This document shows, in pieces, positions 1 through 64,000 of a DNA stretch of 64,000 nucleotides. The number at the start of each line of letters is the position of its first letter. Positions within the stretch are counted from its first letter, which is position 1. Both the position numbers and the translations under genes were made by a program. Source of the stretch: Clytia hemisphaerica (taxonomy: Eukaryota; Cnidaria; Hydrozoa; Leptothecata; Clytiidae); assembly GCA_902728285.1 (NCBI GenBank), contig CACVBU010000262.1, forward strand, positions 657,588-721,587, read 5' to 3'. The notes under the pieces are model-generated. The model saw nothing but the letters and a program-made list of their open reading frames with translations, was not told where the DNA came from and did no database searches.

Positions 1-190
1 CGTATTTTGCCTTAAGAAAGAAAAAAAAGAAAATGCACCGTAACGGTCGATTTTCGCCCAAATTTAATCAAATTTGGCTAAATTCTCTCTGCACTGTAAG
101 GGTCCGATTTCAGAGGCATAATTTTGGACCACACGTACGGTCGTTTTTAAATCGAGCGCCCCCTGATGGTTTATACTGCCTGCATACCCT
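1..190. repeat. Truncated copy of a 'CACTGTAAGGGTC' dispersed element
   Basis: The motif CACTGTAAGGGTC and phrases such as CGATTTTCGCCC and ACGTACGGTCG resemble the interior and right end of the G/C-ended inverted-repeat element at 5146-5450. The copy appears cut by the window edge, so its left end is not visible. Confidence 0.4.
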
Positions 191-799
191 GAGTATCAGA
201 GGTTAAGTTTTCAAAGAATATATTAACCTCTGATGACCAATAATAGAAATTTTATCGCGCATGTGTCAATCTAATCACTGTAGAAAAAATCAAAGATGAA
301 GAGCAAATATTACCTTATTAATGTCTAGCAGACTGTATCAGTATGCAGTTTTACTATTTACGAATTCCCCAGAAACCTCCAAGTGTAATTGCAATGAGTT
401 TCTTTCGAAAGAAATCTTTTACATGATCCCCAAATGTATAACAGTAATTACTAAGCTATTAATTATGGAAATGTCACTTTTAATTGAATCGAAATAATAG
501 ACAGACTTTATGTTATGATTCTCTATCACTGACTCTTTTTAAAAAGCATTGATGATATTTTTTGTTGTGTTTTCAACGACGGGAATAAAAATATCAACTT
601 TGAACTTCATCCAAGATCTTGGATGGTCGTCATGGTTACTTTTGTCTTCGTTGATTGCGCGATGAATAGCATCTCGATTCGTCGGCACAGCGTCAATATA
701 TGATTTTGACCTGTGCTTTTCACGGTACTGCCTGCAAGTTTGCGATACTGGCGATCAAGTGCGTTTGTCTGGCGTGAACCACAAGGCCAGTGCACTTTC
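191..799. other. Gene-free AT-rich stretch
   Basis: No convincing open reading frame, splice-linked exon or repeat structure was seen here. Short frames are low-complexity or antisense chance frames. Confidence 0.5.
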
Positions 800-995
800 A
801 CCTCATCCACGATGTATTGTGGAATCGATACCTAGCACGGTCACTGACAGGCTTCTTGGGTTTCTGTCTACCCAATTCCCCTCACATGACATGGGTTAGC
901 CCGGGCGATGGTACATTCACTTGCCAAGTGAATCATAGTATAGAGTGGGAATCGAACCCCAATCTCGTGGACGTAAGTCAAGATCACTAAGCTAC
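800..995 (-). mobile_element. tRNA-derived SINE-like sequence
   Basis: On the minus strand, starting at about 994, the sequence reads TAGCTTAGTGATCTTG (A-box-like) and, about 35 bases later, GGTTCGATTCC, an exact match to the RNA polymerase III B-box consensus. No 7-bp acceptor stem closes around it, so this is not an intact tRNA. The downstream part to about 800 is a possible tRNA-unrelated body. It abuts the poly(A) end of the decayed LINE on the same strand. A SINE is the best reading, but a decayed tRNA pseudogene is possible. Confidence 0.5.
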
Positions 996-2335
996 TTTTT
1001 TTTTTATTTATAAGTAATGGCACGAACATAGAATACAAACACTAAAAGGTTCAGCCCTCCCGCAAAGAACCGCTAGATTATACCACCAGGAGAGAGGAAC
1101 CTTAAAAAAGAAAAACGAGAAAAAAAAACAATAGAAAGGTAAGGAAAAATTAAACAAAAAACAAACTAAATGAGCATTGTGAACAATCAAAACAACGGAC
1201 CCTCGAATCGACCGGTATCTTACTTTGGATAAATTTTACGGTTATGCTTAATATATCATGGTTTAGGTTGTTACTAAAATTCGAATCCCCAAAGAGAAGT
1301 ATTCTGGAAAGTATTCTTGGGTTTAATGGTAGCAGTGATATGTCAAGTTTAAGAAGGCTGTCAAACATTACATGTCTATCATCGGAGAAATCAGATCAAT
1401 GCATCAGAAAATGCTGTGTTGTTTCGATAGAGTTATTTTGACAGTTGCAAAAAGGATCAACTGTGTCTGCAAAATTGTGTCTGAATTTATGTTAAGGTTA
1501 AGTAGAACCACACCTCTATTGTCATCAAGTCTGAAAACCGAATTGGCATTGGGTTTGAAGAATCTGAGTATCGCGGTTTTAAAAAGAGAGATCGAAGGAA
1601 GATTTCGTATGTTCTCGTCCAGGTTATTCCACTCACTGATAAAAAAAGGAAAAAAGGAAGCACGATATCGTTCGGTTCGACAAAAGGATGGCACAAAAGG
1701 AGGTCTAATCCTACGTCTTCCACCAGCATCCTCATCTTCATCTTCATCAACCTCCTCCACCCTTTGGGGAGGAAGGATATTAGAAAGATAAGTAGGCGTA
1801 AAGCCATTAATTATCTTATAGAAGAGAATAAGTCTGCGTCTTAGTCGCCTGTCCGCTAGACTTTCAAGACCTAGCTCAAGATAAATTTTTTTCTCTAGAT
1901 GTCCCTCTGAAACATCCAGTTATCGCAAGACAGGCATTGTATTGAGTTGATTCGATTTTTTCAGAGAAAGTGGAATTACCGGGACGATCACATATCTCCA
2001 TAATCAAGATGTGGTCTTACATGGCCTTTGTAGAGATAGTTCCTGGGAAGGAATTCGCGAAGCCGGTTGATGAGACCAATACCTCGATTGACTTTTTTAA
2101 TTTTTTCATCAAGATGACGATCAAAGGCTAACTTTTGATCAAGTATGAGACCAAGATGTTTTTGATGATCTTGAACCGAGATGGGTAAATTGTTGAATGT
2201 AATTACTGGAGGATCTAGGTTTAGAAGGATCAGGGTTGAAGGACATCTTCCATTGATGAGCCCACTCATTAATCTTCTGCAAGTCACTGTTCAGTTCTTG
2301 AGAACAGCGAATCTGATCAAGAATCAGGGAAAATA
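995..2335 (-). mobile_element. Decayed non-LTR retrotransposon, 3' part (RT C-terminus and 3' end)
   Basis: Read on the minus strand in order, the fragment has the end of a reverse transcriptase and the domain after it. Visible pieces include 'LQKINEWAHQWKMSFNPDPSK' near 2250-2290, 'QKHLGLILDQKLAFDRHL' and 'VRPHLDYGD' near 2000-2150, 'RGTSREKIYLELGLESL' and 'FYKIINGFTPTYLS' near 1780-1930, 'SEWNNLDENIRN' near 1600 and 'LSRILLFGDSNFS' near 1290. These belong to the jockey/CR1/L2-like families of animals. The pieces lie in different frames with stops between them, so the copy is dead. The 5' end, endonuclease and catalytic YxDD region are absent. A run of A on the minus strand (996-1005) marks the poly(A) 3' end. 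Confidence 0.8.
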
Positions 2336-2710
2336 AATTAAACTAAACTAAACTACTGCGCTATTAAAAATACACCTATAATTTACCTTACACCAATGGT
2401 AACATGGGGTTTCAAACCTTGTACGGAAATTACACTTGCTAATTATGGGTAATAAATACCATTCTTACGACTTACGATCCAGAAGTTCATTCAACAAGCA
2501 AATAAAAACATTTCCGCTGAAAATGAGAATTTCCGAATGATTCGAGGAGACGAACCGAACCTCAAAAAAAACTCTGTAGAAAGTTGATCGTGGATAGATC
2601 TTTTCATAAATTACGTCACGAGCAACGCTTACCTTGTTTTTTTACTTTCTATGGTAATTGATTCCCAGAAGAACTCAAAGAACTTGAGACACAGAGAACT
2701 TGAACATTTA

Positions 2711-3204
2711 GGCCGTGTTCAGATCTGAAAGTTTAAGTTTAAGGTTTAAGTAGTACTTTGTTGATATGGGGATTCAATTATAATCACTTTTCTTTTGTCA
2801 TCATCGATTTGCGATCTCGAGGAATCTCCTTTCCTAACTTGAAATCATGTCATCTTCTCTCTTGAGATACTTTGAAACAAAAAAGATTTCAGGGAATCCC
2901 TCTGCAAAACGCTAATTCGTGTTCGTTTAAGCCATTACTGCTAGAGATGCTCCGAGCGTCTCTAAGTCATAAATTTCACGTTCTTTTTTCTTCATTTACA
3001 AAAGGAGCATGCTTTTCACTTGCGAATTCTGATTTCGTCTATTCAGAAAACTGTAACGAAATCGTAAAAACTTTTTTTTTAAACCAGAGGGTGATTCCTT
3101 TTTAAACTTTGGTTTAACTAATGAGGAGCGTGCCGTTAGATACAAAAGGAATATAAAAGAAACATGTAGACCTAATTGCTTTAAACCTTGGTCTGAACAC
3201 GACC
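2711..3204. mobile_element. Non-autonomous PIF/Harbinger-like element
   Basis: The termini GGCCGTGTTCAGA (2711-2723) and TCTGAACACGACC (3192-3204) are inverted copies with one mismatch, followed inward by similar AAGTTTAAG/CTTTAAACC tracts. TTA flanks both ends, as expected for a TWA target-site duplication. The ~490-bp interior has no transposase-like frame. Family assignment rests only on the termini and flanks. Confidence 0.5.
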
Positions 3205-3790
3205 TTAATGGTGTGAAATTTAAAGCAATTATCAATTTTATTACACTCGCAATTTGTTTTGATTTTATGTTTAGCAATTATGACGTCATTTCAGTTTAGT
3301 ATCATTTTTAAGTCTCTAGGGTAATTATTCATTTTGGTAAAAGCGATGTGCAGTGAAATTTTCTTGCTCTAAGAAATCAGTTTTGAATGAGAGACGTGTG
3401 AGAAAGGTTCTGTGTGTTGACGCATTTTACACTACTCCAAGAAACTTATGTTAAGTTATGCTTGGGAAAGCATAATTCAAGTTTCCCTTTACAACAACAA
3501 CTTTGGTGGTCCATGCTGGTAAGCTTCTATCCTTTGTTTGTTTCTCTGCTTTTTGCTCCGACATTCCGATCGTTTTCTTAATCACTGATAGGTCGATTTA
3601 GTTCAATAACATCATAACTTGACCAATGAGAATGATTCGAATGTTGTAAGAATTTTTGAAAGAAAGCCGTAAAGATAGTATGGTGCTTTCATCAGATGTT
3701 TTCATCAGATTAAAATTTAAAATGATTTCCTTGATCTAATTTGATCAGACCTCTTGAAAGCTCACAGGAAGACCTGGATTTAAATCTCTC
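3205..3790. other. Gene-free AT-rich stretch
   Basis: Nothing supportable as a gene or repeat was recognised between the Harbinger-like element and the fold-back repeat tract. Confidence 0.4.
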
Positions 3791-3799
3791 ACTCTATAG

Positions 3800-4335
3800 A
3801 GGAAAAAATTTTCGATTTCCAAGGTTGGAAATTCAATATTTTTGGATTGGAAATTTTGGTTTTATAATTGAAGGTTGTAATTTTGAGCGATTACCTTAAG
3901 CTGATTTGGAAAACGTAAATTACCCATAGGTTTTGTAGAATAAACCAATGCCCTTGAAAAATCAAGTGAAAAAAACCAATGTAGAAATGACAATTTTCCA
4001 AGGCTGGTTGGAAAACATGACTTTTTGGGTGGGAAATCTTTATTTTCCAAACAGTTTGGGAATTTAAAAAAAAGGTCAAAAATCGATGTGAAAATACATA
4101 TTTTTGTAAATTTGATACCTCGGGTTGAAAAACTACATTTTTTGGGTTGGAAATTTGCGTTTATCCAAACAGTTTGGAGAACGTTAAACGAAATCCATGT
4201 GGATATTACATTTTTGTGAAATTGAGACTCCTCCTTGGAAAACTAGACCTTTTGGGTTAGAAATTTGTGTTTCTCCAAACAGTTTGGAAAACGTTAAAAA
4301 TCCATGTGGAAATTACATTTTTGTACCATTTTCTG
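3800..4335. repeat. Degenerate ~115-bp tandem repeat rich in TTCCAA/TTGGAA fold-backs
   Basis: At least three successive units begin near 4020, 4137 and 4248, each with TTTTGGGTTGGAAAT, then CCAAACAGTTTGGA, then AATCCATGTGGA and ATTACATTTTTGT. A more degenerate unit precedes them from about 3890. CCAAACAGTTTGG is itself a small palindrome, so each unit can form a hairpin. Confidence 0.65.
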
Positions 4336-4684
4336 CGCATGTCCTTTGAGAAAACCACAAGCGATTTTTCACGCAGAACTGTTTTGATGTATATCTAACC
4401 TAGATATTAGGCTATAATATGAGCAGTCAAGCTGTAAGTTTCCGTCAGGTGAGGCGTCCCTTCGGAGCGGCCTCGGTCAATCGCAGTGAATTCGCATAGT
4501 GAAGCACATAGGGTACTTGTTTCATAGTTTCAAATGGTGCCCTGCTGAGCTGTGTGAGTGATTTAAGATCAACTACGTATCTGTGCGAACAATTACGAGA
4601 GATTGACCGGGAGCCATCGAGCCTAGGCTAGCGAGCGACTGTTCACAAAAACAAAAACCTTGTTTAAGATCTCTTTTTCCACAT

Positions 4685-4925
4685 CTCTGTCATCACTTTT
4701 TGGATTTTGGCTTTTTTCAACCTGGATTTTTGAAAATTCCAACCTTTTTTAGCTTGGATTTTGGCTTTTTTCAACCTGGATTTTTGAAAATTCCAAGCCA
4801 TGGAAAATGCAAAATTTCCATCCTTGGAGAGTGTCCCAAGTTTCCAGGTTGGATTTTCCATTGGATTTTATCTGTTTTCCAACTAAAAAATCTTGAAATT
4901 TCCAACCTTGGAAATCGAAATTTTT
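4685..4925. repeat. 53-bp tandem duplication within a TTCCAA/TTGGAA-rich tract
   Basis: The phrase TTGGATTTTGGCTTTTTTCA followed by ACCTGGATTTTTGAAAATTCCAA occurs twice in succession (about 4697 and 4750). Further TTTCCA.CCTTGGA pairs continue to 4920. The vocabulary matches the 3.8-4.3 kb tract, so the two may be parts of one larger array. Confidence 0.6.
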
Positions 4926-5057
4926 TTCCTGTGCTATTGCACTACCGTAATTCACTTAGCAGATCCTAAGTTTAAAATGATACGGCAAAAAACATCTTTC
5001 ATTTTTATATTCGGTCTAAGTTTCATTGCCTATGGCAAGAATAAAAAAATAATAAAA

Positions 5058-5135
5058 CTGATGGTTTAGGTGATTGCATTTGGTGCAATTGATGGTTTTG
5101 GTGATTATATTTGGTCATGGAGGTAATAAAAATAT
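5058..5135. repeat. Short block of the GGTGATTGCATTTGGTGCAAT minisatellite
   Basis: Two to three units of the motif that forms the larger array at 6120-6570 are seen here, immediately left of the C/G-ended element. Confidence 0.6.
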
Positions 5136-5145
5136 AGATGGAAAT

Positions 5146-5450
5146 CCCGGGGGGGGGGCAGCTGGGCAAAAGGAACGACGGGTATGTGCGGGTCCTAAGG
5201 GTACCTTTTCCAATATGTTTAACATGCACTGTAAGGGTCGGAAAAACTAGAGATGCACTGTAAGGGTAGAAATTTCAGAAAATTCTTGAAAAATCTAGAT
5301 ATTTTGACCAAAAATGCTAGAATTTTGACCATTTTTTGCACGAAAGGGATCGAAAATTTAGGGGGAAATGCACTCTAAGGGTATGATTTTCACTGATTTT
5401 TGGCCCGCACATACCGTCAGTCCGCAAACCCAGTGCCCCCCCCCCCGGGA
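5146..5450. mobile_element. Inverted-repeat element with C/G-run ends, copy 1
   Basis: The ends are CCCGGGGGGGGGCA and TGCCCCCCCCCCCGGG, mirror images. Inward come GGGTATGTGCGGG on the left and CCCGCACATACCG on the right, then several CACTGTAAGGGT motifs. The flanks ATGGAAAT (left) and ATGGAGAT (right) look like an 8-bp target duplication with one mismatch. There is no coding capacity. Confidence 0.6.
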
Positions 5451-6119
5451 TGGAGATACCACTCCTACTATTCTATTGTATTGTATCGTTGATAGCAAAC
5501 TGTTGCTTTGTTGCTTTGGGAAAAAGCCATTAATTTTGCTTTCGCTCATGGGAATACTTGAGTCGAAGAGAATTTGAATAAAATCACGCTACATTTTTAA
5601 TTTGTTCATTGTTTGATGACAGTTTTGTTTATAAAACATAAGAAAACCTTGCAAGAATAAGCACAGAACATCGAATTTGAAATGTTCGCTGCTCAGGGAA
5701 TCCTCGGCAAATTTTGTCAATTTTTACATAATATTTACTAATGCCAATCTTTCAACTATATTCTACCAAAATTTTGAGGCAGCTGCTATTTTAGATCTAA
5801 AGATATTTATAGCAAAGAACCTTCCACAAACAACAAAGAATTCGCAAAATTTGAAGAAGTTTACCTCTCGAAAGTTTCCCGATAAAATAAAAACTTCTTT
5901 TAAAACTATAAAGAAATTATTACTCGAAAAAAATTCGCATTTTACCTAAAAATACGAGGTTTCGTTGGACAGAATAACTTTACTTTAGTTCTTATAATCT
6001 ATATCTTGACTGATTATTGCTATCAAGAATTGGTAATCAAAGGAGGCCGATTTGAAAGAAATTTCTAAAGAGTTTTATGACTTATCTTTGGCTATTACAG
6101 AAAAGTTGTTACTCCATCT

Positions 6120-6570
6120 AACTTTTATTACCTCTATGATTTGGTGCAATCGATAGTTAAGGTGATTGCATTTAGTGTAATTGATGGTTTTGACGATTGC
6201 ATCTGTTGCAGCTGATGGTTTTGGTGATTGCATTGGTGCAATTGATGGTTTTGGTGATTGCATTGCAGATATTGATGATTTTGGTGATTGAATTTGTGCA
6301 ATTGATGGTTTTGGTGATTGCATTGCAGATATTGATGATTTTGAAGATTGCATTTGGTGCAACTAATGAATTTGGTGATTGCATTTGGTGCAATCGATGA
6401 TTTTGGTGATTGCATTGGAGAAATTGATGGTTTAGGTGATTGAATTGGTGCAATCGATAATTTTGGTGATTGCATTTGTACAACTGAAGGTTTTGGTGAT
6501 TACATTTGGTGCAACTGATGGTTTTGGTGATTGCTTTATTGCAGTTGATGGTGATTGCATTGGCGCAATT
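6120..6570. repeat. Minisatellite, 27-30 bp unit (GATGGTTTTGGTGATTGCAT)
   Basis: About fifteen imperfect units of GATGGTTTTGGTGATTGCAT plus TTGGTGCAATT follow each other. Many units alternate between endings TGGTGCAAT and TGCAGATAT, suggesting a higher-order arrangement. The long open frames on both strands here are by-products of the repeat, not genes. Confidence 0.85.
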
Positions 6571-6599
6571 GATAATTTCAGGAATTGTTTTTGTGTGGT

Positions 6600-7475
6600 T
6601 TTAAGGACTGTATGTTGATCATTTTATTGACGAATCAAAATTTCATTCAGGTTTCTTTTTGGTGATATTGAACAAATTTCCAATTTCAAAGAAACAGACA
6701 TGCATGGATAAATCATTTGCATTTAGATCAATCAGTGATAAGCATAGAGCGCAATCAGTTGAATTATCTTGTGTTTCCGTTTAGACATTATGTGATACGA
6801 ATAACATGTGTTTATTTCACAAAAACTTGCTGCAAAATATTGAATTACACAGAAAATTGAGGTTTGCAAAACCATGTTGAGAATGAGTTTCATGTAGAGC
6901 CAAGTAGTTTTTTGAGACATTTGACGCTTTTTCAATGACCATATGTATAGTTTTATGTTGTTGATACATTGCCTGTCGTTTTAAGAGACATTAGGCGATC
7001 TCGATTACTCTCCAATTGTATAAGAGCTAATCCTTTTATAAGAATGTTTTAACAGTGCTACTCATTTGTGGCAGTTGATCAGATTGACGTTGATATGGGC
7101 TGTGTCAGTAATTGATTTCTTATACATAATTCTGTTGATTTATATCCAAAGTCTATCCATGAAAAAAATATTACTGATATGATTGAAAAGTTTTCAGAAA
7201 CTTTAAGAGAAAAATTGATATTCTTATAAAAGCTTTGCGCTCTTCCATCACCCTCCAGTGTAGTATCCAATCTCTGATAATGCTAATTATGACAAAACAT
7301 CACTAATTCTCAGGGCGATTATAGAGTCCTGTTCTTTTTAATTCCTTTTGAATGAGGACAAAACAAAGTATGAGATTTTTTAACATAATTTAGTTGGAGA
7401 TCATCATTACTTTATTATATATATTCCATCTTTTAATAATGGTATCATAAGAAAAGATCGAGTAGATTCAATCCT
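6600..7475. other. Gene-free AT-rich stretch
   Basis: No supportable gene, RNA or organised repeat was recognised. Confidence 0.4.
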
Positions 7476-7478
7476 CTC

Positions 7479-7705
7479 TACACTCTTGTTTCTTTTATAA
7501 GAAACGTCATCATTTTGGACGAGGCTCAAATGTTCGTCTTGAATTGAATTCTAGGTTTAATACCCTATTTTCATCAATTTGATATTTAATTTGCCTAAAA
7601 TTCTGCCATTCCAGGTTCAGCACTGTTCTTAAATTGTTCTTATTTTTGGATATTTTCGAGTCTCATTGTTCTTATAAAATTGCACTTATAAAAAACAGTT
7701 TACCA
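7479..7705. repeat. 'GTTCTTATAA' dispersed element, copy 1
   Basis: The copy has TTTCTTTTATAAGAAACGTC at its left and TTCTTATAAAATTGCACTTA at its right with GTTCTTA words between. The same vocabulary recurs at 14636-14815, 17125-17250, 19336-19597 and 41990-42160. Confidence 0.45.
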
Positions 7706-8810
7706 CTCCCCCTTAGTCTATTATCAACTTGCATCAAAGATAATAGAACAATAGAAACAATAAGATAATAGAGTCAAATTGAATGATACTATTCTGTCCG
7801 GTAAATAATAGCAAACAATTCTGTTTATTCAGCCAAAAAACAAAAGGTTTTTTATTCTCTCAATAAATCATCTAGTTGAGGCATCGAGCTCAGCTATTGG
7901 ATTTGATGACGCAGAATACATTCAGGATAATTGTAAGCAGTGAAAAAAATTCCAGCGATGCTTTGATGCTTGTTGATGCTGGGAAATTTTTTGACTGGTA
8001 ACCAAAAAATATGGTCCTTTGATGGGATTGGTGAAATAGGTTATGAGAATGCAAACTGATGGAGTTGATAGTGTTCATACTACTTAAGAACGTACTCAAA
8101 GTTTGAGGTTTGGAATTGTTTGTAGTTTGCAGAAAAGTGAGGTTTTTTATCTTTAGTTTTAGTGATATTATTGGAGCATTTTAATGGAGATTTGGAGTCA
8201 TCCAATAATCCTTTGTTATTTCGATTTCTGACCAATGGTCCTCTTACTGGATGGTACTTTGAGATTTGTTACTTGGGTTAGATTATTTTTGTCTGACATA
8301 TTTAATTGGTTTTCCAGGTAGGAAAGATGCATATATTTCAATAATTGATTTCCTGCTCCTCAAGTTTTTTTAATTGGATCAATCAAAGGAGAAACATAAC
8401 AATATATTTTGATATCTCAAATTCATAAGTTGAGGAGCTTATTTTGATATTTTCTCGGGGTTTGAGAGCTCCAACTTCTGCTGTTCAACATTCTAAAAAA
8501 CTTGTTTAATTTGGTATTCTCAAAATTGAAGCATGCAACCTGATCGAAATAGATTGAGAATTGAATCAAAGTTACGATCCTTATAGATTGTATGGTATAG
8601 GAAATTATGTCAGATATCGACAAACATACACAGAATGTAGATTCCGTTTTAACATTACAACTTTATTATACCATTTTTTTATCATCATCTCCCAAAATAC
8701 TTAAGTAACAAAAGGCAAGCAATGCAGTACAAAAAAGGAAATCAAATTTCTGTAAGCATTAAGAACAGAAAAAAAAGTTTAATTAAAGCGGATTAGCATT
8801 AAGCATTTAA
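7706..8810. other. Gene-free AT-rich stretch
   Basis: Only short AT-rich chance frames are present, and no splice-linked coding exon was recognised. Confidence 0.4.
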
Positions 8811-8813
8811 CAT

Positions 8814-8916
8814 AACATGACTTTTGTACTGGGTTCATTAAAATATGTTAACTCTCAAGTGTTAACATGACTTTTGTACTGGGTTCATTAAAATATGTCA
8901 ACTCTCAAGTGTTAAA
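8814..8916. repeat. 50-bp tandem duplication
   Basis: Two head-to-tail units begin with ACATGACTTTTGTACTGGG and differ at one position (TGTTAACTC versus TGTCAACTC). The near-identity suggests a recent duplication. Confidence 0.85.
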
Positions 8917-9639
8917 GTCTCGTCTACACTACACTCAAATTATGGTAATTCTTTTGATTGAGTTTTTAAACTACCATTAAAACTTTTAGGCCTCCAAAAG
9001 GTCATCTCAATCAAAGACTTACGAGAAATCTTATAGCAAGGGATGGGTTTTCAAGTTTAAGACCTTTTGGTCAACGTTTTCACAGGTTTATATTGTGACT
9101 TTGAAACGGTCGGTTTACAGCACAAAAAGCCTAATTCAAAATTAGAACTTTTCCTTTTATAAAGCATCATTTCTATCTTAAGATGAAAATCCGGAACTAC
9201 TTTTCAAAAGGATTGCTAAATAACAATCTTATTCTCTTAAGCGTTTGGCTATGAAAATCTCTCATAAATTGTGATTTTGATATTTAGAACATCGATATCA
9301 TCCATAGTAACTCTCTATGATTCTCAGTGATTTCACATATAGATTAGGGTTTTTAAGACATGCCCTTCAATAGATTAACCCTGCAGGACAGCTAGTATTG
9401 TTTTGAGATACATAACCTAAGACTTGAAGACAACAGCTTCTACTTTCTGACCGACATTCACTACAATGCATATACCTAGTGGGGTGTCTAAATGAAAAAA
9501 ATACACCAGTAAATGCTACCTTAACTTACCGCCATAATTTAGACAAAGGACCAGTTGCGTTTGTAAGGACTATTGTGGAAAGCGGAGCTAACAATTTTTA
9601 AACTAAAATCTGTTTAGGATAGGATGTTTGAGTGCTCTC

Positions 9640-9805
9640 ACCCCAATTTGGGATGAGCTGGAGTTTTTATAAGATACTTCACTAATTGGTCATTTGAAAT
9701 AATAGAGATGACGCGCTCTTTAGAAAAAGCAATAAAATCCTTTGTCTCAAGATTCAGCCATCAACCAAATCATCGAAAAGCTTGTAAAAACTCCAGCTTG
9801 ACCCC
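9640..9805. mobile_element. Small inverted-repeat element (GAGCTGGAGTTTTTA ends), copy 1
   Basis: The left end is CCCCAATTTGGGATGAGCTGGAGTTTTTA and the right end is its approximate complement, GTAAAAACTCCAGCTTGACC. A second copy with the same interior words (AAGATACTTCAC, GATAGAGATGACGCG) lies at 28406-28572 in the last intron of kinase paralogue 2. The element is about 165 bp and non-coding. Confidence 0.7.
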
Positions 9806-9989
9806 CAATTTAAAGGTAAAGTGCAACAAAATACAAATATAGGAACATCTGAAGCCTATTGATCTGAAATTTCAGGATATCGTTATCGTTACGTTGATTG
9901 GATCTATAACCTCATCTTTTGCTAATTCCATGCGCTTCCCTACTAACGGTTTCACGTACTCTTAACTTTCTTTTCAAAGTGCTTTTCAT

Positions 9990-10023
<34 letters not shown>

Positions 10024-10123
10024 GTGCCCATATTTAGCTTTAGAAGGAGTCTACCTCCCGTTTTGGGCTGTATCATGGTAGACCAAGAAACAAAAGTGCT
10101 CAAAAAAATTGCTCTCACAGAAA

Positions 10124-10352
10124 ATGTTCGTACATGGGGGGGGGGGTAGAGGATATAGTGCCCGGGGTAGTGAAAAATTTCCTGGGGGGGGGGGCTTGCG
10201 CTGTTTTGGGGTAATTCTGATGTCCCAGGGTCAACTAATGCTTTGGGGGGGGGGCGGGGGGGGGGGGGGGGGGGGGGTCGGGGGTAAAAAGTTACAATGT
10301 CCGGGTGGTAAATTCCAAAAAATGTTATATCCTCCACCCCCATACTCAATTT
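10124..10352. mobile_element. G-run-rich inverted-repeat element
   Basis: The left part GGGGGTAGAGGATATAGTG and the right part, read on the other strand as GGGGGTGGAGGATATAACA, form an imperfect inverted repeat. The interior holds several runs of 8 to more than 15 G (about 10180, 10235-10277) with strong quadruplex potential. Long open frames here are artefacts of G/C homopolymers. Confidence 0.5.
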
Positions 10353-10829
10353 TTTTCTGGAAAAGTCCATTGCTCTAACGATAACACTCACTGCGATAAC
10401 GATTTGGAAATGTTGGAAATGTATGCCAAAAATGGAGATATGCTAACTGATAAATAAATCATATCTTTGGGGTAATTACTGTACGTTACGATGGAATCTT
10501 TTCAGTGATTACCATCATCAGATAAAACAGATTACCCTTTAATGTGCTGTCAATTATCTGTAGTTAATTAGCATTGCTGAGCATCCATAATTAGCACAAG
10601 AAAGCTTAAGAAATGAATTGACAATTTTTTAGTTTCAATCGAATCTTTCCGTGTGACTGTAAGCCATTCATTCGTTTTCGCTATTTTAGGTAATTGAAGT
10701 TGTTTTAACCGTAACCTGCTAGGCTGTAACTTTTTTATAAGAGGAAGATAGAACAATTTCGATCACGGATTTAAAAACAGCGATGTTCGAATATTCCAAG
10801 AAGATGCGAGCATGTTATGATTTTTATAA

Positions 10830-11090
10830 CATTAGATCTTCAGTTTTCATCTTCACTTTTCTTTTTCATTTTCGTTTTACAAAAATCTTTAATCTATTAT
10901 ATTATTCGACTCAATAATATCTTTCCAATAATGTATACATTTTCAATATACAGCATCATTAGCGAGTTTGAAAATCTTGAAAAAGTAAAGGTGTACACAC
11001 TTATAAGGCAGACTTTAATGCCGATGAGAATGCTAAATTGTTTGATATTATGAAGAAATTTTTAGCCATCTTATCATGCAAAAAGTTATT
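10830..11090. repeat. Degenerate solo arm related to the 37.6-38.3 kb palindrome
   Basis: The order of motifs TTCATCTTCACTTTTCTTTTTC, AATCTTTAAT, CAATAATATCTTTCCAATAAT, then AAGGTGTACACACTTATAAG and GCAGACTTTA parallels the right arm of the palindrome at 37618-38293. No matching opposite arm was found nearby. Confidence 0.45.
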
Positions 11091-11099
11091 GCTAAACCT

Positions 11100-13860
11100 C
11101 TTATCTTTATTTTGTTTTTCGTTTTAATTTGAAAATGATCGAAATCTCGTAAATAATTTCCTATGATCTTGTGTAGAAATTTCAAAATCAGGGGTTAATG
11201 TTTTCATTCAATAATAACTTTTTTCTACCTATGAGTATTCTTCGCTTTTCCGTTTACCCAGCGAAACCAAAAACCCATCCTCATAGTTCGGAAGAAAACT
11301 GAGAAGATTGCAATGTGGACAACAGATTACTTTCATCTTTTTATTGATAAAACCAAAATCAAAGCCTATCCAATCGAATTCTTACTTTCAAACTCCAAAT
11401 TTACTTTACTTAAACATAGAAGGGGCACAGCATCGCTGACACTAAACGCAAACTGGTCTATATACAAAATCAAATGGAGTTTTGAAAAGAAGCTACAAAT
11501 AACAAACATATATGATTACCCATATTTCTTTGTATTAGGGTCAGAAAAGTCAATAGTAGACACTTGGCGAAAAACTGACTTGAAATAGTCCAAGGTAGAA
11601 AGTCCTGCATAATATGATTATGTGATAAGTAGGCAGTCTGTGTTTAATACCGTCTTGTTGAGATCAGAAAGTCTAACGTTGTGTTGAATGTTTTGATTCT
11701 AGTTTTCTTTTAAATGTCCTGAAAAAAATGTATCAGTCTTCCGTTTAAAATTTGTAATACTTCTTGGAGTTTTTCTATAATATGAAAAATCAGAAGAGCT
11801 TGACGGTGGAGGTTTAATAGTTAACTTTTAACGGTTCTGTATATACGAGAAAAGCACACTGTTGCAGAGGTTTTGATCAAGTATTTTCAATTGTACTTTC
11901 GTACATTAAAAACATTCGTTAGTCTCCATGTCAGAGCTATAAAGTGAGAATGTAGAATGGTAGTAGTCTCAAAATGAAGATTTCTTGGAAAAGCGAATGT
12001 AGAGTTATCCAGTTGATTCTATGTACAATTTTTTCGTTAAACCTGACGGGGATTTAATTTGGCGAATGTCCGATATTCGAAATATTTGCAGGAATTAAAT
12101 TCATCAAGTTAATGTATCTATCATGTTGGATTGTAGTAGCCGCCCATATGACCGGAATGTCGAACATTCATTCGCTGGCAAACAGAGATCACCATGTGCG
12201 TAACCCCTTTTATACTGATTGACTAACCTTAACAAGTTTTCACTAAATTCAAAACGATGCAAGCAAAACATGTGTCTAAAATAATAGTAGCTATAAATAG
12301 GTACTCGGAATGAGTAGCTATTAATAGCATTATTATGAATGGATTAAGTTTGGATGGTGAAAATTCGGATCTCCAGTAACTTACTTGCGCCAGTTTAAAT
12401 TAGTCCCTTATCTCTCTGAGGCTAAGTGACAAGAAAAACTTTTTAAAGACATTAAAGGTATTTTTTCATATACTTTTTACATATTGTACTTTGTATGATT
12501 GTTTCTAACTTTTAAAAGTTAAAGAGTTTCAAGTCGGACAAAATTTAACGAAAAGTCCAACAAGCTGAAATTTGGCAAAGCAGTCTCCAATAGGATGATC
12601 AACCACCAGAAAAGCCCCGTCGATGATAGGACAATGCAAAAACGCCATGACCGAAAACTGAAAAAATATCTTTTTAGGGTCGTAGGTATGAGTAGGCTGA
12701 CTTTGCAAGTTTTTGAATAACTTTTAAAAGGTCAGAATTACCAGCAAGGCCTATAAAGCTTTTTTCCATTAGTGCATTGATGAAGATTCTTTTGGAGGTT
12801 AGCTATCCTAATAGTGACTTATCTACAAAGAACAGACGAAGACTTGTTGGTAATTTTTTCCATGTTAGACTATATGGAGAATCTCATGAAATATATTTGT
12901 AATTGTTTGCTATGTTATAGAAATGTCAAAAACCTTTGAAAACAAACAAATTTTGGGTCGAAATAAATTGACAAACAAACATGATTCTATTGAGCTTATT
13001 TTGCATAATGTATTGTTTTGTTAGATTGAGTTGAGATACCTAAAATATCAATCTGTTGGATCAACGTGCTTGTTATCACTGACATGGCACGCTTTGAGGT
13101 ACGCAACCTAATTAAGTGCTGAAGTTTACCTTATCAGGCCACTTTACACCAGCCCTTTTGCGTTATTAAATATTAAATGGATTGTGTAGAATTCAGGGCT
13201 GGCGTAAAGTGAGCCTGAATTTAGAATTTTTAACATACAAGCAACACGTCAATTTGATTCAAAAGCCCTCGTGTAGTGTAAGCTCAAAATTTGACAGTGG
13301 CGGATGAAGGCTAAAAAGGTAGCTTCGTAAAGTAAGCGAATCGGTATCGAACATGAAAGGAGCAGAAAAGTAAGGAACTGAAGAACTTACGAACTTGGGA
13401 ATGAAACGTTTGCAATCAGTTATGGAGTTAATTGATTGCTGATGATTATGATCAAAACCTGGTAAAAAGAAAAATAGATAATTTTAAGGACTATGACGAG
13501 AAGTTGAAGTGGCTAGTCAGGATGGATAGATTTAGAGATAGCAAATTACGCAGGTTTGAACGGGGTCTTTCAGAAAGAAAACGGTAATTTGTTAAACCCT
13601 GTGAAAAGTTTAGAATTCCAGAGGGGTTTTTGTCTGGAGAATTCCATAGTATTATAGTATTATCATATTTTATATATTTCAAAAATAGTTGGAGCTCCCT
13701 ATAAGGGGTACGTTTGTTTTCTGGCGATGATTATTCTTGAAGGGCTTTCGACATTAACCATAGATTGCATTATGGGAATAGCGCAACGACCTCACCTCAG
13801 AAGTGAAGTATCAAGCTTGCGACTTGAATAAGATTTTAACTCTATTGTAAGCTCTTGATG
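11100..13860. other. Gene-free AT-rich stretch upstream of kinase paralogue 1
   Basis: Open frames such as the 91-codon one at 11313-11588 have composition like the surrounding AT-rich DNA and no recognisable domain. No clear repeat family was identified. Confidence 0.4.
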
Positions 13861-13863
13861 AAT

Positions 13864-14007
13864 TACAGTGGACTCGCTTCCGAATTCTAAATATTCAGTT
13901 CCGTCAAGGAGAGATCCTTGTTAAAAACAGTGTATATGTCAAATCTCTCTGTAATTCGAACACCTCAGACCTCCCGTTTGAGTTCGAATTCGCGAAAATT
14001 AACTGTT
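13864..14007. mobile_element. Pogo-like MITE just upstream of kinase paralogue 1
   Basis: The left end TACAGTGGACTCGCTTCCGAATT and the right end TTCGAATTCGCGAAAATTAACTGT are imperfect inverted repeats of the type TACAGT...TTCGAATT, seen again at 26571-26730. It ends only 95 bp before the start codon of paralogue 1, so it may overlap the promoter or 5' UTR. Confidence 0.5.
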
Positions 14008-14101
14008 TAACTCTAGTTTTGTTCCTTTTTTCTATTTTTATTGAAAAAACAAAAGATCTTAGTCTGCTTTCTTCTGTAAATAAACAACATCTTCATCAAA
14101 A

Positions 14102-17100
14102 ATGCCTCAAGTCAAAGTCAACTTTGGAGCTAAACTCAACTCAACCAAAAAGACCTTCCCTCCAGAGAAGAAAGCACCTGTCTCTACAGGAGCTAAAGGA
14201 AAAGTCAATCCATTCTTGAAAAATGACGCAGCGAAGAAGGCCCCTACTCCCGCCCCCGCCCCTGCTGCACCAAAAGAAGAGCCAAAACCAGCCGCCCCAG
14301 CTCCAGCTCCAGCAGCACCCAAGGAAGAACCAAAACCCGCCCCACAACAGGTGAAAGTCAGCGTCGGAGGCAACAAAGAAGTTAAAGTTCAAGTCGCCGC
14401 CCCGAAGGAAGTCGCCGCCCCAAAGAAACCCACAGGAAGTAAGTGATATATTTGTTATATGTTGTTGTTGCTATTAATATTGTTGTTTCATCACCCAAAC
14501 TTCTGTTCGCTTTTGAAATTTTATAATTTTCATAACTTTATAATAAGTCTAGTATAGAAAGTAGAAGTAGAGTATTTTCAAAGATGATTTTTCTGAGTCA
14601 GGGATAAACTTTTCATGTCCTTCTTATTTTGATAGTTATTAAAGAACGTCCAAAATTTCCGAAGCCTTTCTTAACTTTTTGACTTTAAATTGTGAAAATG
14701 TTCTTAAAATGTTCTTATTTGGACCATTTTGTGAGCACTTAGGGCAATTTTCTAACAAATTTGAAATGTTCTTATCTTGTTTTGGTCATCAAAGACTTAA
14801 TGTGCTTTTAAAAACCTGTATTGAAATAATGAGTAGAAAGTTTTGAAAGTAAGCGTAACTTTTAGAAAAATTTTCAGATACTGTTTTACTATCACATTTT
14901 CTAATTTTCAAGATCTTATAACATCAGTAAAAACTTTGATTTACATTTGACAAGTTTTACCATAAAGCCGTGAAATATTTTCCTGTTACATTTGAAAAAT
15001 TGCTCCTCCTACTTTTGGCAGAAATCTTTTAAACCGATTGAAAAAAATTCCAAGGAAAAGCTCAGCCTTCGAAGTCTGGTGCTGCAAATTGTTAACCCAA
15101 AAACTGATCTTATGAACAGAGCTAACGGCGTGGTCATAAGTTAACCAATCAATCAAAGTACATCAAAAATATATATATGGCTTTGCACAATCATCTGAAG
15201 TATTTTGCAGAATGCTCATATTTTACAGAACTTAAGTAAACGTTGCAAAGAGAGTAAGCTATAAAACTGTTAACCCACTAAGAGCACTAAAAGACAATAT
15301 ACAGAGGAGATTAAGCGATTTTGAATTGTGAAAATACTCAGTAGAGTGTCATGATTTTCAAATATGCGAAACTAAGGTCATCAAATTAAAGGTTGACATT
15401 GAAATTAAAAAAATATATACATTTCTACTTTGAAACACCCGCTGGGACCCCGGCCCCACTGGAAAATTTGGCAAGAATTTTGTCAAGAAGGTTTTATAAC
15501 AGAAAACACGGTTCTGGTTTTTATCCTAGAACTCAGAAAAGGTTCTCCTTATGATTCCAAAGAAAAAGAATCATAAAAAACTACTGATACAAGCATATCG
15601 GTTACACAAACACGAAATAGAAAAAATTCGCTTCCAATGTTCAAATTTGGCCACAGTTGGATACACAAATCACCGCGAAATTGAATTCTCGAATAAGCTA
15701 CCGCAGCGAATTTTCATAAATTTTCTCACTCTGTTTGAAACGGAAATACAGAAACTTCCCATCGCATGGGACCTGTGATGGGATAAATTGAAAAACATTC
15801 GGAAATGTTGACAACCAAATCAGAAGTATTAGAAGGCTTAAGTGGCAGGAGTTGAAAATAGTCACTTCCACAGATTCATTCATCCATTCATCATTCAAAA
15901 AAGCAAAAATAAATTCCACTTCCAGATCTTTGAAAGTAATTCACCGTAAAGTTTCAAAATTTCACTGAAAGCTATTTGAAAATATAGACTCCCCGACCAA
16001 GACCTTGAGCCTCGAACGATTCATTCTGAAAGTAAGAAGTTTAGAACGTGACTTACATTGGTCCAGTCAGGCTATACACACACGTTTCTTTTTTACAAGG
16101 AATCTTAACTTGGCTCCGAACGTGGAGTTCCTTTAGCCGCTAATATTGGATCTGCTAAGTAACAATGAACCACAGTACAGAAAAAAACGTTTGAATGTTG
16201 TTTCGTCAATACTTTGTCATCTTTTTGTTTAGGCTTTTGTCAATGTGTGCAAGTTCAACTTTAACTCTCTGTTCCTTAACTTTTCTTATTCTCGGCCTGT
16301 GCAGTTCCTTAACGATTCCTTATTTTTCAGACCATTTTCAGCCTCAATTACCTTAAAAACGTGTTACTTATAAAAAAAGGTGTACAACTTCAGAATCTAT
16401 AAACTCTATCTTAATTTGACTCACACCAGAGAAGGAGCCTCCTCCATAACTTGATAATTATACGAATTGTTCAAGTCCGGGAAAAAATCGCGAGTTCAAG
16501 AGGTTCTAGTTGGACAGGCTCAGCGCATGAACGCATAAACCTCTGCTTTTCGAAAATTAAATTAAATGTCCTTTATAAAAGTAGACTATAAAGAAAATAA
16601 CGCTTTGATGGCCAAAAGATTAAGATCAGATTAAGAACATTTTGAGGCTTTAAAGACACTAAAAGATCTAATTTCCTAGGGATACACCGTATTACTTCGA
16701 TTTTCTTTTGGATTTTAAGAAGAATGTTTATTCAATTATTATTGTATATCTACAATCCTGGCAAAAAGTAAATAGAATTTTACATATTCTAGGGTTTTTT
16801 TTCTTGTCATTTCACTCTCCCCCCTCCCTACAATGTTGAGAGTCATTTTGCAGTCTGTACAGTGAAATTCAACATTGTAGGGAGGTGGAGAAAGGGGGGA
16901 AGCTTCTAATTTTAACCAGGAAAAGAAAATTCCATTACTTTTTGCCAGTATTGTAAGTTTTCTTCATATTATACTTCCCTGTTATTGTCTGTTGCAAATA
17001 AACGCCCCTTTAGGTGGAGGTGTTTATTCGGAGGGGGGGGTCACGTTTATTGAAAAATTTTCCTTAAAGGATGGGCGTTTATTCCAAGGGGCGTTTAAAA

Positions 17101-20100
17101 GAACGGGGCGTTTATTCGAAGTAATATGGTACACAGAAATACTCACAAAATGGTGACAATAAGAACATTTTAAGAACATTTTTGGGCTTAAAACTCAAAG
17201 TTAAGAATATTGAAAGGCTTCAAACATTTTGGATATTCTTATGAAAAAAATATGTATGTTGTGACTTTCGATGAGTGCTTAGAGATATAGCACATACGTA
17301 ACAAATCGGAAAGAACAATCACGAATTGCAAAGAAAGCTGACATCTGTGGCTCATTACCCTTGATTGATGGCTCGTTTGAGATTAGTAGTTCGTTTTATG
17401 TTGTGACATCAAATCTGTGTTGGAAAGTTAAGTCACGCCATTCGAGAATGAAAACCCTATGGTATGTTGTATGGTAATTCAACTCAATGATTATTCTAGA
17501 ACTTTCCAACAAATTGAATACCTATTTCAAGTTTTACAAAAAAATAACACAACGACATATAGCCCTTTTAACGTTATAGTAAACAGTAATGGCGATGACA
17601 TTTACATGACCCTGTCAGCCTTTATAACTTTGTTTAAAGTTAAACAAGTCCACCACTGTAATCATTTTTCAAAGCATAAGTCATAGTCGAAGTTGAATCT
17701 TAGGAGAATTCTATTCTTGTTAGGGTGTGGTCGCAGCATATGGTTAATTTTCTTCTTCTACTGTGGCAGTCACGAGCACACACAGACAAATCAGGAAATT
17801 TAAAAGTTTGTAATGTGTTTAATGTGATACACCTCACAAAATCATCCATCAGAAAGATTAAAAATCACTTATTGAAAGTAGCGAGATTTGATCATTTATG
17901 AAAAGAGGGGAGAGAAAAAAAACTACTGTCAAGATTATACCCTAGTGCTTGCTACACCAAAATCCACGGCTTAAATTTTCTTTGCTTTAACACAAAAGCA
18001 CTGTTGGGCGACAATACAGCTCTATCAATCATCGTATACAGATGACATTTTTTCTCTATAATAAGCATTGAGAAGCAAATCATTGTCCATTTATTAAAGC
18101 TATTAAGCTCAAAATCGAAAATTGTTCCATATAGGGTCACTTTTTGGCTTTTTCCTTCAACAATAATGATGACTTTGCAATAATTTTTAGGCTAGAGTAT
18201 TGGGTATAGATTTTTGAAGCAACTGGGTAAAAAATATTCCCCAAATCAGTGAACAAATGGGGTGTTTTAGGGAACATGTTTGGTACAAATTTTAATCACT
18301 TAATAATTTCTTTTAAACATATCTCCAAAGTTTTTGCAAAAAGAGAGAGAGAGAGAAAGAATAAAAACTTTTGTTTATCATTTAGCTTTTTGTTATCCTA
18401 AAGAGCTTTTAATTATATGAAGAATGGGGCGAGTGATTTAATCGGTCACGCTTGATTGATGTTTAATTGTCATGCAGATTTGCAATGCTTCAATGTTTCT
18501 AGCACTGTCCAAAAGCTTCCATATCGAAAACAGGTCTGTTACCAGCCAGCTAGAGACAGAATTTTTTGCTAAAATTCAACTACAATTTTAACAACAGTGA
18601 CTGTTGGTTATATATAGTATACATCTGTTAACTTGGAAAGAACATTGATTACAAAATTTAGTAACTTTTCAAAGACATTAATCATTATGAATGAATCACG
18701 GAGAGATTTATATTTTATTGACATTTTTGAGGAGAGAATCCAATACATAGGAAATGTGTAAGTTTTTGTCCATTTCTTGTTATTTTAATTTGGTTTTTGT
18801 TGTTTGGTCTTTGTGGTTTCATTGATCGCCGAATTAGTGAGATTTAATGTTAGAAATCCAATCTGGATTTTGAGCTAAGGTTTGTAAAAGTCCTTTCTGT
18901 TTAAAGTCTGGCAAAGGTCTTAACTTGTCTGTTTGTAAAAAGTTTGATTTTGTCGAGGAAAATGTCTGTGGAACTTCACCAAAGTGATTTGTTGTGTGTT
19001 CCGATGGCCCAATTGGGTTTGAAAAAGAAGAAGCTGCTTGAGAACCGTATGGCCGAGTTTTTTCCTATAATACGAAATTTGTTTTCAATATCTTATAAAT
19101 TAATTAAACATATTCTTTGGTGTCAAGGGAAGGACGTGACCTTACATAAAACGTTAACAGCTTGAACTGTGACAATGATTTTTGGGTCTTTCCTCAATCT
19201 CAGCATATTGTCTCAGTTTTAAGTAAAATCTCATCTGTTATCAAATTCCTATTAACAAAGAGGTTTTGTCGGTTTGTCAGAAAAATAGTCTAATTACTCT
19301 TATAATGATGTGTTGGAAAAAGGTTGTTGACTAGGTACACGTTTTTTTTTTTATAAGAACGTCAAAAATTTTCGAAGCCTTCGGATGTTCTTAGTTTTTT
19401 GGATTTGAAGCCTAAAAATGTTCTTAAAATGTTCTTATTTTCTGCATTTTTTGAGCACTTTGATGTAATTTCTTAAGAAAAATGCATGTTTTTAGGTCTC
19501 CACAGCCTTAGAATGTTCTTAGAATGTTCTTAAATTTTTGGGCCTCGAAGCCTTATGTTCTTATATAGTTTGTTCTTATAAGAAAAAAAACGTGTAGATT
19601 AAGTTCTTTCTAACCTTTTCTTTTGTGCCAAACATCCAATCAATAAGTTAATTTGTGCAGGCATACAGGGTAATTAGCTTATACCATCGCTGTCCAACTT
19701 AAACTAATATAATGCAGCTAATTAAATCTTGTAATTATCTTTTCTTCTCTCTTAATCGGCTTGCACTTAATCCTGCTGAGGTTAAGAATGCTTTAAAAGT
19801 AAATCCGGGATTGATTAGCTAAAAAAAACTCCAAAAAAAGTGTTTGAAAAAGAATCTATTTTTTTTTGCTACTCTTCTTTATAGTTTTGCTTTACATAAA
19901 AGATGTGATTTTTACCTTGAAAATGTACTGAAATCAACATCCCGAATGATTAAACAAAAAAAGAGCGAAGAAGAACACATATTTTTTATTCAAAATAAAA
20001 CATATGGAACGGTCATATAACTACTTTCTTTGTAGCAAAGTTTTATCTTAAAATCGATAAAGAAATTGCAACACACCTCTTTTAAATAAAAAAGATTATT

Positions 20101-20422
20101 TGTCTAAACTTCAAGTTTCCAGTTGTCAGATTTTCTTACATAAAATTATTCATACACAAAAGGGTTATCAAGCTATCACTAAAAAGGGATTAACAAGAGT
20201 TTAATGTAAATACAAAAAGTTAATGTTCAATTTTCACATATGTACGAAATTCAATATCTGTACATTCTCAAAATTGATTACAATCCCCCTCAAACCTTTC
20301 AAAAATACACATAATATTGACAGACAGGGAGAGTTCAGTAGTAGGAATTCACAGAGAGGTAATAGTTTGTAGTTTTTTGTCGTTGAAATAACGAAAAGCC
20401 CAGTTGCTTACTAGATTTGCTA

Positions 20423-20458
<36 letters not shown>

Positions 20459-23400
20459 CCAGTCTGCTAGTTCAGAGTATATAGAAACACCGGAAATCAT
20501 TCCAATGCATTAGTAGATTATAAACATTGTCAAAATTCAGTCAAATGAGTCAAAAGATATCTGTTTATAATCGACACTGATCTCTTCCTCTTTAGAACCA
20601 CCCAAGTTTGTGGAGCCTTTGGATAGCAAGTTTGAGGTCGACGAAGGCAAGACATTGATTATCGATTGCGTTTGTGAAGGTTCACCCGAACCTGACGTTG
20701 ATTGGTATTTTCAAGGGAAAATTGTCAAAGATGAAGGGCGGTAAGCTAAAATTTCCACTTCTTTCCGTTGTGCGCAAAATGAACACTCTCTTGTTTGGCA
20801 CCCCATACGCCAAAGCGATTTGTTTTCATCATTCCCAGCTGGCAAATAACATTGTTTCAAAGTTCATCGTTTAACCTCATATGGACATTAGATGGACGTT
20901 AGATGGACTTTAAAACATTCTCTTTCTTATTTCCCGCAGATACAAATATTTCTTCGAGAAGGGAAATGTGATTGGTTTAGAAGTTGCCAAGGCAACACCA
21001 GCAGATGCTGGAGAATACAAATGTGTCTGTTTCAATGACAGTGGGAAAGAAGAAAGCAAAACTACCGTCTCTGTCAAAGGTTAGTTGAATGAAACTCCTG
21101 CATAGTCACACGTCTCTTGACAGATAAAATGCAGCAGATTCTCTATAACTCGAGCTCTTTATAAACTTAAATAGTTTGTCTGGTCACTTCAGTTAGTAAA
21201 CGAACCTTCCGAGAGATAGACCCAATTGTATTATGGTTTAGGGAGCCTACAAAGAACAAAGCAACCGGCGGATTCCTCTGTTTTTTCCCCCTGGGAACTG
21301 TTTCATTTCCTGATTAACGAATTTGAAGCATGGCAAATGACAAAATATATTTCTATGAAAAACCAAGTGAAGACTGAAGTAAGAATTCTAATTGACACAA
21401 TCATCAATTGATATGTTTTTTCACTTCACCAGCAAAACCAGCACCCGAACCAGCTAAGGAGCCAACTCCTGAACCATCTCCCGAACCTTCGCCTGAACCT
21501 GTCCGAAAAGTTGAACCAAAGAAACCTGCTCCCACAAAACCTGCTCCCACATCAGGTAACAATCCTTTGGACTCAAGTTAATTTATTTATCTTTGGGAAT
21601 TGCGACTTACTTTCATAATGGGATCAACCTAAAACAAATGCGTCGGCAGTTTATCTTTAACTTTTTGATACTCTAAAATTTTCTTCTTAAGTAAAAATGT
21701 GTAAGAAACTAAATCCTTAAAATACTGTGTTTCTTTGTATTTTAGAAACACTCAAAGCAAACACCTTTACACCAAAACGCAAAGACAAGAAAAAGAAACT
21801 GCCCATCGAGCGTGACGGAATTAAGCCGGAAAATCCTGAGAAATATTACGACTTTGGTGAAGAGATTGGACGAGGAAAATTTGCTGTCGTTAAATACGCA
21901 ACGAGCAAAAGCACTGGACAGAAATACGCTGCTAAGATTATCAAATTCGATTCTGACTCTTTGAAGTTCGCTATTCGTGAATATGATATGATGGCAGGTA
22001 AATTGGAAGGCAAAGGATTAGTGAAACTTCATGAAGCTTATTTGGTCAGGAAGTACCTCATCCTCATCATGGAACTGTAAGTTGACAGAAATCTTTTAAA
22101 AACTCCGTTTTACATTGTATTGTAAGAGTTTATTTCATGTTGACTAAAAGGTTGCAACAAAGGCTAATAAAGGTCAACGCTACTTGAGCTTAAAATTTGA
22201 ACATTTTTGGGTATTCTATTTGATTTTTGCAAGCCGAAGTGACGTCCTTTTACACGCGAGATGAAATTTTGATCAGTGTTTTCAGCATAGAGACCCTTTA
22301 CCTTTGCTTTTAGATTTGGTTTTTATAGTTTTCCTATCTTTACCTGACTTCACATTTACTTTATAATTTCAGTGTTGATGGAAAGACGTTATTGGACAAG
22401 GTGGCTAGTATGCACGCGATCACCGAAGATGATGTTGCTACTTTCATTCGACAATTATTGGAAACTCTTCAAGATATGCACTCAAAAAATCTTGTTCATC
22501 TTGATCTTCGTGTAAGTGGGGCCTTAATAAACTTAAACATCGTACCATTTACTGGCGAAAATTACTGGTTTTTTATGTATAAGCGCGTCATTACTTGAGT
22601 GATTCTTATATTATTCCATCCACTAATTACCATTTTCACAACCATATACCGACTCGCGATTTTAGCTCTTATACAATTTCATTCTAACTTTGGATTTTTC
22701 CTGCTCTCCTCAAATTAGTTGCGACTGGAGTAATGGAATATCATATCAAGGTCATATCATTTTTGTTTTCTCTTAGCCGACCAACATTCGATTCGTAAGC
22801 GGACGTGATCTGGTGATCTTGGATTACAATAGTTGCCGTCACCTTGCCAACAAGAAAGCTGGAGCTGTCGTCGACGTTATTGGCGATACTGAATTCTGTG
22901 GTAAGCCTTATAAATCTATGGAAGCTAAGATTTAAGAACTGACATAGTTGTTTTCCAGTTGCTTTCAGCAAGGAAAATGATGGTTTAAAAAAATACAATC
23001 TAATGACAAAATTAGCTCGTCCTGACTTTTTTCCACTCTATCTATCCAAGAAATATTTTGTTGCTTTTTTCCAATTGATTTCAGCAAGGAATCTTAACAG
23101 CAGTGATAAAAAAGTATGGTTTCAGAAAACACTATCTAACGAAAGAGTTCGCTTGTCCTGACTTTTTTCCACTCTATCTAAGCAAAACATACTCTGTTTA
23201 TTTTCTAGTTATTTTTAACATCGATCAAAAATTAGTTCACAAAACACAATCAAACGAAAGAGATTAATCAGATATAATTTCTTATTATGCAGCACCGGAA
23301 ATGTTGAACTTCGATCCAGTATCTCCATGGTCTGATGTTTGGTCCATTGGTGTTTTGGCGTACATTTTACTGACCGGAATCTCACCATTCTTCTACGAAG

Positions 23401-24570
23401 ATGAGGACAAAGTTGTTTTGTGTGTACAAAAAGTCAAATACGAATTCTGCCCAGAGTTTGATGACGTTTCTGCGAACGCAAAAGATTTCATCAAAAAAAT
23501 CTTCAAAAGAGCACCTGAGTAAGATTTAGGTTTTTGAATCTGTTTGAATATTGCTTAGAATAACACAGGCTTTTGATTGTTTCACGCTAGCCAATAATCA
23601 ATAATTGATCAGGTTTTTCATGAACTGAACGGAGAGGAAACTCTGATTTATGAATATCTTGATATACATAATCCGTGAATCACAATTTTTAACCTAACAT
23701 TGGTATTTTTCATCCAACAGGTCCAGATTATCAGCTGCAGATGCTTTAAGTCATGAATGGCTCAGCGTAAGTTTCAATTAATCTCGTCTAAATACAAATC
23801 AAAAGTCAACACATACGTGATTCTTCACTTCGATTCTTTGCACATCAACCTGGTAACCCAATTTAAAGGCAGCCTTTACCATGGTGTTTCATTACAATCC
23901 AATCTCCTTATATCTCGAAAGAAGATTCCGAGTAAAGTGCTTCGCAGACCTCTATCGATAGTCGTTTTTCCGTTAGATGGTGAAAGAAGCCTAAGTGTTT
24001 TGAATACAACCCAGCTGGCACACAACGTTGTTCAACGTCAATTTAATGTTCATAACGTCCATTTAACGTTAGATGAACGTTGAAACAACGTTGTGTGTCA
24101 GCTGGGAAAGCTATTCTTTATTTCCTCTTCTTTTTTTCGCATCAATAGAAAGATTACGAAGCTCAACGAAAGAGGAATGTTTTGCGAATCCAAGATGTGC
24201 TGAGGGAAACTGATGAACGTCTTTACAGTGAGGTAAGAATGCCAACCCTATAGCGATTCTTTGCTCCTTCTCATCGGCATTGCAGGTCACTATCATAACC
24301 CCTAGGATACGATCTAGAGTTGCTCAAACCTGGCTATTTGCTTCTTCATTAGAGCAAAGGTTAAAGAAATAACAAACTCGTTGTTACTGAAACAAAAACT
24401 TAACTTCTTACATTTAACCAATGAGATGTCTTTGTTGTAACCATTACATCATATTTGACCAATAGGAAGAAGAGGAGTACGTCTGGGCATCATTAGTGTT
24501 CCGAACATTCGATGAAGAAGAATATGACTCTCCTGAAGAATCTGACGATGAAGAAGAAGAAGAGGTTTGA
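14102..24570 (+). CDS. Ig-domain titin/MLCK-like protein kinase (paralogue 1), 11 exons, 599 aa
   Basis: Exons joined by GT-AG sites with phase kept throughout: 14102-14438, 20596-20740, 20940-21079, 21433-21555, 21746-22076, 22373-22511, 22777-22900, 23293-23518, 23721-23766, 24149-24232, 24466-24570. Residues 1-112 are basic then Pro/Ala/Lys/Glu-rich with two APAPAAPKEEPKPA repeats. Residues 113-207 are an I-set Ig domain (C137, W149, DAGEYKC with C189). Residues 208-248 are a PEP-rich linker. Residues ~283-537 are a kinase domain of the titin/twitchin/obscurin/MLCK group: glycine loop IGRGKFAVV, beta-3 K312, catalytic loop HLDLRPTN (D403, N408), DYN instead of DFG (D421) and CAPE (447-449). 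A basic helix (about 543-554) and an acidic tail follow. Lys and both Asp are kept, so catalysis is possible but unproven. The likely role is cytoskeletal or contractile signalling. The 6.2-kb first intron may hide alternative starts. Confidence 0.9.
14636..14815. repeat. 'GTTCTTATAA' dispersed element, copy 2 (in intron 1 of paralogue 1)
   Basis: It contains AAAGAACGTCCAAAATTTCCG, AAATGTTCTTAAAATGTTCTTATT and GAGCACTT, matching the longer copy at 19336-19597 in order. Confidence 0.6.
16750..16957. mobile_element. Inverted-repeat element (TACAATCCTGGCAAAAAGTAA ends), in intron 1 of paralogue 1
   Basis: The ends TACAATCCTGGCAAAAAGTAA and TTACTTTTTGCCAGTATTGTA are inverted repeats. A second inner pair (CCCCTCCCTACAATGTTGA and TTCAACATTGTAGGGAGG) folds the middle. 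It is about 205 bp and non-coding. Confidence 0.75.
17000..17135. repeat. 'AAACGCCCC...GGGGCGTTTATTCGAAGTAATA' repeat, copy 1
   Basis: Repeated words GTTTATTC and GGGGCGTTTATTCGAAG end in GTAATATGGT. The same vocabulary in a compact form with ACCGTATTACTTCG and GAAGTATACGGT ends lies at 30234-30313. Confidence 0.5.
19336..19597. repeat. 'GTTCTTATAA' dispersed element, most complete copy
   Basis: It runs from CACGTTTTTTTTTTTATAAGAACGTC to GTTCTTATAAGAAAAAAAACGTG, so the ends are inverted repeats. The interior alternates AATGTTCTTA words with GAAGCCT. It is in intron 1 of paralogue 1. Confidence 0.65.
20423..20457. repeat. (CTGT)n microsatellite
   Basis: There are about eight perfect CTGT repeats, about 140 bp before the Ig-domain exon. 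Confidence 0.95.
20834..20935. mobile_element. Degenerate CCCAGCTGG MITE in intron 2 of paralogue 1
   Basis: TCCCAGCTGGCAAATAACATTGTT followed by GGACATTAGATGGACGTTAGATGG resembles the left part of the better copies at 24010-24106 and 32930-33027. The right terminal repeat is not visible. Confidence 0.4.
22948..23265. repeat. ~136-bp tandem repeat filling intron 7 of paralogue 1
   Basis: The phrase CCTGACTTTTTTCCACTCTAT recurs at about 23022 and 23158, preceded each time by TTTCAGCAAGGAA and followed by AACACAATC/AACGAAAG words. A third partial unit reaches 23265. Each unit carries a TTTCAG or TTTCTAG that could serve as a decoy 3' splice site. Confidence 0.7.
24010..24106. mobile_element. 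CCCAGCTGG palindromic MITE in intron 9 of paralogue 1
   Basis: The ends CCCAGCTGGCACACAACGTTG and ACGTTGTGTGTCAGCTGGG are inverted repeats; the interior is a string of AACGTT/AACGTC words. This short element type is widespread in animal genomes. Confidence 0.8.
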
Positions 24571-25690
24571 TACCTTCCGTATATCCTACCCAGGCTCCTT
24601 GTCGTGGTTTGTAGCCACACTTCCTACCACCTTCTCAAAGGGATTTTCAAAAAAGATATCTTGATGATAAGTGTTTTGCCACAAACGTGTCGCGGTTTGG
24701 GAGCTGCTGCCCAAATTTCTGAAAAAGGCGTCTCACGAAAATATCTTGATGATTTTAACGTTCGAAGATTTTGCCACAAACATATTTTTTCAAGGTGCAC
24801 TCTCTTATCCCCAGCTCTATATCTTTTCTTACTCAAAATGATGATGAGTTTGAAGAATCATACTCATGAAAAATCAACTTACGCCTCAATTTGTTTTCAT
24901 TAACTAAAATTATATCTTCTTCTTTTTAAAGTAAATCTTGCAAATGTCCAGCATCACTTTGTCAGTGGTGATAACAACGCACCTAGAAGAAAAACAAGGG
25001 ATGAGTTCAAAATACAACATCACTGCTCATGTTTCTTTTAATGTACAGCTTAATCAAATAAATAATTCTTTTTTGTATAATGCAACTTTTGTAACATTTT
25101 ATTATCTTTTTTTTTCTAAAGTAGTTAAACCCAAAATAATTTCCACCCCTAGATTATAGATGATTTATAAACAAAACTAATTAATAAGAGCCATCAGCTT
25201 ATAAGGAGCACCCTGCCAGCGCTCCTAAGGGTCAAGTTACCAAGGGGAGTCTGATTAGTATTTAAAACAAAGTTATTATTATATTTATGGCTATTTTTTT
25301 TCTTAGAGATTAGAAATACACTTTAGGGACGTGTCTTTATTTCTCCCCATCTCTCATTTGTATCATGATAAAGTCCTTAAAAAAAGTTTTTAAAAAGTCC
25401 CTACTTGTGTCAGCAATTCGGAGGAGCTTTTGAAAAGGAAAATCCTCAAAACTTGCTACGAGAAGGATAAAGTCATACCCCGTTCAAGAGATTAGCAAAG
25501 AAAACTGAATCGAGAATAATTTGCGATTTGCGAGGATGTTTCTTGATGTAAAAAATGCTCCACCAAGGTGTAGAGTCTGCATTTTTGTGCTTTTTGATCA
25601 AATATTAATCAGTTCTATTCCTTTTTATATTTCTACAGAACATACATAGAACACAATAAAATTATTCTGTCAAACAAACAAACAAACAAA
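24571..25690. other. Interval between kinase paralogues 1 and 2
   Basis: It probably holds the 3' UTR of paralogue 1 (AATAAA at about 25057-25062 is a candidate polyadenylation signal) and the promoter and 5' UTR of paralogue 2. A (CAAA)n tract at 25672-25690 runs directly into the start codon of paralogue 2. No other gene was recognised. Confidence 0.45.
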
Positions 25691-28600
25691 ATGGTTAAAT
25701 CAAAGTCCAAAATCCCAATCGATGTCAAACAATACCCGAACTTGAAAACTGAAAATCCAAGTTTACATTACGAGTTTGAAGAAGAAATTGGAAGGTAAGG
25801 AGAATTTCCCAATTGATCATTCAACTTCATTAGGGATGTTTAGTCTACACAATATACAGCTTAAGGCTCCTAGGCCTTACACGAGAACTTTTCCGCTTGA
25901 AGCGAAGGAGATACGACGTAGAGTACGTCTACTTCAACCATTTTGAAATGATTCTTTACGAAAATGTTTCCAAATTACCAAAAGCTTGGAAAGTTGCAAA
26001 GATAATTCAATCTGCAGAGTTTGGAATATTATATCATCAACCTCCAGAGATGATTATGGAAGCATTAGGATGTGGACCAGGAAAACCGTTGACCTTAATT
26101 TCTTTTTCAATTTTCAGCGGCAAATTCGCCATCGTCAAGAAATGTAAACACAAGAAAACTGGTCAAATATACGCAGCCAAGATCATTAGATACGATTCAG
26201 ACACTTTAAAGTTCGCTATTCGTGAATATGAAATGATGATGAAAGAAAATCATTCATTGGTCGGACGAAAAGGAACTGTCAAACTTCATGAAGCTTATTT
26301 GGTTAGGAAATACTTGATCCTGGTTATGGAACTGTAAGTTCTTGACCTATTGAATTACAAACTTTTTTCGCATGCCAATCTCTATATCACGATTTACAAA
26401 CTAGTGTAGACAAAAACACGATGGAGCATCCAATTATTCCTTCATACTATAGCAGGCCAGTTTTTTAACTTTATTTGACTCGTTTCAACTGACCTTATCA
26501 TTTTGGAGCTATATAAGATCATTTATCGCAAAGTACGTCCTGTTACATCTAGATAATGGTTTTTTACAAGTACAGTTGGCGCTCTCTAATTCGACCTTCA
26601 TTGGGCCAATTTTATTCGAATTAGAGAAAGATTCCAATTATAGAGAGTAATTTGAACCATTTTCCAGCTGAGCAGACTAGTATTTTAATTCGAATTACAG
26701 AAATATTCGAATTAGAGAGAATTGACTGTAGTTTATATTTCGGACGGATTATGATTTAAAGTTTTTTCATCAGTACCCCTCTTCCTATTCCAGTGTTGAT
26801 GGCAAGACGTTGTTGGATAAATTCGTTGGAATGCATTCACTAACTGAAGATGATGTTGCCCAAGTCATCAAACAATTATTAGAGTTTCTCGCTGATTGGC
26901 ATGTCAATAATTTGGTTCATCTTGATTTACGGGTAATTATCAGATGTTTTTTTCCCAAATTATTAATTATTGTGTTCTTGCAATATTCAAACAAATTTTG
27001 ACCTACCTTAGCGATCCTTTATACGCCGGTCATTTTAACATCGGCCCTTATTACGCCACGAGCCCAAAAATAACGCCAGTAAGGGCCGGCGTAAAAAGGG
27101 CCGATAAGGTATATATCTCAAAAATAACATTTGTACTCACAGAATAACGAAAAGGCAAATCACGTTTCCCATTCACTTTATTAAAGAAAGTTTGGTTGAA
27201 AATTATCTAATAAAGGTCCTCCCTTTTTTAAACGCTCCTCCTAAAAACTAAACAATTGATAAACGCATATATTGGGCGGAAAATCAATGTGATTGTATCA
27301 TTTTCTAGCCTACTAACATTCGATTTATCACTGGACGAGAGGTTCGAATCTTGGATTACAACAGTTGCAGACACATTCCCAACAAGAAAGCTGGAGCTGT
27401 CGTGGACGTCATCGGCGATACTGAATTCTGTGCACCAGAGATGTTGAACTTTGAACCTTGCATGCCTGGATCAGACACGTGGACAATTGGAGTATTGACC
27501 TACGTATTGTAAGTTGTTGGAAAGATATTTCAGAGTAACTTATTTCTTTATGTTTTCGATACGAAGTATAGTTTAAGGGAGTCTTCGTATGTTCTCAAAA
27601 TACATAAGAAAGCTTTGCGAACAATGAGAGGTTTTTTTAGGTTAAAACACAGCTAATTATTTAGCAAGTAATCCAACATTATACCATATATCCTTACGCA
27701 ATCGAATGTTTTCTTCCATAATGTTGGAAGTTGCTTAACTTAGACAAACTGAAAAATCTCTACTGTGAAACATGTTCATCCCGCGATATCAACATTTGAA
27801 AGCAAATTTCCCCCTTTTGTCTTTAGATTAAGTGGAATCTCACCTTTCTTCGACGAAGATGAAGACAAAGTCATCTTAAGCGTACAAAAAGTCAAATGGG
27901 AGTTCGACGGAATTGCTTTCGGTTCAATCACATCAGAAGCAAAAGATTTCATTAGGAAATTATTTGTGCGTGCACCTGAAAGCCGTCTCACCGCCGAAAA
28001 AGCTTTAGAACATCCATGGCTATCTGTAAGTGAAACTACTTTGGAATATAAACCGATTATCAATTCAACAGCAAATTTAACATAGTACAAATGGGGACTA
28101 TATCTAACAAATAGACTTTTAGCTCAAACTCCTCTATTATTTTTTGCTTCTCTCTTTTCGGAATAAAATTATTGTTTGTTAGAACAAGGAACTCTATTTA
28201 TTCAAGTTCCTTGGTTAGAATACCGTCTCCATTTTCCTGTAGAAAAACTATGAATCAGCACGAAAGAACTCTATCTTGAAAATTCAAGACGCTCTCCGTG
28301 AAACTGACGAACGGCTTTTCAGCGAGGTAAGAATTTTTTTTACTTAACTGTGATGATGATATACAGTAGTGTGATATCAGGAGGGGAGAGGAGGTGCAGA
28401 TTACAAACTTGGGGACGAGCTGGAGTTTTTATAAGATACTTCACTTGGTCATTTGAAGTGATAGAGATGACGCGTTCTTTAGAAAAAGTAACAAAATTGT
28501 TTTATTACTGGTTAACGACCAACCAAATCAAATAAGAGCTTGTAAAAACTCCAACTTATCCCCAAACTTGGTGTCCTTATCTTTTTGATTTCGCAAGATG

Positions 28601-28941
28601 CGCTTCTAATGAAAAACTTCCCTCGTTCACTTCGCTCGTGTTATTCGCCAAAGAGTCTGTCTCCCCAGTGTTGATGAAGGCGTTACACTACTGGATGTAG
28701 AATGATATTCAAAAAATGTCAGATAAAAATAGAACTCGACCATTCTTCAAATCATATCATTTTTGACCAAAAGTATTGTTTTCCTTTCTAACCAATAAAA
28801 TTCCCTCAATCTAAAGATTACATCATTTCTGACCAATAGGAAGAAGAGGAGTACATCTATGCATCCTGCGTGCTTCGAACTTTCGACGAAGAAGAATACG
28901 ACTCTCCTGAAGAATCCGATGATGAGGAAGAAGAAGAATAA
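25691..28941 (+). CDS. Titin/MLCK-like protein kinase (paralogue 2), 7 exons, 347 aa
   Basis: Exons: 25691-25794, 26118-26333, 26794-26932, 27309-27508, 27827-28025, 28243-28326, 28840-28941, all in phase. The protein is a short N-terminus, a kinase domain (~residues 26-286) and the shared C-tail. Key sites are the glycine loop IGSGKFAIV, K56, HLDLRPTN (D151, N156), DYN (D169) and CAPE (195-197). There is no Ig domain in it or detectable just upstream. The start ATG follows a (CAAA)n tract and is the first in frame with the conserved LxTENPSLHYEF block. Compared with its neighbours it has an extra intron at IG|SGKF and lacks those at C|APE and APE|SR. The acidic tail ends in a Glu run. It is probably kinase-only after loss of the Ig part, or derived from an internal start. 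Confidence 0.88.
26571..26730. mobile_element. Pogo-like MITE in intron 2 of paralogue 2
   Basis: The ends TACAGTTGGCGCTCTCTAATTCGA and TTCGAATTAGAGAGAATTGACTGTA are inverted repeats with TA at both edges, typical of pogo/Tigger-type elements. Confidence 0.7.
27015..27110. repeat. Short GCC-rich fold-back tract in intron 3 of paralogue 2
   Basis: TACGCCGGTCATTTTAACATCGGCCCTTATTACGCC is followed by CCAGTAAGGGCCGGCGTAAAAAGGGCCGATAAGG. The two halves partly pair (ATCGGCCCTTA with TAAGGGCCG). Confidence 0.5.
28406..28572. mobile_element. Small inverted-repeat element (GAGCTGGAGTTTTTA ends), copy 2, in last intron of paralogue 2
   Basis: The ends CTTGGGGACGAGCTGGAGTTTTTA and GTAAAAACTCCAACTTATCCCCAA pair. 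The interior is close to the copy at 9640-9805. Confidence 0.75.
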
Positions 28942-29604
28942 CTTGTGGTTCACTTCGCATATGCGCACTAGTGGGCATACGGGAGAAAAGTTGTCAGTAA
29001 AAAGAGCTGTTTTTTGAAGATCGATCGAAATCTATGTATGTTCTCGTTAGATGATTGGATGGAATCTCTGTCATTGTGGTGATTCTTCGTGGCGAAAACA
29101 GCTCTTCTACTGATAGGCTTTTCAAGGGAATGGGGAAGTAAATATTTTATAGGGTGGATTTTGGGTGGGGTCAATGACCCTTTTTTTTACGCTGTTACTG
29201 TTTATTTTCACTTTAGAATTTCCAAATTTTTTTTGTCTCATTATTTCTTAAATATTTTTGTAAAAAATTTTCGCTTCTCCCAAAATCACGAGATCAAAAA
29301 TATCGCATTATCAACATTTGGACTATGTAAGGTACAACCACTTTAATCTCGTGAGAAAATGATGTATATTTTGTATTTTAAATTTTATCAATATTAGTAG
29401 TGTTTTTTTTTTTGAATAAGAAAAAAATTTGTTTGACATGCGATACAAAATGACAGAAGTTATTCTTTTTGTCAAAGCACATCTCATAGAATATAAGAAA
29501 CAAACCCCTAGTCGGCACAAACTGGTAGCAACACGTTCACAAAAACACATCATTCACCTACACTACACTAGAATGTAATATTATTATATCATTATAATCA
29601 TATG
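28942..29604. other. 3' flank of kinase paralogue 2
   Basis: It contains a weak inverted pair AAAAAGAGCTGTTTT (about 28999) and GAAAACAGCTCTT (about 29094), suggesting a small ~115-bp element. No gene was recognised. Confidence 0.4.
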
Positions 29605-29607
29605 CAC

Positions 29608-29985
29608 GGGTAATACACCGGGGGGGGGGGGTACTTAGGCAAAATGGGTGCCGGGTATGTGCGAGCCATAAGGGTACCTTTTCTCATTCCTCAAAAGTCT
29701 CTCAAAGGGGTACAAATTCAAAAGTTAGTCTCTGAAAGGGTCCCAAAATCACGAAAATCAAAAATTTCTCTCTCAAAGGGTCACGATTTCCAAAAATATT
29801 GACCAAAATTTGGTGAAAATCAAACCAAAATTTGGAAAAAATGGACCAAAATTTAGGAAAAAGTCTCTCAAAGGGTCCCAAAATCACCAAAATTTTGTCT
29901 CTCAAAGGGTCGATTTTCGATTTTCAGCTCGGACATACCCGTCACCTCGCAAACCTAGTACCCCCCCCCCGGGGTAATACACCAC
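29608..29985. mobile_element. Inverted-repeat element with C/G-run ends, copy 2
   Basis: A G-run with TACTTAGGCAAAATGGGTGCC on the left and CCTAGTACCCCCCCCCC on the right bound an interior of many CTCTCAAAGGGTC units. The flank GGTAATACACC occurs on both sides, a clear target-site duplication of at least 8 bp. It is non-coding. Confidence 0.75.
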
Positions 29986-30233
29986 AAACACGCAATAAAT
30001 GTCTACTTGTCGGTAATCAGTTATTTATACCTGACTGAGTTTGTTCAAACCGATTAGAACCTAGGCCTGAGTATATCACAAAACAATATCTTTATAATAA
30101 TTTGAATAATTTAAATCGGCACTTAAATATTACCAATACAATGCAATGCAATCACTTCATGCACACACTTCAATACTAAGTACACCTCACTGAAAAGTAA
30201 GTATTTGAAGCATAAACAGTATTAATATCTATA

Positions 30234-30313
30234 CCGTATTACTTCGTGCCCCCTCTTTTAAACGCTCCCTCAAATAAACTCTAGAGTGGGGCATTTATTT
30301 GAAGTATACGGTA
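30234..30313. mobile_element. Short ACCGTATTACTTCG MITE
   Basis: The ends ACCGTATTACTTCG and GAAGTATACGGT are imperfect inverted repeats enclosing AAACGCTCCC/GGGGCATTTATTTG. It is the same vocabulary as 17000-17135. Confidence 0.6.
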
Positions 30314-32373
30314 ATATTACAGCACCATCTATATATTAGGTCACAAAAGCACAGCACAAAAAGTACACCCCTGTTACACTGTCACAACTTTCAGTCAAAT
30401 TGACCAGTTCTCCCAACAGAAAATAGTATTGAAAATCTTAGCCTTATTGTGGCAATCAGAATTTTTTTGGCTATTGCACTTAACGGAATTCAAAGTTTTC
30501 AAGCCGAATCAACAAGCTTTAAGAAGTTTGAGACTAGGGTGGGATATTTTGTATTGCAATCAACTTTTAAGACGTATTTTAGGAACAATTCCTTATGATC
30601 CATGACAAGACTTCCAGAAAAGATCTTTTTGAGGGCTAAATTGCACTAGATCTGACAGAACTTCTAATTCGAAAGGAGATTTTTGTTTACATCTAACGAT
30701 CTTAGTATAGTTTATTTCTAAGTGAACTCTCTCTTACTTTTTAAGGAACCAAATGCGACGTTCTCTTTCACATGCAAACAATTCCAATCCAAGTCTAAAT
30801 GAAAAGAAAAATGATGATCAAATTATTTAGGTGTACAAACTTTCACGAGCAGAAACATTTACTAGGTCGAAATCTCAAAATTTACTCCATAAATTTTCAT
30901 GAATTGGAGGAAAAATTATTTTTGTAAGCACAAACTATTGCGAATAATTAGATAAAAATAAGAATTTTTACAAATTGGCTCCAAAGTGACGTCTCTTTCT
31001 AGAATCCAACTAAAATAGTTAGTTCTTTTAAAACATACTTGAATTTTGATATTCATCATGATTTCGAAGACGTTTTCGAACGGAAAGAGGTCAAAGTCCG
31101 TCAAACGTCCCACGCGAGTTTCTGTTCGTAAAAGTTTGTACGCCTAAAATATCAGGAAACAAAGGTAGAGCAAGGATTGATTAAAATTGAGCGATTTTCA
31201 AGGTTGTTTGACCATTTATCAGGAATTTTAAAGGATTTTCCTAATTAAATTGACTGGACGACATCATACTTTAAGAAAGTCTAACCGACGGACTAAGGGA
31301 GAATATTTGCAGTATATCATTCTGAGTGATAGCGAAACATTTTTTAGGACTTGGCCTGACAAATTTCATTAATAAGCCAGGTTAAATAAAGTCATAGATT
31401 TTTGGCTGTTAATGATCTAACGATTTTGAAGGTATTTAAGACAACTGGCGGATTTAAGACAATAGAGCAACGCCACGTCGGAAACATGCGAAGGCGTGCA
31501 ACGCTCGTTAAAAGACAATAAAATTACAATTACAAATCTCTCCTTCTGATAAGTTCGACGTGGTCTAACCCGCCTATGAAGACATCCTGATCCCAAACCT
31601 GGTGATAAATGGAACTCGGAGATCCAAAATTTCATACTAAGAATAATCAAATTCACCAATACAAATTATTGGACATTTTCATAACATGTGTCAAGTTTCC
31701 TAATACAGTATGAAATAATCTTCTGACAAGACACCTGTTTCGATACAAAAGCCTCATTCAAGGTTGTTGTTGTAAGGGTGCGAAGGCTTTTAAGCATTTT
31801 CTTCCTTGGTACTAACTTTATTTATACCCAAGTAAGCATGACGGTAGGAAAATGCTTGATCTAATGAACCTTCCCGTCAATGTGACTCATATCAATTGGG
31901 TGAAATTGCTATTAAAGGATCTGATTAGCATTTTACAAAATTTCCAGAGGTTCAAAGAAAGTGCTCGATGTCTTTATTTGTTAAAGCTGTTATAGGAATA
32001 TGAAACTTTGTCCATTCAAGGTATCAGCCATGCTGATGATTCTGGACAAAAAGTAAAGATACACCAATCTCCGAGCAAAACTCTAGAGAAATCAATCAGA
32101 ATTTTCCTGGAATTTTTCTCCTGTCGACTTTTTCTTTCAGTTTGCGCAACAATTAATTTTATGGCGTGAGATCCTTTGTTTATCGATCTGATCAGCTTAG
32201 GTGCAGTGCACATAATCCTAATATGAATCCCAAAAAGGCCGAAAGTTCACGACGTTTCTTATATAGCATATCCCATTGTGTTCGTTCACTCTTTGGGTAG
32301 AACTGAGGAAAGTCATCTCATGGTTGATCTGTCTTGTTTTAGTGTTTCTTACTAAATAAAAAAATCAGCCACA
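30314..32373. other. Interval between kinase paralogues 2 and 3
   Basis: No gene or organised repeat was recognised. The promoter and 5' UTR of paralogue 3 should lie in its right part. Confidence 0.4.
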
Positions 32374-35300
32374 ATGAGCAAAAAAGGAACCAAATTGCCC
32401 ATCGACCGCCCAGGAATCAAGGCTGAAAACCCTGAGAAATATTATGAATTCGGTGACGAGATTGGAAGAGGAAAATTTGCTGTCGTTCAACAAGTCAAAT
32501 CGAAAACTGACGGAACCATGTTCGCTGCTAAAATCATCAAGTTCGACTCCGATTCTTTGAAATTCGCCATTCGTGAATATGATTTGATGGTTAGTGAGCA
32601 TTTCCCAAAAGTAGGAACCGTCAAATTACATGAAGCCTACCTCGTCAGAAAATACCTCATCCTTATCATGGACCTGTAAGTAATCCACACCTTTACTAGT
32701 CTACCATGCTAGACTCTACCATGTAGGCACAGTAGAAAATAAGTAAGAATTATTATGGAAGGGACAAATTGTAGCATTCATACAAACTGATATTATCACT
32801 TCACAATAATCGTACTATCATACTACTGCATTACACGAAATATAAACGACTCCAGTCTCATCATGATGAAATAGCCAGTCTGTAAACTCTATCATGGATA
32901 ATTATTTCGTAATTTTGGTCTTGTATTCTCCCAGATGGCACACAACGCCAAAACAACGTCCATGTGACATTCATAACGTCCAAATAACGTTATTTGAACG
33001 TTAAAAGCACGCTGTGTGCCAGCTGGGAGCTTGCATTGGGACTCATGTGTTTTTTAAAGATTTCAACATCAGATTGTTCTCAATTGTTCCCGAATTTTCA
33101 ATCACTTATATTCATTTGATCTTAGTGTTGATGGTAAAACGTTATTGGACAAAGTATCACACATGCATTCCATCACCGAGGATGACGTCGCAACCTTCAT
33201 TCGACAACTTTGTGAAATCTTAAAAGATTGGCATTCCAAAAATGTCGTCCATCTTGATTTACGGGTAAGGACAAAAATTAGTCCGAGTCACAAAAAAAAA
33301 TTGACACGAGTAGTATGGTGCCAATGAGGTTTGTTAATGAAAATCGGCCTGTTAAAAGCCATAGAATTGTCAATCACCCGAATTTATACAAGTTTTTTTG
33401 CATGGGATTCTTCCTGTGTCACCCGTCTGCAAAGGAGCTTAGTAAGAACCGTTAGTTTCGGGTTTCCATTTAGCAAAATATCTGTTTGTTCCCGGTGCAT
33501 GCAACTTGTTTAATGAAGACACATCCCTCTCATTGGAGTAACAGATTGGATCTAAAAGTGTTAAAACTTGTGTTATGAATAAGGAAATCAAAGGCCCAAA
33601 AAATACGAACAAGGGCTTACATAGCAAGTAATTTCAAGAACAATTTTTCCATTTCCAGCCCACCAACATTCGATTTGCAAACGCCCGTGACTTGAAGATT
33701 GTTGATTACAACAGTTGCCGACACATTCCCAACAAGAAAGCTGGAGCTGTCGTGGACGTCATCGGCGATACTGAATTCTGTGGTAGGTTTGATATTGATA
33801 ATTAGAACAGTTGATAAAGCCGTAAAAGTATTACTTAAAAAATTGACAATAAAAGCCTGTATGATATTAATATTATCTGCAGAGGAGAAAAAAAGGCTAA
33901 AACTTGTAGAATTTGAACCAAATTGTGCTTGTTGAAAAGATATTCAAGAGTGCAGGAATATTACCAAATAGCAAAAGTTAAAAACATTTTGGGAAATTAA
34001 AATGAAAAAGTAAGAAGAAAAAAATCATCTTTTGCATTTTCTTCTATTTCATAATATTCCACTCCTTAGTATCTTTTCAACAAGCAAAAAATCCAATTTC
34101 TATAAAAAGTTACTGCCTATTTCTCTCCACTGAAGATTATTTGCATTGAAGCAATGTAAAGGATTATCAATATAAGATTGACAATGCTCGTAAAGCCAAT
34201 CATCCGAAACTTTGATACACAAATCGAGCCAAGGCAATTTAATAACACTGCTGTTCCATATTTTCTAGCCCCTGAAATGCTGCAATTCGAACCAGTCCTT
34301 CCAGGATCTGACATGTGGACTATAGGAGTACTCGCTTACTGCATGTAAGTACAAATCATTTTATATGAAAAACTGAAACCCTTCATCACACAAGTAAAAA
34401 AAAAACACGTTAAATATACGCCTTTTCGACCGTAGTCGCGGGGACATTTTTTTTGTCTGCTTTATCCCACTAATACCGTCCCAATCCTTTTTGACGCATT
34501 TTTCTATTGTCTATTGGTGCGAAAAAAAGGACGGTTTTAGTGGGATAAAGCGGACAAAAAATGCCCGCGCGGTAATTGGTGGCTACGGTCGAAAAGGTGT
34601 ATTGTCCTCCAAAGGATCGACTACTTTCTCTTTCAACCATTACGAAGCAAAGAAAAAGAGAGACTGATTTGAAAATATTTTACCAAAAAAACTGGCGACT
34701 AAACGAGCATGATATATTTTGACAATCAGCTCTTTAATAAGGAGTTTTGGATTAAGAAGAAGGTGCCCAGAAACAGGCCTTAACAAGTACTCAAGAATAG
34801 TGCACAAAATGTCCGCCTTTTAAAGGTTTTGTTGGAACTGGGTTGGAAACTTTGTTCACTATTCTAGAGTACCTGTTGATTGGAAAGATCACTGTGCGAA
34901 AAAGGAGGGACAGCAAAATACAACTCATTCACACTTCAGACAATATAAACTTATTTTGATTTTCCTTTATGAAAGAATAGTATAGACCAAGTTGCATAAC
35001 ATTATGAAATTCGAACGTTTGATTCCATGAAGGCAGATCTATAGTATTATAAAGCCCGAAGGGCTAGATGTCGTGCTTTAAGCCATCGCGGGCAAAAAAA
35101 AGTGAATATCGGAAAAAATATTGTTGCTATTGTTTTTGAAATCCCGCGAAGCTTCAATCAGAAAGGTCAAGCGCTGAAAGTCTATTGTAATGTGACTAGG
35201 ATTTCCTACCTAAAACCATGACACACCTTTCAGCAAAAGTACATCATCTAGCCCTTCGGGCTTTATAAATCTATGGACAGATCTAAAAAAACTTCTATTG

Positions 35301-36934
35301 ATTGAATTATAGGTTATCTGGAATTTCACCTTTCTTCTACGAAGACGAAGATAAAGTCGTCAAATGTGTACAAAAAGTCAAGTGGCAATTCGACGAAAGC
35401 GCATTCGCTGAGATCACAGCAGAAGCTAAAGATTTCATTAAAAAACTCTTCGTGAGGGCGCCAGAGTAAGTAGACATCTAATCCTTAACACCAACAAGTC
35501 AGACTAAGCTTAATGATATCCTACTCACGATTATCTTTCCAACGAGCACAAAATCACAATCTAAAACAAACTCTGTCAAAAGTTATTTTGAAAAGTACTA
35601 AAATTTCTGAATCTGGTTTATTTCCATTATCCAGAGCACTTTTTCTTATCTCGCCCCAGTCTGTGAACAAAATAATTTCCACTTGTGCCTTTTCAAATAA
35701 GTGACAATAAACTGTAATGTTTCGCTCAGTTTTTCCAAAGGAAACGAGTGTTAACATACAGAGAGTATTAACCTTTCAAATCACCTTCTCCTCCTTTAGA
35801 TCAAGAATGACTGCATCTGCAGCTTTAGAACACAAATGGCTTTCGGTAAGAGTGATGACCTTCTTTATTTTCTTTTTTTTGTTTCCTCACAAAGTGGATT
35901 CAAATGAAAAACATTTTTACCAAGCAGATCAAAGCCAAAAGAAACAAATGTGCGAACTTTCAGTAAAACTAAACCATGTCTTCCTATTTACAGTGAAATA
36001 AATAGAATCACAAAGTGCTCAAGAAAATTCGAACAAATTCGAGCGAAATATCGAGAAAAAAGAAATAACTTACGATTGCTACGCGGTGTTTCATGCTTTC
36101 AATTCATGATATTCATGACATAATATTTTCTACGGAAGGACCCGGGTTTTTGCCAGTGGTAGCAAATTTTATAGAACCTTTTTCTAGTTCAAATTTACCA
36201 CTACTGGCTAAAACCGGGGTATTTCCGTAGAAAACATTACGTCATGAATATCATGAATTATTGAAATAAAAACTACAATACACTGCATAACCTGAAGATT
36301 GCACCAGCATCAAACACCGTGTAGCGATTGTAAACTAGTTCTTTATTTCTCTTCCTATTTATAATTTTCATTAACAGAGTGATTACGCAGCTATGCGCAA
36401 GAAAACCACCATCGGCGCTCAAGATGTCATGGTAGAAACTGACGAACGATTATACTCTGAGGTAAGTGACCTTTCAGTATTAAGGAGATAACAAATAAAG
36501 GAGATAAATTCAAAAGGACGCAATCTAATTTAGCACGATGACACTTCTTTTAGGTTTTTCATTGCATGACAAATTAGTCATTATCGGGGTGGAAATGTAG
36601 TACAAACTGGGGAAGCAGCTTTCCAAATAGTCATTTTAGGGCCACATTGTCCTATATATCCTTGAATAACTTATCTTATATATCCTTAAAAGGCCTTGAA
36701 TAGATCCTTAAATATCTTGGACTAATTACACAAGCGGAGAACCTCCCACCTACATACCTACCTTATTGTATTGATCATTTTTAACCAATGAGATGTCTCT
36801 ATTGTAACCATTACATCATTTCTGGCCAATAGGAAGAAGAGGAGTACATTTGGCCATCATGCGTCTTCAGAACATTCGAAGAGGATGAATACGATTCTCC
36901 TGAAAGCGAAGAAGATGAAGAAGAAGAAGAATAA
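32374..36934 (+). CDS. Titin/MLCK-like protein kinase (paralogue 3), 8 exons, 341 aa
   Basis: Exons: 32374-32675, 33126-33264, 33659-33782, 34269-34344, 35313-35465, 35800-35845, 36378-36461, 36833-36934, all in phase. Residues ~22-280 form the kinase domain: IGRGKFAVV loop, K53, HLDLRPTN (D145, N150), DYN (D163) and an APE triplet. A short N-terminus (MSKKGTKLPIDRPGIKAENP) aligns with the linker before the kinase of paralogue 1, so the Ig and Pro-rich part is missing rather than replaced. The regulatory segment ends METDERLYSE-like (VETDERLYSE) and the acidic tail ends in five Glu. It shares the intron at the C|APE site with paralogue 1 and the one inside Y(C/V)|xLSG with paralogue 2. Confidence 0.9.
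32930..33027. mobile_element. CCCAG(A/C)TGG palindromic MITE in intron 1 of paralogue 3
   Basis: CCCAGATGGCACACAACGCC and GCTGTGTGCCAGCTGGG form the ends, with AACGTC/AACGTT words inside. It is the same family as 24010-24106. Confidence 0.8.
34416..34602. mobile_element. 'CCTTTTCGACCGTAG' inverted-repeat element, copy 1 (intron 4 of paralogue 3)
   Basis: The ends ATACGCCTTTTCGACCGTAG and CTACGGTCGAAAAGGTGTAT pair. The arms continue with GTCTGCTTTATCCCACTAAT and its complement around a TTTTCTATTGTCTATTGGTGC centre. A second copy lies at 62998-63184. Confidence 0.85.
35047..35267. mobile_element. 'TATAAAGCCCGAAGGGCTAG' inverted-repeat element (intron 4 of paralogue 3)
   Basis: The ends TATAAAGCCCGAAGGGCTAGATG and CATCTAGCCCTTCGGGCTTTATA are perfect inverted repeats. 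GCCCGAAGGGC is itself a palindrome. The element is about 220 bp. Confidence 0.85.
36070..36333. mobile_element. Nested inverted repeat in intron 6 of paralogue 3
   Basis: The outer pair is TTACGATTGCTACGCGGTGTTT and AAACACCGTGTAGCGATTGTAA. The inner pair is ATTCATGATATTCATGAC...TTTTCTACGGAAGGACCCGG and CCGGGGTATTTCCGTAGAAAA...GTCATGAATATCATGAAT. The two nested stems would fold most of the ~264 bp. Confidence 0.85.
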
Positions 36935-36984
36935 ACTAAAAAAAATGTTTAGAGAGAGAAAATTCATTACAAAAGTATGTTACA

Positions 36985-37255
36985 ATCGAGTCTCTATAAC
37001 TTGAACCGCTTATCTCAAACCTCTTTAACTCGAACCTTTTATAAGTCGCACATCAATAGCTCGAACCTCTTTAACTCATACCTCAACTATCACTCGAGTC
37101 TCTGTACCTCGACCTCTGTCATTCGAACCTCAATAACCTCGATCTCTGTAGCTCGAACCTCTATAACTCGAACCTTTATAACTCACACATCAATAACTCG
37201 AACCTCTGTAGCTTGAGCCTCTGTAGTGCGAACCTCTGTAGATTGGATATATCGA
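36985..37255. repeat. 'CTCGAACCTCTGTAA' minisatellite after paralogue 3
   Basis: About fifteen imperfect units of roughly 15-17 bp (AACTCGAACCTCTGTA, AACTCGAACCTTTATA) follow each other. The word resembles the TTCGAATTAGAG vocabulary of the pogo-like MITEs. Confidence 0.8.
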
Positions 37256-37617
37256 ACAAGTTTTCTGACCGCTTCAAGTAACCAACCCTACAACACTCTA
37301 ATTTTCCATATTTGGAAAATGTTTTTTCCCTTGTTCCTGTTCCGGCCACAGGTTCCTGTTTCTACACACAGCTTTGCCCCCTAAAAAATAAAGGCCATTG
37401 TGTTCTAAAAACCTGCTTCGTGTTAAGAGACTTGATCGTTCTATTAAGATCTCAAATGCGAGTAGTGATAAAAGTTTTGCCCATTCAGAACCATTTAGAT
37501 CACTTTTGCTGGAGGTTGAAATCGAAAGTGAAAATCAAAAGCTCAAATATGATATAAACGAAAGGTTTTCATTATACGATTCCAAAGAAATATCACAAAA
37601 AGAGTCTGACAATCTAA

Positions 37618-38293
37618 AGTCTATTCACGACAAGTGTGCACTCTTTTTTCTTCTACCTATAACTTTTGAAGGAATTCTTCAATCTTTATAAATTTGGTAT
37701 CATTGGAAAGATATTAGTGAGTGGTATAATTTGAAATAAAAAAATCTTTAAAAAAATTCTAATAAGGAAGATGAAAATGAAGAAGAAAAAAATGAAGATC
37801 TTGTAGAAAAGTGCTATAACTATCATTTTCACTGAAGTGAATCCTTAATCATCGAACGTCATCACTGTGAAAAAAATTTTCAAAAATAATCATTCAGTCA
37901 AAAGATATCAAACAAAGTTATAAGCTGATTGACGTCTAAAAACGCTGTTTTCTGCAGTTTTTTGCTGTTTTTTGGGGTCAATCACTTATTAACTTTGTAT
38001 CATAACTTTATATTGAATAAATATTTTAATGAAATTTCTTCACAGTGATGATCTCCTAAGATCAAAGAATCTCTCCAGTGAAAATGAAAGTTATAGCACT
38101 TTTCTACAAGATCTTCATTTTTTTCTTCTTCATTTTCATCTTCGTTTTTATAATCTTTTTAAAGTTTTTTTTATTTAAAATTGTTCCACTCACTAATATC
38201 TTTCCAATGATACCAAATTTATAAAGATTGAAGAATTCCTTCAAAAGTTATAGGTAAATGAAAAAAGAGTGCACACTTATCGTGAATAGACTT
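37618..38293. repeat. Long palindrome A, about 676 bp
   Basis: The left arm begins AGTCTATTCACGACAAGTGTGC and the right arm ends with its complement GTGCACACTTATCGTGAATAGACT. Matching landmarks go inward on both arms: TTTGAAGGAATTCTTCAATC, GGTATCATTGGAAAGATATTAG, AAAGTGCTATAACT and TCACTGTGAA. The arms are about 300 bp with few mismatches around a short centre near 37955. No protein is recognisable in either arm. Confidence 0.85.
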
Positions 38294-39234
38294 TATATTC
38301 GAAGATGATAGATCAAGCTCAAACCCAGTCCTTTAGTTTGCTTTTTAATGATACTTATATAGTCCTTACCAACGTCCATCAGAAAAGTGGACTAGGTACG
38401 AGATTGATGATAGGTCAAAAAATAACGAAGAACATTAAAAACACACAAATCTTCGTTTGCAAATTTGACTTTGATGACAATGATGTAAAAAAATGTTATT
38501 TCTTTTTCTTTTTCAGTTACAATTATTAGGTGTGGTTGACTTTACCAAAAAGACAAAAGAAACTTCATGACAGGAGCAAGTCATGGTCAAATTCACCCAG
38601 AACGATATTTATGAAAAGAACAGACACTATTTTATCATTTAGACCAAAATTTGCCCATGAAGTTTAATTTGATCACTCTTTTGAAATTTTATAATTATTT
38701 AGATATTTTTCGTTTTCTTTTAATATTTGCGCAAATACCTTTTTCTCTTTATGTTAGGAATTTAAGTCAATTTCATAAATAATTCAATCCAGATAGACAA
38801 TCAATCAATCTTACCAATACTCCCTCTAAATTTTACAGACCGGAATATAATTATGATTATTTTTTATTACATACTTTGTACATTTATTTTTCCAACTAAT
38901 AATTTTCTTTATATTTTTCGAATTATTTTTTTTTTGTAAACAAAAAACGTTTTTTCTGATGGATCCAAAAGAAAACTCCTCCAAAAAATTCTCATTTATT
39001 TAATTCAATTCTAGAGGACTGAATTCCGTGCCAAAAAAAAACAAAAAAAACGTGCTAGGCCCACCAGGTTTCGTCTTCCTTCTATAGTTTGGTTGGTTCT
39101 AATAAAATCTCATAACAGATCATCCATTCTGAACATACCATGCTCTTCTGTAAAGGGATATGGCGAATATTACGATCTGATTTGGTTGTTATAGCCAAAA
39201 TATTAAAAACCACATTGCCTTCAAAAGCTCATCG
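38294..39234. other. Gene-free AT-rich stretch
   Basis: No gene or organised repeat was recognised. Confidence 0.4.
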
Positions 39235-39530
39235 GCTAACCTGAGATCAGATTGTGAATGTTTTCTGTACACCACGCTGAAGCTCTAAAGGGATGTGTGA
39301 AAACATAAAAATCTGACGAATATGCAATCTCGAAATCGTAAGGACTGCGTTCGTCTAAAAGGACTAGGAACGACAACAAAGTTGCGTGGTTGTGTTTGTG
39401 AATAGGGCACCGTATCAGTTTTTAACTTTCCGGCGCACAACAAGATTTTTGTTGTAGAACTTTCCGCGGAAGGACTATTTTCCTCAGATGTATAATTTTC
39501 AAGCGCCTTCAGAGGTTTACCGTACGCGTA
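39235..39530 (+). repeat. ~295-bp dispersed repeat, copy 1
   Basis: Ordered blocks CTGAGATCAGATTGTG, CACGCTGAAGCTCTAA, CGAATATGCAATCT, GTAAGGACTGC, AACAAAGTTG, GGGCACCGTATCAG and GAGGTTTACCGT occur in the same order, inverted, at 47195-47495. The two copies are diverged but collinear. No coding frame spans them. Confidence 0.75.
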
Positions 39531-39750
39531 AGAAAATTATGAACAGCTGTTATCAGGTTACCGGAGGCGGTTTCTTTCATAGTGGTACGCTAATCTCGTT
39601 TTGTCTTGGCTCATTACTTTGTCTACCATTTACTTTCGGTTTTTTTTAACTAGATTACCCAGGTGTTTATCTTTTTTTCCCTGAATGTCTTTTATTCGGA
39701 ATTGAATAATCGAGACATGAAAAATTACTATATTGTAATCTGTTTTCAAT

Positions 39751-39992
39751 AGGGAGGTTAAGTATCAAAGATAAATCTACGCGACGAACGGACCTTTTCT
39801 CTGCAAGATGGTAAGGGTAGCAAGGTAGATGTTATATCTTCTTTGTTCAACAACGAAGATTTTCACGGTTTTTCGTTCTTGAGCTGTTTTAGCCTGGATT
39901 CTAGAAAATGCATGTCCACATGTTTACTGCATGTTGCAGGTCAAAACCCGTTCGTTCGTCGCGTTGATTTATCTTTGATACTTAACCTCCCT
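39751..39992. mobile_element. Inverted-repeat element (GGGAGGTTAAGTATCAAAGAT ends)
   Basis: AGGGAGGTTAAGTATCAAAGATAAATC at the left is mirrored by GATTTATCTTTGATACTTAACCTCCCT at the right, continuing inward with CGCGACGAACGG/CGTTCGTCGCG. The flanking AAT/AAT could be a short target duplication. It is about 242 bp and non-coding. Confidence 0.85.
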
Positions 39993-40131
39993 AATGAATA
40001 ATGTATTGACTGGAGATGACATGTAGGCGTTAATAATGTGCGCACGCTCTTTCGCGAGCGTGATGTGTGATAGGCGGTCGCTTCAGTATGGTTTACATCC
40101 ACACTGTGACCTAGTTTAATATTCATCCCAA

Positions 40132-40220
40132 ATCTAGGCTGCATGCATCCCCAAATTAGTTTTGATATATCAAAACTTATCAGAGGGGATGTGGGCAGCC
40201 TATCCCAAATCTGGATGAGG
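40132..40220. repeat. Short fold-back (CCCAAATCTAGGCTGC ends)
   Basis: CCCAAATCTAGGCTGCATGCATCCCC is partly mirrored by GGGGATGTGGGCAGCCTATCCC, and an inner TTTTGATATATCAAAA palindrome forms the tip. Confidence 0.6.
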
Positions 40221-40871
40221 GGATTAAGGCGGGGTCAAAATGCTTGCAACGTTACAAATCATTTTCAGAAGCTCATTTTAAGCTCAAACGAAGCGTATAA
40301 CTAAGTAGAATAAGATTCAGTCTAGGCAGATGTTTTTTTATTTTGAAATTTTGCGTACTTGGCAAAAATCCTCAATTTTGCACTATTTTGATGACGTCAT
40401 AAAAATTGAAATTCCACGAACCCGCCTTATTCCCCGTTCCCCTGGAGTTGTTTTGATGAGATTTCTCTGATGCAGGCGGGTCACTTGAAACAAAGTTCAG
40501 TAATTGAACTGCAACTTGTTTGTGTTTGTGTTTCATTTTGATGACAAATGTGCCAAGTGGCCCCAGACCTGAATGATTAAACTCGATTCCAATTAAAAAT
40601 AGAAGCCTTGTTTCAATTCTTTAAGGTTCTCACTAGTTCAAGATTTCAACAGTTATGTATATCTCCAGGAAAGGTGGGATGAGCAAAATCTGAGAGATAA
40701 TAGTAGATAAGGGTCCCAATACTAAACCAATTAACTGGAGGATTGTGTAGTCATTTTATAACTCATTCATTTTTTTTTCTGAAAAGCAGGCCTCTTTTTA
40801 GCACGATATATTTCAATTATATGTTCAATTGTCAATAGAAACGTTCGCCTCATATTCGCAGATTTTATATA

Positions 40872-41537
40872 TAGTGTGGTCGTTTAGCATAATTTACAGG
40901 AAAACAATATGATCTAGCTGAAACTTTCTTCAGACCTTCTCTATAGGATGGTTACGCCTCAGGAAAAATTCCCCTAAAATCCCACTGGTGGAACATCCCT
41001 TTTTTGGGACATTTCTTTTTGCCCCAGGCAAAACCCTAAGGGCGAAAATTTCAAACTAATTTTCAGACATTATCAAGTATACCATTCGAAAGCTCTCGAA
41101 AAACTATATAGAAGACTTTTAAACGGGTATAGCCGATTTCCATACCTAACTCGAGATAATTCACGCAGAAGATGCTATTTATGGTCAATTTTGACCAAAG
41201 TGTGGCAAAAAGTGGAACTTGCGCATGAAATATCTCGAGTTAGATAAGGAAATCAGCTATACCCGTTTAAAAGTCTTCTATATAGTTTTTCGAGAGCTTT
41301 CGAATGGTATACATGATATTGTCTGGAAATAAGTTTGAAATTTTCAAAAAATTTCGCCCTTAGGATTTTGCCTGGGGAAAATAGAAATGTCCCAAAAAAG
41401 GGATGTTCTACCAATGGGATTTTAGGGGAATTTTTCCTGAGGTATAAGCATCCTATAGAGAAGGTCCGGAGAAAGTTTCAGCTAGATCTTATTTTTTTCC
41501 TACAAACAGCCTGTATTTTTGTAACACGACCACACTA
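40872..41537. repeat. Long palindrome B, about 666 bp
   Basis: The ends TAGTGTGGTCGT and ACGACCACACTA are complementary. Matching inner landmarks are TCTATAGGATG, AAATCCCA.TGG, TTTTTTGGGACATTTCT, ATACCATTCGAAAGCTCTCG, GAAGACTTTTAAACGGGTAT and AACTCGAGATA. Arms of about 320 bp flank a centre near 41200. Neither arm encodes a recognisable protein. Confidence 0.9.
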
Positions 41538-41539
41538 AT

Positions 41540-41985
41540 ATTCAAATTTGCGTCCGTATAATATAATCTACTCCTTAACAAAAACATATTTATAAAAAAA
41601 CATATAATTGACACAATTGATATAAATTGATAACATATAATTGACAAAACTGATATATGTAAATTGATAACTTTTTTTTTGATTAATTTAATTTCGAAAC
41701 GGCAAAAACCGGTCGTATAAGCTATGACTAATTGACTAATAATATATTTAAGACTTCGATAGTAGAAATATTAAGAAAAAGTTTTTTTTTTGTTTTTTTT
41801 TCTTTATAATATGGGTTACACAGTACACCGCTAACAAACAAATAAGACAACACACTACAGATAATAAAAATCTCCCCCCCCCCGCTAGGCACTAAGTGAT
41901 ATTGCCAGAGGTACAAGACTATATAAAAGAAGAAAAAAAATAGAATAAATAATATTATAAAGATAGGTTTAAAGAAAAAGTTGAG
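41540..41985. other. Gene-free AT-rich stretch
   Basis: It contains ATATAATTGACA micro-repeats (about 41600-41660) and homopolymer runs but no gene. Confidence 0.4.
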
Positions 41986-41989
41986 AACA

Positions 41990-42155
41990 TTTTAAGACTT
42001 TGCAGACTCTAAAACAACTATTTTCTTAGAAAAATGGACAAAAATACTGGCAAAATTGTGAAAATAAGAACACGTTAAGAACATTTTTAGGCTTAAAACT
42101 CAAAAAATTAAGAACATCCTAAGGCTTCAAAAGTTCTGGATGTTCTAATAAAAAA
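41990..42155. repeat. 'GTTCTTATAA' dispersed element, inverted copy
   Basis: Words GAACATTTTAAGACTTTGCAG, AAGAACACGTTAAGAACATTTTTAGGC and GGATGTTCTAATAAAAAAAATG are the complement of the 19336-19597 copy. Confidence 0.6.
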
Positions 42156-42189
42156 AATGTATACTAGACAATGGAGGGTGTTGTCAGAG

Positions 42190-43088
42190 TCATTCTATAT
42201 CTTCAAGCTCTGGCAACTCTTCTGTGTTTGGTTCCTTTACTCCTGCTTCCGGCACTCCCCCTGTGCTCATTCCTCCGCCCTCCTTTGTATTGCTCAATGG
42301 TTTTCCTTCGTCCTCCTGTGTATTGCCCAATGGTTTTCCTTCGCCCTCCTGTGCATTTTCCAATGTTTGTCTTTCGATCTCCGTATTGTCGTCTATTTTC
42401 TTTTCAGGAGTCTCCTCTATGTCAATTTTGAATTCTTTCATCAACACAGCGTCCAGAGCCCTCTTTTCTTTGATCCTTTCTTTGATTGTATCATCGTTTA
42501 TTCGACCATAAAGGTAATCATCCCAAATCTTTTCGTCCTGGTAAAGTTGAATTTTCAATATCGGATTGATGGACCACATCTGTTTTGCCAAATCTTCACG
42601 CTTCTGTTGTTTTTTCTCCTTCTTTTTCATCCGTTTGCTCAGGTCCTCCTCGTCCTGGTAAAATTGAGTTTTCAATATCGGATTGATAGACCACTTCTTT
42701 TTCAGTTTGTCATTACGGCCGGATCCGCCATCAGGTCCACCCACACCGCCACTAGCATCGTGTCTTTCGTTGTCAATCTTCTTATAACGTTTAGCGACAC
42801 TAGTGTGGCGATGGATAAAAGGTGCTTCAAGTAGTTCTTCACTCGTTTATACTTGGCCATATCTTCACATGATACCAACTTCAACATCAGATTTCTGAAC
42901 TTTCGTGCGTGCTCCAAATTGGATTTCTGCCTTTCTGCCGGTTTGAGCACTCCCATTATACTTGAAACGAATGTTGAGAGGCCGGCAATGATAGGTAAAA
43001 CATAAACAGGCAGTTTATCTTTCATCACCGACAAAATTGTCGTCACTGCCGTTAATATGATGAGTGTAATTTGTATGAAATAAAACAC
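42190..43088 (-). CDS. Possible SLATT/DUF4231-like two-TM membrane protein, split over two frames
   Basis: One minus-strand frame (43088 to 42702, open a little further upstream to about 43127) has two hydrophobic segments, FIQITLIILTAVTTILS and VYVLPIIAGLSTFVSSIMGV, then a charged helix PAERQKSNLEHARKFRN, an arrangement like SLATT/DUF4231 proteins. A second frame (open from about 42830, ends 42190) gives a basic then acidic tail with two WSINPILK.Q.YQDE repeats and three LxNTQE.EGKP-like repeats. The frames overlap at about 42702-42830. Either one base is gained or lost, or splicing joins them. The 5' frame has no ATG at its start, so an upstream exon is likely missing. Function is unknown; SLATT-type proteins are proposed pore or sensor modules in other lineages, which need not apply here. 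Confidence 0.4.
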
Positions 43089-43126
43089 TCGGTCCCTTAA
43101 AAAGTATAGAGGAAAAAGAACGGATA

Positions 43127-43405
43127 ATGCAAAATCTGCATAAGCTGAAACGATTCAATGAAATTGGCGGCTTTAGCATTACAGACGACTTCACCATCAA
43201 CGAAAGAAAAATTATTAAAGATATGTGCCAAAAGGCGAATAAAATGAATTTAAAAAATGATGATTTCGTTTGGCATGTAAGAGGAAGCCCTAGAACAAAC
43301 CTTCGCCTAGTTCGAAAACCTAGGACAAAGACCAAAACAACGTCTTCTCTGTCCATATCTTCTGACGACTGGACGACGGATGAAGAATTAGACAATATTT
43401 TATAA
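43127..43405 (+). mobile_element. Retroelement ORF1-like C-terminal fragment
   Basis: A 92-codon frame carries DDFTINERKIIKDMCQKAN, a helix rich in K/E, then DFVWHVRGSPRTNLRLVRK and a basic/Ser-rich end. The arrangement 'ERxxxKxxxxxA...Y/WxVRGxPxxxxLVR' resembles the C-terminal end of ORF1-type proteins of animal non-LTR elements. No RNA-recognition or zinc-knuckle part is seen upstream and no RT downstream. It could instead be a terminal exon of an unknown gene. Confidence 0.35.
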
Positions 43406-43699
43406 ATCTAAAATTATTTCGTAGAGGTCGATAGACCTGTGAAATATAATTCTATGAATAAAAATATTACTGCCCATTTCTGATGATTACGATTTTTACT
43501 GGACGTTAACCAAACATAATTACGAGCGTTTTTAAGAAACTGTTCCTCTTGTAGAAGTACTCTCTGATCATTATTATCACCACTTTGAGTGAGTTGTTTA
43601 CCAGAAGTTTGTGGTTCTTCGATGGAAGCCATCCTTCTTAATTCTCTTTTTCCAAAGTGATGCTCGCATATAGGGCATTCCATTTTATAACCATACAGA

Positions 43700-43826
43700 G
43701 GGGTGGACGAACTTTTCCAGGGGGTAATCTGAGAAGAATTTCCAGGGGGTATTTTTTCATATTTCCAGGGGGTAAAAAGCTTAAACTTCCAAGGGGTAAA
43801 CGACTGATAGTAGTTCGTCCACCCTC
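43700..43826. mobile_element. MITE with GGGTGGACGAACT ends and TTTCCAGGGGGTA units
   Basis: GGGGTGGACGAACT at the left and AGTAGTTCGTCCACCC at the right are inverted repeats. TTTCCAGGGGGTA occurs three to four times between. Further TTTCCAGGGGGTA words continue to about 43900, suggesting a second, nested or decayed copy. Confidence 0.7.
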
Positions 43827-43949
43827 TCACTTTAAGACATGAAAATAATCTTTTCCAGGGTCTTTTTTGCAAATTTTGCCATTTTCCAGGGGGTATCCAA
43901 ACATTTCCAAGAAATTTTTTTTGATTGAAAAGGCCCACCCCCCCTGTAT

Positions 43950-44870
43950 GGAAATCTTTTGGAACAGCCCAGTAAAATAACAGTTTTTATAACATTTCTT
44001 TTCTAAAAAAGCAATCTAGAACCCAATCCTTATTATTACTTGATGATTTGATTTCTTAATGCTCCTGGGTACGAAGTAGTCATTGAGGCATTCTAATACA
44101 CATAACTACAATATTGAGATCATAATCTTATTCTCATGATATCAAAATTCCTGTGTGATATGGTATTTTGCTTGATTAAACGTTTATCATCAATCATAAG
44201 AATGTGAAAATACACATATTTCCGAAAATATGCAAAAAATATCAATTTCGGAGAATAGTTGTAAATGTCAAACCATAATCAGATTCAAACGTATCATTCT
44301 TTTTTGGCATCGTAATCAAATTTGACGTCCGAATATATATGCAGAACTAAGCAAAAAAATTTCATTCATTTCGTACGTGCCCATCGCACTGACCTGCTCG
44401 ACTTCAGTTTTTTCTCAACGAAGGCTAGCCTTTGTAACTATAATGAGAAACTCGTCCCTAGCCCCCAAAAATAAAAATAAAAAAAAATTAAATAAAAAAC
44501 GTCTGATGTTCACATAAAGAACGATTTTGCAAAATTTCAAACTAAATCCGACTATTTTCGAAGTCTCTAAACTACCACAAAATTTAAGCCTCGTTTTAGC
44601 AAAATACTCACCCCCGGGCCCCAAAAATCAATGATGAAGATTCAATGATGTAAAAATGGTATATTATACCATGATTCTACCAGGGGTTGTTTTTCCTATT
44701 TTTCTTCAGTTTTCATTATTGTTTTAGAGCTTGCTTCAAGAGATTTCTACATGATAAAATTCCACTCATGATTATTTTTCCACTTGCGAGTTGGGATTTT
44801 TGGACCGACTTTAACTTCACAGTAAAGGAGTTGACATTAAACCTGAATTTATATAAAGCTATATAGAACA
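43950..44870. other. Gene-free AT-rich stretch
   Basis: No gene or clear repeat was recognised. Confidence 0.4.
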
Positions 44871-44879
44871 AGCAACATG

Positions 44880-45278
44880 CTGAATGGACCTACCTAATGA
44901 TTAACATCAGATGAAAATAAGAAAAAAGTGACAATAATTGTACAAAAATTCAGAATGGAAAAATAAAGCTTGTGTGTTGAATAATGTAAAATGGTAAAAA
45001 GGAATTTCCTCAAATACGAAAATCACTTAAACCATTCAGGCCCAAAAAACCTTTTAAGCTGTTTTTGGCCCAAATTTGCCCGAATATATTTTTTTTCGAA
45101 AATCGGGCTCCGTCACATTTTAGGCATTGCCATTTTGCATCATTGTGCAAAAAACCAGAAAAACTAATTAGCCAATCCTGAGAAAAGCTGGTAACAGACA
45201 GACGAACGGACGGACGGACAGACGAACAGACATAGGTTAATTTATAGAACCTCCACCGGGGGACCCGGAGGTAGGTCC
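44880..45278. mobile_element. GGACCTACCT...AGGTAGGTCC element, copy 1
   Basis: It begins AACATGCTGAATGGACCTACCT and ends GGACCCGGAGGTAGGTCC, with GGACCTACC/GGTAGGTCC as short inverted ends. The interior has CAATCCTGAGAAAAGCTGGTAA followed by (ACGG)n. The antisense 100-codon frame here is a by-product of the repeat. Confidence 0.65.
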
Positions 45279-45692
45279 AAAAATATGAATTTGAATGCGA
45301 TCTTTTTTTCAATTATCTGTAAATTGAGAGGAAGCTCTACTAGAAATATATTCCAGACTCTTTTTAAGTAGCCGAAGGGTTAGACGTGACAGTTCGACAA
45401 AATCTTTCAATGAACCAACTTTAATAAATAATTATCCATCGAAGATTCAAGTTTTTTTCCAAAAGAAAAGGATTTATTTGTTGGAAAGAGTCGAAGAAAT
45501 TCACTTGAAGGAGAATACCTTCTTTTATTAGCCTGGTATGGTTAGACAGCAAAGAAGCCCACCAAAGCCCACAAAAGCTGATTGTCGCTTAAAGTTTGTC
45601 CAAAATAAGTGATGCAATTTTTATGTCCTTCCACGATAATTTGTTTCATTTTTCAGGATTTTATATGAAAAATAGCATCACTATGAAAACAC

Positions 45693-46050
45693 CTGAGGTT
45701 TGCGAGATGACGGGTAGGTCCCGAGCCAAAGCTCAAAAATCGATTCTTAGAGACACTGAATTTCGAAAGTTGTGACCATTATTTGACGTTTTTGTCACCC
45801 TTAAAGAGACAAAAATTTCAGCCAAAATTTACAAATTTTACTCAAAATTTCAAAAAATTATGACAAAAATTTATGACCCTTTGAGGAAGTCAATGTTCAA
45901 TATTCGTAATTTTGGAACCCATACAGAGACTTCAATTGAATTTTAATTATTTTTGTACCCCTTTTAGGGACTTTCGAGGGTATGAAAAAGGGACCCTTAT
46001 GACTCAAACATATCTGGCACCCATTCTGCATAAGTGCACCCCCCCTGGGG
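45693..46050. mobile_element. Inverted-repeat element with C/G-run end, copy 3 (inverted)
   Basis: GGTTTGCGAGATGACGGGTAGGTCCCGAGCC at the left and GACCCTTATGACTCAAACATATCTGGCACCC...GTGCACCCCCCCTGGGG at the right correspond to the complement of the element at 29608-29985. The left C/G run is lost. Confidence 0.6.
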
Positions 46051-46154
46051 GAACATCTAAATCATAATCATTGTAAGGGGCTGCCAGTTACTTTGGAGAC
46101 TACCGATGAAAAAATGATGAACTTTTCATTCCCACTTTATAAATAGTAACAAGC

Positions 46155-46712
46155 AACATGCTGAATGGACCTACCTGGTATAGGTAGTCGGAAACATGCT
46201 GAATGAAGATGAAAATGTTCTACCGAAAAAGCATAGGAGAAAGATGCGTAAGCTTGAAAACATAATGAAACTTGTTTCTCGCTAGCGATCCGTTGTTTTA
46301 GAGGTTTTTTTTTTGGAAATCAAACCATGTTAAGTTTTGGACATAAACAAAAACAATCATTTCCTTCCTGTATAGATAACTATAACTTTAAAGATGAAAT
46401 CTAATGAAGCAACTTCCACAAATCCGAAATTTGGCTCAAATCTGCCTAAAAATTTCTCTTCAAAAAATCCTGAAAAGAGAATTTCCCCAAATAATCCAAT
46501 TCCGTTTTACGGCCAAAGAAAATTACGGCAAAAAAAACGGCTTCAGTCACTTTTTAGACAAACTTTTCTTTGAAAATCGGTTTTTACTTCACATCACTAT
46601 ACAAAAAAATGAGATATAAACCTAATAGACCAATCCCGAGAAAAGTTGGTAAAAGACGATTAGACGAACGGACGGACGGACAAAGGTTAAATTAAAGGAC
46701 CCCTGAGGTAGG
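46155..46712. mobile_element. GGACCTACCT...AGGTAGGCTC element, copy 2
   Basis: It is a direct repeat of the 44880-45278 element: AACATGCTGAATGGACCTACCT at the left, CAATCCCGAGAAAAGTTGGTAA and (ACGG)n near the right, ending CCCCTGAGGTAGGCTC. It is longer because of extra interior sequence. Confidence 0.65.
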
Positions 46713-46749
46713 CTCAAAAAGGGTGAACGGAGAAATTTCTAAGTTGCAC

Positions 46750-46980
46750 TGACCACTGGACCATCAACTGATGCATTGCAGAGTGGTGCAAGCTAGTTTG
46801 ACTGACCCTAACTTATCTATCAGGTACTCGGCCGGTGACTTGCTTAAAGCCCGTTAAAAAGGGATTCGACCACTGATTCAGGTCTTTGGCCGTTAATTCA
46901 GAACTTCAACCGCTAAATCAGGTCTGCGACCGTTAATTCAGGTCTGCGTTCGCTGACGGAAAACAAATCTGCCGAGCCGC
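46750..46980. repeat. Short 'GACCGTTAATTCAGGTCTGC' tandem units
   Basis: The words CACTGATTCAGGTCT, CCGTTAATTCAGAACT, CCGCTAAATCAGGTCT and CCGTTAATTCAGGTCT occur in series with a spacing of about 24 bp (about 46865-46950). Confidence 0.6.
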
Positions 46981-47194
46981 TAGTCTTTTTTCCCTTTCAT
47001 TTGAGATGTGATGTGACAATATAAAGTATCTATCTTCAAGATTTCAAAAAGCAGTTTTTTAGATTGCTAATGGACTATAAGGTTAACGATAGCCATCATT
47101 TTGCTAAAGATATTATTTTTATTAATTATATAGAAAGAAGGCGTGCCTCTTATGCTGACAAAACAGATTAGAAAAACAAAATAATCAAATTTTT

Positions 47195-47495
47195 CACGGT
47201 AAACCTCTGAAAGCCTTATAAACCATCTGAGAAAAATAGTCCTCCCGCAGGAAATTCTACAAAAAGAAACTTGTTGTGCACCGGAAACTCAAAAACTAAA
47301 TTTTCCTGATACGGCGCCCTATTTTTTATAACAATCACCCAACTTTGTTGTCATTTCCAGTCCGGATCCTTATAGACGAGTGCAGTCCTTACAAATTCAA
47401 GATTGCATATTCGCCAGATTGTTTTGTTTTCGCCCATCCCGTTAGAGCTTCAGCGTGGTGGGCAGAAAACAACCACAATCTGATCTCAGGTTAAA
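47195..47495 (-). repeat. ~295-bp dispersed repeat, copy 2 (inverted relative to 39.2 kb)
   Basis: It starts CGGTAAACCTCTGA and ends CACAATCTGATCTCAGGTT, collinear in reverse with 39235-39530. Confidence 0.75.
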
Positions 47496-47499
47496 ATCT

Positions 47500-48200
47500 A
47501 AGGTAATAAACCTAACATAAAAAGTAAATAGAAATGTAATTAAACCTGTACAATAAATTCGAGGCCCGAGTCGTTAGACGTTCTTTCGATAACTAATAAA
47601 AGGGAATTTTAAAGGGCTTATAATTTCCTTCAGATTGTTCAAATGAGGTTTGAAATTCAAAGTGTGGTTAATGATCTTGTCTCCATTAAATCTTGAAAGG
47701 CTCGAAGAGTTTTGGGCTAGGGTTTTTAATGGTTTCCTTTAAAATGGAGAAAGAAGGGCCACTGTAAGACGTAAAATTTGTTCGTGTTATAAATATTCAT
47801 CGATTAAATTGTTGAAACTTTTTATTTGAAAATATTCACAGATGACCTCGTTCCCTGCGTATTATCAGCTTTTTGGTGCTTACTGATAGCGCTAGATAAT
47901 ACCCTGGCATTGTCTGTTTTTCCAACACTAAAGATTACGTAATCCAAAAACAAAACGTCATATTTCATTTGATCTTGAAGTCATAGTACTGCAGTGTAAC
48001 TTTGTAACGTTAGAATTTTTTATGACGTATTGTTTTGAGAAGTTCCCCCTCTGAGAAGAGGAACTCGCATCAGCCAACACCAGGGTATTCTCTGGCTTCC
48101 ACCAGTAACGTAAATTAAAAAATGACGAGTGTTTCGAACCAAAACACTCAGCAGGAAATTAGAACACTCCTAAAGGGTTCAAAAATCGAAATCAATTAGT
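47500..48200. other. Gene-free stretch
   Basis: Nothing recognisable as a gene is present between the dispersed repeat and palindrome C. Confidence 0.4.
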
Positions 48201-48853
48201 AGGGGAAATTTGTAAAATCGCTCGATTTTTTTAGTCAAAGCACTTGTTATATATTTTTAGAAAGCTAAGGGGTAAGAGAATCAAAATAACTTGGGTACCA
48301 ATTTTTTTTCGGACACTATGGTGTTATTTTCGGACAAATATGACGGTCTCAGGCTAAAATAATAGGGTCAAAAATTAATGGAAATTTTAGCTCTAGAAAA
48401 ATAGAGACCTGTTGTATACTCTCAGAAAATTAAGATTAGAGATATTTTGCGAGTATAGGTGATTTCGGTACCTAACGAGATATTGAGCTCCAAAAGACGC
48501 AAAACTGGACAAAACTATTTCTGGCTGAAAAACACTGCTTTTAAGGGTTAATATCTCGAGTAAGGTACAGAAATCACCTATACTTGCATGATATCTCTAA
48601 TCTTAATTTTTTTGAGGGCTTTCTAGAGATATACAGGTCTCCGTTTTCTCAAGCTAAAATTTTCATTATTTTTTGACCCTATGATTTTTGCCTGAGACCG
48701 ACATATTTGTCTGAAAAACACACCAAAGTGTCCGAAAAAAAATTGGCACCCAAGTTATTTTGATTCCTACCCCTTAGCTTTCCAAAAATGTATAACAAGT
48801 GCTTTGACTAAAAAAATCGAGCGACCTAAAAAAAAAACGAACAAACTTCCCCC
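48201..48853. repeat. Long palindrome C, about 650 bp
   Basis: AGGGGAAATTTGT at the left pairs with ACAAACTTCCCCCT at the right. Shared landmarks are CGCTCGATTTTTTTAGTCAAAG, AGCTAAGGGGTA, CAAAATAACTTGGGT, TTTTCGGACA, AATTAAGATTAGAGATAT and ATAGGTGATTTC. The centre is near 48525. The outer ~110 bp of the right arm is also found at the left edge of GPCR units 2 and 3. Confidence 0.85.
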
Positions 48854-49146
48854 TTATATTTCTTTACACAACGCTCATCTGTAATAATAACAAAATTTAT
48901 GAAATATATTTTTTCTTATCTTTGAAATAATCATTAAGTAATTTTCTTTATCTTATATGCGCAGTCTCTTAGGGATGTGATAGCTGGGAGCTGACAGTTT
49001 TGACCATGAAAAAAGCTTAAAATTTGAAATAAATTATTATTTGATCATACGAAGAGAAAAAAGAGAAGCTGTTAAATTAACCTTGAACTTAATTTTAGTT
49101 ATCCTTGGCAGAGAAACCAAAACACATTCAAATACGAATCAACAAA

Positions 49147-51606
49147 ATGAACTTTCCAACAAGGAAAAACTGGATCATCTACCTACACATTCTGGCGATT
49201 GCTATTCGTGGTAACATTGATGCAACTTCTGACACTCTAGCCTTGTTCGGAATCTCAAATTGTCCAAGGGACTTTCAACACCACTGTGAAAATGCTCGCA
49301 TTAACGCTATGCGTATTGACTATGCAAATCAAATGGCTAAATATCCTTATAAACAATGTATCATCGATGTTGAGAACTCCTATCAGAAAGTTACTGACAT
49401 TATCCTAGATATCATCAACTACAATGAGATAAATTATTTTGGAGTGTGTCAAAATAAGACTTTGGGTGTCCCTCTTACTCTTAGAGATGCTAATGGGTTG
49501 ATTTTTACGTACCTTCCCTTCGAGATGACGAGATATATCGCATCTTTACTGCTTGCCACTAAAGTCGATGTGATTCTCATATCCGTCACCACGAAAGCAA
49601 TGTTCCCAAGCCAACTGGTCGAAAATGAGATATTTTATTTCAGTTTTCAAGCAAGTCATGAGATAGGTATTCATCGAACCGCTTTTACTCATCTCATTGG
49701 GCAATATAAGATGACTTATTCAGTTGTAATTTATCTAAAGGAAAGTCCAGAAGACACGGCACTCGTCAACAAACCATGCGAGGAAAGAAGAAACGCTGCT
49801 TTTTGCTTTTACGTTGATTTAGATAAAAATGACCATAAGCAGTGCATCAAAGAGGTCATGGTGGACCCTAATAGTGATGATGAAGTGAAGAATCTTGTGC
49901 AATCTTTACGTAAAGATCCGCATCTTCGAGTGATGATACCATATGGGTTCGGTTCTGCGTTACAAACATTCGACACGAACAAACACATGTATGATCCTAT
50001 ACGGGGTGAATTCTACGCCATTGAGTTCGAAAAATCTTTATCTAATTCAACAATATTGAAGAAGGAGAGAGGTCCCGGGTGGAGATTTTGGTGGACCTAC
50101 GCTAAAGAGCATGTATTACAAAGCATACCTGCCGAATATAGCACAAACGAACTATTAGTTCACATCTATTATTTGGAAGAGGCCCTGGTTGAAGATAAGC
50201 CTACATTTAACGCTATCTCAGCTACCGGTGCATTGAACGTCTATTTAGCGAAATACGAGTCATTACTAAAACTTTTGATACCACAATGGCAGATTGGAAA
50301 TGAATTAACATATGAAACATGGATGGGAATTAGAGAAGATTTTCGGAGAAAGATCGCCAAAAGTATAGTTGAAAACCCGGACTTGAAAAAACAATTGATA
50401 CATTACTATAAGATGTCAACCTATATTGATCTGGTTACTCCAGAAACACTCTCAAAGAGGTTTGATAATCCAATCAAAGCATTGAGTGCAGAACCATATT
50501 GCAATTTGACGAAACCTTATTGTAGTAAAGGTGAGGAATTAAAACATGCAATGTATAAAGAGCCTTATTTCGATAACAGCTATGGTTGGCACTGTGCAAA
50601 ATGTCCTGTTGGAACTTATAAAGACATCGCTGGTAACACTAAATGCAAGCTTTGTAGACAACCATTTGAAGCAGACGAGTTGAGGAAAAGATGTTTCGAT
50701 CCTTATCGGACTGTTTACGCTGAGATACTGAATCCGATCGGGATCGGGATATTGTCTGTAGCGTTTTTAATCATTTTTTCTATTCTATTGACGATGGTGG
50801 TATTTATTCGATACCGGAATACGCCCATGGTGAAACATGCGAATCGGAATATGACAATACTGCATCTTTCATCACACTTGGTTCTGTCAATTGTACCACC
50901 TGTCTTGTTCTTAGGCAAGCCGAATTTAATAACTTGTAGCCTGAAGCCCATTCTAGTTGGAATTTGTTTCACCATAAGCATATCTGTCAATCTTGCCAAA
51001 ACACAGAAATTAAATTTGATATTTGCATCAAAAACATTTCTTTCTGAAAAACGAAAAAAATTGATTGCATCCATGGAAGTTATTGTAATTTCCGTTTTTG
51101 TCACTTTGGACGTTTTCATTTTCATTGTAACATTCACAAGCCGTCCAACTGAGGTTAAGTTTGTATACCGATTGCAAGAAATGAAGATCAAAGAACTGAC
51201 TTGTAATAACAATGGAGACATTATAGTCCATTTATTTTTTGTTTTGATGCTGGTGCTTGGCAACGGTATCCAGGCTGTCCGCTCACGGAAATTACCATCG
51301 CATTTCAAAGAGACTACCCATGTTATCTACTCGTCATTTATTTCAATCATGGTCCTCGCAGCTGTTGCAGCCATTTACTTTCTTCAGAAAAAAGAAACCA
51401 CGAAAAATCTGGTCTTGGCTTTTAGTATCTCGATTCTGAACATGATCCATTTTGTGTTAATTTATGCGTATAAATTATTCGTGATGGTCTTCAAACCAGA
51501 TTTGAATACAAAATCCGCCTTTAATAAGAAACGACAGAAAAAATTTAACGAAACCTTTGAACTAGCACAAACAGTGCAAACCACATCAATTACGACACAA
51601 CGATAA
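49147..51606 (+). CDS. Class C GPCR, tandem copy 1 (intronless, 819 aa)
   Basis: The first ATG of the frame is at 49147; it opens a signal-peptide-like stretch (TRKNWIIYLHILAIAIRG). Residues ~25-450 look like a divergent ligand-binding (LIVBP/ANF-receptor) domain: 'LPFEMTRYIASLLLATKVDVILIS' region, 'YSVVIYLKES', Cys pairs. A short Cys-rich segment follows (CAKCPVGTY...CKLC). Seven hydrophobic segments then lie at about 531-556, 568-590, 598-622, 637-662, 691-712, 724-745 and 754-782, with the class C-like YKLFVMVFKPD after TM7. A Ser/Thr/Gln-rich tail ends the protein. The ligand cannot be predicted; the binding domain is far from classical glutamate receptors. A possible acceptor TTTTAG lies about 47 bases upstream, so a spliced 5' UTR is possible. 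About 99% of the frame is matched closely by copies 2 and 3. Confidence 0.9.
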   Translation: MNFPTRKNWIIYLHILAIAIRGNIDATSDTLALFGISNCPRDFQHHCENARINAMRIDYANQMAKYPYKQCIIDVENSYQKVTDIILDIINYNEINYFGVCQNKTLGVPLTLRDANGLIFTYLPFEMTRYIASLLLATKVDVILISVTTKAMFPSQLVENEIFYFSFQASHEIGIHRTAFTHLIGQYKMTYSVVIYLKESPEDTALVNKPCEERRNAAFCFYVDLDKNDHKQCIKEVMVDPNSDDEVKNLVQSLRKDPHLRVMIPYGFGSALQTFDTNKHMYDPIRGEFYAIEFEKSLSNSTILKKERGPGWRFWWTYAKEHVLQSIPAEYSTNELLVHIYYLEEALVEDKPTFNAISATGALNVYLAKYESLLKLLIPQWQIGNELTYETWMGIREDFRRKIAKSIVENPDLKKQLIHYYKMSTYIDLVTPETLSKRFDNPIKALSAEPYCNLTKPYCSKGEELKHAMYKEPYFDNSYGWHCAKCPVGTYKDIAGNTKCKLCRQPFEADELRKRCFDPYRTVYAEILNPIGIGILSVAFLIIFSILLTMVVFIRYRNTPMVKHANRNMTILHLSSHLVLSIVPPVLFLGKPNLITCSLKPILVGICFTISISVNLAKTQKLNLIFASKTFLSEKRKKLIASMEVIVISVFVTLDVFIFIVTFTSRPTEVKFVYRLQEMKIKELTCNNNGDIIVHLFFVLMLVLGNGIQAVRSRKLPSHFKETTHVIYSSFISIMVLAAVAAIYFLQKKETTKNLVLAFSISILNMIHFVLIYAYKLFVMVFKPDLNTKSAFNKKRQKKFNETFELAQTVQTTSITTQR

Positions 51607-52342
51607 ATAAAAATTAAAATGTCTAGCTATAATAATGGATTAATTTTTTCCGAGAAAAACTCTTATGTTGTTATGTTGTTATTTTTATGAGAAAAGATAT
51701 TTGACAAAATTGGATTTTGAATAATTTTACATTCCTTTAAAAGCATAACGGGCTTAAACAAATCGTTGTCAAAAATCGTAAGTGTTGTTTCCCATTCACA
51801 TAGTATGCAGAAGGGTCCAGCCCACAAAGTTTTCCAGGGGGGGGCAAGGGAAATAGCCCCAGGCTAAATGTTAAAAACGTAATAAATATCGAAGAAAAAA
51901 GAGGGGTCAAAACCTAAAATTTTTATTAATTTAAAATTAAAAAAACATTAAAAAAAATTAGCACCCAAGTTATTTTGATTCCCCTACCCCTTAGCTTTTC
52001 AAAAATGTATAACAAGCACTTTGACTAAAAAAATCGAGCGACCTCAAAAAAACAAAAAATCTTCCCCTTATATTTCTTTACACGCTCATCTGCAATAATA
52101 ACAATATGTATGAAATATATTTTTTCTTATCTTTGAAATAATCATGAAGTAATTTTCTTTATCTTACATGCGCAGTCTCTTATAGTGATGTGATAGCTGG
52201 GAGCTGACAGTCTTGACCTTGAAAACAAGCTTGAAATTTGAAATAAATTATTATTTGATCATACGAAGAGAGAAAAGAGAAGCTGTTTAATAACCTTGAA
52301 CTTAATTTTAGTTATCCTTGGCAGAAAAACCGAAAAAAAAAA

Positions 52343-54803
52343 ATGAAATTTCAAACAAGGAAAAACTGGATCATCTACCTACACATTCTGGCGATTGTTA
52401 TTCGTGGTAACATTGATGCAACTTTAGACACTCTAGCCTTGTTCGGAATCTCAAATCGTCCAAGAGACTTTCAACACCACTGTGAAAATGCTCGCATTAA
52501 CGCTATGCGTATTGACTATGCAAATCAAATGGCTAAATATCCTTATAAACAATGTATCATCGATGTTGAGAACTCCTATCAGAAAGTAACTAACATTATC
52601 CTAGATATCATTAACTACAACGAGATGAATTATTTTGGAGTGTGTCAAGATAAGACGTTGGATGTCACTCTTATATTTAAAGATGCAAATGGGTTGATTT
52701 TTACGTACCTTCCCTTCGAGATGACGAGATATATCGCATCTTTACTGCTTACCACTAAAGTCGATGTGATTCTCATATCCATCACCACGAAAGCAATGTT
52801 CCCAAGCCAACTGGTCGAAAATGAGATATTTTATTTCAGTTTTCAAGCAAGTCATGAGATAGGTATTCATCGAACCGCTTTTACTCATCTCATTGAGCAA
52901 TATAAGATGACTTATTCAGTTGTAATTTATCTAAAGGAAAGTCCAGAAGACACGGCAATCATCAACAAACCATGCGAGGAAAGAAGAGATGCTGCTTTTT
53001 GCTTTTACGTTGATTTAGATAAAAATGACCATAAGCAGTGCATCAAAGAGGTCATGGTGGACCCTAATAGTGATGATGAAGTGAAGAATCTTGTGCAATC
53101 TTTACGTAAAGATCCGCATCTTCGAGTGATGATACCATATGGGTTCGGTTCTGCGTTACAAACATTCGACACGAACAAACACATGTATGATCCTATACGG
53201 GGTGAATTCTTACGCCATTGAGTTCGAAAAATCTTTATCTAATTCAACAATATTGAAGAAGGAGAGAGGTCCCGGGTGGAGATTTTGGTGGACCAAAGCT
53301 AAAGAGCATGTATTACAAAGCATACCTGCCGAATATAGCACAAACGAACTATTAGTTCACATCTATTATTTGGAAGAGGCCCTGGTTGAAGATAAGCCTA
53401 CATTTAACGCTATCTCAGCTACCGGTGCATTGAACGTCTATTTGGCGAAATACGAGTCATTACTAAAACTATTGATACCACAATGGCAGATTGGAAATGA
53501 ATTAACATACGAAACATGGATGGGAATTAGAGAAGATTTTCGGAGAAAGATAGCCAAAAATATAGTTGAAAACCCGGACTTGAAAAAACAATTGATACAT
53601 TACTATAAGATTTCAACCTATATTGATCTGGTTACTCCAGAAACACTCTCAAAGAAATTTGATAATCCAATCAAAGCATTGAGTGCAGAGCCATACTGCA
53701 ATTTGACGAAACCTTATTGTGGTAAGGGTGAAGAATTAAAACATGCAATGTATAAAGAGCCTTATTTCAATAACAGCTATGGCTGGCACTGTGCAAAATG
53801 TCTTGTTGGAACTTATAAAGACATTGTTGGTAACACTAAATGCAAGCTTTGTAGACAACCATTTGAAGCAGACGAATTGAGGGGAAAATGTTTCGATCCT
53901 TATCGGACTGTTTACGCTGAGATACTGAGCCCAATCGGGATCGGGATATTGTCTGTAGCGTCTTTAATCATTTTTTCTATTCTATTGACGATGGTGGTAT
54001 TTATTCGATACCGGGATACACCAATGGTGAAACATGCGAATCGGAATATGACAATACTGCATTTTTCATCACACTTGGTTCTGTCAATTGTACCACCTGT
54101 CTTGTTCTTAGGCAAGCCGAATTTAATAACTTGTAGCCTGAAGCCTATTCTAGTTGGCATTTGTTTCACCATAAGCATATCTGTCAATCTTGCCAAAACA
54201 CAGAAATTGAATTTGATATTTGCATCAAAAACATTTCTTTCTGAAAAGCGGAAAAAGTCGATTGCATCTATGGAAGTTATTGTAATTTCCGTTTTTGTCA
54301 CTTTGGACATTTTCATTTTCATTGTAACATTCACAAGCCGTCCAACTGAGGTCAAGTTTGTATACCAATCCCAAGAAATGAAGATCAAAGAACTGACTTG
54401 TAATAACAATGGAGACATTATAGTCCATTTATCTTTTGTTTTGATTCTGGTGCTTGGCAACGGCATCCAGGCTGTCCGCTCACGGAAATTACCATCGCAT
54501 TTCAAAGAGACCACCCATGTTATCTACTCGTCGTTTATTTCAATCATGGTCCTCGCAGCTGTTGCAGCCATTTACTTTCTTCAGAAAAAAGAAACCACGA
54601 AAAATCTGGTCTTGGCTTTTAGTATCTTGATTCTGAACATGATCCATTTTGTGTTAATTTATGCGTATAAATTATTCGTAATGGTCTTCAAACCAGATTT
54701 GAATACAAAATCCGCCTTTAATAAGAAACGACAGAAAAAATTTAACGAAACCTTTGAACTAGCACAAACAGTGCAAACCACATCAATTACGACACAACGA
54801 TAA
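52343..54803 (+). pseudogene. Class C GPCR, tandem copy 2, frame broken by one extra base
   Basis: The frame opens at 52343 (same signal-peptide start as copy 3) and runs with the family to GGTGAATTCT near 53210, where one extra T follows relative to copies 1 and 3. The first frame then stops at 53219-53221, within the ligand-binding region (about residue 292). The second frame, from the same point to 54803, holds the rest of the binding domain, the Cys-rich segment and all seven membrane spans without further breaks. The total span is exactly one base longer than the intact frame. Little other decay is seen, so the lesion is recent, polymorphic or an assembly error. Confidence 0.85.
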
Positions 54804-55536
54804 ATAAAAATTAAAATGTCTAGCTATAATAATGGATTAATTTTTTCCGAGAAAAACTCTTATGTTGTTATGTTGTTATTTTTATGAGAAAAGATATTTG
54901 ACAAAATTGGATTTTGAATAATTTTACATTCCTTTAAAAGCATAACGGGCTTAAACAAATCGTTGTCAAAAATCGTAAGTGTTGTTTCCCATTCACATAG
55001 TATGCAGAAGGGTCCAGCCCACAAAGTTTTCCAGGGGGGGGCAAGGGAAATAGCCCCAGGCTAAATGTTAAAAACGTAATAAATATCGAAGAAAAAAGAG
55101 GGGTCAAAACCTAAAATTTTTATTAATTTAAAATTAAAAAAACATTAAAAAAAATTAGCACCCAAGTTATTTTGATTCCCCTACCCCTTAGCTTTTCAAA
55201 AATGTATAACAAGCGCTTTGACTAAAAAAATCGAGCGACCTCAAAAAAACAAAAAATCTTCCCCTTATATTTCTTTACACGCTCATCTGCAATAATAACA
55301 ATATGTATGAAATATATTTTTTCTTATCTTTGAAATAATCATGAAGTAATTTTCTTTATCTTACATGCGCAGTCTCTTAGTGATGTGATAGCTGGGAGCT
55401 GACAGTCTTGACCTTGAAAACAAGCTTGAAATTTGAAATAAATTATTATTTGATCATACGAAGAGAGAAAAGAGAAGCTGTTTAATAACCTTGAACTTAA
55501 TTTTAGTTATCCTTGGCAGAAAAACCGAAAAAAAAA

Positions 55537-57996
55537 ATGAAATTTCCAACAAGGAAAAACTGGATCATCTACCTACACATTCTGGCGATTGTTATTCGTG
55601 GTAACATTGATGCAACTTCAGACACTCTAGCCTTGTTCGGAATCTCAAATTGTCCAAGGGACTTTCAACACCACTGTGAAAATGCTCGCATTAACGCTAT
55701 GCGTATTGACTATGCAAATCAAATGGCTAAATATCCTTATAAACAATGTATCATCGATGTTGAGAACTCCTATCAGAAAGTTACTGACATTATCCTAGAT
55801 ATCATCAACTACAATGAGATAAATTATTTTGGAGTGTGTCAAAATAAGTCTTTGGGTGTCACTCTTACTCTTAGAGATGCTAATGGGTTGATTTTTACGT
55901 ACTTTCCCTTCGAGATGACAAGATATATCGCATCTTTACTGCTTGCCACTAAAGTCGATGTGATTCTCATATCCGTCACCACTAAAGCAATGTTCCCAAG
56001 CCATCTGGTCGAAAATGAAATATTTTATTTCAGTTTTCAAGCAAGTCATGAGATAGGTATTCATCGAACCGCTATTACTCATCTCATTGAGCAATATAAG
56101 ATGACTTATTCAGTTGTAATTTATTTAAAGGAAAGTCCAGAAGACACGGCAATCATCAACAAACCATGCGAGGAAAGAAGAGATGCTCCTTTTTGCTTTT
56201 ACGTTGATTTAGATAAAAATGACCATAGGCAGTGCATCAAAGAGGTCATGGTGGACCCTAATAGTGATGATGAAGTGAAGAATCTTGTGCAATCTTTACG
56301 TAAAGATCCGCATCTTCGAGTGATGATACCATATGGGTTCGGTTCTGCGTTAAAAACATTCGACACGAACAAACACATGTATGATCCTATACGGGGTGAA
56401 TTCTACGCCATCGAGTTCGAAAAATCTTTATCTAATTCAACAATATTGAAGAAGGCGAGAGGCCCCGGGTGGAGATTTTGGTGGACCTACGCTAAAGAGC
56501 ATGTATTACAAAGCATACCTGCCGAACATAGCACAAACGAACTATTAGTTCACATCTATTATTTGGAAGAGGCCCTGGTTGAAGATAAGCCTACATTTAA
56601 CGCTATTTCAGCTACCGGTGCATTGAACGTCTATTTAGCGAAATACGAGTCATTACTTAAACTTTTGATACCACAATGGCAGATTGGAAATGCATTAACA
56701 TACGAAACATGGATGGGAATTAGAGAAGATTTTCGGAGAAAGATCGCCAAAAGTATAGTTGAAAACCCGGACTTGAAAAAACAATTGATACATTACTATA
56801 AGATTTCAACCTATATTGATCTGGTTACTCCAGAAACACTCTCAAAGAAATTTGATAATCCAATCAAAGCATTGAGTGCAGAGCCATACTGCCATTTGAC
56901 GAAACCTTATTGTGGTAAGGGTGAAGAATTAAAACATGCAATGTATAAAGAGCCTTATTTCAATAACAGCTATGGTTGGCACTGTGCAAAATGTCCTGTT
57001 GGAACTTATAAAGACATTGTTGGTAACACTAAATGCAAGCTTTGTAGACAACCATTTGAAGCAGACGAATTGAGGGGAAAATGTTTCGATCCTTATCGGA
57101 CTGTTTACGCTGAGATACTGAGCCCAATCGGGATCGGGATATTGTCTGTAGCGTCTTTAATCATTTTTTCTATTCTATTGACGATGGTGGTATTTATTCG
57201 ATACCGGGATACACCAATGGTGAAACATGCGAATCGGAATATGACAATACTGCATTTTTCATCACACTTGGTTCTGTCAATTGTACCACCTGTCTTGTTC
57301 TTAGGCAAGCCGACTTTAATAACTTGTAGCCTGAAGCCCATTCTAGTTGGAATTTGTTTCACCATAAGCATATCTGTCAATCTTGCCAAAACACAAAAAT
57401 TGAATTTGATATTTGCATCAAAAACATTTCTTTCTGAAAAGCGGAAAAAGTTGATTGCATCTATGGAAGTTATTGTGATTTCCGTTTTTGTCATTTTGGA
57501 CGTTTTTATTTTCATTGTAACATTCACAAGCCGTCCAACTGAGGTCAAGTTTGTATACCAATCCCAAGAAATGAAGATCAAAGAACTGACTTGTAATAAC
57601 AATGGAGACATTATAGTCCATTTATCTTTTGTTTTGATTCTGGTGCTTGGCAACGGTATCCAGGCTGTCCGCTCACGGAAATTACCATCGCATTTTAAAG
57701 AGACCACCCATGTTATCTACTCGTCATTTATTTCAATCATGGTCCTCGCAGCTGTTGCAGCCATTTACTTTCTTCAGAAAAAAGAAACCACGAAAAATCT
57801 GGTCTTGGCTTTTAGTATCTTGATTCTGAACATGATCCATTTTGTGTTAATTTATGCGTATAAATTATTCGTGATGGTCTTCAAACCAGATTTGAATACA
57901 AAATCCGCCTTTAATAAGAAACGACAGAAAAAAATTAACGAAACCTTTGAACTAGCACTAACAGTGCAAAGCACATCAATTACGACACAACAATGA
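55537..57996 (+). CDS. Class C GPCR, tandem copy 3 (intronless, 819 aa)
   Basis: The ATG at 55537 lies after an A-run (CCGAAAAAAAAA). It has the same architecture as copy 1: signal peptide, divergent ligand-binding region, short CAKCPVGTY...CKLC Cys-rich link and seven membrane spans from about residue 531. Differences from copy 1 are scattered substitutions (for example GNALTYE for GNELTYE, and HSTNELL for YSTNELL). The stop context differs from copies 1 and 2 (CAACAATGA versus CAACGATAA), and the 3' flank has lost a short AATAAAAATTAAAATGT segment. It should be functional on sequence grounds. Confidence 0.9.
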   Translation: MKFPTRKNWIIYLHILAIVIRGNIDATSDTLALFGISNCPRDFQHHCENARINAMRIDYANQMAKYPYKQCIIDVENSYQKVTDIILDIINYNEINYFGVCQNKSLGVTLTLRDANGLIFTYFPFEMTRYIASLLLATKVDVILISVTTKAMFPSHLVENEIFYFSFQASHEIGIHRTAITHLIEQYKMTYSVVIYLKESPEDTAIINKPCEERRDAPFCFYVDLDKNDHRQCIKEVMVDPNSDDEVKNLVQSLRKDPHLRVMIPYGFGSALKTFDTNKHMYDPIRGEFYAIEFEKSLSNSTILKKARGPGWRFWWTYAKEHVLQSIPAEHSTNELLVHIYYLEEALVEDKPTFNAISATGALNVYLAKYESLLKLLIPQWQIGNALTYETWMGIREDFRRKIAKSIVENPDLKKQLIHYYKISTYIDLVTPETLSKKFDNPIKALSAEPYCHLTKPYCGKGEELKHAMYKEPYFNNSYGWHCAKCPVGTYKDIVGNTKCKLCRQPFEADELRGKCFDPYRTVYAEILSPIGIGILSVASLIIFSILLTMVVFIRYRDTPMVKHANRNMTILHFSSHLVLSIVPPVLFLGKPTLITCSLKPILVGICFTISISVNLAKTQKLNLIFASKTFLSEKRKKLIASMEVIVISVFVILDVFIFIVTFTSRPTEVKFVYQSQEMKIKELTCNNNGDIIVHLSFVLILVLGNGIQAVRSRKLPSHFKETTHVIYSSFISIMVLAAVAAIYFLQKKETTKNLVLAFSILILNMIHFVLIYAYKLFVMVFKPDLNTKSAFNKKRQKKINETFELALTVQSTSITTQQ

Positions 57997-58310
57997 TAAA
58001 ATTTCTAGCTAATGGATTAAATTTTTCCGAGAAAAACTCTTATCTTGTTATGTTGTTATTTTTATGAGAAAAGATATTTGACAAAATTGGATTTTGAATA
58101 ATTTTACATTCCTTTAAAAGCATAACGGGCTTAAACAAATCGTTGTCAAAAATCGTAAGTGTTGTTTCCCATTCACATAGTATGCAGAAGGGTCCAGCCC
58201 ACAAAGTTTTCCAGGGGGGGGGGGCAAGGGAAATAGCCCCAGGCTAAATGTTAAAAACGTAATAAATATCGAAGAAAAAAAGATTTTTTAAAGAGGGGTC
58301 AAAACCTCTC

Positions 58311-58861
58311 AACGAAAAATAGGAAAATAAAAAAAAAAGAAATAAAAGAAAAACTAATTTTCTAAAAATACCTCGTGCAAGTTGGGGCCTACATGACCGT
58401 TTTTTTGTTGTCACCAACATTCAAGCCAGTCAAGACCAGTTGGATTGCGACTCACATCAGTGAGTTGGGAGGGGGCGGTGCATTATGGGTACCGTAGAGA
58501 GGAAAGCCCGAAACGGAACGCATTCTCATGAAGACTGGAATAACGTGGCCGACAATCACTTACTAAGGTAAGCTGTTATTCATCATCTTTTACTTTTAAA
58601 GAAATTTATTCTTTGTCAGAATTTAGCTGTTTTTAATTAATAAGTTTTATCTATTCACATTATATATCTATTCCCGTGCTCAGTCTGAGGTCAGAGCATA
58701 TGTTACGAGCATGGGTTTGAATTAAAAATTTTGAAAAGTAGTTTGAACTTTCCTGGCGATGACGTCATCGTTTCACCCCCCTCAAAATAGACTAGATGTG
58801 TCAATGACTATTTCTCACCAGAGATTCCATAACAAATTTACTGACCGAATCTAATTACGAG
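58311..58861. other. Gene-free interval after the GPCR array
   Basis: CATTATGGGTACCGTAGAGAGG to CACTTACTAAGGTAAGC (about 58480-58575) is GC-richer than its surroundings and ends in AAG|GTAAGC, a good donor-like site. It might be an untranslated first exon. No coding frame is convincing. Confidence 0.3.
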
Positions 58862-59133
58862 ATACTCTCGGGTACCTAATAGCCGGGGGGACCGCTAATT
58901 AATTTTCCACCCAGGACATTCTTATTCCGACTCCCCGCTTATTGATTTTTGGGAAATTTTTTTTTGAAAGTTACCTCTTTTGCCCTAATTCTGCTGTATC
59001 AGCCTCCTTTTCGAACATTTTCCACCCAGGACATTTTTATTCCAACCCCCCGCCCCGCTTATTAAATTTTGAGATTTTTTCCAACCCCCTGCTTATTCCA
59101 AACCCCCCGGCTATTAGGTACCCGAGAGTAACT
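58862..59133. mobile_element. Inverted-repeat element (ACTCTCGGGTACCTAATAGCC ends)
   Basis: ACTCTCGGGTACCTAATAGCCGGGGGG at the left and its exact complement CCCCCCGGCTATTAGGTACCCGAGAGT at the right enclose two copies of TTTTCCACCCAGGACATT...TTATTCC and CCCCGCTTATT. It is about 272 bp and non-coding. Confidence 0.9.
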
Positions 59134-59389
59134 AATAACATCACAGGGCTAATCATGACAATACCCTTTTAAACTCAATTAAAACGACTGGAGTCGTGTA
59201 AAATTAGCAGAAAGGCAGTATGTAAATTTTAAAGTAGTTCGACCAAAAGGGTGCGTACAAGACCCCAAATTTCATCTTACTTCGAGTTTGAATTAGCGAG
59301 AGTTAACTGTAATAAAAACTTGCACCGAACCCGGAAAAATAATAATTTCAACAAGCAGTTTGTCAAATATCAACTCAATCCGACCATTT

Positions 59390-59727
59390 CTGAGGTATCC
59401 ATGCTACCAAAAACTTTAAATATACAAACAGACGGTCATTCTCAGATTCTAATTCAACTGAAGTTTGACAATTTCCACTTTTCCAACAAGATTTATCAGG
59501 ATAACAAGTGATTCTCTTTTCAGATTAAGTATTGGAAATAGAAATGCCTTGATTAGAAGTCATACCTTGGTAAATTCTGCAATAAACATTGACTCGCCAT
59601 AATGAACAATTGATTGCTTCCTTCCAACATCTTCGTTGTCATAGTGATTTTTTGGGTTTCCAGCTGCGACAGGAACCATTGATAAGATGGTGATGTATTT
59701 TTCTGTTTTTTTCTTTTTCGTCTGAGA
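59390..59727 (-). CDS. Candidate exon pair of an unrecognised gene
   Basis: On the minus strand an acceptor TTTTATTCTCAG (about 59728) opens an exon with K-rich start, then EKYITILSMVPVAAGNPKN, HYDNEDVGRKQSIVHYGE and SMFIAEFTK, ending at AAG|GTATGA (about 59568). A further in-phase exon may start after CTGAAAAG (about 59517): RITCYPDKSCWKSGNCQTS, then ...LFVYLKFLVAWIPQKWSD and a stop near 59390. The implied intron is only about 50 bp, short for this window, and its 3' end is pyrimidine-poor. No family was recognised. Upstream exons would lie between 59.8 and 61 kb and were not found. Confidence 0.3.
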
Positions 59728-59749
59728 ATAAAATAGATTAAAAACACAG

Positions 59750-60970
59750 GAAATATAAAAGTAAATAACTGTGACTTAAAATTTTAGGGTGAAAAGCTTC
59801 TATGGATCAGCTCTTCACTTTTTTGGGTTAATGAAGATCGCAGCTTTTAACCGTCAATTCACCTAAAAAATCAATGTTGATGAAATACGTCATTATTGAT
59901 CAGAATTTGGGAAGGAATTACTCTTGTGATAAAGAAGTCGAAATCTTGAAAGAAATGGTCAGATTGTTTTAAGATTTGTTGTTATACCTCCCCGGTTTAT
60001 TCTTCAAAGACCGTTCTTCAAAACAGTTGAAAAAACATATCCATTTAAAAATTAATAAAAAATGCTTTCTGAAATACAATCTATGAATTAAGAGGTCCGC
60101 TTGAAGAATTTTCGATTGCCATGCATGCTGCCAAGGAACTTAACACAACAGTTTAAGGTTTGAGTCATCATCGTTTGACTTCTCTTTCGTTTTAGTATGG
60201 TTACTGTATAACCAAGTTCCTTGGTGTAGTGAAATGTTTATTAATTGAGATTGTAACTCAAAAAACAAATCGACCCCTGCAGTAGGGAATCAAAAAGTGC
60301 AAGATCATCAATTTTTGCTTAAGGGAGGGGAATTATTCGGGGCGATCGTCCGGGTCGTTGTGTAATGTCTAGTTGTCATGTCATACTTTCAGAATTTCAG
60401 ATCAAACAGCACAACCAGATACATGTTTTTTTATAAATATACAAAACAGGCCTCGGAGATGCTTGGGTCGAGGGCTTGACAAGACTCAAAAATGCTTATA
60501 AGGATGCTTATATCCCAAGCAAAATTTTTAGGAATATTCTGAGAAGCCGTAAAATTTCAGCCAAAAACAGCCAAAATCAAAAAATACATTTTTCGTAGGC
60601 TCAAGGTAATGCTTACTGTATGCTTAAATTTTTGCCATACCTGAGCCTAGATAGTGCAATGCTCATAAAAGAAAAGTCATGTAATCAAATTGAAGAGTGT
60701 AAAACAGAACTTGATGTAAAGAAAAAGACGGTTTTAATTTTTGACTGGAAGTCGGGAAGTCAGTTCCCTAAAAACTATTGATATACTTCTAGATAAATTA
60801 TGATTTATGGTTACAAATAAATAAAAACATGGCCTCGAAAACAAAGAATAACCATCTCTGATAGTGAATGATGGATTGAGTGTACTGTCTATGAACTGGA
60901 CGCTTTTTAGTCGAATGTACTAGAAAAGTTACGTCACGTGACGTAATCTAATCTAGTGACGTGTTCTTAT
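59750..60970. other. Gene-free interval
   Basis: No further exon or organised repeat was recognised. A GTGACGTAATCTA...TAGTGACGTG cluster near 60930-60965 contains several (T)GACGT words like CREB/ATF sites, but it lies at the 3' side of the claudin-like gene. Confidence 0.35.
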
Positions 60971-60977
60971 TACATAA

Positions 60978-61550
60978 TTAATGGGCTTGATGTAATCCAA
61001 TGACGTAAGAATCTTGAGCGACTGGTTTCCATCCGAAGGTCAAACCACCGTGTGGTCGTTCATCCTCTAATAACGAGATACGTTCCACAATCAGTGCTAG
61101 TATGAAAGCCAACAAAGAAAGAACAACACCGAACCACGCGATGACGTACGTCCAGCCATACGTCAAATAGTCAAGCTTCTCATCTTGCGCATAATGTGTA
61201 AAAACGGCCACACCGCTCAACATGAAAGCGAAGGATAAAAAGGTGGTTGCTGAAATCAGGTATAAAAACATTCGATCGATAATAAGTTCGATGATGGACA
61301 AGAGAACGGCTACTAAGGCTAAAATACATCCAAGAATACATAAGGCTTGAGAAGCTTTCAGAAGTTGATCGGTTTTGCGATAACTGATACATTTCGAGTT
61401 GTAGCAATACTTCCAAAGTCCATTATACGAGCGCCCGTTCTCGCTTTTCAGCCATACGTTACCGCCGATCGTGATACAAATGAAAATGAAAGCTATCGAA
61501 CAGGTAAGAAATACCACCAGACGTTGTTTCACTTCCGTCCGCAGTTTCAT
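60978..61550 (-). CDS. Claudin/PMP22/EMP-like four-TM protein, single exon, 190 aa
   Basis: Four hydrophobic segments lie at about 10-30, 67-91, 94-118 and 133-155. The first extracellular loop carries the family signature: W33, then GLWKYC (44-49) and a second Cys at 54, matching W-GLW-C-C. The fourth segment is followed by a ~35-residue cytosolic tail rich in charged residues (ERISLLEDERPHGG) and ending HQAH, without an obvious C-terminal PDZ ligand. The length (190 aa) is normal for claudin/PMP22 proteins. The family acts in epithelial junctions or as channel/membrane regulators; which one applies cannot be told. The ATG at 61550 is the first in frame and is followed directly by a basic N-terminus. 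Confidence 0.85.
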   Translation of the reverse strand: MKLRTEVKQRLVVFLTCSIAFIFICITIGGNVWLKSENGRSYNGLWKYCYNSKCISYRKTDQLLKASQALCILGCILALVAVLLSIIELIIDRMFLYLISATTFLSFAFMLSGVAVFTHYAQDEKLDYLTYGWTYVIAWFGVVLSLLAFILALIVERISLLEDERPHGGLTFGWKPVAQDSYVIGLHQAH

Positions 61551-62260
61551 AGTAAGTTTTAATAGTGAAGGGAAATCGTATAATGGTCGATTTTATTCTG
61601 CAATGTGTAGGTTCGATCTTCAGTTCTTCGTTTTTTTTTGAAAAATCCTTGAGTCAGTTCTTTTAAACTTATTTCACAGCTTTCTTCATCACATCTCAAT
61701 TTCCTAATGAACTCATTCTTAACCCATCGACTTTTTTCCTTTTTAGTCTAACACTCAATGTGGCATTCAAGCCCAATCCTGGTCTTGCTCAACAAATATG
61801 TATAACCTCTATCAAATAAACATTATGAAGGACTAAAAATAACGGAAAATAAGCATATCAGAATATAAATAAGCCTATAGATATGAATTCATGGTCAAAT
61901 AGAAACATTCCGCCTCAATCAAATACCATATTTATAAAAAAATCGGAATAAAATATTCATATATTTTACCAAATTTTGATAGAGACTCATCATGAATGGG
62001 TCGAGACAGAAGGCTTAAATATTCATGAGCAATGACTTTGTTTAAATGTTATTTATCGGAAGAAAAAAATACCCAGGCTGCTAAGAAAAGAAATTGTAAA
62101 ATATTATTATAGAGGCATTGAAGTCCAATTTTTATCTCAGGCAAGTGGGAGTTAATAGTCTTGGAACATACTTAGTCGTAGAACGTTTTTAGTCCCCCTC
62201 CATGGATGATCTTTTAACACATTCACGGTAGTACACGTTCAAATGAAAAATCCGTTATGT
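61551..62260. other. 5' flank of the claudin-like gene
   Basis: This AT-rich region should hold its promoter. No motif stands out enough to call, and no other gene is seen. Confidence 0.4.
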
Positions 62261-62261
62261 G

Positions 62262-62512
62262 AAATGATTTAAAGATATAATCAGGTGGTTTGAGGTATTT
62301 GGCTAGCAAAATGTATTTTTTGCCTAACGAGTTTGTTAGTTGAGATATCGCAATTTGAAATTTCTTAAAATCGGACCTTACAGTACGTTGAAAATCTAAT
62401 GCTTTCCTACTCTAAAAGTCGAACTTAAAAATTATTTTGAGGTTTTGCTCAGGACAATAGAAAGAATCCAAATATCTCAAACCATCTGATTATCCCTTCA
62501 AGATCAGGAGGA
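62262..62512. mobile_element. Inverted-repeat element (TGATTTAAAGATATAATCAGG ends)
   Basis: GATATAATCAGGTGGTTTGAGGTATTTGG at the left pairs with CCAAATATCTCAAACCATCTGATTATCCC at the right. It is about 250 bp and non-coding. Confidence 0.75.
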
Positions 62513-62997
62513 CAAGCCGGTAGGTAACATTTGGGTTAAATTACAAAAACAGAAGATGCAATGATTGTAATAAATTATAGTAAACTTACTATGAAACAGT
62601 AGTTTGTTTGTTGATTAATAACGAAAAAAAAATTCTTGTATACAAATAAAAAATATGACTACTGTTTGTAAATCTTTTTTATAAATAAGGTATCTCTAAT
62701 ACAATCAAAATATAAAAAAACAAACCTAAATGCGCAAACAATGAAAAGACTATCAAAACTTGGAACTCATTTATCTGACTGTGTTGGGTAAAAAAGAAGA
62801 ATCAATTTTCGAGCTGACCTATTTTGTGATTTAAAAATTTGAAACCAATGTGAATATACGGTTAGACACTCTGTATTTGCAAATCAGAAAACGACTTCTT
62901 CAGTTTCACCAGGGGAAAATGTATTCAACTTTGACGTTATGAACGGGCAAATATTTTTCAGAATTCGACTCTTGACACGAAACAGAAGGCTCTTTTT

Positions 62998-63184
62998 ATA
63001 CACCTTTTCGACCACGGTCAGACGCGTGCCACTTTATTATCTAATTACCCCCCCCCCTAAACTCGATCCAATACTTTTTTTATTGTCTATAGGTGCAAAA
63101 AAAAGACTGGGACGGTTTTAGGGTGGTAAAACGAACAAAAAAATGCCCGCTCGGCAATTGGCGGCTACGGTCGAAAAGGTGTAT
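62998..63184. mobile_element. 'CCTTTTCGACCGTAG' inverted-repeat element, copy 2
   Basis: ATACACCTTTTCGACCACGG and CTACGGTCGAAAAGGTGTAT form the ends. The interior (TTTATTGTCTATAGGTGC, GGGACGGTTTTAGGGTGG, ATGCCCGCTCGGCAATTGG) matches the 34416-34602 copy. Confidence 0.85.
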
Positions 63185-63313
63185 TGCATGTCAAAATCTC
63201 ATCTTTATTTCCAGTAACCATTAACTGGGCGGATCCAGCCAGCATAGTGATATGAGGCCTAAACTTGATGATACATCTCGCTATTCCAGCAATTTTAGCT
63301 TTTTATACAGTCT

Positions 63314-64000
<687 letters not shown>

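Follow-up and report, generated by a model that had tools for sequence, protein, structure and literature searches.

Three tandem kinases of Clytia hemisphaerica with DYN in place of DFG appear to be free-standing relatives of an obscurin-type terminal kinase

A stretch of 64,000 nucleotides from Clytia hemisphaerica (the window) carries three tandem kinases that read DYN in place of DFG, which raises the question of what kind of kinases they are and whether they may still be active. In this study, the exons were joined by hand into three intact gene models (genes 1-3, encoding kinases K1-K3; Table 1), whose frames are fully open and whose introns are all GT-AG and in phase. Between the start codon of gene 1 and the stop codon of gene 3, these models occupy 14102-36934, the very span given by the first-pass annotation. 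In-frame stops were found upstream of all three genes (21 nt 5' of the ATG in gene 1, and at positions 25595 and 32353 in genes 2 and 3, respectively). Gene 1 encodes, in this order, a P/A/K-rich N-terminus, one I-set Ig domain, a P-rich linker, K1 and an acidic tail (Pfam E-value for Pkinase, 1e-49); further exons in its 6.2-kb first intron were sought only via the ORF list of that intron. No Ig domain was seen in the hand-joined models of genes 2 and 3, and Rfam and tRNA scans returned no matches.

Table 1. Positions within the window of the three genes and of the features discussed in the text
Feature	Position	Strand	Remarks
Gene 1, 571 aa, 10 exons	14102..24570	+	open frame, Pfam Pkinase and I-set
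Gene 1 exons	14102-14438, 20596-20740, 20940-21079, 21433-21555, 21746-22076, 22373-22511, 22777-22900, 23293-23518, 23721-23766, 24466-24570	+	
Gene 1 I-set Ig domain, two exons	20596..21079	+	Pfam E 1.6e-17
K1 DYN codons	22822..22830	+	GAT TAC AAT
K1 GDTEF	22882..22896	+	P+1 loop Thr to Asp
K1 acidic C-terminal tail exon	24466..24570	+	18 D/E and 1 R in 34 aa
Gene 2, 319 aa, 6 exons	25691..28941	+	open frame; K2 and acidic tail
Gene 2 exons	25691-25794, 26118-26333, 26794-26932, 27309-27508, 27827-28025, 28840-28941	+	
K2 DYN codons	27354..27362	+	GAT TAC AAC
K2 GDTEF	27414..27428	+	P+1 loop Thr to Asp
K2 acidic tail exon	28840..28941	+	
Gene 3, 313 aa, 7 exons	32374..36934	+	open frame; K3 and acidic tail
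Gene 3 exons	32374-32675, 33126-33264, 33659-33782, 34269-34344, 35313-35465, 35800-35845, 36833-36934	+	
K3 DYN codons	33704..33712	+	GAT TAC AAC
K3 GDTEF	33764..33778	+	P+1 loop Thr to Asp
K3 acidic tail exon	36833..36934	+	

Six-frame translation of the whole window revealed exactly three occurrences of DYNSC, all on the forward strand, in which the Asn codon is AAT in gene 1 and the synonymous AAC in genes 2 and 3. Together with the gene models, this confirmed the earlier claim that all three kinases contain DYNSCRH and HLDLRPTN, the latter being interrupted in each gene by a phase-0 intron between HLDLR and PTN. The beta-3 Lys, alpha-C Glu, catalytic Asp, loop Asn and DFG Asp (Lys42, Glu64, Asp139, Asn144 and Asp161 in DAPK1 numbering) are invariant in the three kinases, as had been stated for the Lys, both Asp and the Asn. 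Because the beta-3 Lys, HRD Asp and DFG Asp are kept in all three, K1-K3 fall outside the definition of pseudokinases by Hanks residues. Two further changes, not pointed out in the first-pass annotation, are present in all three kinases: the catalytic-loop Lys is replaced by Arg (DAPK1 K141) and the P+1 Thr by Asp (DAPK1 T180). Shortly before the Gly loop, K1, K2 and K3 read YYDF, HYEF and YYEF, respectively, segments that may or may not be in register with the YD motif of the titin-like N-terminal linker.

With regard to kinship, the kinase domains grouped in three trees with PK2, the C-terminal kinase of an obscurin/UNC-89-type gene, and not with PK1, MLCK, Trio or DAPK; the PK2 reference was one sequence, from the locus C342 of the same genome. 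Support for the clade of K1-K3 and this PK2 was 100/99 in a tree of 13 rows, 100/100 with the DYN exon removed, and 100/100 in a tree of 23 rows including other well-scoring kinases of the same genome. Two departures, F102L and F162Y, are common to K1-K3 and PK2, and E143 is changed in both (to Thr in the window kinases and Ser in PK2), whereas K141R, G163N, T180D, E224K and T225V are fixed in K1-K3 with PK2 at consensus. Since PK2 reads DYG and the other closest relatives DFG, Phe to Tyr was probably the first step and Gly to Asn the window family's own. Thus, the first-pass statement that Phe and Gly were changed in the same way is right for all copies, but the change comprises two steps, of which the Tyr is common to PK2.

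The acidic tails point to the same relationship. Those of K1-K3 (33-34 aa, each with 18 D/E and one Arg) are nearly identical, and they match the tail of the C342 PK2, the only PK2 tail compared and from the same genome, at 20/33, 18/33 and 16/33 positions, respectively, whereas 0/10,000 shuffles with free register reached any of these values. The tails of K1 and PK2 both fit V.ASLV.RTF....Y.SP.ES, and between WLS and this common tail, PK2 carries 27 residues with no counterpart in the window genes. PK2 further differs in reading DYG, DIK and GTIEF against DYN, DLR and GDTEF. As genes 1-3 are small and stand alone, and are not giant Ig/SH3/RhoGEF/PH proteins with tandem PK1 and PK2, they are relatives of the PK2 domain and not obscurins. 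At the level of sequence, our results support the view that K1-K3 are free-standing, tandemly duplicated relatives of PK2, and we infer that they descended from a PK2 inside an obscurin-type gene and not the reverse.

The earlier label of titin/MLCK-like kinases is correct in that K1-K3 belong to the CAMK group, but it is too loose, as their sister is an obscurin-type PK2 and, in a PDB sequence comparison with K1, DAPK1 (177.5 bits) and twitchin (167.7) outscored titin (136.3). The Ig domain of gene 1 and the PDB matches to twitchin, MYLK4 and titin would, like the CAMK-group assignment, suit titin/MLCK-like kinases proper; yet such an identity is very improbable, considering that the sister of K1-K3 is PK2, rather than twitchin or the MLCK-like kinases found in their own genome (31-38% identity), that no Ig was seen in two of the three genes, and that motifs of the C-terminal regulatory domain (CRD) are absent. 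The titin-like CRD is described as containing an R-7x-R motif, and titin kinase also [R/K]H[R/K]RYY (PMC12862963); no R-7x-R was found in the tails of K1-K3, in which the Arg is the single basic residue. A basic, Trp-containing calmodulin-binding segment of the DAPK/MLCK type is also absent from these tails; K1 and K3 contain a Trp, although without a cluster of basic residues. Titin and twitchin kinases nevertheless belong, as do K1-K3, to the DMT group of CAMK kinases, and titin kinase likewise has a changed DFG (EFG), although the change affects its Asp, rather than Phe and Gly as in the window (PMC12862963).

Searching the same genome with K3 yielded 69 matches (127/139 candidates scored), 16 of which were on contig C187, every one of them an exon of genes 1-3. 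Among the scored candidates, the highest identity outside C187 was to C342 (44-45%), followed by 41%. The best E-value outside C187 (3.2e-23) was that of a kinase without introns on C513, which matched in one piece at 29% identity, ahead of the best C342 exon (6.1e-22); this kinase falls outside the group of K1-K3 and PK2 in the 23-row tree. The reverse search with PK2 gave 93 matches (124/201 scored), in which window exons showed 34-49% identity, short exons of other relatives also reached 44-49%, and C513 and others outscored the window exons. The C342 locus, read up to 638,000, contains on one strand and within about 43 kb the order Ig, SH3, SH3, RhoGEF, PH, Ig, Ig, Fn3, Ig-PK1, Ig, Fn3, PK2 and a stop, in agreement with the order described for obscurin (PMC10129394); one ORF 3' of the PH domain, SH3-like by eye, had no Pfam match. 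The PK2 of obscurin/UNC-89 is apparently the 'kinase-B' of another report, in which connectitin of the cnidarian type has SEC14 and spectrin repeats (PMC12198301). Over the part of C342 that was read, an assignment to that type was not supported: 0/55 spectrin-repeat matches were on C342 (125/125 candidates scored), and SH3 domains precede RhoGEF. The Ig of gene 1 is a generic I-set domain; its closest local match, at 28%, was the Ig that precedes the C342 PK1, which gives no hint of a source. No relatives of the kinases were found in viral_contigs (6 pattern stretches) or genome_contigs (105 stretches), which is not surprising for a muscle-type kinase of animals.

Intron positions were also compared. 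A phase-2 intron between MEL and VDG is present in all three genes and in the Trio-like and C531 kinases, and another, between APE and SRL (phase 2), in genes 1 and 3, C531 and C556, being absent from gene 2; the C342 PK2 has neither. Recent copying from the present PK2 is therefore disfavored, and retroposition was rejected as the origin of the copies because introns are kept at sites common to other kinases of the group. Within the family, K2 paired with K3 (support 85/86 with 13 rows, 89/88 without the DYN exon and 96/89 with 23 rows), which is at odds with an N-lobe intron present in K2 and the C342 PK2 and absent from K1 and K3.

Between the genes, dN was 0.19-0.24 and dS 1.39-1.62, and dN/dS was 0.13-0.17 (NG86, 307-313 aligned codons of kinase and tail), a ratio that is only rough because dS is near saturation; it agrees with the earlier notion of a constrained kinase group whose copies all have the changed DFG. 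That the copies are unexpressed or decaying would fit the absence of AATAAA and ATTAAA within 1 kb 3' of gene 2, but is scarcely credible in view of three complete frames, GT-AG introns, low dN/dS and near-identical tails. Genes 2 and 3 share an identical run of 64 nt, which starts at the Arg codon 3' of DYNSC and was reached in 0/5000 codon-column shuffles, whereas the longest runs of the other two pairs (25 nt) were reached in 911/5000 and 1216/5000. In the DYN exon, dS was 0.52-0.71 versus 1.44-1.65 overall. Either gene conversion or constraint acting locally has contributed to the similarity of the activation segments. The change likely preceded the duplication, as had been proposed, but the 64-nt run common to genes 2 and 3 makes this order less clear.

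As to function, the reading that we favor, with a probability of roughly 0.58, is that these duplicated PK2 relatives retain nucleotide binding, have little or no phosphorylating activity and serve as binding partners. The common ancestor of K1-K3 and PK2 probably had DYG, and the stem of K1-K3 would then have fixed DYN, Arg at K141 and Asp at T180. Nucleotide binding is presumably kept, while the Asn of DYN may stiffen the Mg-positioning loop and the Arg/Asp pair may form a salt bridge at the site where, in Ser/Thr kinases, the substrate hydroxyl is brought into line with the catalytic Asp, so that phosphotransfer would be weak or absent. The proteins could serve mainly as small mimics of PK2 that associate with its partners, PK1 being one example, via the fold of the kinase domain and the acidic tail, which is conserved. 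The 'scaffold-type' role suggested by the first-pass annotation is likewise putative. On the side of catalysis, the three Hanks residues are all present in K1-K3. Src has an Arg two residues after the catalytic Asp, which also counts for catalysis here, and titin kinase resembles the window kinases in this respect (D144, R146). In the literature, fly PK1 and PK2 bind each other (PMC10129394), and the active sites of invertebrate PK2 have been called degenerated, with perhaps modest activity (PMC4042850); invertebrate PK2 has also been called probably or possibly active (PMC10129394, PMC7957886), which counts for catalysis.

Precedents for a changed DFG Gly go in both directions, with active and inactive kinases. 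It is possible, if doubtful, that K1-K3 are active, locked-on kinases, in which replacement of the Gly of a DYG ancestor stiffened the Mg loop in its 'in' state and produced a constitutively active free PK2. LRRK2 has DYG, and its activity is increased by the G2019S mutation, in which the corresponding Gly is exchanged; the authors propose that this mutation lowers loop flexibility and stabilizes the ON state, and Y2018F is also hyperactive (PMC6660771). Haspin, with DYT and without the GT motif, is active as well, and the catalytic Asp, DFG Asp, Lys, Glu and Asn are kept in K1-K3. However, haspin and LRRK2 belong to other kinase families, haspin lacks APE, and a locked-on state leaves the changes of the P+1 Thr to Asp and of the Lys to Arg unexplained. 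Loss of the DFG Gly in ILK (DVK) probably locks that kinase in, which suits the locked-on reading, but ILK is inactive and has lost other catalytic residues (PMC4718504); MNK, with a CaMK-like kinase domain, has DFD in the out state (PMC3326643). A broader proposal, rather unlikely in our estimate, is that the PK2 lineage left the giant sarcomeric protein and became a natural counterpart of LRRK2 G2019S, fixed and duplicated threefold, with DYG changed to DYN, Arg and Asp replacing Lys and Thr, a locked Mg loop and a new substrate register. K1-K3 might also be conditionally autoinhibited like MNK, with DYN out and its Tyr occupying the ATP pocket pending release by a partner. The MNK2 structure is DFD-out, with in and out states after Asp to Gly (PMC3326643), and the Tyr hydroxyl is a brake in LRRK2 (PMC6660771); we regard this state as improbable in K1-K3, since the DMT kinases with solved structures are in the DFG-in state (PMC10129394). 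MNK1/2, unlike K1-K3, keep the Phe.

In the open-license literature, no kinase 'DYN motif' at the DFG position was found, nor, by title, any report on DYN in a pseudokinase activation segment or on DYG in an obscurin kinase. If the explanation favored here is right, one animal carries obscurin's terminal kinase as three small separate genes, with an active site rewritten in orderable steps (DFG, DYG and DYN). Mammalian obscurin likewise provides a single kinase domain as a small protein, but as splice forms of one gene rather than separate tandem genes (PMC12812942). The same rewritten active site in three copies would be a natural test of kinase change versus function, and a natural series from which the roles of Phe and Gly in DFG could be learned, an issue that is linked to LRRK2 G2019S. 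The genes would also be natural constructs for PK2 function without the giant protein: fly PK2 gave no soluble product in E. coli or Sf9 (PMC10129394), and its small relatives in the window might be easier to produce.

Six-frame translation of the whole window placed the sequence DYNSC, in which DYN replaces the kinase DFG motif, at three positions, all on the plus strand, and found no further instance; the shared motif reported in the first-pass annotation is thus confirmed. Models of the three genes concerned (G1, G2 and G3, with kinase domains K1, K2 and K3) were drawn by eye, guided by homology among the copies. An in-frame stop lies upstream of each ATG and every copy ends in a separate stop-bearing exon, so that the locus appears to hold three genes rather than to encode one three-kinase protein. 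G1 comprised a Pro/Ala/Lys-rich N-terminus, one I-set Ig domain (Pfam, 1.6e-17) and the kinase (Pfam, 1e-49), and its first intron of 6.2 kb may hold extra exons, while a kinase and tail alone were seen in G2 and G3. No Ig domains were noticed in the intergenic DNA between the genes when the ORF list was read.

Coordinates of features discussed (positions in the window unless a contig is named)
Feature	Location	Strand	Description
G1	14102-24570	+	10 exons, 571 aa; open frame, GT-AG introns in phase
G2	25691-28941	+	6 exons, 319 aa; open frame, GT-AG introns in phase
G3	32374-36934	+	7 exons, 313 aa; open frame, GT-AG introns in phase
DYNSC	22822, 27354, 33704	+	
64-nt identical coding run, G2/G3	27370-27433 and 33720-33782	+	coordinates by hand from motif positions; final base falls in next exon of G3
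SLATT-like ORF	42705-43154	-	resembles the two-transmembrane domain; 24.6 bits to SLATT_fungal, slightly below the 26.5 cut-off
Tandem block	48735-58307	+	three copies of about 3.2 kb, 95-96% identity
Middle copy of block	52259-53218 and 53133-54800	+	split over two frames
PMP22/claudin family ORF	60981-61592	-	1.8e-13
CHDCT2	63317-63730	-	C-terminal domain of CHD-type chromatin remodeller, 1.2e-19
RhoGEF match	C342:624382-624606	-	2e-10; two in-frame stops
PK1 of C342	C342:598001-608000	-	AAK, HLDLKPEN, DFG, GTPEF
DFN kinase	C63:394001-402000	-	LIDFNLSRK; DVCPEN in catalytic loop

Relatives were sought in the 417-Mb assembly containing the window. With K3 as query there were at least 69 matches (127 of 139 candidates scored), 16 on the window's own contig, C187, all of them exons of G1, G2 and G3, and at least 53 elsewhere. 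Among the matches listed, the highest identity outside this contig was to another contig, C342 (44-45%; next 41%), whereas by E-value an intronless kinase on contig C513 (3.2e-23; 29%, in one piece) stood slightly above the best C342 exon (6.1e-22), since intron-containing genes match piece by piece. The reverse search with the second kinase domain (PK2) of C342 gave at least 93 matches (124 of 201 candidates scored); among those listed, intronless kinases again came top by E-value, and window exons (34-49% identity) overlapped with short exons of other relatives (44-49%). Thus, similarity lists alone cannot decide kinship, and the decision falls to trees.

On its minus strand, C342 carries Ig domains, two SH3 matches (about 25 bits each), RhoGEF, PH, Ig, Ig, Fn3, Ig-PK1, Ig, Fn3, PK2 and a stop, in that order. 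This matches the obscurin/UNC-89 order as described, down to the Ig-FnIII pair that separates the two kinases (PMC10129394), and the domains may belong to a single transcript. A SEC14-spectrin type protein, as described for cnidarian 'connectitin' (PMC12198301), is disfavored: none of 55 spectrin-repeat matches fell on C342, with its sequence read up to 638,000. PK1 of this locus looks catalytically intact, which resembles the mammalian PK1 as described but not the invertebrate PK1 described as a pseudokinase.

In a tree of 13 rows (the three window kinases, six other kinases of the genome and four PDB chains), K1-K3 formed a clade (100/99) that joined C342 PK2 (100/99), and PK1, two MLCK-like kinases, a Trio-like and a DAPK-like kinase, twitchins, MYLK4 and DAPK1 fell outside. 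Both groupings persisted after removal of the DYN exon (100/98 and 100/100) and after addition of ten further kinases of the genome, including that on C513 (100/99 and 100/100), although four of the added rows were long branches and the PK2 reference was in all trees a single sequence from the same genome. F102L and F162Y (DAPK1 numbering) were common to K1-K3 and PK2, and E143 was altered in both (T in the window kinases, S in PK2). Of 33 tail residues, K1 has 20, K2 18 and K3 16 in common with PK2, and none of these values was attained in 10,000 free-register shuffles of the PK2 C-terminus; PK2 has 27 extra residues between WLS and the common tail, which the window genes lack. Hence the sequence evidence indicates that the window genes are relatives of the obscurin PK2 domain, neither obscurins nor titin kinases, and the earlier 'titin/MLCK-like' assignment was not specific enough. 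One phase-2 intron kept in G1-G3 and a second in G1 and G3 have no counterpart in C342 PK2 but recur among related kinases, which points to a probably old divergence from PK2. Single-kinase obscurin forms described in mammals arise by splicing (PMC12812942), unlike these separate tandem genes; among open-licence papers we found none on separate tandem PK2-kinase genes or a DYN motif, an absence that proves little.

At the DFG position, nine of the 13 rows read DFG, C342 PK2 reads DYG and the window kinases DYN; further relatives on C416 and C649 read DFG, and in the C735 kinase the exon carrying this position was not found. Phe to Tyr is therefore common to PK2 and the window, and only Gly to Asn is window-specific among near relatives, so that the proposal of Phe and Gly changed alike in every copy describes the copies correctly but not the origin of the Tyr. 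A more distant kinase on C63 shows a second Gly to Asn change in the genome.

The kinase domains share 71-75% identity, and dN/dS (NG86, 307-313 codons) was 0.17 for G1-G2 (0.24/1.39), 0.13 for G1-G3 (0.19/1.43) and 0.14 for G2-G3 (0.23/1.62), ratios that are rough because dS is high. As first noted, the beta-3 Lys, both catalytic-site Asp residues (catalytic and DFG) and the loop Asn are invariant in K1-K3; so are the alpha-C and APE Glu. In the DYN exon, dS was just 0.52-0.71, and G2 and G3, otherwise strongly diverged, share an unbroken 64-nt stretch that begins with the Arg codon following DYNSC (a length reached by 0 of 5000 codon-column shuffles), while the longest run in the other two pairs was 25 nt (reached by 911 and 1216 of 5000). 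This suggests gene conversion at the activation segment, with strong local constraint as the other candidate. A synonymous difference of G1 from G2/G3 within DYN itself implies that the three-way identity is not wholly recent conversion. The view that the change preceded duplication and was kept is to that extent likely, qualified by the low exon dS and the 64-nt run.

Among 60 columns nearly invariant across ten other kinases, 42 were kept by all of K1-K3 and 18 were not. Single control kinases departed at 1 of 58 to 15 of 68 columns (PK2, 14 of 67; Trio-like, 15 of 68); thus, the location of the window departures is notable rather than their number. Five changes were fixed in K1-K3 where PK2 keeps the consensus: E224K, T225V and, in the catalytic core, K141R, G163N and T180D. 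In Ser/Thr kinases, T180 and K141 hold the catalytic Asp and phosphate; Asp at T180 and Arg at K141 could form a salt bridge. The reading we favor is that catalysis is degraded while nucleotide is still bound and the proteins act by binding partners (probability about 0.58); a kinase activity locked on ranks second, as rather unlikely. Precedents for Gly to Asn in the Mg-positioning loop are mixed: haspin, with DYT and without the GT motif, is described as active (PMC3513839, PMC2845818, PMC4718504), and G2019S is proposed to stabilize the ON state of LRRK2, whose DYG Tyr acts as a brake (PMC6660771); ILK (DVK) is inactive, with its motif probably fixed in the 'in' state (PMC4718504), and MNK (DFD) is in the out state, taking both states when the last Asp becomes Gly (PMC3326643). 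Accounts of PK2 itself range from degenerated active sites with perhaps modest activity in invertebrates (PMC4042850) to probably or possibly active (PMC10129394, PMC7957886); a study of human obscurin PK2 had to replace a single Asp, where 73 of 83 catalytic CAMK kinases carry Gly, to model it in an active form, and states that the domain may be a pseudokinase (PMC10401967).

Elsewhere in the window, the tandem block encodes a class C GPCR, apparently without introns (7tm_3, 1.3e-34 in the first copy, the one scanned).
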